Of a stretch of DNA of 64,000 bases, positions 1 through 64,000 are shown piece by piece. Source of the DNA: Diploptera punctata (lineage: Eukaryota; Arthropoda; Insecta; Blattodea; Blaberidae); NCBI GenBank assembly GCA_030220185.1, contig JASPKZ010004953.1, positions 656,501 through 720,500 of the forward strand. The letters are read 5' to 3'. Position numbers and translations under genes: made by a program. The notes beneath the pieces are model-generated. The model did no database searches and was not told the origin of the DNA. It was given only the letters and a program-made list of their open reading frames with translations. Position 1 is the first letter of the stretch. Each line of letters opens with the position of its first letter.

Positions 1-59
1 AAAAAGCGAAGTGAAACCAATGATATTGTACCTTTTGAACGAAGTATATATTTCAGAGG

Positions 60-260
60 GGGCAAGCCTTATCATAGTGGTTAAGGCAATATGCTACAAG
101 CCGGAAGGTCGAGGGTTTGAGTCCTGGTGGGGTCAGGATTTTTAAACTGACCCAAACCTTCTGACGGCAATATGACCATGGGGTCAACTAGGTCTCTTGC
201 AAAATAGTAAGAAATATAATAAAAAATAAATGTTTGTTCTTTCTAAACAACTTGATTGCA
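60..260 (+). repeat. tRNA-derived SINE, family D
   Basis: The head resembles a Pol III promoter: TAGTGGTTAAGGCA (box A-like) and GGTCGAGGGTTTGAGTCC (box B-like), followed by a body with GACCCAAACCTTCTG. A second copy lies at 42500-42790. Confidence 0.75.
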
Positions 261-344
261 TCTCTAAAAGGTTGTATAATACAAATAAATCCAAATGGAA
301 ATGAGTAGCGGACGCTTGTTCTGTGGGTAAAAGCAGTCTTTTGT

Positions 345-960
345 GGACCTGTTTCTTCTAAATCCACATTGATGATCTATTATTGGCATCAATACAGGGA
401 GTAAGTTTGCTTACTAACACATCTGTTAGAATTTTGTACGAAGTTGAAAGTAATGATATGCCCCTACAGTTGTTGCAATCAGTTTCATGTTTTTCTTATA
501 GATTGGTATGATAATTGATTCTTTCCATTCACTTGGAAGAGCCTCTTTTTTCCCAAATTATACTAAACAATCAATGTATCTTGCCCATCAATTTTTCTCC
601 TCCTGATTTTATTAGTTCTGCTGGGATCCCATCAGAACCTGATGCTTCAAACATCTTCAATTTTTTTATCACCATTTTAATCTCTAATGCATTTGGTTCT
701 GTGACTATCATTTATTTCTGCTGTCTGTTAATCATCCTCTACATTTAATAGCGATTAAAGTAATTTTTCCATCTATTTTAATATACTCCTGGAATCTGCA
801 ATCATATCCCCATTTTTATTCCTAATTATGTTTGCTCTTAACCTGAAACCCTTTCATCTATATCTTAATTCCCTGATATAATTTTCTGATGTTCCTACGT
901 TTTTGCATTCATTTCAAGATTATTAATCTTCTCTCTCAAATATTCCCTTTTTTTACTCTT
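345..960 (-). pseudogene. Non-LTR RT remnant
   Basis: The minus strand reads ASGSDGIPAELIKSGGEKL, then SEWKESIIIPIYKK and, after breaks, HQCGFRRN. These are conserved blocks of non-LTR reverse transcriptases upstream of the YxDD box. Stops and frameshifts make it a dead fragment. Confidence 0.7.
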
Positions 961-1371
961 TAATAACCTAGTGTTTCCTATTTAATGCTACCTAATTGAA
1001 GGAATATAGGAAACATTTCTACATTAGTATTTCTCAATCCCATGACATATTTTTAAGTTAAATTAAAAGAAATGAAGTGAACTAAAAAACATTACGTATT
1101 AATGATACTAAGGGTAAATCAGTAAAATTGCAGCCGTGTATTAACATAAAAATATCAAAGAAACCATTGCTCAATTTCACACCCCTTTATTTTATATGTG
1201 GAATCTGGCTAATACTAGCAATTACTATAAAGTTTTTAGAACAATGCCAGAAGTATTATTTCTTTTATGAAAAATCTGAATATTTATGACATGAATACTA
1301 TACTTACCCCAAGGAATTTCTAGTTAAATCTGCACACTTGTATTAACTCCTCTCTATATTTTCACAGATCA

Positions 1372-1670
1372 GCCTCATGGGCTAGTGGTCAGTGTTTCTG
1401 ACTACAATTTATGAGGTCCCAGAATCGATTTCATTCCCAGTCAGGCCATAGGAAATTTTCCTTAAAGGAAATTATCTCTGTGATTGCCCATCGTCTGGAA
1501 TTTAAGTTAAAGACTCTTCTGACAATTCATTATCATTTATCATCCATCGTATCATCGGGGTAACATATCTCCACCTTCCAGATGCTCCAATCTAAGAAAT
1601 TCATTAGAATTCTGCCGATGCCAGGGGACAAAGCCAGAAATGTCATAAAAGACAACCCTATGGCATTGGA
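1372..1670 (+). repeat. tRNA-derived SINE, family F
   Basis: The head CTCATGGGCTAGTGGTCAG with an anti-box B-like CCAGAATCGATTTCATTCCC is followed by a body shared with 31620-31925 and 33205-33385 on the minus strand (blocks around CACCTTCCAGATG and GCCAGAAATGTC). Confidence 0.65.
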
Positions 1671-3061
1671 AAAAAGAAAATATATATTCATAATTTAGTT
1701 TTTACTTTTTATTCTCCCTTTTAAAGCAGGAAATTACAAAAAGTAGCAATCATTTAAAATGGTTGTTCACTTATGTATTTACTGTGGGTGTATCTGATTA
1801 ACATTACAAAGGGTCTTGTTTTTTATTCAATGGCAATACTTTAGAAACCCAATTAAGAAAAGCCTAAAGTTGAGAGATTTCATAGCTTTATAAATATCTC
1901 GTCAAACTGTCATTGGTTAGCTAGGAGCTTTATTCAAATTGATTTTACCAGTTTCTGGTTTTTCTAATTTAAATTGTGTTCAGGTAAAAAAAAAATCATT
2001 AAAAATATTGGAGATATTCAAAGTGAATAGAACGCATATAGTGCACACATCAATAAGAAACAGCAGTACTTCTAGCAGCACAGTGAGTTTGATTAGTGAT
2101 TTTGTAAAGTGCTTTGGTACATCTAGCTGCAGCTTAGGCAGTGCAAGCTTTGAGCTCAGCATATTGCACTTGAACTACTGGCTTGAAAGCATAAAGTTAG
2201 TAGTTAGTAATATCAGTATGTGGTTTGGTCGTTGAGCCATTAAATATAACTGTATACCAGTGTTTAGCCTCCATTTACTGGTAATACTTTTTTTTTTTCT
2301 TCTGTGCAAAGTTTCTGCAATGCAAATACATTAGTCTGTACTCAAATTACTTCCAATCACTGGTGAGCTGACTCACCGTGAGCAAGTGTAAAGATCGAAT
2401 TAGTTACCCACTAACTGGTCATGCATGAAAGTCGTCTTTTCGTAATATTGGCATGAAATTACCCAGAATTCTCAGCGATAAAACCACTTCCGTTATTTTC
2501 GTCTGTTAGAGGAACGCATTTACGCTTGTGTCCCGCAAATAATATGGTATACGACGACGTCTGCATCGTGCAATATTACACCGATTCTCCTGTTCTTCCA
2601 GTTGAATTCTTTGGTAGACTTTATCAAATTCCTCTTCTCCATGTTTACTGAAAACATGATCGAAGTCTTCAAGGTCCGACATCTTGGATAAAGCAGTAAG
2701 GTTTCAAAGTACATCGGTTCCCATCGGGATTCTCATGATTCGTTTCTCTCCTAAGTCACCTCGCCAGGTAGCTTAGGAATTTCAACAATTATTATCACAT
2801 GAACAGATTTTTGAGTATGCAAAACCGTATTTGGATACAACTTTCTCAGCAGAGAACGACTTTTACGGTCTAATGCATTCATAGATTCGAGCCTAAGACT
2901 TGATCTTGCAAAGTATATCAAGCACCATTACTACTTACCATTATATTGTGATGACAGATGAGGGCATCTGCCTGTTAGATCTCTGGGAAGTTTACATACT
3001 TAAAATTGAGGAATATGTCAGAGAAAATAAATTTAAAAGTGGTTCAAAATTTGAACTTGTC
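1671..3061. other. Unassigned AT-rich sequence
   Basis: I recognise nothing here. Short open frames on both strands (for example 1939-2235) have low-complexity products with no family likeness. Confidence 0.5.
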
Positions 3062-3290
3062 AAGGTGCCCAAATTGAGCAAAACATTGCTTCCACTTATT
3101 TGTGTTTTGCTCCTTACTTTTATCTTTAACCAATCTGGTATTTCTTCCTTTCTAGTACCAGGTTCCTCTTTTTACTTTCCTATCCAGTCTCCCTTGCCTG
3201 ACCTCTTGTTTTCTTCGACCCTGATGGTATTAGAGTATCCAAAGCCGAAGGTTTAATTTCTGTCTTTCCTATATCTCTTTCTTTTAACCT
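3062..3290 (+). repeat. 5' region of the GAA-tailed LINE
   Basis: AAGGTGCCCAAATTGAGCAA and the following pyrimidine-rich stretch align with 16348-16500, the 5' part of a LINE copy bounded by TSDs. No coding part follows, so this is a 5' fragment or a broken copy. Confidence 0.6.
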
Positions 3291-4714
3291 CGTGGACACT
3301 CACTTTGAATGCCCACATAAGCTGCATGTTTAAATGCAGTCCCATTGCAACTTATAGCATAAGTATACAATGGATTCATATCATCAGCTATGGCTGGATG
3401 CACATAATGAAGAAGAAAGAAACATTTGAACTTGTTGCTTGCCAAATTAAAGGCACATCTACAATTTTTGGATTCAATTTTAGATTAAAAACTCCTGGCG
3501 CGACAGGCCTACAAGGCCTTTAGCTTGATGCCTTAAAATTGATAAATGAATTTAAAAAGGTAGTCCATCGTCAGGATCTATGTAAACCAAGCAAATTCCT
3601 CATCAAGTCAAATTTATGGTTTACTGAACATAATAAACTACTTTCTACCTTTCCAGAATTTGAATGGATGGATGCAGGCAGCTCTGCACTTGTTAGGCTG
3701 ATGCTCTCCAGAAGAAAGAAAGGAACACTTTATTTAATGGGCTACCTAGTAAAACAAAAATCTATAGATGTGGAGGTCTAAACATAATTTTTAATACACA
3801 CAAGTTGGACAACCACAGTGAATAATCAGTATCTAAGTCAAAAGCATCAGAACAAACCCTAATTAAAGAGTGATGGACTGAAAAATTCACAAAAAAAAAT
3901 TGACAAAGTAAGTAGAGGCCCTGGCTAGAATTCCATCAGTTGCTGTGCAGAACAGATTTTTAGTATTAGCTGAAACTAATCAAACTGCTGGTCCATGCTC
4001 TTCTGCAGAGCCATGAAAAATGGATACCAGTGGAATAGTCCTTCTGGGTGCTACCTAAATGAGACCAGCACCCACCACCAATATCGGTGATTCGTTCCTC
4101 ATGAAAAAGAACATCAAAAAAGCAAATAAAAGATGATCTAAAGACTGTAAACTCCCATGCGGGCTTTAGATATTACACATCCTTAGAGGAATATTTTCAA
4201 ATTATCAAGAAATATTTTGAAATGACCAGCAAACGATACTATATTTTCCAACTAAACAAGGACCTGCCTCTGGATAGTGATAGGAATGTATGTCTATGGG
4301 GTCATGAACCTTCAGGTTCAATATCCCCAGTGAATTAATCTAAACATTTTCAAATACATGTATAAGTTTTAATAAATTTATAAAAATACATGTTTAACTT
4401 TACATTTCACTTTAACCTTCAATGTACAGGATTTTTAAATGCTTGTCACTATTCGTATTATTTTCAAAATTTAACCCTTTCCATATTTCTGTTTTATTAA
4501 TGGCTTTAATGTCATAAAACCTGAAGACCCCTTTTATCTTCAAATTTTACGCATGATAGATTTTTACTTCCCCTCCAAAATAAAACAAGTTCTTGAATTT
4601 GTAATTGAAAAATCTCATTGACCTTAACAAATTATCGGCTATTGGGTTATGAGGCGGATCCTTTCTTTCTGTGTCAATATTTTAAATTATCAAGAAATCT
4701 CAGCATATTTTTTA
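3291..4714. other. Unassigned sequence with a short SINE A fragment
   Basis: GCGACAGGCCTACAAGGCC near 3500 is the 3' end of SINE A in minus orientation. The rest has only short, broken frames. Confidence 0.45.
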
Positions 4715-5055
4715 TGAGTCCCATGCTGTAGCCGAGTGGTTAAGACAAGATGTCTTGGCACAAAGCTATGGGACTTACGCTGGTTTGGACTTCCATGGGG
4801 TAAGAAATTTTTTTGTGGAATTTCGGCCAGTATGAGACCGGTGCCCACCCAGCATCGTGAGGAATTTTGGTAGGTACAATAAGTAGCGACTCCAGTTGAG
4901 AAAACCAGCTATAACGACTAGGGGACCCGACATTTTGATCACATGTCACTCCTACATTGGCTAGAAAATCGTCTACCTCTCTGAATAATATGTGGATGTG
5001 AGGCAAGCAGCGGCTGGTAAGTCAAGGGCCTTCTAGTTCTGTAGCGCCGTGGAGG
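4715..5055 (+). repeat. tRNA-derived SINE, family A
   Basis: Starts GCTGTAGCCGAGTGGTTAAG (box A-like) with TGGTTTGGACTTCC in place of box B, then the shared body: GACCGGTGCCCACCCAGCAT, CATCGTGAGG, GTAGCGACTCCAG, CACATGTCA. Other copies are at 10780-11120, 25132-25481, 55388-55749 (minus) and 59110-59290 (minus). Confidence 0.85.
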
Positions 5056-5666
5056 ATATTTTTAATGAAAACGTCACTGAATAAGAATTCGGGAAATCAT
5101 GATTTAATTTTCAATCGTTAGCAACCTTGTCAACTGTAGTTGGGAATTTTTGTAGATATTAAACAGTAATACCAAATAAATTAAATTTTGAAATATTTAG
5201 TTACATTATTTATATATTATCAATATTTTTTATTTTAACATTTACAATTATAACTTTAATTAATTTATTTATATAGCCTGGTCAGAATTTGTTTTCCTAA
5301 AATCACTGAATAATTTGATTTCACATTACGTTAGATTTTACAGTTCAATGTTGGCTATCTGTTCTGTTATATTCAGTGTAGCCAATATTATTAAATATTC
5401 TAATATATATTTTTTAAAGTTTTGTTGTATCGTTTTTGTCATAATTCGTAATTTGAATTTAAACTAACCTTAATTTCACAATACTTTAAGAAATTAGAAT
5501 TCGGTAATAATTTAAACGCAGACGTGGCTGTTGATAATTTTAAATCGTTCTCTATTATATTTAGTTGATTACAATTGGTCATTATGTTTAACATGGCTGA
5601 CTATCCACACGTGTTGAAGAAGTAATGTGTTAATACATGTCTCGTGTTTGAATTATATGAATAATA
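5056..5666. promoter_or_regulatory. 5' flank of SDAD1, no motif identified
   Basis: AT-rich sequence directly before the SDAD1 start codon. The transcription start and promoter must lie here or in an upstream exon, but I see no convincing TATA box or initiator. Confidence 0.3.
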
Positions 5667-5753
5667 ATGGTACGACATAATAATCAACTTCCAGATAATT
5701 TACCTCAGTTGCAGAATTTGATAAAGCGAGATCCATCATCATATAAAGATGAG
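5667..5753 (+). CDS. SDAD1: SDAD1 exon 1 (start codon, residues 1-29)
   Basis: The ATG at 5667 opens a frame starting MVRHNNQLP and ending YKDE before a GTAAAT donor. This start is chosen because the residues that follow align with the N-terminus of animal SDAD1 ([17 protein letters not shown]). An in-frame TGA lies just upstream at 5658-5660. I see no clear TATA box in the AT-rich 200 bases before it. Confidence 0.93.
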
Positions 5754-8700
5754 GTAAATTACTTATGCACAATAAATTGACATGAGATGAAGTTACAATA
5801 TAATTGAGTTGAAATGTTAGTATACAAATTACGTAGCATGTAAAGCAGATTTGTTGTTTGAAATTAATACATATTGCTTGGTGATTTGGAATGCTTCTTC
5901 ATTCATTTCCTGTTTAGTCAACTTCAACTTGGTGACTGTTGTCATCTGTGCTACTTCATTCATTGTTCTAGGCCTATGTATATTAGTTAACTTTATAAAA
6001 GAAATTAAAGTAAAAAAAAGACCCCCAAAGAAATATATATCTCACTTCTATGGTTATATTTTGAATTTTACTGAGATCTACTAAAGTTGTAATTTTGGGA
6101 TAGATTTTCATAATTTTATTAAAAGGCAATTTATTAGTTAGAGTCTGTTATTGAACTATTCCTTAGTTTTCAATTCACTTTATGGAGAAACAGTAGGCTA
6201 CTTTACCTTTCCCAATATATGTATTCTAAGTCCTATAGAACAACAGTGTACATGCGCAAGTGTTTATGGAGCTGCTGCTACATTGAACCAGCGATAACCC
6301 TCCATCGAACCACATATCGATTATCCTTGCCTAGTGGGTTATCACTGCTTCCACATGGATTATCGCTGCTTACAACATATCAATTATTATCCTTGCCTAG
6401 TGGGTTATGGCTGCTTGCCACATATCTTTGAAGTTTATACAACTGACTCTAGATGGCAGCACAAACTTCTCTCTTCCTAGCGTAACAAAATAAATTACAT
6501 GCATATTATTTACTGCAGAATAGTTAATTTTATTGAAGTGAGTTGCTCCGTATATTTCAATTGTATAGGCTTACCTTTAAAAATAAATTCCCAAACGTTT
6601 ATTAAAAATGGATGTACACTAACTTCTCTCTTCCTAACGTAAGAAAATAAATTACATGCATAATTTACTGTAGAGTAATTCATTTAATTGAAGTGGGTTA
6701 CTCCGTATATTTCAATTGTATACCTTCAAAATGAATTCCCAAATGTTTATTAGAAATGGATGTACATTAAAAACAAAGAGAAGTTGATGGTGCCAACCAG
6801 TGATAACGCACTGGTGCAACATTGGAAGAGGAGAGAAAAATCATAGACTAAGTAATATACTGTATGGAGAAAATAGCAACTCAGCATCACAATATTGTCT
6901 AACAATGTCGTAATGTTACAGTATTTTGCATATTTCAGTAAATACTTAAAAATTGGGCTCAACTGCACTTCTACAAGCGCTTGATTTTCCAGTTATATTG
7001 TTGTAAACTATAACTTTTTTTGTATTTACTAACATTATTTAATATTTTAAACTTTTTCAAACAATTTTGGATATGCTACACTTAGTGTCGCAAGAAAATT
7101 CTTCTAAGTTCTATAGAATCACAGTGCGCATGCGCTAGTGCTCCATGTAATCCCAGAAAGATAAAAATGCAACCTCCAGCAGTTGGTGGTATATGTATGT
7201 GAAATCAGTATGACCAACATTGACACAAAATTCCCAGAACTTGTCTAAAAATGTATAATTAACACGAAATGAACTAGTGGAAATATGATTTTACGTGGTA
7301 ACCGTCCGATATTTTGAATTTTTCATAGAATAACAGATATGAAGAGGTAATTTATTTTACGTATCAAATCACATTTAAAAAGCAAGGAACCTAAAAGCTA
7401 ACCAAACCTAAACCAATTACTGTAACACAAATCAATTACTCTAACGTAGATGAAATCCAGGGAACGTGGAATCACATTTAAAAAGCAAGGAACCTAAAAG
7501 CTAACCAAACCTAAATCAATTACTGTAACACAAATCAATTACTCTAACGTAGGTGAAATCCAGGGAACGTGGAATCACATTTAAAAAGCAAGGAACCTAA
7601 AAGCTAACCAAACCTAAATCAATTACTGTAACACAATGAATACAGCAAAGAGTGAATGCAAGTGATCAGTGGAAAAGAACGTAAAACCTTCGAAACTAAT
7701 GCTCTTCTGAGTGCTCCTTTATATTATTATAAATCAATTACTCTAACGTAGGTGAAATCCAGGGAATGTGGAAGTGATGTTGGCAACATCTGGAGTATTT
7801 TGTGTTGTTGATGGTGGCAACGTTGGAACAACATAGGAAGATGAGGGAAAATAGCAGAAAGTAGCAAGGAAGAATGTAGGACGATCATGTTTTACGTAAA
7901 TATATAAATATAAAAAAAAGATTGTTGCAACATTGGAAGATGTTTAAAAGTGTTGCAAACTGTTTCAAAAGTGTTTAGTGCATCAGTAGCATAAGAAATT
8001 AAAATTAAATTTTTTTGCGACGATTAGTTTACAACACCCACAATTTTTATAACATTATTAGACAATTTTGAAGTATTTATTTAAATTTATAAATCACAAT
8101 AATATGACACTGTTAGACAATATTGTGATGCTAACTGCTATTTTCTTCACAGAGTATATTACTTGTCTATGATTTTTCTATTGCTGTTTTGGGTTATCAC
8201 TGGTTGGATCAGCGTTAAGGAGTGATAAGTAAGTGTACACCCATTTTTAATAAACGTTTGGTAATTTTAATATTATTCATATTTTTTTAACATAGATTTG
8301 GGGATTTATTGCAAATATTGGTCATTTAAATTTCTTAGCGATGGATATTAATCGAGGATGATAATTGATATTTGGTTCGATTGTGGGTTATTACTGGCTC
8401 TATAAACTTTGACGCATGTGCACTGTTGTATAGGACTTTGAAAATATGTCACGCTAGTTTAAGTGCAGTTTTTCCAAAAATTGTAAAATATTGTTATAAA
8501 ATTATTTGCAAAATATTTAAAATAATACAAAATGTTAATAATACGCAAGAAGATCTACAGTTTACAAGAATAAACTGAAATTCAAGGGAAAGGTAATGTA
8601 CTGTTGAGCCGTGTGGTATTTTCTTAAGATGTTTACTTCACATTTACACATTTTAATTTAAAAAAAGCTAACCAAAATAATTATCTAAATCTTTTGTTAT

Positions 8701-11700
8701 TTTTGTTATACATATATTTTGTCTTTATTGAATTTAGGTTATTTAAATCCTAATTTCATAATTTTAATTGTGATAACATCTATCAAGGTTTGTCATACAG
8801 GTTCTGTCATTTGGATAAAGTTAAATTAGAAGATATGGGTTTTGTCAGGGAAATGCAACCCACTGCATGCTAGAATGGACCACTGGTTGTAAACTATCTC
8901 TAATGCTATCAATTAGATGACATCGATGGTAGGCAATGAAAACCTCGTAATTCCATCAGTCATTGAAAAACACGTAACTCCAGTAGCCAGCACAGAAATA
9001 TGTGATGCATAACCTGTCAAGAACACAGCCTTCAAATTTATTAATAACTTGACTTGTATTCTGTAGTATAATATGTGGGAACTATTGCTTATCAATTTTC
9101 ATAATTATTTAAAACAGCTATTTGTTTCTCCTGTAAAATTTACCAAAATGGAGCTACGAGGTTTTCATTGCCCACCATTGATATGTATGTTTGTGGAGCC
9201 AATATGTTTTTTTTATTCCAACATCTAATGATAGATTTCCTTACTATGTACCAGTAGATCAATATTTTTCATATTACGTGTTATGACATTTTTTTCATGA
9301 TATAAATGTAGTTGAGATGGAAATACGTGTTTTGGAGCGTATCAATGTGTCTCCCATTGCAGGAAATACTCGACTCACAAAAATATATAAAATGGATTAA
9401 AACATAAAAGAAAATTTCCAATTAAATTAATACGAACAATGTTTTTTTAAGTAGTTATATTCTTTAAACGTTTCAAAACATGAGAATAATTTTGTTACAC
9501 AATGTTGTTGCTAAGATGTGCAGTGTAGGAGAATGGTGGGCGGAAGGGAGAAGCTAACCGGCCGGCACAGCATATTATGTTATGTCGATCCACATAAAAG
9601 CTGTTACACCCAATTGCAACATAGGAATTTTGTATTTAATGAAATAAAAAATTGTATAAATCGATCTCTGACTTCGGCAACATCCGAAGCCTCTTTTAAA
9701 TGGAGCAACAATATTCATTTAAACACACCTTGACACTCTTCACATAAGTTGCTCTCCACGTGAACCTATGTTTAAAAACTTGCTCAAGACTGCAAGTGTA
9801 ATTTCTCCCATTGATTTTTAATACACATATGCCTATTGTATTTCATATAATTTTGTGAGTGAAAATAAAAAATGAGGACCTCGATAAAATTTTTCAAAAT
9901 TATCCGGACCTCATCTAAAATTACTTGCTGACTCCTGCACTAGAGTAATGAAATATATTGAAATTTGCATTGATCTGGACTGGTTGATTTTCGTATTTTT
10001 GAGAAGTGTATAGAAGTAAAGCCATATAAATTATCTGTTGCACAATTACTATAAATACATGCAGACATATCTACTTTACATCACATGTCCGCCCAGACCT
10101 CGAGTCTCGTTCTTTCTTCTCCTCTTTCTGAAGTGTCCATCATCTCAAGGGGATTCACTTGCCTGCATCCCCACCCATGGTACTCCCCTTCCTGTCTCCT
10201 CCTGTCTGCTCACCTTAATGTCACAAAACCATGCCGCTCGTGCATGTTGCAGACAAATTATTTGGCTGTACTTTTAAGACACATTACATTTCTTTACTTT
10301 TTACAACAACATATGCACAAATTACTGTAGTATAATTTAGTTACTATCTTAAGATGTATATATACATATATAGTTGTTGGGGAGGAAAAATTATGAGAAA
10401 TAGGGGAAAAATGAATTAGAATTTCTCATGAATAAAACAGTAATATCCTTACATTTAGATAGTTAGATTTATAGTTGGTTAGCTACAATTAGTTAAAGTT
10501 ATGAATTGTTTACATTTCTTGAATGTTTATTGTTCTACTGAATGAGGTATTTGATCAGTATTACAGACCCATTGGGTTGGCAGTTCTGTCTTCCCGTGAT
10601 TCTGACCTAACTTTAGGAGTAGCCATATTGTTTTTTTCCATAATTTTTAGGTTTGATTTGTTGTTAGATTATCTGAATCTCTATTTGATTTATTTCCCTT
10701 ATTTCTCATACCTTTTCTCACCTAGAAATATGTATGAATGTGTATATATATATATATATATACAGTGTATACATAAAATAATAAGTTCTGCGCTGTAGCC
10801 GTGTGGTTAAGCCAAGAGGCCTTGGCGCGAGCTACGGGACTTGCGCTGGTTCGAGTCCCCAGGGGGGAAGAAATTTTCTCATGGAATGTCGGCCAGTATG
10901 GGACCGGTACCCACCCAAGCATCGTGAGGCATTTGGGTAGCTACATTAAGTAGCGACTCCAGGTTGAGCTTACCAGCTATAACGGCTGGGGACTCGACAT
11001 ATTGACCACATGTCATTCCTACACTGGCTTATGATCATCTACCTCTGTGAATAACACATGTGGACGTGAATCCAGTTGGTAGGCCTAGGGCCTTCAAGGC
11101 CTGTTGCGCTTGGAGAAAAAAAACATAAAAGAATATAGTAGTTTCAAGTAATAATATTATCACTCAGATGAGGCGTAGAAAGTTGTGTAGACTGAAATGA
11201 AACAGAAAAGAAGATAGTTCTAGTTGTGTGAGTGAGCGGATAGCTTTCTTTTGTTTTGTTTCTATGGCAACAATAATAACAAAGATGGCAACTACTCAAC
11301 AGAAAGTGTTTTGTGTTTTGCTGTTTGAGAGTTGTAAATCAGTTGTGACAGTTCAATGTGCATTTCATCATCCAATCCGGCCTTTGCTTTGAGATGAATC
11401 AGTAATAATAAATGTCCCCTGACCGCGTTACAAGCGCTGTGCAGGGTAAGGATAATGACAGGGCTGCTGTCTCAGAGCATCTATCCATGCTCCTCTAAGT
11501 ATTAACCCCTTTAGAGAGGGTTGCTGCTTGAGCCGTTGTGATGATCGCCAGGTATCACGTCGCCTCGTAGACCGTTGCAGACTTCTCGGTCGAAGTCAAC
11601 CTTCTGGAGATGTCTCCCACGTTGCGGACTATTCTTAGTTTCCTCTCACCTCTAACCAATCGGCAAGTTAGCAAAGCTAAACTTCCCCGATTTGGTCATC

Positions 11701-14700
11701 TGGTTCATTGAGTACTCGGCGCCCCCACCACGTCGAGGTGATAGTCCACGGGGGGATGTGCATTTCATAGGCAGTTTAATTGTGATTCCCCCAATGTCAA
11801 CAACATCCATTGATGGCATAATCAGTTTGCAATGACTAGTTGTCTGTGTAAAGGCAAAAGTGTGTGAGGAGAATGTTGCTGCTGCAACATTTCAAGCACA
11901 AAGTCAGCGTTATCAGTAGACTATAGAGTCTGTAACAATTGTAAACGGTAGGGACGCATATGTAAGCATTTTCATAAAACCTTCCACGTTGTCATTACTG
12001 GATTGTTCGTCATGGTCCAGACGACAGGGCTTATCTTCAGTGACCTCCTAGATCACCGGATCTCCCCCCATGCAATTTTTTCCTTTGGGGTTTTGTAAAG
12101 GACAGAGTCTACGTGTCTCCATTGCCTGCTAACTTGCCTGAGTTGAGAGACAGGATTCGAGAAGCTGTTGCTGCCATCAATCCAGACGTGCTTATTAATG
12201 TATGGAAAGAATTAGCCTACATGTTGGATGTGTGTCATGTAACAAACGGGGCTCACATTGAACACCTATTAACTTATAATGTAAACTGGAAATGTTACTA
12301 CTTCAGTTAACGTGAGTTTTACTTTTGTCATAGTTAGTTAAAGTATAATTCAACACCTTTAAAATCGCTATATTCTTTTATGTACCCGGTATTTTGGAGT
12401 TTTTTATAAAGTTATACTAGCTAATAGCTGGCGTGCGCTGCTACGCCTAAATAAATGATAATGTGTTTACATTTAGTTGAGTAAGTAGAAGGAAAAATAA
12501 TTATAAATTTATATCATCATTATTTTAGATTACCCAGTGTTGCCCAATCCCGATCTTCTTGGCATAAATTATAAATTAGCTGAAAGATGAAATGTATTCA
12601 CATAGACTTTCACGGCCGGAGTTGCTATGATGATCTTGATGAAAATTTTCGGGCTGTAAGCTGTGGTCATGAGGCTTGTAGTTCCCTGACGTTTTGCCAG
12701 AGACTGCATCTGGCATCCTCAAGACAACCCTTGAGGATGCCAGACGCAGTCTCTGGCAAAACGTCAGGGAACTACAAGCCTCATGACCACAGCTTACAGC
12801 CCGAAAATCTTCATCAAGATCATCATTGAAACATGAAAATTGTGTTATGTTTAGTTGAATAATTTAAGGAAAAATAATTATAAATTTGATATCTTCATTA
12901 TTGCAGCTAAAATAACCCAATAAATTAATTAATTCTATTTCCAAACTACCTTCCATGCAATCCAAATAGTAAATAAAATTTCATCTTCCAAAATGTGATA
13001 TTCAAGCAATCACTATAAGTGAAGCCATATCGTAATTATTTTTAGATACCCTGTGCTGATTACCCAACATTGCCCAGGAATCTATTTATCCTGATGTACT
13101 TGGCATAAATGAGCTGAAAAACAAAATTTATTATTTTGAGTTATCCATAAAAGATTCAAAGTTTACAAGTGTGTTTCCACATAGTGACCCTAGTGTTCAT
13201 TGCACAAAGTATACCTGCAACTCATGTTTTCATACACATGCTCCACAAAACCTGGTGTGCACTCAATAATTTCTGCTGCCAGAATTTGTGCAAGATCTTT
13301 CTCCAACTCAACAGGTGTAGTACAAGCCCTAGAAGTCTGTAATACTTATTCTGAAACACGAGAGACATATCAGCCCATTGTGTTTTGTTCTTCAAACTTA
13401 TTTTACATCAAGATGGTACATTTCTGGGCATAGGTTCCTTATGAAAGCTTTATCTACTAAGTCTCCTCTATAACCCTAGAAGTCTAATATTTATTGTGAA
13501 ACACTCTGTGTGTGTGTATATATGTATATGTATATGTATATAGTATTTCTATCAAAATTTGTCGGTTTTGATCAAAACAACATAACAAAAATTTGATTGT
13601 GTGAAAATACTGGGAACAGGATTTATTTTACTTTTAAAAGAAGTTATAGTGATGATTTTTATATCCTTAAAACATTGATCCTGACCAGATTTGAACCTGG
13701 AACTAGAGGAGAGCATGGTAACTTCTAGTACATAAAAAAATAGGAAGGAAATTGATTTCTTAAAAATTGAATGGGGAAGAGAAATTAAAACAAAGATTAA
13801 TAAAATTAGGTAGGGAGAGAATATACATTTTATATTTAAATTAATATTGGGAAGTAAACATTATGAGGTTATATCATTAATAGTGAGTGTAGAACATATT
13901 TTTAATGACTCACCTCATATATTTTCAAATTTCTTTGATACCAGCGGTTTTAGACAATATCTTGTCCCTCTTCAGTCATGGTTTCCACTGATGAAATTCT
14001 GTGGTTGTTGATTTCTCTAAGGACATTACCTCTTGTGCTGCCATCTTTCATTGGGATTATAAACTTTGTAATTAAATTTTTATCCACCGGAATATCGAAG
14101 TAAGAAATCTGGAATTTATCAAATAAATTGTACTGATTGTAGTAAAGTATACATAGGAAAAACAAAAAGGAATTTGGAAACATGCACTAAAGAACATTTT
14201 AGAAATATTAAAAATTGTGAAATTGAAAAATCAGCAATTGCTGCATATAGTTTGCTAGAACATCATAAAATTGAAAAAGAGGCAAAACTTTTGAAACAAT
14301 TAGATAAACTGTTGGAATTGACAATTTGGGAAATGATATTCATTCAGAAAAATAAGTATCGGTCTATGAACTTCGATATTCCGGTGGATAAAAATTTAAT
14401 TACAAAGCTTATAATCCCAATGAAAGATGGCAACACAGGAGATGATGTCCTTAGAGAAATCAACAACCACAGAATTTCATCAGTGGAAGCCATGACTGAA
14501 GAGGGACAAGATATTGTCTGAAACCGCCGGTATCAAAGAAATTTGAAAATATGAGGTGAGTCGTTAAAAATATGTTCTCCACTCACTATTAAAGAATATA
14601 CAATTAACATAGCCATAGAGAATGGGTTTGAAGAAATTATGATTCACAGGAGAATAAATAAGTTTAAAAAACATAAATTATTAATGAAAGTATACTTCAA

Positions 14701-17700
14701 AAAGAAAAAAAGAATTAAAGTCCACAGTTAATAACCTATTCTCATCCTTTTAAATATGTGATTGTCTCTGTGTTAGTGCAATTTAAGACTGTTACAAAGA
14801 AACTTTTTGATAAAATAGACTTTTATTATTAGCTTCAAACATTTTTTATTTAGCTCTGGATTTAATAATTGATGAGAAATTTTCTCCTTTACAGTTCATG
14901 CAACAATATCGTCATTATGAAAGTGTTCTGGAGGTGTTTCAGCTGCAATCAGGTGTATTTAACAAGCGACTTGATGAACTGGTGATGTTCATAGCTCAAG
15001 TAAGTATTTTCATCTGCTTTCATCAAGGTGACATGAAAATGTAAATTTTGTCTCTGTGTTAATCTTTTAGAGAACATGAGTAAAAAAATCTTTTGATTAT
15101 CCAGTGTCCATCTTATTTATACTTTTTGTTACCTTGTTTATCTTTATTATGGAAGCTACAGTAGATTTAAAACTGCTAGAAGAGAGACGAACGGGCAGGT
15201 GAATGGAGAAGACTGCATAACAGTGAACTAAATTATCATAAGTAATGCCACGAGTGATTTCCAAATTTATCTAGAGAATTTGGAAATCGAGAGTGGCATT
15301 TGTTAGGACTATTTAACGAATAAAATTAAGCTGTTTACTCACAAATCATTATTTAACTATAGTTATTTTAAAATATTTATATATTTAATGTAAACGGTGA
15401 TGTTTGAAAACAAATCAGAAATGTGAGGTTATGTTCATTCACTGCTGCTTGATCATATTATTTATTGCCAAATAAGATCGCAATATTGTAAGAGTGCACC
15501 CAAGTGGAGAAATAATGAAACACATCAAACTATATATCATAATCAACATTACGGGTTATTAATTAATTTTTTTAGTAAACAACTCAGTAAAATCAAGGAA
15601 TCTTTTCATTATTTGCTATATTCAAGTATTTGTTGGAGAAAAATAATGCTTTGACCTGTTCAGAACATTAAAAAGGAGGAGCTTTCTTTATCACAAAAGC
15701 AGGAGCTGATAAAGAGAAATCGATAAAGAGCTAGGTGAAACACGACTGTCATTGGTTGTAAAACAACATTCATTGAAACGTGATTGATCATTGACTTTAT
15801 AAGAAACCAGATGTAATAACAATTAAGTCCAGTACACTATGATGAGCAGGACATATGCCATTAATAGGGTATGAAAAATGGGTGTGGAAACTGGCATGAA
15901 TAGGGAATGAAAAAGAGGCATGGAAACTTCGGTAGGATAACCAAAGGGAAGGCATCCAGTATGTAGACCTGGCATGAATAGGAAATGATAAAGAGGCATG
16001 GAAACTTATGATAGGAAAACCAAAGGGAAGGTATCCAGTAGGTGACCAAGAATGAAATGGGAGAATAATATTAGCCATGATTTGAGGGAGATAAAAAATA
16101 TGTAGGAAATTATTGGAAAACATTAGTTCAGGATAGATGTGTATAGATAGCATATATCCATGTGACCATGAACCTCCAGGTTAGTGCTAGTGAGCTACTT
16201 TGTAGTGAGATGAGCTACTAATTGTACATACTTAAATATCTAAGTAGATTGTTTTATTTTAGGAAGTAATATTTTGAGGTTCCTTTAATTAAATTATTTT
16301 GAGTCTACCCTCAGGGGTCCTCATCTAGGGGATATGTGGATGGCGACCACAAGGTGCCCAAGCTGAGCAAAACATTTCTTCCACTTACTTGTGTTTTGCA
16401 CTCTTTTAACTTTACTATCTAACCTCTCTTGGTTAACTCTTGTTTTTTCGACCCCGACGCTATTAGGGCATCCGAGGGCTACGGATTCTTTCCTTTCTTC
16501 CATTTCTTCTTTCCTTTATTTTCTTTTCTTCTCCAGAAAAGCCTGACCAGAGGTTATAAGTTGGCAGCCCCATCACTTGTCTTGCCTTTCTTTGGCCAGC
16601 AACCAATCGAAGGGACTATTATTATGCTTTCAAGTCTTATACGAGAATTTCCCGGAAGGTTCAAACTAATGAAGGATATCCCTGAAAAAATTACTAGTTA
16701 TAATAAAAGTTTGTCCAATTTTTTAAGATATTTAACAACAAGATACAGTGGAAAGAACATGTAGAAAGAATGGAAGAAAGTAGATTACCAAATAAAATCT
16801 TCCATTATTTTCCAAGAGGAAGAAGAGATGTCAGACGTCTTCGGAAGAGATGGTCTTAGATCTATTAGTGAAGATGGAACAGGCAACTCTTGCCTAAACC
16901 AGGAAGTGAAGAAGAAGAAGAAGAATAAAAGTTTGGGAATTATTAATCAAGTTATGAAACCATCCCTTGTACAAAAAAACACCAGATTACGTTTATATAA
17001 CACTTTGGCTAGACCAGTGTTGACCTATGGTAGTGAAGCATGGACACTAAAAAGATAACATGAAAGCAGAATAACGGTTTGTGAAATGAGATTCAAGCGC
17101 AGAACAGCAGGTTACACCAGATGGGATTGGAAAAGGAACACCAATATCTTAAAAGAATTGAAGACTGCCAATTTTGGAATATATTAAACAGTACCAACTA
17201 AATTGGAAACACCATCTAGAAAGAATGAGTTCAAATCGGATCCCCAAAGCTGTTTATAATTATATACCAAAAGGACAAAGGTCACTGGCCCATCCTATGA
17301 AACACTGGAGGGAACATTTTCTATAGGATCGTAACAGGCCTTGGCCTAATACTTGGAAGGAAGAAGAAGAAGATTTTGAGTCTGTTTATCTTACCTCAAC
17401 ATTAATATTGAGGTAAGATAAACAGACTCAAAATTATCTAAGTAGATACTTAGTCTGCTATATAAATTACTACAATTGTCAATGTTGCATGAATTTCTGA
17501 CATCTTTCTAGAAAATAGTTAAAAACATCTGAATTATTCCAAAATTGTAAAATTTCTTGTTTCATTAATAGTGAGTGGAGAACATATTTTAATAACTCAC
17601 CTCATAAAATTTCAAATTTCTTTGACTTTGATACCGCCCGGTTTCAGATGACATCTTGTCCCACTTCAGTCATGAGTGGGAGTCAAGACTGAAAAGGGAC

Positions 17701-18944
17701 GAGAAGTCGTCTGAAACCAGCAGTATCAAAGTCAAAGAAATTTGAAATTTTATGAGGTGAGTTATTAAAAATATATTCTCCACTCACTATTAATGATATA
17801 ACCTCATAATGCTTACTTCCCTACATTAATTTAAATATTCTTGTTTCATATTTTTAAGTCATACTATATGCAGATTTGATAAAAACTATGAAAAAGCTTT
17901 GTTCTTCAGTTTTCTCCCTAGTTCTTCAAACTATATATATATACTGTTTATTTTTTATTATTTCACTCACCTCATACTTCATAAATCATAGCAGACCCTG
18001 GGTTTCTTCACGTAATTTGTGACATTGTCAATGCTGCGTCACGTTCACAACTGACGTCCAACGGCCTTCTATCCTGCAGACTGACCTCCGCGCCATCTGG
18101 TGGCCGACCGAAGAATTTCCAAATCAGTCCTCTTTCTTTATAACCGGGTATTTCAAAGTTCATAGTTGTATTTTCATTCTTGCATATGTAAATTTTTTCC
18201 CAAATTGTGAGTTCCTTCGGTTTTTCCAATTGTTTAAGTAATTTTGTTTTGTTTTCAATTCTATGTTTTTCTGACCAGGCATGTGCAGCTATTGCAGATT
18301 TTTCTGTAAAAAATCGGGAATTTATCAAATTAATTGTAAAGATTGTGAAAAGATATACATAGGAAAAACAAAAAGGAATCTAAATACAAGATTAAAAGAA
18401 CACCTCAGAAATGTTAAAAATGGAGAAACCGAAAAATCTGCAATAGCTGCACATGCCTGGTCAGAAAAACATAGAATTGAAAACAAAACAAAATTACTTA
18501 AACAATTGGAAAAACCGAAGGAACTCACAATTTGGGAAAAAATTTACATATGCAAGAATGAAAATACAACTATGAACTTTGAAATACCCGGTTATAAAGA
18601 AAGAGGACTGATTTGGAAATTCTTCGGTCGGCCACCAGATGGCGCGGAGGTCAGTCTGCAGGATAGAAGGCCGTTGGACGTCAGTTGTGAACGTGACGCA
18701 GCATTGACAATGTCACAAATTACGTGAAGAAACCCAGGGTCTGCTATGATTTATGAAGTATGAGGTGAGTGAAATAATAAAAAATAAACAATATTAAAGA
18801 ACCTCATAGTGTTATTTCCTATCTACATAACTTATATATATATATACTTTTGGAAGAATTCAGATTTTTTAACTATTTTCTAGAAAGATGCCAGAAATTC
18901 ATGCAACATTGACTATAGCAGACCAAGTATTTACTTAGTTGGTA

Positions 18945-18985
<41 letters not shown>

Positions 18986-21900
18986 CTATATATACTAGAA
19001 GTCCCGGCCATGCGTTGCTGTGGTTAAAAATTTAAATTAAGTTGCTGTCTTTCAGCCAGATTACTTAAAACTAATACTTACATACGAAATTAATAATATT
19101 GAAAATAAAATAAACACTGAACACACTTAAATTATGAAATAATCATTATTTGAAATTCGCGGTTGCAACAAAAAGTACAGCCATCTGGATCTCTCTTTGT
19201 TAAATAATAAACCAATTACCTTACCAAATTACCTTACACCGCCATCTGTTAGAATTATGTGGAACTCACAGATAATTATAACTCTTTGTTAAATAATAAA
19301 CAAATAATTTGCAATAAAAAAATAATGTGACTATAAATTTAGTTATAAACTACCCCAAGTCTCAAGTTGGATCAAACTGCACACAGTGTGCAAAATTTTA
19401 TTAAAATCGGTTCAGTAGTTTAGGATTCCATCGCGGACAAACAACGTGACACAAAATTTTTATATATTAAGATATATATATATATATATATATAGGAATT
19501 TCCCAAATATATATTTCAAGAAGAAATTTAATGAATTTAATAGAATAGTAGTGCATATTTGCTAACTTTGTAAAAAGATTTTAATGATCTCAGGTATGTA
19601 CGACACTCAATTTATGTGGAGAGGTGAGAGTATATGTACCTTATTTTGGTATAGAATTTGCTGTTCCTGTGTAACAGGTACATAATACAAATAGATACTA
19701 TAGGTGTATAAGAATAAAAATAGGTTCTACAATTAATAGGCAACAGTATGTGTAAATAATTAAGTTTTATCAATTTGACTTCCTCATAACTATATATTTT
19801 CTTGTTTCAGGTTTCGCATTGTTATCCAGATGTGTTGTCAAATTTTCCTCAAGAGCTTGTGGACATATTAGAGAAACATCATACTGTATTAGATAGTACA
19901 ATGCGTATGGTAGGTGTAATTAATGTGCTTCTTTAATATTATGAAATTATACACCTGAAATAAATGTGAAAAATTACTTACTTGGATTGAACAAGCGTGT
20001 AACTTTTTTAAAATTAATTCTATGAATGGTCGATTCCGATCTCTGGAGACAATTTTGCCTAACCTGGCTTATAAAACCCCGCATGTCCACCAGCAGTGCT
20101 ATTTGATGACCTTGGATTCTTGCAATTTTTCTGCAGTAAGGTTTCCACTGTAGAAGGATATCGTCACCTCATAAGTCTAATTTAACAAAATTTTCAAGAG
20201 AGCAATAAAAACATTTTTGACATTGTAAATCAATGGTAAAGAGAAAAATGTTTGCCTGAACCGGGAATCGAACCCCGAACCTTTAGCTTTCTGTGCTAAT
20301 GCTCAGACCACTGAGCTAATCCAGGCTCCATTCCCATCCAAGCAGAAATCCTTCCTTTACCTTACTCTACTGGTCCCCCATTCAATTGCAATGAATCATC
20401 ATTCACAAATACACAATGAATGGCTTCTACCTGAAGAAGACATGAAGGGACTCCACACAGCTATAGCAATATTTATTAAATTAATATTGATTCAATATTA
20501 ATTTAATAAATTTTTGACATTGCTTATTACTTATTATAACTATGTTCGTAATTTAATTAATTTAATATTTGTAGGAAATAATCCTATGAGGTTACTTTTA
20601 ATTATTATTAGTTAGTTATTTTGAATAACTTTTTTTTTATTTTTCATTTTTTATTATTCTGCAGACTATAGTTTTGTTGTATCTATGCGGCATTGTCAAT
20701 GCATTCTAACTGTTCTGTTTGCAGTTGTCATCCTCTGTTGGCTGACTGATTAACTTCCGAATCAATTTTTTTTTTCCTCTTTGCCCAGAAATTTCAAAAT
20801 CATAGTTTTCTCCTTATTGTTGTGGATGTAAATTTTCTCCCAAATAGTGAGTTCATGTCCACCACTGTGGTCTCGGTAGCGTGCTGCCTTGTCACACAGC
20901 GGGCCCGGGTTCGATCCCTGGTCGGGGCAGTTTTTCTGGGTGAGGTTTTTATCGGGGTGTTTCCTCACCTGTAAGACAAATGTCACGAAAACTTTAAGGC
21001 CCAAACGGTCCCCAAAATTTAGTTGTGAAAACAGCTGATGATGGTTACGATGGTCGCCATTACTGCGGTGCTGTGTTTAAAAAAACATAGAAGTATGAGG
21101 TAAGAAGAATTCACGATTCATTTGACTCTTATCAATAAAACCTTAATGTTAAAAATTCCCAAATTTATCATATTAAAAAAATGTTTTTAATGTCCTATTT
21201 CAAATGTTTACATTCAAAATAAGACATTAAAACATAGTAACAAAATAATAAGCAAAGTCAAAAAAAAAGTTTTCATTGTTCTCCTGAAAATTTTGTTAAA
21301 TTAGACTTACGAAGTTTTAGAAATAAGGAGACGATATTATACAGAATGATTATGTCGATATTGGCCTACTCCTCCTTGCAGGCTTTCTATAGGCCTTCAA
21401 TAGATTGTGGCCTCCTGCTCCCAAGGGTCTTTTTAGAAGACCAAATACACAAGAATCCATGGAGGCAGCATAATGGTGACTTGATCAGGAATAGCACTGT
21501 AGGACACTGCCTATATTCCAGTTTTCTGCTCAATTTTTTCCAAGAACTGCTGTGTCGAAGTAAAGATATGGCTTGAAGCTTTATTCTGATGGATCCAGAC
21601 ATTGTTCACTTCTCTACCATAGACTGAAGGCATCTCATTGAAATAGATTTATAACAGGACATCCTGTAGGTAGTAAACAGGATTAAGTTTAGCTTTCTTC
21701 TTCTCTGCAGATAGTTAACTTCCCATTATAGCAAATGGCCATTAAGCCCTTTCTCTGTATTTGGTATACCAATTTAACATTTTTTTACAGCCTTGACCGG
21801 TAAAAAATTATCTGCGGCTCATTCATATCATTAAGGTATACACGTACCTCATCTAAAGTCACTACGAATTTCCTTTTTATACCAGCTAGATTGCATCCAT

Positions 21901-24900
21901 AGAGGTTCCTACCATTGCTACGCCTTTCTGCAATGTCTAACTCTTATGTTGCTTCTCTAAGTTTAAATCTCTATTATAGTGCTTAGCTTTTTGAGTTGCT
22001 GGATTCTTTCTGTGACAAGGACTTAAACTTTGCTGACCACTTCAGGGGTGCAGCTTGTGGTAGTCCTAGGATATATATATATTTTTTTCCCCCGCTTAGG
22101 AATAAATCTTATATAGGCTTTACATATTGCCATTTTTTTGGAAATAAACCACATTTATTGATTCCCATTTTTGGAAATATACAAATCACACTTCTTCCAA
22201 ATTTCTATATCATCACTATAGCTGTATTTAGTGTCGGAATGCCTATTATATAGCCCTCCGAGAATGGTTTGATTTCTTTGGCATAATTGCAATCAAAGTG
22301 GTTCCGACCAATTTGACAGAACACACTTGACTGATGAAAATGCACATCCGTGAGTGATGACTCTGCTGCAAATAGTAGTGACATCATATTTCAAAATTGT
22401 CCCAGAAATTGGAATCAACCCTTCATATGTATCAAACTTTACTACTATGGGGATGCAGGGATTAAAAAGAGAAATTTGTGCTTGCTTCTGGAAGTCTATG
22501 TAACTCAATGGTTTGGGTCAACTATTACATTCATAATTAACTTATAGCACAATGTAAATCTCATCATAATGCATTCTTCATTTAGAAGCAACCTTTTTGT
22601 ATTGTAAATTAAGTTATGAGGTTACGGGGATTAAAGAGAAAGAGAAATTTGTTTCAGTGAAAATTACAATGGGAAGTAAAACACTATTTTGATAAATTAA
22701 GGTAAGATGATTACAGACTCAAAAAAACTTGACTATGTGGTAAATTGCAGATTTTATTTTAAAAAGATAAATTAATTATACTTGAAGAGAAAAATTTTCG
22801 TCCAGACCGACTTGAACCCGGGACCTTTGGCTTTCTAGCTTGCTCTACCATCTGAGCTACCAGGGCAAGTTCTGATCTAGATGCAAATGTTCTCTTATGT
22901 ACGTTGTAATAAAAACATCAAGATAAATTAATGCCTGAATTGGGATTTGAACCTGAAACCTGTAGTTCTGTATGCTAGTGTGCTAACCATTACATTATAT
23001 CAGGCTTCCAATGATGTAAAAATAATATGATTCTATTATATAAAAACCCTCATACTAATAATCCATATATAACTTTTATACAAGGTTTATACACATCTCA
23101 GTTGAAAATTCTTACTAATAAACACTATTAGCTGTTCAGTGTATAAGAGGTGTACAGCTTTACATGGGAATTGTTATACATGCTTTCAGCCTTGTTTAAG
23201 GATTGTATAACTAGACAAAATTGATGAAAGTTTCCTTAAATTTAATGCAAAATGCAACACTTTAATGACTATTTGATGGATGCACAGGACATAAATAATA
23301 TTAATAAATGCCTTTTGTTACGCTCATTCTCGATTAGGCCAAATAATATTTTAAAATTTAACATTGATTCATAAAAGAATATGTTCTACAATAGTTGCTG
23401 TGAGACAAGATTTAACCTGAATGTAGTTTAAATGCTTCATAATGTTATTTTAACAAAAGTTTCTTGCATCATTAATACATAATTTACATACCAATATAAA
23501 AATGTATTTACTTATATAGGTACTACTATTGCAGCAAATCACATGTTAGCTTGGTAGTCTTGTGGTTAGAGCTTCTTACTACAGTCAGTGGGGTCCTAGG
23601 TTCGATTCCCCGATCAAATTGCAGATGATTTTTTTTTCGCTTAAAGCATTATTCTGTTGTCGCTAACATTTCCTAATATTTTGAACTTTGTCTAATGCAT
23701 CTTAAAACACTGCATATAATTCATAAGTAATGGGAAAAACTTTTATTAGTTTCCAAGAATTGTTCGAAGTTCTTGACGTTAGATGGCAGCACATTATCTG
23801 TGAAACTAATTCTACGATATATTTGACGTAGCCTAAAGAAAAATATAAATTAATTAAAACACACTTATTTTTTCCATACCTCCCCAATTAGGGAATCTCT
23901 ATTTATTCTTATCCATACTCATTTCTTACACAATCACTAGTTGATGTTGTTTTCTTTCTGTTACAAACTGCGCGTAATATGTACTGACGCCTTAATGATG
24001 ATGAATATGTAACATATTGTGTATATGGATTATATTGTAATATAGCTCCTGTACATTTGTTAGTAAGGAAATTATACATGATCTATATAAGGCTTATACA
24101 TTGTATAACTAAACAACTGATGAAAGCCTGTATAAGAGATTTTATTAGTAAAACTGAAAGAAATTTATGCTTGTTTGTGGAGTTGCCTAAGTGGGTCAAT
24201 TTGAAGTTCTGGGATTCAAGTCCTGGTGTAGACAAAAAAAAAATCTTTGTTATGTTAAGTTTTAAAAAGCCTGGAATTTTTAATAAAAATGTTAAAACAT
24301 TTTTAAAACATTAGGAAGTAACATTATGAGGTTTAATTTGATATTTGAGTTTGTATTTTTTTAACATTCTTACCTCATATGATTGTTTTGTCGGACATAT
24401 GAGGTAAAAATGTTAAAAAAATACAAACTCAAATATGTTCTGAAACTAGTTTATAGTTAAGTAAGAAGAATAATATGAGGTGAGTGATAAAAATTCGACC
24501 TAAATGTTAATACATATTTAGGTATACTACATCATTGGTAAGTTGCACAAATATTATGTTGTGGTAAACAAGATTTTGAGAAAATGCAGGTTAAATGTTT
24601 CAAGGTATGAAAATTTGTAATGATAATTATAAACAATTTGAAATAAATGAGTAAAATCAAGCTGTATCATAATTAATTATGGGATATAACATTATGAGGT
24701 TTTCAAGTTAATAACTAATAAATGAGTCGTGAAATCTCATCTCATACCCCATAATCTTCAAGCATGGAACTACAATTTCTGGAGGTGTCCCTCCCATCTT
24801 CAGCATCTTTACGACTATAGAATCCTGATCTACACCTTCATCTAAAGTTACCATCTGGTGTTGATTCATTCATGTAGAAGAACAAATTTAGATCCATGAA

Positions 24901-27900
24901 TTTTTAAATTCCTGGGGAACAAAATTTGATTTCGAAGTTCATCAATTCAACAACAGGCGGAAACTATGAAGATGAAGGTGTAGACCAGGATTTAACAGTC
25001 GTAAAGATAGGTGAAGATGAGAGATAAGCCTCCAGAAACTGCAGTTCTGTACTTGAAGATCATGGAATATGAGGTGATATTTCAATCTTCATTATTTATT
25101 AGTTAATTTTATTAGATTAAAACTGTGTTGGTCGCACGCCGTAGCTGAGCGGTTAAGGAAGGAAGCCTTGGCGCAGAGCTACGGGACTTGTGCTGGTTCG
25201 AGTCTCCATGGGGGAAGAAAATTTTCTCATGGTATTTCGGTCAGTATGGGACCGGTGCCCACCCAGCATCGTGAGGCAATTGGGTAGCTACAATAAGTAG
25301 CGGCTCCAGGTTGAGGAACCAGCTATAACAGCTGGGGGACTCGACATGCTAACCACATGTCACCCCTACACTGGCTGTTGATCATCTACCTCTGTGATTG
25401 ACACATGTGGATGTGAAGGGCCAGCAGCCGGCTGGTAAAAGGGCAACCGCTGAAAAGTGGAAAGACCCTCAATCGGATCGGAAAACTGTGTTGGCATTGA
25501 CTAATATGGCACTTGTGTGTGATCTAATTTTTTCTTATATAAAGAAGATAAGTATAAAAACTTGATTTTTACAAAAAATTGGCATATTTGTGCATATGAA
25601 ATTCATTATAGTCTACTGTGGAAGTTTTTTCTGCTTTTCTAAAAAAATGTTTTTTTCTCTCCAAATAAAGGCAATTTGTGGTAACAATCTTATTTATAAT
25701 AATTTTTTCTTTTGCAGACATTATGCAGAGCCCTGATACTGTTGAGAAATAAGAATTTACTTACACCGACAGATCTGTTATCACTGTTTTTTCAACTCCT
25801 GCGATGTCAAGATAAGGCTTTGCGCAAGTTTTTAGAAACTCACATTATTACTGATATTAAGAACATGAATGCTAAACATAAAAATGCTCGTCTAAATACG
25901 GTAATACATATTTATGTTTATAATATTATTTATTTTAATTTAAATTAAATTAATTTTATAGTTTCTTATAGAACTGGAGTCATTGAATTCAGAGACTGAA
26001 TAGTATGTGATCTGCTATTTAATCTCTTGATCAGTGTATGATATCAAAATCAGTGGTGGTTACTGAGCATTCACATACTTGCATATGCACACCAAAAAAT
26101 AAAATAAATAAATAATACAGGGTGCAGCAGAAACAATGACTCATTTTAAATTGCTCGCCATTATTGGACATGGCTTCCTAGAGAGTTGATATTGGTCCCA
26201 ATGTGTAGTGCAGTTCTAAGCATTACCAGTCAGTATGGAGCGTTGGTCAAATGAACACTGTGTTTCCAATAGAAACGTTTTTCAAATGTGGTGACAGTGT
26301 CATGCGGACAGTGTTTGTTCCAGCAACATTTTAACATTGGTCAGAATGATCAAGATCCGTCTCGGAAGTCGATTACGAGATGGGTCCAGCAGTTCAAAGC
26401 AACAACATCTGTAATAAACAATAAGCTTGTTTATTTTTTTATTATTTCACTCACCTCATACTTCATAATTCCTAGCAAACCCAGGGTTTCTTCACATCAT
26501 TTGTGACATTCTCAATGCTGTGTCACGTTCACAACTCATGTCCAACGGCCTTCTATCCTGCAGACTGCCCTCCGCGCCATCTGGTGGCCGACCGACAAAT
26601 TTCCAAATCAGTCCTCTCTCCTTATCACCGGTTATTTCAAAATTCATAGTTGCATATGTAAATTTTTTCCCAAATTGTGAGTTCCTTCGGTTTTTCCAAT
26701 TGTTTAAGTAATTTTGTTTTGGTTTCTATTCTATGTTTTTTTGACCAGGCATGTGCAGCTATTGCAGATTTTTCGGTTTCTCCATTTTTAACATTTCTGA
26801 GGTGTTCTTTTAATCTTGTATTTAGATTCCTTTTTGTTTTTCCTATGTATATCTTTTCACAATCTTTGCAATTAATTTGATAAATTCCCAATTTTTTGCA
26901 GTCTTCAATGTTTTCATTTTTGTTGGTTTTTATTAAATTACCTAAGCTGTAATCATTTTTCGGTGCTAATTTAATGTTGAATTTGTTGAAAATTTTTTGA
27001 AACTTGTCAAATACTAAAGGATGGTATGTGAACTTCTTGAATTTTTTGCCTATATTTTTATCTGTCTGAAGAGTACTTTCATTAATGATTTTTTGTTCTT
27101 TGAATTTATTTATTTTCTTGTGTATCATAACTTAAACAATAAGCTACCTGGTAGGTCACGTATAGTTTGCACTCTGGACAACATTGCAAGAATAAGATCT
27201 GCTTTGGCAATGTCAACTGGCCACCGCGTTTGCCCGATTTATCGGCTTGTGATTTTTTTCTGTGGGGATTCCTAAAATCCAGATTGTATGCTAACAAGCC
27301 AACAACTCTTGAAGACCTGAAAAACAACATTCACGCCCAAATTGAGGCCATAACAGGTGACACTCTTGGTAAGGTTATGGAGAATGTACGTGTTTGTGCA
27401 GAAGATTGCATCGCCAACAATGGTGGACACCTAAAGAACATAATTTACAAAAAGTGACATGTGTAATTAATGGTAGGATGTGTTCTTTTGAACAATGTAC
27501 ACTAATATTGTGTAGTGGTATTTCTTCATACCAAAATAACATGTTTAAAATGGGTCATTGTTTCTGCCGATCCTGTATAAAATAAAATGCTATTTAAAAA
27601 TATTTACAATAACATTGTTTTGTTTTTTGCCTATTTTGGTTTCTGTAACTCGCTCTTTTCTTGTGTTTTGTTTTTTGCCTATTTTGGTTTTCAGTAAGTG
27701 AAGTTTTCTGTAACTTGCTCTTTTCTTGTGTTTTGTTTTTTGCCTATTTTGGTTTTCAGTAAGTGAAGTTTTCTGTAAGTGTTTTGTTTTTTGCCTATTT
27801 TGGTTTTCAGTAAGTGAAGTTTTCTGTAACTTGCTCTTTTCTTGTGTTTTGTTTTTTGCCTATTTTGGTTTTCAGTAAGTGAAGTTTTCTGTAACTCGCT

Positions 27901-30900
27901 CTTTTCTTGTGTTTTTTTTTTTTGCCTATTTTGGTTTTCAGTAAGTGAAGTTTTCTGTAACTCGCTCTTTTCTTGTGTTTTGTTTTTTGCCTATTTTGGT
28001 TTTCAGTAAGTGAAGTTTTCTGTAACTCACCCTTTTCTTGTGTTTTTAAGGGTTCTTTTAATAGTGCCACGCGTCAGATTAAATTTATTTATTTTGTCAT
28101 TAATATCTTCAATTTTAACCTATGATAAATTGAAACCTAGATATTTAAAACTGTTCTCTTGCTCTAAAATTTTATTATCAATTACTATTTTTGCTCTTAA
28201 GGTATATCATTATCAATTTATTCTTAGAAAGAATTGATAATGATACGTATCGAAACCGATCTGGTTATGTATATTATTTACAAATAGTATTGGAATTATT
28301 TATAATATTTATTATTAGCTTAAATCCATCCCATCCAATTAAAATTCTAATCATATTGGGCTAATAATCAAAAACATTCTTCAAGAAATTTAAAAAATAT
28401 GAGTCATGAAAATTCTACCTCTGTATTAAGTAACTGTCGTAATATTTTTTTTTTTTTTGCCAGTAACATTCACATTTATATCTAAATTAATGTTTTGTTC
28501 TTGCTTGTTTTTTCAGACGTTACAGAACTTCATGTACAGTATGTTAAAGGACAAAAATGCCAAGGCAGCAAAGATGTCTCTTGTAAGTTGTATACATAAT
28601 TACTTATTTTAAGAATTCACACTATGAGGTATATTCATTTATATAGATTTTCTCTATCACTCACCTCATATTGTTCTTCTTTTTGACTATAAACTAGTTT
28701 CAGAACATAGTTTCTGTTCCATTCTCAGTATCATCACGATCGTTGTTCTGTCGTCTTGAAGAGCCGTCCTTTGCTCCTTCCATTAGCAGACAGGTTTTTT
28801 TCAGTCTGCCAAAGGAAGGAGTGAAGTGCGGCTCTTCAAGACGACAGAACAATGATCGTGACGATACTGAGGATGGAACAGAAACTTCTTCTTCTTCTTC
28901 CTTCCAAGTATTAGACCAAGGCCTGTTACGATCCTATAGAAAATTTTCCCTCCAGCGTTTCATAGGACGGCCCAGTGATCTTCGTCCTCTTGGTGGTATA
29001 TAATTATAAACAGCTTTGGGGATTCGATTTGAACTCATTCTTTCAAGATGGTGTTTCCAATTTAGTTGCTACTGTTTAATATATTCCAAAATTGGCGTAG
29101 TCTTCAATTCTTTTAAGATATCGGTGTTCCTTTTCCGATCCCATCTGGTGTAACCCGCTGTTCTGCGCTTGAATCTCATTTCACAAGCCATTATTCTGCT
29201 TTCATGTTCTTTTCTTAGTGTCCATGCTTCACTACCATAGGTCAACACTGGTCTAGCCAAAGTGTTATATAAACGTAATCTGGTGTTTTTTGTACAAGGG
29301 ATGGTTTCATAACTTGATTAATAATTCCTAAACTTTTATTATAACTAGTAACTTTTTCAGGGATATCCTTTTCATCCCAGATAGAGAGATAATATCCAAG
29401 ATATTTAAATTGATTAGATCTCTCTAAAATTTTATTCTGGAGACAGATTTTACTTTGTATGGGGTCCTTCCCATGAAATGCCATAATTTTAGTTTTATTA
29501 ATTGATATTTCCATATTAAATTTGGAACCTATTTTTTGTAAATTATAAACTGATTGTTGCAAATCAATTTTGGAAAGTGCCAGAAGAGCTAAATCGTCTG
29601 CAAAAAGAATAGCATCGAGTTTGAGGTTCCTATTGATGGGTATATATCCTCGTTGTGTTTTCCTCCATTCATTTATTAATTTATTCATGTATATAATGAA
29701 AAGCACCGGTGAACAGAAACTATGTTCCGAAACTAGTTTATAGTCAAATAAGAAGAACAATATGAGGTGAGTATCATGGTCTAAATCAACACCTTGTATT
29801 CAAGGCAGTACAAACAAAATCCTCTCGGTATTAAATTATTATCAATCATCACAACTTTCAATAGTTGACACCTTCTTCACTTCCATACACAACAAAACAT
29901 TGATTATATTATTTTTGGTCTGGACATCTTACCTCAATATTAATGTTGATTTGTTCTTGGACATGTTTCAAAACAATTCTGTTTTATCGTCAGCTTTCCC
30001 TTGTCCAAGAACAAATCAACATTAATATTGAGGTAAGATGTCCAGACCAAAAATAATATAATTAAAATTACCTCAAAATATAACTTCCTAAAATTAAATA
30101 TTAAAACATTGATGTTTGTTGTGACATGTGAGTGATCTTAAAAGTTATATTTTTTTCTATTTGAAATTGTGAGTGATATTAAAGTTTCCATATGGTCACG
30201 CGTAGAAATGCATTATATAATGGAAATGGACAGGTAATGGCAAATGAGGGAAATTTTGAGGAAGTGGCTAAATTCAAATACCTAGGAACAATAATCACAA
30301 ATAGGAATGAGATGCACAAAGAAATTAAACATAGGCTCAATTCTGGAAATGCGTGCTATTATGCATTGCAGAGACTCTTGATGTCCCAGCTCCTTTCAAA
30401 AAACGTTAAACTGAAAATATATAAAACTATTATTCTACCAGTTATATTATACGGGTGCGAAACATGGACTCTTACTTTAAGAGAGGAAAGGAGATTAAGA
30501 GTATCCGAGAATAAAGTACTTAGGAAAATTTTTGGATCAAAGAAAGATGAACAGACAGGTGAATGGAGAAGACTACATAACAATAAACTACATGGTCTTT
30601 ATAGGAAGCCAGATATAATAAGAACAGTTAAGTCTCGTAGACTGCGATGGGCAGGACATGTCGCACGTATGGGGAATGAAAGACTTGCATGGAAGCTTCT
30701 TGTAGGAAAGCTGGAGGGAAAATGCCCAGTTGGTAGACCAAGAATGAGGTGGGAGAATAACATTAACTATGATTTGAGGGAAGTAGATTATACAGGGAAT
30801 GATTGGAAAGCATTAGCTCAGGATAGGGATGTATGGAGAGCTTATGTCCGCCCGGCCATGAACCTACGGGTTCGATAGTGCCAGTGAGTAAGTAAGTAAT

Positions 30901-33900
30901 TAAAGTTTCCATTTTTTATCTTTTGAAATTGTGAGTGATCTTAAAGGTTCAATTTTTTTTTTCTCATTTTGAAATTCCAAATGTGGAAGAAGTCATGGGT
31001 AATACTTATCTATTGATTATAAGCTGATTCTTGTTTTCTACAACAAAATATCCATCCATAGTAATTCTGCCCGAAGGCAGGTCCTTCACTGCAATCATAG
31101 AATTTTCATGCTATGTTTACAGCTTTACTAGGGAATTGTAGGTGTGGTAGCTTCCCGTTGCTTTCCACACTGGTGAAGGATAATGATGATAATAATGGCC
31201 ATATGATTTCAGGGACCGTTTGGCCCTTAAAGTTTTCCTGACATTTGTCTTACAGGTGAGGAAAAACCCCGATAAAAACCTCACCCAGAAAAACTGTCCC
31301 GACCGGGGATCGAACCCGGGCCCGCTGCGTGACAAGGCAGCATGCTAGCTTGAGACCACAGCGATGGACCAACAAAATATATTAAGAAAAGATGTTTTTT
31401 GTATGCTGGGAGGATTTGATGGAGACATAGAAGGATTTAAGTAGCAATGTAAATAGTCTCAAAAATTAGATGATTTTAATTTTTGGTATCTTGACTTTAT
31501 GGTATGACTTCAGTTAACTATGGGACAAAATAAGCTGAGACTAATCAAATGTTTATGATGATGAATTTTTATGTAAAAGTTATTTATATATCGAGAGTAT
31601 TAAAAGAAAATTTATATCAGTGCCACCAGATTGTTTTCTGGTATTCTCTCCTGCCATAGCAGAATTGTAACCTATATCTTACGTTAGGGCACCTGGAAGA
31701 AGGAGTTACATTGTTCCGATGATATGATAGCTGATGAATGATAATGAAGCTCCAGGAGAGTCCTTAAACCTAAGCTTAACCTAAATCCAGATCTTGGTTA
31801 ACAACAGAAATGATTAATTCCCTTTAAGAAAAAAATTCCGTGTTCTGACCAGTAATAAAACCCAGGACCCCATGAACTGTAGTCAGAAGCTCTTACCACT
31901 AGCCCATGAGGCTGTATTGAGAGTATTATGAAATTATGCATCGAGGGCTTACAGACTTTCAAAGCCAAGGCTCTTGAGGGCATATAACAGGCTTCCAATA
32001 TAAACCCGGACCAGCCTCACGGGTTTTACCCGTCAGGCAGCGCTCTCTCCTCGTCCGCATTTCACTCTGCCAGCCGCTCGTCCTTGAACTAGTCAGTTTA
32101 CTATCGTTCGACAAGATGAGACGTCAGCTGACATTAGAGCAGCGCATTTATGTGTGTAAATGTTATTATAAATACGAATCACCTCGTCACGTTCGCGAGT
32201 AATTTATTCGGAACTTCCCTGGACAATTACCTCCTTCCAGATCGACAATCCACGATCTTGTGACTAAATTTGAGACCACTGGTTCAGTACAAAATAAGAA
32301 ACACGCGCGAAGGCATAAGGTTCTCACCGAAGAAAAATTAGACGAAATTGGTGAAAATTTGTGGGGTAGCCTGAAAGACAAAGTGTACAAAACAAATCCG
32401 CACACATTGGAAGAACTGAAGAACAACATAAGAAATGAAATCAGAAACTTGGTAGTGCCTTAACTACAGCGTGTCAATCTAAATGTGTTTACTTGGTATA
32501 ATGCCTGATAACTGCGGGAGGACAACATTTCCAGCATTTTCTATAAGGTAAGAAACAGTTCAAGGACGGGTGGCAGGCAGGGTGAATTGCGGGAGGAAGA
32601 GACAGCACTGCGTGCCGGGTGAAACTCCGTGAGGCTGGTCCAGTCTTATATTGGAAGCCCTGTACTTACTAAGCCAAGGACCTCTGGCCCAAGAACGTGT
32701 AAGTTTCCCAAAGAATCAAGTAATGCATGTGGTGTATATATTTTATGGTTTAGTTCTTTATTACTGAAGGAAATAAAATTTTGACTCATTAATTGGTCAT
32801 TTAATGTCTAAATCATGGGTTTTCTCCATTCAACATATGTTTATTATATATATCCATCTATCCATCCATATTAATTCTGTCCGAAGGCAGGTCCTTCACT
32901 CCAATCATAGCATTTTCATGTTATGCTTGCAATTTTACAAGGGAATTGTAGGTGTCGTAGCTTCTCGTTGCTTTCCACACCAGTGAAGGATGATGATGAT
33001 AGTGATGGCTATATGATTTCGGGGACCGTTTGGGCCTTAAAGTTTTCCTGACATTTGTCTTACAGGTGAGGAAAAACCCCGATAAAAACCTCACCCAGAA
33101 AAACTGTCCTGACTGGGGATAGAACCCGGGCCTGCTGCGTGACAAGGCAGCACGCTACCTCGAGACCACAGCAGTGGACTTATTATATATATTTTTTTAT
33201 TGCAAATACCACAGGTTGTCTTTCGACATTCCTGGTGTTCTCTCCTGGCATGGCGTACTTGTAACCCACTACTGAGGTTGGGGCACCTGGAAGGCGGGGT
33301 TACATTGCCCCGGTGATATGATGAGTGATGGTGATGATAGTGGTGCGCCAGGAGAGTCCCTAATCCTAAGCTTAATCTAAGATGAATATGAATGATGATG
33401 ATTGCGATGACCATATGATTTCGGGGACCATTTAGGCCTTATTTGTCCTACAGGTGAGGAAAAACCTCACCCAGGAAAACTGTCCTGACCAAGGATCGAA
33501 CCCGGGGACTACTGCATGACAAGGCAGCATGCTACCTCGAGACCACAGCGGTGGACTTGTTCATTATATTGGTAATATAAATTAGTGGCAGGCATTATGT
33601 AAGTTCTTAATGGGTGGATTTCTCAACCGAAGTGTAAACCTCAACCGCAGTTTTCCAATTTTTTACTGTTTCCATAACAACTATAAAAACTGAAAATCTA
33701 CGGCTGTTAATTACAACAATAAATGTCTAAACCATGTCTATAGTTTCATAACAGTTTCTGTGAATTTTCAGTCATTTTTATAGGTTGTAATCAAATGGTA
33801 AAGAGAAAAATTTTTGCCTGAACCGGGAATCGAACCCCGAACCTTCAGCTTTCCGTGCTGATGCTCTTAACCATTGAGCTAATTCAGGCTTCCTTCCCAT

Positions 33901-36900
33901 CCAAGCATAAATCCTTCCTTTACCTTACTCTACTGGTCCCACACTCAATTGCAATGAATCATCATTCACAAATACACAATGAATGGCTTCTACCTGAAGA
34001 AGACATGAAGGGACTCCACATAGCTATAGCATTATTTATTAAATTAATATTAAGAAGCTAAAGCTGTTACTATGATTGAAATAAGTATATTAAAGTACAC
34101 TACTAAATTATTGTAATCAAATGGTAAAGAGATTCATAGCATATGAATGTGGGACCAAGACAGTAAGGTAAAGGAAGGATTTATGCTTGGATGGGAGGGA
34201 AGCCTGAATTAGCTGAATGGTTAGAGCATCAGCACGGAAAGCTGAAGGTTCGGGGTTCGATTCCCAGTTCAGGCATAAATTTTTCTCTTTACCATTTGAT
34301 TACAATAATTTAGTAGTGTACTTTAATATACTTATTTCAATCATAGTAACAGCTTTAGCTTCTTAATATTAATTTAATTTTTATAGGTGTTATGGAAATA
34401 ATAAAAAAATTGGAAAACCGTGGTCGTGGTTTAGACTTCGGTTGAGAAATCCACCCAATGTGTTCTAGAGAAAAAATATAGTAGGCCTATACTTCATAGT
34501 TTATATCATAGCAATTAATTAACAACAATAAACAACAAAACCATGAAGTATTTTAAAAATCTACACAAATTTGTTATGATTTTGAAGAAACTGCATAGTT
34601 ACTATGTTTGTTTTAAGATAATAATGGCAGTAGTATATTGTTGGTGCATTGAAATAAAGCCCTTTAAATGTAGATTCACATTTCTATAGAAACTACAATA
34701 ACAGAAACTGAAAGAAATGTTACATACATTAAGTAATTAATTACATTTGTAAGTCACATAAGCTCATTTTAAGAGCTACATTTGCACAGTCAAAATACCA
34801 TGGCATTAAAATTATTCATTGGGCATAATTATTGCATACATGTTCTAAGGATTAATGAGTTTCTTTCTTTTCAGAACATAATGATTGAACTGTATAAGAA
34901 GAATGTTTGGAATGATGCTAAAACAGTGAATGTCATTGCTACAGCCTGTTTTTCAAAATTTACAAAGGTTAGTTACAAGCAGAGTCCACATTTTTTATGT
35001 AATATTAATCTGTAAATATGTAGTAATAAATAATAGTTTTAAAAAACTAAAAGAACACGCTTTATTAGAAAACTAAAAAATGACAAATAATTTTAATTTC
35101 CAATACGCTTGGGATAAAATAAAGTGGTCAACAAAAAAATCATCTCCAACACATATAGAATAAAATTAGAGTTATCAACAAAAATAAAATAATTTTACCA
35201 TCAAAAGCGTGGGGTGCTCTATATCAATTAATATATTTGGTAATAAACATATATTGGTAAAAGTAAGCTCTCTAAGAATAAAATGTAAACATCATAAAAA
35301 GCACCCCATAGAAAAACATAGAATAGAAACCAAAACAAAATTACTTAAACAATTGGAAAAACCGAAGGAACTCACAATTTGGGAAAAAATTTACATATGC
35401 AAGAATGAAAATACAACTATGAATTTTGAAATACCCGGTTATAAAGAAAGAGGACTGATTTGGAAATTCTTCGGTCGGCCACCAGATGGCGCGGAGGTCA
35501 GTCTGCAGGATAGAAGGCCGTTGGATGTCAGTTGTGAACGTGACGCAGCATTGACAATGTCACAAATTACGTGAAGAAACCCAGGGTCTGCTATGATTTA
35601 TGAAGTATGAGGTGAGTGAAATAATAAAAAATAAACAATATTATAACTAATATTTAATTTTAGGAAGTTATATTTTGAGGTTATTTTAATTATATTATTT
35701 TTGGTCTAGACATCTTACCTCAATATTAATGTTGATTTGTTCTTGAACATGTTTCAAAACAATTCTGTTTTATCTTCAGCTTTCCCAGACTGGTTTTATT
35801 TATGTTGCATTATGTTGCACCACCTGGATGTCGATGTCAGCTCCATCCTGTGGTTGGCCAAAGAACCTCCAAACAAGGTCACCCTCCATCGGAATATCAA
35901 AATTCATAACTCTGTTTCTGTTCTTCTGAATATAAATTTTTTCCCAAATAGTCAGCTCGTTTGTATTTTCTAACTGTTTTAATAATTTAGTGTCTGAATT
36001 GATATTATGTTTTTCAGACCAAACATGAGCAGCAACTGCAGATTTTTCAATTTCTCCATTTTTAATATTTCTTATGTGTTCTTTGGTTCTAATTTTTAGG
36101 TTTCTTTTTGTTTTCCCTATATATATCTTTTCACAACCCATGCATTCAATTTGATATATTCCTGACTTTTTATTTTTATCAGTTTTTTCATTTTTGTTGG
36201 TTTTTATTAGTTTATTTAAACTGTAGTTATTTTTTGGTGCTAATTTAATATTAAACTTCTCAAATATATTTTGAAATTTATTATGTACCCAGGGGTGATA
36301 TGTGAATTTCCTATATTATAACTACTTGTTAGATATTTACTCTGCTTATATTCATATCAATCTTTATATTGTATAAGGTAAAAGTTAAAAATTAAAATAT
36401 ACCCGTTGGCAGGTGCCGTCATCCTCAACTTTGTTAAAATGATGTATATAAAATATTAACTGGAGGCCTTTCGGAAGTTAACTTCCATCATCAGCAGGCT
36501 GAGCTTCTGCTACTCATTGTTTACGATGATGTAGACTCCAAGTGTCTGTAGCACCAACTCAGACACTTGGACATCGTAAACAACAACGAGTAGCAGAAGC
36601 TCATCCTGCTGCTGATGGAAGTTAACTTCCGAAAGGCCTCCAGTTAATATTTTATTTACATCATTTTAACAAAGTTGAGGGCGACTGCACCTGCCAACAG
36701 GTATATTTTAATTTTTAACTTTCATCTTACGACTATTCACCTCAACGGAATTTGATATGAATTTTATTAATATTGACTTTATATTGTATGTAATTTTTTA
36801 TATGATACCAAATTATTTTTATTTCTTACACAGAATTGTATACAGAGATGTACTGTATTTTCACTTATACAGTGTGATTATAAAGTCCCAGTACATTTTG

Positions 36901-39900
36901 TGGATAACGTAGCGCAAATAAAACAAAAATTATAAGGTAGTTTCTACTATCAAGTTAGTGTTCAAAATAACCTTCATCAATCTCAAAACATGTTTCCCAA
37001 CGACGCACCGTCGCATCGCCCGGAAAACATGCACCAACATATCCTCTGTAATCATTTCACTCGCTTGGCGTATACGTTCTTTCAGCACTTGCAGATTAGG
37101 AAACTTGGTTCTGTACACCTGTTGCTTGATGAACCCCCAAGCAAAAAAGTCCATGAGTGCGAGGTCTGGCAAACGAGGTGCCCAGATACGAGGAGATGCC
37201 ATTCCAATCCACCTTTTGGGAAACCTGTCATTGAGATACCCGCGTATAGCCAGAGCAAAGTGTGGTGGTGCTCCATCTTGTTGCAACACCAATGTATCAA
37301 TGATACCATCTTGCTGTAACTGTGGCTGTAAGAAAAGTTGCAACATATCAAGATACACGACTCCCGTGAGGGTTTCCTTTGGAATCAGTCTCTAACTTCT
37401 TCGTACGACTGGCCTCTTAAACGCGCAGAAACAATCTCTATCCGCTCTTCAATGGTGAACATATTTGTATCTTTCGAATGGCTGTAACAGAAATACGATA
37501 TGTAAGCGATTTCTTTAAAATGTACTGGGACTTTATAATCACACTGTATAATGGTTTTAAATAATATGTTGCAGATTTTTAAAATTTTATTCAGCATACA
37601 TTTACAAGTAATTATAGGTTTAGAATTCAAAACTTTATTATCTCAAAGAAAATCACACAAGGATGGCAAAGGGAATTTGGATGATATTCACAGTTAAATA
37701 TGGGAAATAACATTATGAGGTTCTTAATGAGTGAATGAATCATTTTTTATATATTACCTCATAGTTTATGTTTTGTTAAAAACAGGAACTGGAGTTTTCA
37801 AGAAGAAACATCCTGTTCAGTAGTCATAATGTCGGTTGAATAAGGGAGGGATGTTTCCTCTTGAAAACTGCAGTTTCCATGTTTAGGAAAACATAAACTA
37901 TGAGATAAGATATAAAAAATGACTCATTCATTCATGAATTGGGATGATATATCTAGAATTTATTCTGAAAGACTGATGTAGAATTCTACAGATTTTAAAA
38001 CCATTATTTTTATGCATTAATTTTTCTTATATTATTTTTAGTCTGATCATCTTACCTCATTATTAATATTAATATTGAGATAAGATGATCAGACTAAAAA
38101 TAATATAATTAAAATAACCTCAAAATATCACTTCCTAAAATTAAATATTAATTACAACTTCTTAAATTATAAGGAAGAAACAAAACCAGAAATTGTGTTT
38201 GTGTTATAAATAACAAAAAACAAGATGGTGTCCTCCAAACTCAAATTTAATAACTATTTTTTGGAAACTAAATATAAAATCAAAAAGTTTTTAAAATTAA
38301 GAGAGAAGAAATTTAAAAGATTAGCGGACATTAAATTCATCAACCAATGTTTAAAATTAGAATTGGTTCCCATGTTCATCAGAAAAACCATCAGGGATAA
38401 CAATAACAACAAACAACAAAAAATTTTGGAAAACAAATTACATAAACTAAAAAAGAATAAACACTATGAAATAATCAGTAAAAAAAAAGACATTAATATT
38501 GAGGTAAGATGATCAGACTAAAAATAATATAATTAAAATAACCTCAAAATATCACTTTCTAAAATTAAATATTCATTTTCCTATATCTGAAAAGAAAAAT
38601 ATACGCCTAGACTGGGGTTTGAACCCAGGACCTTTGACTTTCTATGTCAATGCTCTTCCATCTGAGCCACCTAGGCCTCCAATCTAAATGCGTATTTTTC
38701 TCTTACACATAGTTAATTCATATTTTTCTTTTCAAATATAATTTGTCCATCATTAAGATGTTTAAAAACGAATAATATTAACATTCATTTTCCTATTTAT
38801 AATTATGGATTAAATAGTTTATATTTATGGTTGGTTGGTTGGTTGGTATCTAATGTCGAGCACTTGATAATGAAATCATTCGCTCTCTTGCACTCCAATA
38901 TTTAGCAGAAAGGCTGGTCTCTTCTACAAAAGCTGGACAATGGAGGAGATGGTTTCTTTCCATATCTTCATTTAAATTGCAAAAAGGGCATTTAGGTGAA
39001 TCTGTTATGCCAATTCTGTGTAGGTGTTTATTCAAGCAGTCATGTCCTGTTAGCAGTCTGAATGTTGCTACTGCAGATTTTCTTTGTAATGTAGTAATGT
39101 CATAAGCTTGTAGATTTTCCCATTCTTTTCCAGATGTTTTGGTGGTGTTTTCTTCTCTAAGTTTATTGATTTATTTATTTGAGATAATTCTTTTGATAGA
39201 GTGAAAGGAAACTGGAGTAGAAGTTGGGTTTGAAACAATTTTGCTACCCTTCTTGGCCAGAAAATCAGCTATTTCATTGCCTGTCATTCCACAATGGGCC
39301 GGAATCCATTGAAGTACAACTTTTTTATGTAGACGGGATAACTGTTTTATCATTTTGTGACATTCGATAATTTTGATGCTTTTGGGTGTTGTGTCTCATG
39401 TTATAGCGAGAATGGCTGCTTTGGAGTCACATAGAATTACAACTTTTGTAAATTTTTGGATGTGATATAAAAGATTTTGTAAACTTAAGGAAATTAGTTT
39501 ATATTTATGAAGTATGCTAATTTCAGGTGATGGTGACTGCTCTAAAATTTTTCCTTGGGTCAGATCCAGAAGAAAAAAATTCAGATGATAGTGATTCAGA
39601 TGTAAGTATTTGTTATTTTAATGTGTCACACAGTTATATTTCTCTTTTCCCAATTTGTCTCCTTTAACAAGCTTGGGTCATCATCATTTAAAGCAGTCCT
39701 TTTACATTTTCTTTCAGACTTTTTAGTAAGCTAAGTCCTCACAACAGGTTACTGGCCTGAAGTGAGCAAGTCCAGTGGGTGGGGTTGCCACCTTAGGCCT
39801 CTGGACAGGTGCAATTATGATACAGCATTTACTCTGTATCTTGATGGAACGGTTATACCGCCCTGTTATTTGCGGATGACATTGTGTTAATAGCAAATTC

Positions 39901-42900
39901 AGAATGTGACCTACAACATTCAGTCCACTCTTTTCACCAAATTTCAATAAACTACAACACGGAAATCTCATCAGAAAAATCTAAAGTCATGGCTTTCCTA
40001 GGAAAAGACCCAGTTCACAGTAAAATTGTTATTAATAATAAAATATTAGAACAAACTAACACTTTTAACTACCTCAGATACCAAGTTACATACGAAGAGG
40101 AAAAAGATTTTAGTCAAAAAATTATGAAATTTAACAGAGTAACAGGAATTATAAATAATATTTTCAAGCCAAACACAGTACAGCAACACACACGAACTAG
40201 AATTTATAAAGACTGGCCAGACCCATATTATGTTACAGCAGTGAGGCCTGGACAATTTGCAGTGTAGATGAACAAAGACTAACTACGGCAGAAATTAAAT
40301 TTATGAGACATACTGCAGGCTACTCAAGAACAGACCATAAAAGGAATTCTGAGATTCTCAGAGAATTACAAACAGAATCAATCGTGGAATATGTACAAAA
40401 ATACAGAAACGACTTGAAATCTCACGTAAGAAGAATGAGCAGAACAAGAATACCACGTCAAATCTTAAATTACCAGCCACCAGACAAGAGATCTTTGGGC
40501 AGACACTTCAAACGTTGGATTGAGACCGGAATAGACCACTAGGTCTATCACATGAAAGGAAGAAGAAGAAGATGTGTCACACAGTTATTCAAAACTCTAG
40601 CTTTACTCAATTAATGGTTCACTTAAAAGTGATTTTCCTATTATTTGAAACTATAGCATGAGAATGTAACTCAAGACTATCAAATAATAAATAATAGTTA
40701 AAAAAAACTAAAACAACATGCTTTATTAGAAGACCAAACTAAAAAATGAAAAATAATTATAATTTCCAACGTGCTTGGGATAAAATTAAAGTGCTCAACA
40801 AAAAAAAAAATCATCTCCAACACATCTAGAATAAAACTAGGGTTATTTACAAAAACAAATAATTTTACCATCAAAAGTGTGGGGTGCTCTATATCAATTA
40901 ATATATTTGATAATAAACAGATATTGACAAAAGTAAAGTCATTAAGAAGAAAACGTAAAAACCATAAAAAGCACCCCACGCTTTTGATGGTAAAATTATT
41001 TTTTTATAGATAATTCTAGTTTTATTCCAGATGTGTTGGAGATGATTTTTTTGTTGACCACTTTATTTTTATCCCAAGCGTGTTGGAAATTAAAATTATT
41101 TTTCATTTTTTAGTTCAGTTTTCTAATAAAGCGTGTTGTTTTAGTTCTTTTAGATTATTATTTATTTTTTAGTTTTAGTTTTAATATTTTACAGAATAAG
41201 ATAAAAGTGTAAATATCTTTAAATTTGATACTATTGTAGTATGAGCTAAAAAAAAAATCCTCCGGGCCGGATTTGAACCAGCGACCTATGGATTTCTGAA
41301 ATTATATACCACTATAGTCCACCGCTCTACCAACTGAGCTACCGGAGGATATAATATTAATTTCTTACAACGATGGACTAAAAAGTCAATACGTCTCCAA
41401 CCTATTATACCGGTCTTCATTTTTTTATATCCTGATGATCCTGGCCAGGATCTTAGAAAAAATTTATGAAATTATTGTATTGTCATTGGTCCTTTACAAG
41501 TATACAAAGTGTCAAGTTGATCCAATGTTTTTAAATGGGTGAAAATCGTGTTGAAAGATTCCGTTACATAGACACAGGTCAAGCTAATATAAAGCGTGTA
41601 AAAAAGGTGTATTGGCTTAAATGTTAGTAGAATAAAATTAAAAAATGCTATTGTTAAAACTGCTGCAAAGGTGTATTAATTTTTTTATGTGAAGTAACAG
41701 ATGAATAAATATGAAAGATAAAACTTTCCTGTCGACTAATGGTCATCATGCTCACCTCTAGTTCTCAGGTTTACAGGTTTAAAAGTGCTGATGTCGCTGG
41801 ATTTTTAAGGGCTTAAAAATATTGAGTATGGCTTCCTTTGGAAGAAAAGTATTGTTCATGGGTTCTGTGTCACAGATTTCTGGCACATAAAAAAACCTCA
41901 CGCTGAAATAAGTGCATCTGAGCAAAATGTTAGCCCTTTCATACCTAGATTTGAATTGCTATGCTAATGAGTAATGACCTATTTATTAAAGAGCATCGTT
42001 AAATAAAATACTAAGATTTACGATTTAATATTATTTAATAATCTTTAGAGTTCGTGTGATTTTTTTTTTTTTGGCATTTCTGTAAATAAACATAAAAGAC
42101 AAAATTTAAAGATTTAATTTTTTTAATATTCTTTGTAGATAGAATAAATTATATTATTTTTTAATGGAAATCAAATGTTACAATTAACAACATTCCTATA
42201 GTGCAGCTGCTGAGTCTCCAACCCTTACGTTTAGGTTGTACGAGGGGTAAAAGAGAAACTCGCCCTCTACTGCCAATAAGGAAATAGTTGAGTGGGATTA
42301 GATGTCTGCTACAACCAATCACTGCTCTTAACGACACTGGTAAGGTTTGAATTTGCAGCGATGTTGTCGGCTGTATTTCTACTAACTGCATTGACCAATG
42401 GTATATACAGCGGTTTCTCCCACTGAATATCCATATCGGCAACACTGTCGTGAAAACGTCAGAGCCGGAGACTCAGTGGTTGGACTATAATTTGAAAAGG
42501 GGTGCACCATAGCATAGTGGTAAAGGCACTGCGCTACAAGCCAGAAGGTCGAGGGTTCGAGTCCCGGTGTGGTCAGGATTTTTAAACTGACCCAAACCTT
42601 CTGGCAGCACTATGGCCCTAGTGTCGACTTAGCCTCTAATGGAAATGAGTACCAGTTGCTTGTTCTGGGGGTAAAGGTGGCCGTCACGCAGGGCTGACAT
42701 CAAGTGCCGATTGTCCAATAAAATGGGAGCCTTAACCTCCTACTACTCCAAGGACCTCCTGAGGCCTATAGTGGAATTGCTTTACCTAATTTGAAAAGTT
42801 ATCATAATCACGATTAAAATTAATTTACAAGTATTTATTTTTGTACTTAAGATATTTGGTCTGTGCATTCTTACCTCTTATGGTTGTTTTTGTTGAACAT

Positions 42901-45900
42901 ATGTTTATCTGTAATCGCTGAATATGGGGCTCAGCCTTGAAACATATGTTCAACAAAAAAACCATAAGAGGTAATAATACTCAGACCAAATATCTTAATT
43001 GTTAAATAACCCTATTAATGTTACTTCCTATTGTATTTTTAAAATTTATTTTTGTTTTTTTTTTAAGAATGAACCTTCAGCAAAAGAAGTCATAATGGCT
43101 AATCGTGTTAATAAAAAGACACGCAAGAGAGAAAATCAGCTAAAGAAAGTAAAACAGATTGTGAAGGTAAGAAAAACAAATTATGATTAAGTACAATATT
43201 CATTTAAGTAACCAACATTTAATGAGGCCTGTCCACTTCAGAAGTACTGGAGGCCAAAGTATTTAGACAATTCACACACACCAAAATGTTTCACTCATAT
43301 AAATTTAACAGTAAAGTACAGCTGATCAAATTGTTGAAAAATACATTACCAATAGCCAAAATGCAGAAATCATTGTGTGCACTGAAGATTATCCGACTCT
43401 TTCACTAAAGTAGGGATGTCCATTTCTATGTTAGTAACTGCCAGTCTTATTATATTATTTTCAGTCTGATCATTAGATCAATATCCAGACTCTGGACAAG
43501 CTGACGATAAAATAGAATTGTTTTGAAACATGTCCAAGAGCATCATCATCATCATAGTACATTCACGAATTTAGGCCATTTGTTGACCTGTTTCGGCCTC
43601 AAGAGAAACACCATCCAGAAGTCTTTTGAGTGGACGTCCTGGTCTTCTTCTTCCTGCAGGTTGATATCTTAACATTAGTTTGGGTATTCTGTGATCTTCC
43701 ATTCGATGAACATGTTGTATCCATCTTGACTTATAATCAGAAATTTTGTTTTCTAAAGATTCCATGTGTAATTCTTCTAAGATGTCTTCATTTTTTTTTG
43801 TGATCTAGTAGTGTGTATCCTGCAGTCCTCCGAAGATATCTCATTTCAGCAGATCTAAGTCTCTGTATATCGTTCTGTTTCAACGTCCATACTTCGCTAC
43901 CATACAAAAGAGTTGGAAGAGCCAGTGTTTTATACACTTTCAGTCTTGAATGCTTTTGGACTAACTGTGGCTTGAAGATAGAATTTATTAACCCTAAAAT
44001 TCTTAAAAATTTAGATATTTTTGCATTTACATCCTTTTCTTCTTCATATGAGATATTGCATCCTAGATATGTAAAATTATTCACCTGCTCCAAAATTTTA
44101 TTGTCCAGTACAATTTTACTTCTGACAGGATCTACACCTTGAAATGCCATAATTTTTGTTTTTTCTGTAGATATCTTTAATCCATATTCTTCTGTAATTT
44201 TGTTAAGTTCATACAGACCTTTCTGTAGATTATCTTCTGAACTTGCTATTATTATTTGGTCATCTGCAAACAATAGGGTGTTTAATTTTCTATTTTCTGA
44301 TATTCTTATTCCAAATTTATATGTTTTGTTCCAGCAACATATTACTTCATTGATATAAATTGCAAAGAGTGTTGGGGATAGGGGGCAGCCTTGTCTCACA
44401 CCACGATTTATAATTCCTTCTTCAGAAAATCTGTTATTTAATTTAATCTTTATGGTGTTGTCTTTGTAAATATTTTGTATGTCCAAGAGCAAATCAACAT
44501 TAATATTGAGGTAAGATGATTAGACTGAAAATAATATAATTAAAATAACCCAAAATATCACTTCCTATTAATGCCAGTCTTATACCTATTCTGAGCTTAA
44601 GTTCCAGTTGTAATGTAAACAAACCAGATGTATGACTGTATTTTCATTGATTGAATAATGGTTTTACCTTTAGGCATGTAAGGTAATATAGTTCACTCTT
44701 TTGCACTTGAAATGAAGGAAATAAAAATTTATATTATCTAGCACGTGTCTATGTAAGTTATATCGGAGAATCTTGAAATACAGCAAACTCCCGATTATCC
44801 GTTAATTGGGACTGAGGTATGCACAGAAAATCGAAAAACATGGATAATCCATTATATTATTTTTGGTCTGGACATCTTACCTCAATATTAATGTTGATTT
44901 GTTCTTGGACATGTTTCAAAACAATTCTCTGTTTTATCTTCAGCTTTCCCAGACTGAAGATAAAACAGAGAATTGTTTTGAAACATGTCCAAGAACAAAT
45001 CAACATTAATATTGAGGTAAGATGTCCAGACCAAAAATAATATAATTAAAATAACCTCAAAATATAACTTCCTAAAATTAAATATGGATAATCCAATTAA
45101 GTTATTTGGTGCCATGAAAGTTGACCAGAAATTTATTTACTCACCTTAACACTACTTAAATGCAACAAATATTCATAAAATGTTATTACATATATGTAGG
45201 TGCGAGTCGTAATTATCATTAATTTATTTTACTCATAAATATGAAAAAAGAAGTGGGACTATTTCCTGTCATGACCACTCTGGTTACAACAGTTATTCAA
45301 AATGGCCATCGTAACCAGCGATAACCACACATATAACCAGCAATAACGACACAAACAATCAGCGATAACCACACTAGTAACCAGCGATAAACCCACTGCC
45401 ACAGCATATCTGTGGTTTCAATTGGCAACAACAAACTTTCAGTGATTCACACAATGGAAATTTCTGAAATTGTATTGTATTCTTAGAATGTTGGTTGGTA
45501 CCATTAAACTCGTCAGGGGAGGGGGTTTTGAGCAAAGGTTCCTCTATTGTGCTAGTTTCTAAACGCAGTTTAAAAATAAATAATTTTTTCATAACAATAC
45601 AAAATACAGTACAGTATTTATCTTCATTTTTAAAAAAAATATAGTAAAAAGAGTCATGCCCAATCAATCAATCGTGAAAACAGCTGATGATGGTGATAAG
45701 AAATTGCCGATACTGCAGTGCTGTATTTAAAGAAATATAGAAGTATGAGGTATGAAATAATCACGATTGATTTAATTCTTATGAATTTGAACCTCATAAT
45801 GTTAAAAATTCCCAAATTTAATACATAAAATAGCAATACTATTGTAAATTTCTCTTATAATATTTCCAGTACTGGCAATAAATGATAGTGGTCTAGACTA

Positions 45901-48900
45901 ATTCAATTTATTCTTTAGGTGCATTTCATTTTTTCTGGAAATATTACATTTAATTCCTATCATATAATATTTCACACTCAGTTTTCGAGAGCTTAAACCA
46001 GATTGTGGGAACTTTATTTTTGTTATTTTTCATCTTTAATTACTAGTGCATGGTCTCGTAAGGAAATTTATCATAAGTAATGCCACGGGTGATTTCCAAT
46101 TTATCTAGATAATTTGGAAATCAAGAGTGGCATTTGTTAGGACTATTTAACGAATAAAATTAAGCTCTTTACTAAAAAAATGATTATTTTAATATGGTTA
46201 CCGGTGTTTTCAAATATTTATATAGTTAATGCAAACGGCGATGTTTGAAAACAAATTAGAAATGTGAGGTTATGTATATTCACTGCAACTCGATCATATT
46301 ATTTATTGCCAAATAGGATCGCAATATTGTAAGAATGCACTCTAATGGAGAAATAATGAAACATATCAAACTATTATAATCAACATTATAGGTTAATCAT
46401 TTATATTTTGAATAAACAACTCAGTAAAATCACTGAATCTATTCATTATTTGCTATATACAATGTATTTGTTGGAGAAAAATAATGGTCTAGCCTGTTCA
46501 GAATATTAAAAAAGGAGGAGCTTTCTTTATCACAAAAGCAGGAGCTGATAAAGAGCAAGGTGAAACATGACTGTCATTGGTGTAAAACAGAATTCATTGA
46601 AATGTGATTGGTCATTGACTACCTTTGCGACATGAGTTAAATAGCCTTAAAGAAATTGGAGAGGTTATTTATGCCTCACCTTATATTTTGCTCTCTTGCT
46701 TGAACATGTTTCAAAAAACATTTTCTTTCATCCTCAGTCAAAACTTTATTGAGTCTATGAGAGAGCAAAATATGAGATGAGGTGTAAATAACTGATTCAG
46801 TCTCTTTTATGAAATACCTCATAGTGTAACTTTCTTCTTATCAAATTTGTGATTGAAAAAATCAAATGTCTATATTTTATTTTTCAGAAAAACAAGAAGA
46901 AAAAGGATTCAGCTTGTTCTTATAATTTTTCAGCTCTCCATTTGGTTCATGACCCTCAAGGTACAGTCATATTTTATTTCTAATAATACTTACTTAATAC
47001 AGGCTTTCCACTTTACAGCAGTTTGCCCTTGATTCCTGCTTTCCAGAGACTCCTATCTTCCCATTGACCATCTTCCATTCCCCTCTTCATCATGGCATCA
47101 TATATTCCCTCATACCATGCTCTTCTACTTCTCCCCCTCTTCCTTCTGCCTGGTACCATCCAATCCAACACCTGTTTAGGCCACTAGTCTTCTGACATCC
47201 GTTGTACATGTCCATACCACTGTAGAGCTTTCTTTCTTATCCTATCGATAACAGTTTATTGTGCATCCATTTCTTGTCTGATATGTATTTCAAACATGTT
47301 GTAGCCTGGATATTCTCATACTTCTCCGTAATCCATCCATTTCTGTCGCCAAGATTCTTTTTTGCATCCTTTCATTTATTGTCCAGCTTTCTGATCCATA
47401 TGTAAGTATACTTTCTATTAAATTAATATTAGGAAGCTAAAGCTGTTACTATGATTGAAATAAGTATATTAAAGTACACTACTAAATTATTGTAATCGAA
47501 TGGTAAAGAGAAAAATTTATGCCTGAACCGGGAATCGAACCCCGAACCTTCAGCTTTCCGTGCTGATGCTCTAACGAGCTAATCCAGGCTTCCTTCCCAT
47601 CCAAGCATAAATCCTTCCTTTACCTTACTGTCTTGGTCCCACATTCAAATGCTTTGAATCATCATTCACAAATACACAATGAATGGCTTCTACCTGAAGA
47701 AGACATGAAGGGACTCCACATAGCTATAAAAAAAAAATTTCTCTTTACCATTCGGATACTTTCTATTATTGATAATTAAATGAATCGTGATTTTTTTCTT
47801 ACCTCATACATCTATGTTTCTTTAAACACAGCACTGCAGTATCGGCGACACTTTGTCGTCATCGTCAGCTGTTTTCACGACTGTCAATTTTTTCTCCTTT
47901 TTGCCAGTAATTATCTAGACTGCCATCTGGTGTTCTTTTGAAGGAATTCCTCTTCAAACTGCCATCTGATGTTATTTTGAATGAATCATTTCCTAAACTG
48001 CTATCTGTTGTATTTTTGAAGAACTTTGTAATCAAGCTCGGTTCGTCCGGAATCTCAAAGTTCATAGTTCTAGCATGGCTTTTTTTGAATATATATTTTT
48101 TCCCAAACTGTTAAATCCAAAGGTTTTGATAGATGTTTTAAAAGTTTTGCTTCTTTTTCAATCCTATGATGTTCTAATAAACTATGTGCTGCTATAGCTG
48201 ATTTTTCAATTTCTCCATTCTTTATGTAAAAAAGAGCACTTCAGAACCATAAAGAATGGAGAAATTGAAAAATCAGCTATAGCAGCATATAGTTTATTAG
48301 AGCATCATAGGATTGATAAAGAAGCAAAACTTTTAAAACATCTATCTAAACCTTTGTATTTAACAGTTTGGGAAAAAATATATATTCAAAAAAACCATAC
48401 TAGAACCATGAACTTTGAGATTCCGGAAGAACCAAGCTTGATTACAAAGTTCTTCAAAAATACAACAGATAGCAGTTTAGGAAATGATTCATTCAAAATA
48501 ACACCAGATGGCAGTTTGAAGAGGAATTCCTTCAAAAGAACACCAGATGGCAGTCTAGATAATTACCGGCAAAAAGGAGAAAAAATTGACAGTCGTGAAA
48601 ACAGCTGACAATGACGACAAAGTGTCGCCGATACTGCAGTGCTGTGTTTAAAGAAACATAGATGTATGAGGTAAGAAAAAAATCACGATTCATTTAATTA
48701 TTATTAATTGAAACTCATAATGTTAAAAATTCCCAAATTTAATATATTTCTATTATTGTCTGTATAATCTCTTTTTTTGTTTTTCTGGTCAAATTTCTAT
48801 TCCATAAAAGACCATTCAGGTATCTAATCGCCTTCCTTGCACAATTTACTCTGTTAATATTTTTTTCACAAGTACCAGATTTATCTATTATAGATCCAAG

Positions 48901-51900
48901 ATATTTAAATTCTTCAACACATTTAATTATCATATTATTTGTTTGTAGGTCTTCTGAATTTGCTCCGATTGCCATATATTCTGTTTTAATATAATTTATC
49001 TTCAGTCCACCTACCTCAAATGCATCGACCAACTTTCTGAACATATATTCTATATCTTCTTTATCTTGTCCTATTATAATCTGGTCATCAGCGAATAATA
49101 AATTGTGCAGTAAATGGCCACTAATGTTGATTTCCATTTCCCTACATAACTTATTCCATTTCATTAATACATCTTTTAAATATATCTTGAACAATGTTGG
49201 TGACATCCCGCATCCTTGCCTTAATCCTCTTGTTATATCAAATTCTGAGGATACTCTATTTCCAACCTTAATACTTATTTCTAATAATAAAAATGTAAAG
49301 ATAACCCATTAACAGGCAGTGAAGGCCCATGGGAGTATGGGTGCAGTGATCACATTTCTTAGCCAACACATGAATCGGAGATGGGGTGGCTAACCCTATG
49401 CAACAGCTGACTTCAGGTCTGGGAAACTTTCCAGTACTTACTTTATAGGAAGTTGAATGGTTCAGGATCTGTCAGAACAAATAAAATCTCTACTCTTTCA
49501 CTGCCCAGAATTTAATCTGGGCAATCCCGAGCCCTTAGTCAAATGTCTGAGCTACTTGGCCCATATTTCTAGTAATATCGAAAAATGAAGGAAATTTTGA
49601 GGAAATTGCTGAATTCAAATACCTAAGAACAATAATCACAAATAGGATTGAGATGCACAAAGAAATTAAACATAGGCTTAATTCTGGAAATGCGTGCTAT
49701 TATGCATTACGGAGACCCTTGACTTCCCAACTCCTTTCAAAAAATGTTAAACTGAAAATATATAAAACTATTATTTTACCTATTATATGGATGTGAAACA
49801 TGGACTCTTACTTTAAGGGGGGAAAGGAGATAACGAGTATTTGAGAATAAAGTTCTTAGGAAAATTTTTGGACCAAAGAGAGATGAACAGACAGGTGAAT
49901 GGAGAAGACTACTTAACAGGGAACTACATGGTCTTTATAGGAAGCCAGAAATAATACAAACAGTTAAGTCTCATAGACTGTGATGGGCAGGACATGTGCC
50001 ACAAATGGGAAATAAAAGACATGCATGGAAGCTTCTTGTAGAAAAACCAGAGGGAAAACGCCCATTTGGTAGACCAAGAATGAGGTGGGAGAATAAGATT
50101 AACTATGATTTAAGGGAAGTAGATTATACGGGGAATGATTGGAAAACATTAGCTCAGGATAGGGATGTATGGAGAGCTTATGTCCATGCGGCCACGAACC
50201 TACGATAGTGCCAGTGAGTTAGTTAATAACAAAATCTTCAAGTAATATTTCATTCATGTTTGTCAAATAATCAAGCTGTTCTCACAAATTCATCAGCTCA
50301 TATTGTCCTTCATGGTAGTTCTTGCAAATTAATCAATTGATATCCTTCATGGTAGTTCTCGCAAATTCACCAATTGATATTGTCCTTCATGGTAGTTCTT
50401 GCAAATTAATCAATTGATATTGTCCTTCATGGTAGTTCTTGCAAATTCATCAATTGATATTGTCCTTCATGGTAGTTCTCGCAAATTCATCAATTGATAT
50501 TGTCCTTCATGGTAGTTCTTGCAAATTAATCAATTGATATTGTCCTTCATGGTAGTTCTCGCAAATTCATCAATTGATATTATCCTTCATGGTAGTTCTC
50601 GCAAATTCATCAATTGATATTGTCCTTCATGGTAGTTCTTGCAAATTAATCAATTGATATTGTCCTTCATGGTAGTTCTCGCAAATTCACCAATTGATAT
50701 TGTCCTTAATGGTAGTTCTTGCAAATTCATCAATTGATATTGTCCTTAATGGTAGTTCTTGCAAATTCATCAATTGATATTGTCCTTCATGGTAGTTCTC
50801 GCAAATTCATCAATTGATATTGTCCTGCATGGTAGTTCTCGCAAATTCATCAATTGATATTGTCCTTCATGGTAGTTCTCGCAAATTCATCCATTGATAT
50901 TGTCCTTCATGGTAGTTCTCGCAAATTCATCCATTAATATTGTCCTTCATGGTAGTTCTCGCAAATTCACCAATTGATATTGTCCTTCATGGTAGTTCTT
51001 GCAAATTCATCCATTGATATTGTCCTTCATGGTAGTTCTCGCAAATTCATCAATTGATATTGTCCTTCATGGTAGTTCTCGCAAATTCATCAATTGATAT
51101 TGTCCTTCATGGTAGTTCTTGCAAATTAATCAATTGATATTGTCCTTCATGGTAGTTCTTGCAAATTCATCAATTGATATTGTCCTTCATGGTAGTTCTT
51201 GCAAATTCATCCATTGATATTGTCCTTCATGGTAGTTCTTGCAAATTCATCAATTGATATTGTCCTTCATGGTAGTTCTCGCAAATTCATCAATTGGTAT
51301 TGTCCTTCATGGTAGTTCTTGCAAATTCATCCATTGATATTGTCCTTCATGGTAGTTCTTGCAAATTCATCAATTGATATTGTCCTTCATGGTAGTTCTT
51401 GCAAATTCATCAATTGATATTGTCCTTCATGGTAGTTCTTGCAAATTCATCAATTGATATTGTCCTTCATGGTAGTTCTTGCAAATTCATCAATTGATAT
51501 TGTCCTTCATGGTAGTTCTTGCAAATTAATCAATTGATATTGTCCTTCATGGTAGTTCTCGCAAATTCACCAATTGATATTGTCCTTAATGGTAGTTCTT
51601 GCAAATTCATCCATTGATATTGTCCTTCATGGTAGTTCTTGCAAATTCATCAATTGATATTGTCCTTCATGGTAGTTCTCGCAATTCATCAATTGGTATT
51701 GTCCTTCATGGTAGTTCTTGCAAATTCATCAATGGATATTGTCCTTCATGGTAGTTCTTGCAAATTCATCAATTGATATTGTCCTTCATGGTAGTTCTCG
51801 CAAATTCATCAATTGATATTGTCCTTCATGGTAGTTCTTGCAAATTCATCCATTGATATTGTCCTTCATGGTAGTTCTTGCAAATTCATCAATTGATATT

Positions 51901-54900
51901 GTCCTTCATGGTAGTTCTTGCAAATTCATCAATTGATATTGTCCTTCATGGTAGTTCTTGCAAATTCATCCATTGATATTGTCCTTCATGGTAGTTCTTG
52001 CAAATTCATCAATTGATATTGTCCTTCATGGTAGTTCTCGCAAATTCATCAATTGGTATTGTCCTTCATGGTAGTTCTTGCAAATTCATCAATTGATATT
52101 GTCCTTCATGGTAGTTCTTGCAAATTCATCAATTGATATTGTCCTTCATGGTAGTTCTCGCAAATTCATCAATTGGTATTGTCCTTCATGGTAGTTCTTG
52201 CAAATTCATCAATTGATATTGTCCTTCATGGTAGTTCTTGCAAATTCATCAATTGATATTGTCCTTCATGGTAGTTCTTGCAAATTAATCAATTGATATT
52301 GTCCTTAATGGTAGTTCTCGCAAATTTCACCAATTGATATTGTCCTTAATGGTAGTTCTTGCAAATTCATCAATTGATATTGTCCTTCATGGTAGTTCTT
52401 GCAAATTCATCAATTGATATTGTCCTTCATGGTAGTTCTTGCAAATTCATCAATTGGTATTGTCCTTATGGTAGTTCTTGCAAATTCATCCATTGATATG
52501 TCCTTCATGGTAGTTCTTGCAAATTCATCAATTGATATTGTCCTTCATGGTAGTTCTCGCAAATTCATCAATTGATATTGTCCTTCATGGTAGTTCTTGC
52601 AAATTCATCAATGATATTGTCCTTTATGTGTAGTTCTTGCAAAATTCATCATTTGGTATTGTCCTTCATGTAGTTCTTGCAAATTCATCAATTGATATTG
52701 TCCTCATGGTAGTTCTTGCAAATTCATCAATTGGTATTGTCCTTCATGGTAGTTCTTGCAAATTCATCAATGATATTGTCTTTGTGTGTCATTTCATCAT
52801 TGTGTCTTCATGGTAGTTCTTGCAAATTCATCAATTGATATTGTCCTTCATGGTAGTTCTTGCAAATTCATCAATTGGATATTGTCCTTCATGGTAGTTC
52901 TTGCAAATTCATCAATTGGTATTGTCCTTCATGGTAGTTTCTCGCAAATTCATCAATTGGATATTGTCCTTCATGGTAGTTCTTGCAAATTCATCAATTG
53001 GTATTGTCCTTCATGGTAGTTCTTGCAAATTCATCAATTGATATTGTCCTTCATGGTAGTTCTTCAAATTCATCAATTGATATTGTCCTTCATGGTAGTT
53101 CTTGCAAATTCATCAATTGGTATTGTCCTTCATGGTAGTTCTTGCAAATTCATCAATTGATATTGTCCTTCATGGTAGTTCTCGCAAATTCATCAATTGG
53201 TATTGTCCTTCATGGTAGTTCTTGCAATTCATCCATTGATATTGTCCTTCATGGTAGTTCTTGCCAATTCATCAATTGATATTGTCCTTCATGGTAGTTC
53301 TTGCAAATTCATCCATTGATATTGTCCTTCATGGTAGCTTTGCAAATTCATCAATTGATATTGTCCTTCATGGTAGTTCTTGCAAATTCATTCAATTGAT
53401 ATTGTCCTTCATGGTAGTTCTTGCAAATTAATCCAATTGATATTGTCCTTCATGGTAGTTCTCGCAAATTCACCAATTGATATTGTCCTTAATGGTAGTT
53501 CTTGCAAATTCATCCATTGATATTGTCCCTCATGGTAGTTCTTGCAAATTCATCAATTGATATGTCCTTCATGGTAGTTCCTCGCAAATTCATCAATTGG
53601 TATTGTCCTTCATGGTAGTTCTTGCAAATTCATCAATTGATATTGTCCTTCATGGTAGTTCTTGCAAATTCATCAATTGATATTGTCCTCATGGTAGTTC
53701 TCGCAAATTCATCAATTGATATTGTCCTTCATGGTAGTTCTTGCAAATTCATCCATTGATATTGTCCTTCATGGTAGTTCTTGCAAATTTCATCAATTGA
53801 TATTGTCCTTCATGGTAGTTCTTGCAAATTCATCAATTGATATTGTCCTTCATGGTAGTTTCTTGCAAATTCACCATTGATTTGTCCTTCATGGTAGTTC
53901 TTGCAAATTCATCAATTGATATTGTCCTTCATGGTAGTTCTCGCAAATTCATCAATTGGTATTGTCCTTCATGGTAGTTCTTGCAAATTCATCAATTGAT
54001 ATTGTCCTCATGGTAGTTCTTGCAAATTTCATCAATTGATATTGTCCTTCATGGTAGTTCTCGCAAATTCATCAATTGGTATTGTCCTTCATGGTAGTTC
54101 TTGCAAATTCATCAATTGATATTGTCCTTCATGGTAGTTCTTGCAAATTCATCAATTGATATTGTCCTTCATGGTAGTTCTTGCAAATTAATCAATTGAT
54201 ATTGTCCTTAATGGTAGTTCTCGCAAATTCACCAATTGATATTGTCCTTAATGGTAGTTCTTGCAAATTCATCCATTGATATTGTCCTTCATGGTAGTTC
54301 TTGCAAATTCATCAATTGATATTGTCCTTCATGGTAGTTCTTGCAAATTCATCAATTGGTATTGTCCTTCATGGTAGTTCTTGCAAATTCATCCATTGAT
54401 ATTGTCCTTCATGGTAGTTCTTGCAAATTCATCAATTGATATTGTCCTTCATGGTAGTTCTCGCAAATTCATCAATTGATATTGTCATTCATGGTAGTTC
54501 TTGCAAATCCATCAATTGATATTGTCCTTTATGTTAGTTCTTACAAATTCATCATTTGGTATTGTCCTTCATGGTAGTTCTTGCAAATTCATCAATTGAT
54601 ATTGTCCTTCATGGTAGTTCTTGCAAATTCATCAATTGGTATTGTCCTTCATGGTAGTTCTTGCAAATTCATCAATTGATATTGTCCTTCATGGTAGTTC
54701 TTGCAAATTCATCAATTGGTATTGTCCTTCATGGTAGTTCTTGCAAATTCATCAATTGGTATTGTCCTTCATGGTAGTTCTCGCAAATTCATCAATTGGT
54801 ATTGTCCTTCATGGTAGTTCTTGCAAATTCATCAATTGGTATTGTCCTTCATGGTAGTTCTTGCAAATTCATCAATTGATATTGTCCTTCATGGTAGTTC

Positions 54901-57900
54901 TTGCAAATTCATCAATTGGTATTGTCCTTCATGGTAGTTCTCGCAAATTCATCAATTGGTATTGTCCTTCATGGTAGTTCTTGCAAATTCATCAATTGAT
55001 ATTGTCCTTCATGGTAGTTCTTGCAAATTCATCAATTGGTATTGTCCTTCATGGTAGTTCTTGCAAATTCATCAATTGGTATTGTCCTTCATGGTAGTTC
55101 TCGCAAATTCATCAATTGGTATTGTCCTTCATGGTAGTTCTTGCAAATTCATCAATTGGTATTGTCCTTCATGGTAGTTCTCGCATATTCATCAATTGGT
55201 ATTGTCCTTCATGGTAGTTCTTGCAAATTCATCAATTGGTATTGTCTTTCATGGTACCTATTATGTTGTTACACACTTCTACAAGTTTGAAATTGTTAAA
55301 CAAGAAGAAGTTAAGAGGTATCTGGAAGGAAAGATTCCCTATAAAACGGAGCGATTGGGGAGACAGAGATTAATAATTAATAAGGGTTTATTAAATTTTA
55401 TTCCGATTGAGGGTCATTCCACTTTTTCAGCGGTTGCCCTTTTACCAGCCGGCTGCTGGCCCTTCACATCCACATGTGTCAATCACAGAGGTAGATGATC
55501 AATAGCCAGTGTAGGGGTGACATGCGGTTAGCATGTCGAGTCCCCCAGCCGTTATAGCTGGTTACTCAACCTGGAGCCGCTACTTATTGTAGCTACCCAA
55601 TTGCCTCACGATGCTGGGTGGGCACCGGTCCCATACTGGCCGAAATGCCATGAGAAAATGTCTTCCCCCATGGAGACTCGAACCAGCGCAAGTCCCGTAG
55701 CTCTGCGCCAAGGCTTCCTGCCTTAACCGCTCGGCTACGGCGCGGGACTTATTATTTTAGTTTTTAAATTATCCTGTGATAATTCTACATTACTGAGTAG
55801 ATTTCATGGTAAATATATTTGAAGTTAGTTTATACAGTTTCTTATTTTTGATATAGTTCATGACTGATTACTCATCTTAGCAGGATCTCCAAATCCTTGT
55901 GAGGAAAGCTTGGAGCACATAAAAGTACCTATAAGAGAGAGAGAGAGAGTTTGAGCTAGAGCAAATATATATATATTTATAATGTTAATATTATTCTATT
56001 TAAACATCTTAATGATGGACAAATTATATTTGAAAAGAAAAATATACGCCTGGACTGGGGTTTGAACCCAGGACCTTTGACTTTCTATGTTAATGCTCTT
56101 CCATCTGAGCTACCTAGGCCTCCAATCTAAATGCATATTTTTCTCTTACACATAGTTAATTCCCTAACCCCAAATGCTACGAGCCATTGCTACGATTTTT
56201 GCAAATGGCGGCTTCTTTATTAAGAAGACTTTTTATTGGGAATTTAAACATTACTTATAAAACCAGTAGTGCTTCTTTCTATGTTAATATTATTCGTTTT
56301 TAAACATCTTAATGATGGACAAATTATATTTGAAAAGAAAAATATACGCATAGACATAGAAAGTCAAAGGTCCTGGGCTCAAACCCCAGTTGCATTTGTT
56401 TTTAATGTAGGATTCCCACCAATCCATTGATGAAGCAAAGATATTGTACTGGATTTTTCCTTCGGTATTGAAAACACTTGTCTTGGTCCACTAACACACA
56501 CAAAATGGTATTTGAGAAAATAATTTAAACTTCGATTCCCGATTTGTTTTGTCACCGTGGTCAATAATGTACAACAGGCTTCCTTTGTGTGAAAAGAAGT
56601 ATATTTTGCACACATGAAAGTAAATTTCAGGAATGATTTTTGAGTCTTTGTCGTATATGTCGACAGTCTCAATAAAGCTGATGTTCAAACTTCAAAGAAT
56701 ATCGCCAGTTGAAAAAGAAAACAAGGAAATTACCACCAATAAACTGTCCATTGTTGGCAAGCACGTTCATCTCTTCCGAAATCTTCCTTTCAGGAAATGG
56801 TTTAGACCAGATGGCTTTATTGACCTGTTCAGATTTAAAACTGTAGACCCCCTGCTTGGCATTGCCAGTGTTGTGCAAAAATGCGAAATAGGGATGCTGG
56901 CTTTTTAATGAAAACGAGATTGTCTTCATTTGCAAAAACATGACAATAAAGCAGAAACTTGTAATTTTTATGGGGTTACAAACTAATATTTTAATATTAA
57001 ATAGAGAAAATAGGGAAATGGTCACTTGGTCGACCTATGAAAAGATGGCTTTCTCAGGCCGTAACAGTTCTTCTAGGACTAATACCTGGCAGGATGATGA
57101 TGATAAATAGAGAAAATAGTATAATACGAGGGTGGATCAAATATAAACCGGAATTTGTATCTGGAGGCTCTGGTAGCAAACTGCAAATGTTGTGGTTTGA
57201 TGGGGAAGTTGGTGGGGGTGTCTGGAGTAGGGATCTTGATGTGTCGCACTCTAAAGAGCGGTCGCTTGCTTCAGTACGCCATGAGCGAGCAAGAGGTACA
57301 CACATCTGTTGCGCAACGCATTATTATTAAGTTTTTGGTGAAAGAAGGCACTAAACCTTCTGAAATTTTGAGAAGGCTCCATGCGCAGTTCGGGGAAGCA
57401 ACCCTTTTGAAGACGCAGGTGTATGATTGGTGCAAAAAAAATTCAGCGGGCCACGATTCAGTGGAAAATGAGCCCCACCAAAGACAGCAACGAACAAGCA
57501 TCACTGCAGACAACATTCGTGTTGTACGGGACCTTATTGAGGAGGATCGGCACATAACAAATTCTGAAATTGCTTCACACGTTGGAATAAGCTTCGGAAG
57601 TGTTCAAGCCATCATCAGTGATGAAACAAATTCCGAAAATTGTTTGCCAGGTGGGTTCCTTGGCTCCTCAGCCAGGAACAAAAAAATTTGACGAAAATGC
57701 ATTGGACACCTCTGGAACATCCTCCTTACAGTCCAGATTTGTCACCCTGTGACTACCATTTGTTTGGGCCACTGCAAGAAGACCTGGGAGGAAGGCGGTT
57801 TGGTGACAATGCAGCGGTAGAGGAGTTCATGCGCAACTGGCTGATTACAGGTCATTCCTCATTCTTCAAGGACGGCATCAAAAAGTTGTCAACTTGATGG

Positions 57901-60293: not shown

Positions 60294-60602
60294 GTAAGTG
60301 TACAATACATTCAAATAGAATTATGAGTATGTGTTCTGCTCAATCCAATTTCTTCTTCTGTCCTCGTCAGGTGAAGTGAAATTGCTTATTCTGTGATTAC
60401 AAGAATTGGTCAGCCCATTGGTCGTAGGGCCTCCTCAGGTCTCTCCTATCTCAATGGTTGGTAACTTAGTCCTTTCATTGGTAATCAATCCTCTGTATTC
60501 TCAAAACATACTGTTACCATTTAATCTGATAATTGAATTGTTCATTTGTTAAAAGGTGATATTTGTCACTTTTACTAAAATTGAGTTATTAATGGATTCT
60601 TA

Positions 60603-60987
60603 ACGTTTATATAACACTTTGGCTAGACCAGTGTTGACCTATGGTAGTGAAGCATGGACATTAAAAAGACAACAAGAAAGCAGAATAATGGCTTGTGAAA
60701 TGAGATTCATGTGCAGAACAGCGGGTTACACCAGATGGGATCGGAAAAGGAACACCGATATCTTAAAAGAATTGAAGACTACGCCAATTTTGGAATATAT
60801 TAAACAGTATCAACTAAATTGGAAACATCATCTAGAAAGAATGAGTTCAAATCGGATCCCCAAAGCTGTTTATAATTATATTCCTAGAGGATGAAGATCA
60901 CTGGGCCGTCCTATGAAACGCTGAAGGGAAATTTTGTATAGGATCGTAACAGGCCTTGGCCTAATACTTGGAAGGAAGAAGAAGAAG
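60603..60987 (+). mobile_element. 5'-truncated LINE with 11-bp TSD
   Basis: ATGGATTCTTA at 60592-60602 and 60988-60998. Encodes [60 protein letters not shown]; ends in (GAA)n. Confidence 0.92.
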
Positions 60988-61419
60988 ATGGATTCTTACA
61001 GTATGTAGATAGGCACAGCTTTCAGTGAAAAGAATACGTGGTAGATCACAAATAAGCATTGAAAAATTATTCATTTTTAAAAGGGAATATGTGTTGTACA
61101 TATCCCTTTTTTAACAATGAACATATGAAATACAGCTGCAGTATGCTTCACTGAGGGAAAGGAAAACTATATCTAGATGCAGTTGAATATTAAAATTATG
61201 CATAATATGTTCATACAACAGATCCCACATTTCAAAGGACATTTTATTATAAATATTATTTACACATTTTTAATCAAAACTTTAGATATTCCTGTGGGAG
61301 GCCTCAAATCACCATGTGTTCAGTATGTGAAAGCCTGAAGATTAAAGACCCAAGCTTAGATAAAAACATTAAGAAGAAATTACTTTTTATTACATGCTTT
61401 ATATTAGCTTGACCTGTAT

Positions 61420-62080
61420 CTATCTATCTATCTATGTAACGGAATCTTTCAACGCGATTTTCACCCACTTAAAATTATTGGATCGACTTGAAACTTTGTA
61501 TACGTATAAAGTACCCGTGACAATACAATAATTTTATATTTATTTTCTAAAATCCTGGCCAGAATCATCAGAAAATCAAAAAAAGTGTCTTTGTATCTAT
61601 GTAACAGAATTTTTGAACACGATTTTCACCCACTTAGAAACATTGGATCGACTTGAAACTTTGTATATGTATAAAGTACCCGTGACAATACAATAATTTT
61701 ATATTTATTTTATAAAATCCTGGCCAGAATCATCAGAAAATCAAAAAAAGTGTCTTTGTATCTATGTAACAGAATTTTTTAACACGATTTTCACCCACTT
61801 AGAAACATTGGATCGACTTGAAACTTTGTATATGTATAAAGTACCCGTGACAATACAATAATTTTATATTTATTTTCTAAAATCCTGGCCAGAATCATCA
61901 GAAAATCAAAAAAAGTGTCTTTGTATCTATGTAACAGAATTTTTGAACACGATTTTCACCCACTTAGAAACATTGGATCGACTTGAAACTTTGTATACGT
62001 ATACAGTACTCGTGACAATACAATAATTTCATATTTATTTTCTAAAATCCTGGCCAGAATCATCAGAAAATCAAAAAAAT
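61420..62080 (+). repeat. 165-bp tandem array, four copies
   Basis: Units start near 61420, 61585, 61750 and 61915 (TGTCTTTGTATCTATGTAAC), with CCCACTTAGAAACATTGGAT, CCCGTGACAATACAATAATT and ATCCTGGCCAGAATCATCAG inside. Copies 2-4 are nearly identical, so the expansion is recent. The array is followed by GGTATAATAGG and the tRNA-Tyr-like sequence. Confidence 0.95.
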
Positions 62081-62126
62081 GAAAACTGGTATAATAGGTA
62101 GCTTGTCGACTTTTTAGTCAATCATT

Positions 62127-62212
62127 GTAAGAGCTCAGTTGGTAGAGCGGTGAACTCTTAGTGATATATAATTTCAGTAATCCATAGGTCGCTGGTTCAA
62201 ATCTGGCTGGGA
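62127..62212 (+). pseudogene. Degenerate tRNA-Tyr-like copy
   Basis: AGCTCAGTTGGTAGAGCGGT, the intron-like ATATATAATTTCAG and GGTCGCTGGTTCAAATCTGG are intact. The 5' acceptor strand and the anticodon (loop CUCUUAG) are destroyed. A T-run follows. Confidence 0.75.
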
Positions 62213-62284
62213 GGATTTTTTTTTAGAAGAGTATTATTTTCAACTCATACTAAAATAGTATCGAATTTATAAAGATATTTACAT

Positions 62285-62740
62285 TTTTATCTTATTCTGT
62301 AAAATATTAAAACTAAAAAATAAATAATAGTTTTAAAAAACTAAAACAACACGCTTTATTAGAAAACCGAACTAAAAAAAATGAAAAATAATTTTAATTT
62401 CCAACACGCTTGGGATAAATAATTTTACCATTAAAAGCGTGGGGTGCTCTTTATGATTTTTACATTTCTTCTTAGAGACTTTACTTTTACCAATATCTGT
62501 TTATTATCAAATATATTAATTGATAAAAAGCACCCCACGCTTTTGATGGTAAAATTATTTATCCCAAGCGTGTTGGAAATTACAATTATTTTTCATTTTT
62601 TTTAGTTTGGTTTTCTAATAAAGTGTGTTGTTTTAATCAATTGAGTTGGTGTTTACTTGATGAAAATCCATATTTATTAATTAAATAAAAATAAAACTAC
62701 GTTGTGTTGTTTTAGTTTTTTAAAACTATTATTTATTTTT
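62285..62740. repeat. GCGTG-type fold-back, best copy
   Basis: Left AACACGCTTTATTAGAAAAC...AGCGTGGGGTGCTCTTTAT and right AAAAAGCACCCCACGCTTTT...CTAATAAAGTGTGTTGTTTT are inverted copies around a centre near 62490. Its position next to the tRNA-like unit repeats the arrangement at 40690-41590. Confidence 0.8.
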
Positions 62741-62742
62741 TA

Positions 62743-63111
62743 GGAATTCACACTATGAGGTATATTCATTTAGGTAAAATTTTATTACTACCTCATATTT
62801 TTCTTCTTTTTTTAATTTAAACTAGTTTTGGAACTTTACACCTTAGCTCCATCTTCAGTATTTTCAATGTTTGGAAAAAAATCTACATCCAAAAAAACAA
62901 AAAGGAGAAATTAATGAACTTTGAAATTCCCGGGAAGAATGACCAGATTTTGAGATTTTTTACCAACGGGGGAGCGTAAGACAACAGAACAACGGTCATG
63001 AAAATACTGAAGATGGAGATGAAGTGTAAAGTTCTGAAACTAGTTTAAATTAAGAAAAGAAGAAAAATATGAGGTGAGTGATAACATTTTACCTAAATTT
63101 AGAAGAAAGCT
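62743..63111. mobile_element. Penelope-type fold-back FB-L
   Basis: Left module GGAATTCACACTATGAGG, ends CTACCTCATATTTTTCTTC / GAAGAAAAATATGAGGTGAG. Between the arms is an endonuclease remnant (EKNLHPKKQKGEINELNSRE-like: KIYIQKN...MNFEIPGKN, 62878-62950). Confidence 0.82.
63007..63046 (+). ncRNA. Hammerhead-ribozyme-like motif
   Basis: CUGAAGA, U, stem II GGAG.../GUUCU (weak), GAAA, ACUAGU stem III, U. The left-arm sister on the minus strand has a stronger stem II (GGAGCU/AGUUCC) but CAAA for GAAA. Confidence 0.5.
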
Positions 63112-63159
63112 ATTGCTGAGGGAATTGTACACAAAGAACCAAAATCAAGTTTTTTTTTT

Positions 63160-63375
63160 TTTTAGACTGGCAAACATTTCACCTCAAATTATTGGTTCAG
63201 TTTGAACATGTTTCGATATAATCTTCTATATCATCTGACCAATCACATTTCAATGAATTTTGATTTACACCCAATCACTCTCTTTTTCACCTCGATTTTA
63301 TCAACTTAATTTTATCACATTAAAATCAAGCTCCTCCTTTTTAACATTCTGAATAGGTCAGACCATTATTTTGCA
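63160..63375 (-). repeat. Penelope-type 3' end joined to the 560-bp repeat family
   Basis: 63160-63243, minus: AAACATGTTC core half with CAGAUGA, stem II AUAU/AUAU, GAAA, ACAUGU, then TTTGAGGTGAAATG. 63244-63375 matches the 3' part of the 560-bp repeat (AGGAGGAGCTTGATTTTAAT). Confidence 0.55.
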
Positions 63376-63418
63376 GTGACTGACTCTCCAAGAAATATGT
63401 TGAATATAACAATTTATA

Positions 63419-64000
63419 CACTGCTCAAAACAATTAGAGGAACACTTGTAATAAATTGAATAAGTAATTGTTTTTTAAAGCTGTGATGCTGAAAGTTGGA
63501 CAATATGTAAATTGAATTATTAATTTTATCATTCGATACAAATTTTAAAGATCCATGGCCTAAATACAGAGAAATTACCTCAAATAACAAATATATAGAA
63601 TTTTTTTATTTTGGAAGGCACTGGCCACTTCTAATTGGTAAGCTTCCTGATGTTGCTATAGTAACGAATGTTGATTATTGCCTTGTTTATTGAAGTCTCT
63701 GACAAAATGAGGCATTTAAATGAGTTTGAAGTGTATCATGCTCTACATCTTTTACGACAAGGTCAATCTCTGCGACAAGTGGCTAGAGAGCTTGAGGTTT
63801 CTCCTTCCATGGTGTCCAGGTTATGCAACAGGCACAGAGAGACAGGTCAGTATTGTAGAAGACGTGGCCAGGGCCGTAAATTTAAAACAAGCCCCCAGGA
63901 TGACAGATATGTTGTTCTTTCTGCTCTTCGACAGCGTATAAAAACTGCAAAAGACCTGCAGAATGACCTTCATATGGCTTCCGGAATCCGGGTTTCAGAC
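63419..64000 (+). mobile_element. Tc1-like element, left part
   Basis: CACTGCTCAAAACAATTAGA follows a TA dinucleotide, as expected of the left terminus of a Tc1-type element. The right terminus lies outside the window. Confidence 0.8.
63707..64000 (+). CDS. Tc1-like transposase, N-terminal 98 codons (runs off window)
   Basis: Open from ATG 63707 to the window edge with no stop. It reads MRHLNEFEVYHALHLLRQGQ, SLRQVARELEVSPSMVSRLC, NRHRETGQYCRRRGQGRKFK, then SALRQRIKTAKDLQND. This is the bipartite helix-turn-helix DNA-binding domain of Tc1-type transposases, with a GRPR-like linker (GQGRKFK). The DDE catalytic domain would lie beyond the window. The intact frame contrasts with the other transposon relics here, so this copy may be young. 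Confidence 0.85.
   Translation, partial: MRHLNEFEVYHALHLLRQGQSLRQVARELEVSPSMVSRLCNRHRETGQYCRRRGQGRKFKTSPQDDRYVVLSALRQRIKTAKDLQNDLHMASGIRVSD

Follow-up and report, generated by a model that had tools for sequence, protein, structure and literature searches.

Predicted minimal type I hammerhead ribozymes in the pLTRs of Penelope-like retrotransposons of Diploptera punctata

The window, i.e. the whole stretch of 64,000 nt of Diploptera punctata DNA analysed here, contains 30 hammerhead-like copies, segmented by hand into eight families (A-H), and a broken copy, F6 (Table 1). The motif is located in the pseudo-LTR (pLTR), where the GIY-YIG endonuclease frame of Penelope-like elements (PLEs) ends. 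A recognisable copy adjoins each of the 12 Penelope endonuclease 3' ends of the window, B5 with its decayed stem II included, and Pfam PF01541 (GIY-YIG) was found in the three endonuclease frames tested. A preliminary description of this DNA had placed the motifs beside Penelope-derived 3' ends, as these ends bear out, but 'all' was too strong: the copy at 36494 - sits in a palindrome (36374-36729) with no endonuclease match inside. The endonuclease frame 35800-36315 neighbours this palindrome but terminates elsewhere. Head-to-head inverted repeats occur at families A, B, C, D, F and G, and inverted pLTRs in PLEs are described in excerpts of PMC3846280. No intact RT and EN between two pLTRs was seen in the window; at locus L009, two direct pLTRs 3.2 kb apart flank a DUF659 frame instead. 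None of the motifs lies inside the tandem arrays listed for the window, and Pfam returned no host domain above cut-off for seven selected open frames; the one gene whose introns, in the preliminary description, hold the copies is at most putative.

About 20 nt downstream of the motif, the stretch ATGAG|GTRAG is conserved, which resembles a start codon set beside a 5' splice site. The tag TGAGGTR is found within 75 nt of 20 of 25 model matches (E <=0.05), against a background of 515/18,264 windows. Another AUG, formed by A9-U-G10.1, is present in 54/60 loci; A9 was fixed by the search, as was U except in one differently picked locus, which has U anyway. As the frame from this AUG to the donor is open in only 11/54 cases (other frames: 5/60 and 8/60), it does not look like a start codon.

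Table 1. Motif copies and associated features in the window.
Feature	Position	Strand	Description
A1	14496..14538	+	canonical core; stem I UGA/UCA, stem II GGACA/UGUCU, stem III ACC-GCC-GGU; cleavage predicted after A; overlaps endonuclease stop codon
A2	13933..13975	-	A1's inverted partner; G12 -> A
A3	17689..17731	+	G8 -> A
A4	17626..17669	-	A9 -> U
B1	18704..18747	+	core UUGACAA (U3-A8); stem I AGCA/UGCU, stem II UCAC/GUGA, stem III ACCCAGGGU; cleavage predicted after C; held-out E 0.022
B2	17988..18031	-	B1's inverted partner, identity 260/260; held-out E 0.022
B3	35551..35594	+	core U3-A8; held-out E 0.022
B4	26472..26515	-	core UUGAGAA; 228/246 aligned bases as in B1; held-out E 0.00098
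B5	20658..20699	-	diverged B relative (170/224 aligned); UUGACAA retained, stem II decayed, AAA for GAA; missed by model
C1	35740..35779	-	stem II AAAACA/UGUUUU, stem III ACAUGU, stem I 1 bp; immediately past stop of endonuclease frame 35800-36315; held-out E 0.00029
C2	44902..44943	-	one half of head-to-head pair; held-out E 0.0022
C3	44954..44995	+	second half of C2 head-to-head pair; held-out E 0.04
C4	29954..29993	-	middle of inverted repeat; held-out E 0.001
C5	43501..43540	+	tag not found downstream; held-out E 0.0016
C6	46697..46737	-	diverged; held-out E 0.0013
C7	63199..63236	-	C-like, damaged core; model E 2.1, not significant
D1	47826..47868	-	stem I ACAG/CUGU, stem II GACGACA/UGUCGCC, stem III ACUGCAGU; GAU for GAA, G at cleavage position
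D2	48605..48647	+	D1's inverted partner; additionally G8 -> A
D3	45684..45726	+	stem II GGUGAU/AUUGCC
D4	21035..21076	+	AUU for GAA
E1	24762..24803	-	canonical core; stem II GGAGG/CCUCC
E2	25011..25052	+	E1's inverted partner; C3 -> G, stem I AUAG/CUGU, stem III ACUGCAGU
F1	28686..28728	-	stem II GGAACA/UGUUCU, stem III ACUAGU, stem I AUA/UAU; G8 -> A
F2	63007..63051	+	canonical core; stem III ACUAGU; stem I 2 bp
F3	62814..62858	-	F2's inverted partner; G12 -> A
F4	29710..29744	+	3' half of motif (UGAACA/UGUUCC); 5' core lost
F5	24434..24457	+	3' part of motif
F6	28863..28912	+	F1's inverted partner; canonical CTGAGGA, 3' half lost; model E 0.049
G1	36457..36494	-	canonical core; stem I CUG/CAG, stem II GGAAG/CUUCC, stem III AGGCCU; cleavage predicted after C; held-out E 0.002; best candidate of the preliminary description
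G2	36609..36646	+	second arm of palindrome 36374-36729; core CTGCTGA; held-out E 0.14
H1	42918..42956	+	stem II GGGGC/GCCUU, stem III ACAUAUGU, core CTGAATA, stem I 1 bp; model E 3, not significant
Penelope GIY-YIG endonuclease frame	14072..14521	+	stop to stop; upstream of A1
Penelope GIY-YIG endonuclease frame	18275..18727	+	upstream of B1
Penelope GIY-YIG endonuclease frame	35800..36315	-	upstream of C1
Penelope endonuclease C-terminal frame	48198..48608	+	terminates inside D2
ATGAG|GTRAG tag (example)	14551..14560	+	start codon and 5' splice-site-like

That the motif exists beyond chance, and that its hammerhead-like layout recurs across the window as first proposed, is confirmed. A perfect-core descriptor (CTGANGA, stem II of at least 4 bp, GAAA, stem III and H) finds nine sites, against a mean of 0.083 and a maximum of 1 in 60 dinucleotide shuffles; two of them (14496 + and 36494 -) also have a stem I of at least 3 bp, compared with none in the 60 shuffles. 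A model trained on four families and run against the remaining ones recovered 4/5 B copies and 6/7 C copies (E 0.00029-0.04), as well as G1 (0.002). It missed B5 (absent up to E 5), C7 (E 2.1), G2 (0.14) and H1 (3).

Of the 30 window copies, 10 have a fully canonical core (CTGANGA, GAA, and an H that is not G), namely the nine descriptor sites and 24803 -, and the tally rises to 14/30 when the U3-A8 copies B1 to B4 are included. The core of family B is UUGANAA; in family D the cleavage position is occupied by G, and GAA is replaced by GAU (AUU in D4). By hand segmentation, stem III is closed by A15.1-U16.1 in all 30 copies, and a stem I adjoining the core is present in families A, B, D, F and G; in families C and H, stem I beside the core is minimal or missing (1 bp in most copies). 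Seven families have U as the linker base, as had been described, but family A has G. Each of the seven stem III forms listed earlier was found in the window. Five of the seven stem II pairs listed with them occur exactly as written: GGAAG/CUUCC (36494 -), GGAGG/CCUCC (24803 -), GACA/UGUC (14496 +), AAAACA/UGUUUU (35779 -, 44943 -, 44954 + and 29993 -) and GGGGC/GCCUU (42918 +). GGAACA/UGUUCC is only approximated, by GGAACA/UGUUCU at 28728 - and by UGAACA/UGUUCC at 29710 +, in a copy without the 5' core. The last, GCCAGA/UCUGGC (12696), sits in a palindrome (12621-12832) lacking the CUGANGA-stem-GAAA layout, and the hammerhead proposed at 12590 is a false match.

The stems covary, in line with the earlier view that such compensated changes are hard to obtain by chance. 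For seven copies of families A, D, E and F, with the structure supplied by us, the paired fraction was 85.7% (64.8% shuffled) and the covariation score 0.671 (0.237 shuffled), and none of 500 shuffles reached either value. Two of the five measures in this pair count were weaker, both-sides-changed pairs being reached by 56/500 shuffles and further pair types by 14/500. Among 40,320 between-family permutations, one reached the observed level for stem II, whose changes are compensated as claimed, and four did so for stem I, a helix outside the preliminary description. Over 37 clusters from the genome and the window, z was 11.1 for stem II, which covaries in a register that leaves one base unpaired after A9, and 4.6 for stem I. 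A core-proximal stem I of at least 3 bp occurs in only 13/37 clusters, in 2/15 clusters with a GTAAG donor, and in 17/20 U3-A8 loci. On sequence statistics, the short stem III is a perfect palindrome in about half of the clusters (18/37, against 140/1,730 background words).

Genome-wide, 32,535 tagged copies have canonical core letters (pattern CTGANGAT..GAAAC plus tag, the H position being outside it), compared with 0 in the reversed control. At the core pair 3-8, tagged copies carry C3-G8 (32,535), U3-A8 (21,287) or U3-G8 (2,201), C3-A8 being left out of this tally. The counts delineate a clade in which C3-G8 is swapped for U3-A8. Family B has this core pair: 1,278 genome copies match its 33-nt pattern, and the 100 listed among them are identical over it and all U3-A8, which suggests that copies with this core have spread recently. 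The number of subfamilies in the window had been thought unusual, but the same kinds of motif number tens of thousands in the genome, and their density here is not exceptional. Less expected for this genome are the 32,535 canonical copies, the U3-A8 set, the unpaired base after A9 and a candidate enclosing helix.

Hammerheads in Penelope elements are already known as a kind. Minimal type I hammerheads of PLEs were reportedly described by Cervera and de la Pena in 2014 and by Lunse, Weinberg and Breaker in 2017. Excerpts of PMC7761336 and PMC6155905 place minimal PLE hammerheads in tandem pLTRs and propose that they may cleave as dimers, which upholds the statement in the preliminary description that such ribozymes are established. 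Our motifs resemble these in their host element, in lying in the pLTR, in a helix III that is short or lacking, and in the dimer proposal, whereas the U3-A8 clade and the candidate outer helix noted here are not mentioned in those excerpts. In PAc, a Poseidon element of Anolis carolinensis, a hammerhead with stems I and II likewise lies where pLTR and ORF join, the start codon opens stem II, and C3 and G8 were shown to matter (PMC11167929). In contrast, the common A9-U-G10.1 AUG is unlikely to serve as start codon here, and a donor-like tag follows the ribozyme. Naturally covaried U3-A8 hammerheads active in vitro were reported by Perreault et al. 2011 (PMC3088659, section 8), with the same compensated core pair; that section speaks of 'several' examples, against 21,287 tagged copies in this one genome. 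As excerpted from PMC7229834, newt and axolotl satellite hammerheads likewise have a weak helix III with a palindromic loop and cleave better as dimers, but they are non-autonomous tandem repeats (retrozymes) with loop-loop contacts rather than PLE pLTRs; the same text reports a single coral genome with 16 type I hammerhead families.

Model matching and folding speak largely against a hammerhead. The Rfam hammerhead models, proposed earlier as a check, matched none of the motifs in the window at E up to 10, so the motifs are not filed under Rfam families. The monomer hammerhead was the minimum-energy fold in 0/6 stretches (z -0.48 to 0.57) and 0/7 cores. The predicted dimer fold beats two separate monomers in four of seven cores, A1 (by 0.2 kcal/mol), B1, D3 and G1, and is worse in F1, C1 and H1; in none of the seven is the hammerhead dimer the dimer minimum.

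We consider that the motifs are minimal type I hammerhead ribozymes of PLEs, residing in the pLTR, with a probability of roughly 0.87. Besides the Rfam and folding results, the copies missed by the model, the two weaker pair-count measures, the scarcity of core-proximal stem I and the G at the cleavage position of family D count against this view. The palindromic stem III would let two copies, in two RNAs or in two direct pLTRs of one RNA, pair as a dimer. The dimer would cleave after the predicted H, cutting PLE transcripts inside the pLTR, and, by analogy with PAc, the element's own protein may assist.

Chance matches in AT-rich, repeat-rich DNA are a very improbable source of the motifs: the window holds 51 occurrences of CTGANGA by itself, and the 12590 example was indeed spurious, but the shuffles, the held-out families and the reversed genome refute this reading for the whole set. 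It may hold for weak single matches, such as 57574 - (untagged, E 0.12) and untagged matches with E >1. A more serious alternative, though one we would not favour, is that the window copies are dead relics whose stems were merely inherited from once-active elements. The minority of canonical cores and the many copies that are truncated or in inverted pairs speak for it; however, it leaves the origin of the layout unexplained, and the identical family B copies suggest recent spread. It is compatible with the ribozyme reading rather than opposed to it, and many window copies with core changes are probably inactive relics. Somewhat less probable still is that the pLTR stretch is conserved for its RNA (or DNA) structure, which would be a signal for proteins to bind and for reverse transcription to start internally, self-cleavage being vestigial or absent. 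In its favour, families C and H retain stem II without a core-adjacent stem I, C also retaining the core, and there is some support for an outer helix. Against it, the core letters required for catalysis are retained in copies that number tens of thousands and represent many subfamilies, and position 3-8, part of the catalytic core, is kept mostly as a pair rather than as letters (C3-A8 outside the count).

It is conceivable, if rather doubtful, that the hammerhead is part of a larger RNA module. A helix enclosing the ribozyme and the splice-donor-like tag is strong in a first set and weaker in a second. In helix a, a stretch about 4-14 nt upstream of the ribozyme would pair with one about 8-25 nt past the tag; in helix b, the partner of the tag (U)AUGAGGU would be ACCUCAU(A), located 28-49 nt beyond the donor. 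Helices a and b would cross, forming a pseudoknot around the ribozyme and the start-codon-like and donor-like sites, in a region that may correspond to the one downstream of the start codon where PAc reverse transcription begins. Like the pseudoknot of telomerase RNA, this structure would offer the telomerase-related reverse transcriptase its template, and it would link cleavage by the ribozyme with splicing or with the choice of template.

This genome, whose copies run to tens of thousands and fall into many compensated subfamilies, holds a natural mutagenesis set. It reveals the pairings that evolution has preserved: those of stems I and II, the 3-8 pair of the core and possibly those of an outer helix. 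It also offers predicted, structurally intact U3-A8 hammerheads as test material. Should the outer helices prove real, they would connect the ribozyme of a telomerase-related retroelement with both its splice site and the point where its reverse transcription starts.

The hammerhead-like motif is real in the window. We searched for an exact CTGANGA followed by stem II (4 bp or longer), GAAA, a short stem III closed by A..U, and H before the predicted cleavage; this descriptor finds nine sites in this stretch of 66% AT, against a mean of 0.083 in 60 dinucleotide-preserving shuffles. With the core loosened and homologous copies traced, the set grows to 30 copies, which form eight families (A to H), plus F6. 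The recurring layout reported in the preliminary description is thus confirmed, and the check with Rfam hammerhead models that it proposed gives no match in the window, at gathering score or at E up to 10. As those models are blind to the motifs, we built our own from seven window copies, all belonging to families A, D, E or F, and held out the other families. It recovers six of the seven family C copies at E 0.00029-0.04 (C7 at E 2.1) and four of the five family B copies at E 0.00098-0.022, B5 being absent from its matches in the window up to E 5. G1, initially considered the best candidate, is found at E 0.002, G2 at 0.14 and H1 at 3. Matches at E 0.05-5 comprise degraded true copies and noise, such as a minus-strand match at 57574 (E 0.12). 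The example at 12590 that had been taken as a hammerhead is to be discarded, since this palindrome (GCCAGA) lacks such a core; it looks like a foldback element.

The setting of the motifs is that of Penelope-like elements (PLEs). All 12 GIY-YIG endonuclease 3' ends in the window, which mark the 3' end of the PLE frame, have a motif copy, whose core start lies between 22 nt upstream and 72 nt downstream of where the endonuclease match ends. The core is canonical at three of them (A1, C1 and F2), has a U3-A8 pair with GAA and H at four (B1 to B4) and carries at least one further change at five (A2, B5, D1, D2 and E2). The two proteins closest to one endonuclease frame are hypothetical proteins of Diploptera punctata, the best 97% identical, and no endonuclease relatives were found in the viral contigs scanned. 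Downstream of the ribozyme lies a conserved TATGAG|GTRAG stretch, the tag: TGAGGTR occurs within 75 nt for 20 of the 25 model matches at E up to 0.05, at 15-23 nt past the match (background, 515 of 18,264 windows). From its letters, we infer that the tag would be a start codon next to a splice donor. We also considered, and dropped, a role of the extra U behind A9 in making a start codon (A9-U-G10.1). This AUG is present in 54 of 60 loci, of which 59 had A9 and U preset by the search pattern, leaving G alone free, and its frame is open to the donor in just 11 of the 54, versus 5/60 and 8/60 for the other frames.

Head-to-head inverted repeats are frequent among the copies, with the ribozymes pointing outward; inverted pseudo-LTRs (pLTRs) of PLEs with palindromic junctions are on record in part of the literature (PMC3846280). 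One genome locus, L009, was considered as a possible full-length PLE and rejected: at 586-3830, it has two direct family C pLTRs 3.2 kb apart, with a DUF659 frame in place of the PLE ORF. The DUF659 frame, which we take to be hAT-like, suggests DNA captured, or inserted later, between the pLTRs.

The window also contains tandem arrays, reverse-transcriptase fragments and seven tRNA matches (Table). Several of the tRNA matches are nearly alike; the seven are likely tRNA-derived SINEs, one of them perhaps an intron-bearing tRNA. Seven selected open frames of the window, compared with Pfam as a probe of the gene-intron context, gave no host domain above the cut-off. A short open frame without a Pfam family above cut-off looks like a host exon.

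Table. Positions of features in the window.
Feature	Position	Strand	Remark
Endonuclease frame	18308-18724		
Motif copy F6	28863-28912		
Motif copy G1	36457-36494	-	
Inverted repeat	12621-12832		103 nt, centre 6 nt
Tandem array	50278-55256		40-bp unit repeated about 125 times (92% matches) over some 5 kb
Tandem array	61429-62079		165-bp unit
Tandem array	27616-28047		65/116/131-bp unit
Tandem array	7367-7636		103-bp unit
tRNA match	33816-33888	-	above Rfam gathering score
tRNA match	34203-34274	+	above Rfam gathering score
tRNA match	38604-38676	-	above Rfam gathering score
tRNA match	41258-41348	-	above Rfam gathering score; perhaps intron-bearing
tRNA match	47520-47589	-	above Rfam gathering score
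tRNA match	56047-56119	-	above Rfam gathering score
tRNA match	20254-20325	-	above Rfam gathering score
RVT_1 fragment	43788-44519	-	
RVT_1 fragment	29242-29799	-	
RVT_1 fragment	48739-49308	-	
RVT_1 fragment	39845-40267	+	
Short open frame	13190-13345	-	

The motifs are ordinary in kind: according to a review, they are found in every PLE sequence available (PMC6155905). Their density in the window reflects the abundance of these elements throughout the genome. In the 3.12 Gb assembly containing the window, CTGANGAT..GAAAC..ATGAGGTRAG occurs at 16,281 + 16,254 places (32,535; reversed control, 0), a count of letters in which the stems are not part of the pattern. The family C core has 26,881 matches at up to three mismatches (control, 0). 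We fetched 60 genome loci, 59 from the former list and one of family C, and added 10 window copies; L082 and L105, with an inverted pLTR tail in the 5' flank, were dropped, and a crude k-mer rule grouped the remaining 68 loci into 37 clusters.

Covariation argues for the stems at both scales. In the seven model copies, with a structure that we named ourselves, standard pairs fill 85.7% of the cells versus 64.8% after shuffling, and the covariation score is 0.671 versus 0.237, values that none of 500 shuffles reaches; two coarser pairing measures are weaker (56/500 and 14/500). Sliding the partner columns by 1 to 3 lowers the score to 0.05-0.33. When 3' arms are permuted between families, using one representative of our choice for each (for family E, E2 for stem I and E1, with 1 bp of stem I adjoining the core, for stem II), the pairing of stem I is equalled in 4 of 40,320 permutations (2/5,040 without E2) and that of stem II in 1 of 40,320. 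F1 had entered through a descriptor demanding stem I, a small bias, and the 37-cluster test used loci picked without that demand. Over the cluster representatives, 4.57 of 5 stem II positions are paired versus 3.08 after permutation (z 11.1, 0/5,000), and the register with one unpaired base after A9 gives at least 4 bp in 25/37 clusters versus 2/37 in each other register. The compensated changes of stem II between families that had been noticed initially therefore stand. The covariation of stem I goes beyond what had then been looked at: its proximal part reaches z 4.6 over the 37 clusters (1/5,000), with at least 3 bp in 13, namely 2 of the 15 with a GTAAG donor and 11 of the 22 others. Stem I is very short or absent beside the core in families C and H. 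In family D, GAU (AUU in D4) replaces GAA and the cleavage position is a G, with which cleavage should be blocked in hammerheads.

Perfectly palindromic stem III sequences occur in 18/37 clusters versus 140/1,730 background words, and would suit pairing of two copies. Such palindromes were noted in 2011 in a figure legend (PMC3088659, Figure S8), and a passage of another paper proposes dimers for such ribozymes (PMC7761336). By energy estimates, just four of seven families favour the dimer over two separate monomers, one of these by 0.2 kcal/mol. The minimum-energy fold is never a hammerhead, be it monomer or dimer; folding alone is therefore no proof of a dimeric form.

Family B, with its UUGANAA core, belongs to a whole clade that spread with an exchanged core pair, its copies sharing ancestry rather than representing independent events. 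Among the three combinations counted at tagged genome places, C3-G8 accounts for 32,535, U3-A8 for 21,287 and U3-G8 for 2,201. The B pattern, allowing C/U at 3 and G/A at 8, has 1,278 genome matches, and the 100 listed are all U3-A8. Many different stem II sequences occur among the matches listed, the first of the 21,287 U3-A8 places. In 20 loci picked from these for diversity (19 in the permutation, one being merged with a like one), stem I has at least 3 bp in 17, mostly GCA/UGC and GAA/UUC, and stem II at least 4 bp in 14. As natural U3-A8 hammerheads active in vitro are described in one section of the 2011 paper (PMC3088659, section 8), family B is plausibly functional. The pair name 'U3-A8' for hammerheads had no match in the literature searched, which says little because that paper words the pair otherwise.

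The ribozyme may be part of a larger module. About 4-14 nt upstream of it, many subfamilies have a stretch complementary to one about 8-25 nt past the tag (helix a), as in D3 (AATCAATCGTGA/TCACGATTGATT), family C (L125, GTCTGGG/TCCAGAC) and the genome loci L088 (AGTTTGTG/TACAAACT), L093, a compensated relative of L088 (GTATGTG/TACATAC), and L108 (AGTTGGAG/CTCCAACT). By eye, families B and F lack this helix, as do the genome groups of L067 and L068. When first tested with wider windows on 60 loci, the complementarity was equalled in 14/2,000 permutations. Narrowed windows gave z 5.1 (0/5,000; shifted controls, z -1.0 to -1.2), a value partly fitted because the windows were narrowed after inspecting those loci. 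When the windows were set in advance, the test reached z 2.3 (58/5,000) on 27 fresh clusters, against z 1.4 (473/5,000) and z -0.7 for shifted controls, and z 2.6 (41/5,000) on the full set of 35 new clusters. In helix b, the tag itself would pair with ACCTCAT 28-49 nt past the donor, or TTGAG with ACCTCAA in the family C clade; its basis is conserved letters and one A/T flip in one clade. Of 110 loci, 27 have ACCTCAT or ACCTCAA at a distance of 25-60 nt downstream of the donor. Genome counts, covering three of the four letter combinations (the fourth being AUGAG..ACCUCAU), are 21,545 for UUGAG..ACCUCAA, 1,516 for UUGAG..ACCUCAU and 1,938 for AUGAG..ACCUCAA, with reversed controls of 11, 3 and 9, the last two lists sharing several places on opposite strands. 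If both formed, helices a and b would cross. No PLE pseudoknot is named in the titles and abstract beginnings of the listed matches from the PLE, telomerase and pseudoknot literature.

Descriptions of these features may already exist in Cervera 2014 or Lunse 2017. For specialists, the interest lies in the sheer size of the U3-A8 clade, the regularity of the extra base, the lack of a core-proximal stem I in some families and the putative outer helix.
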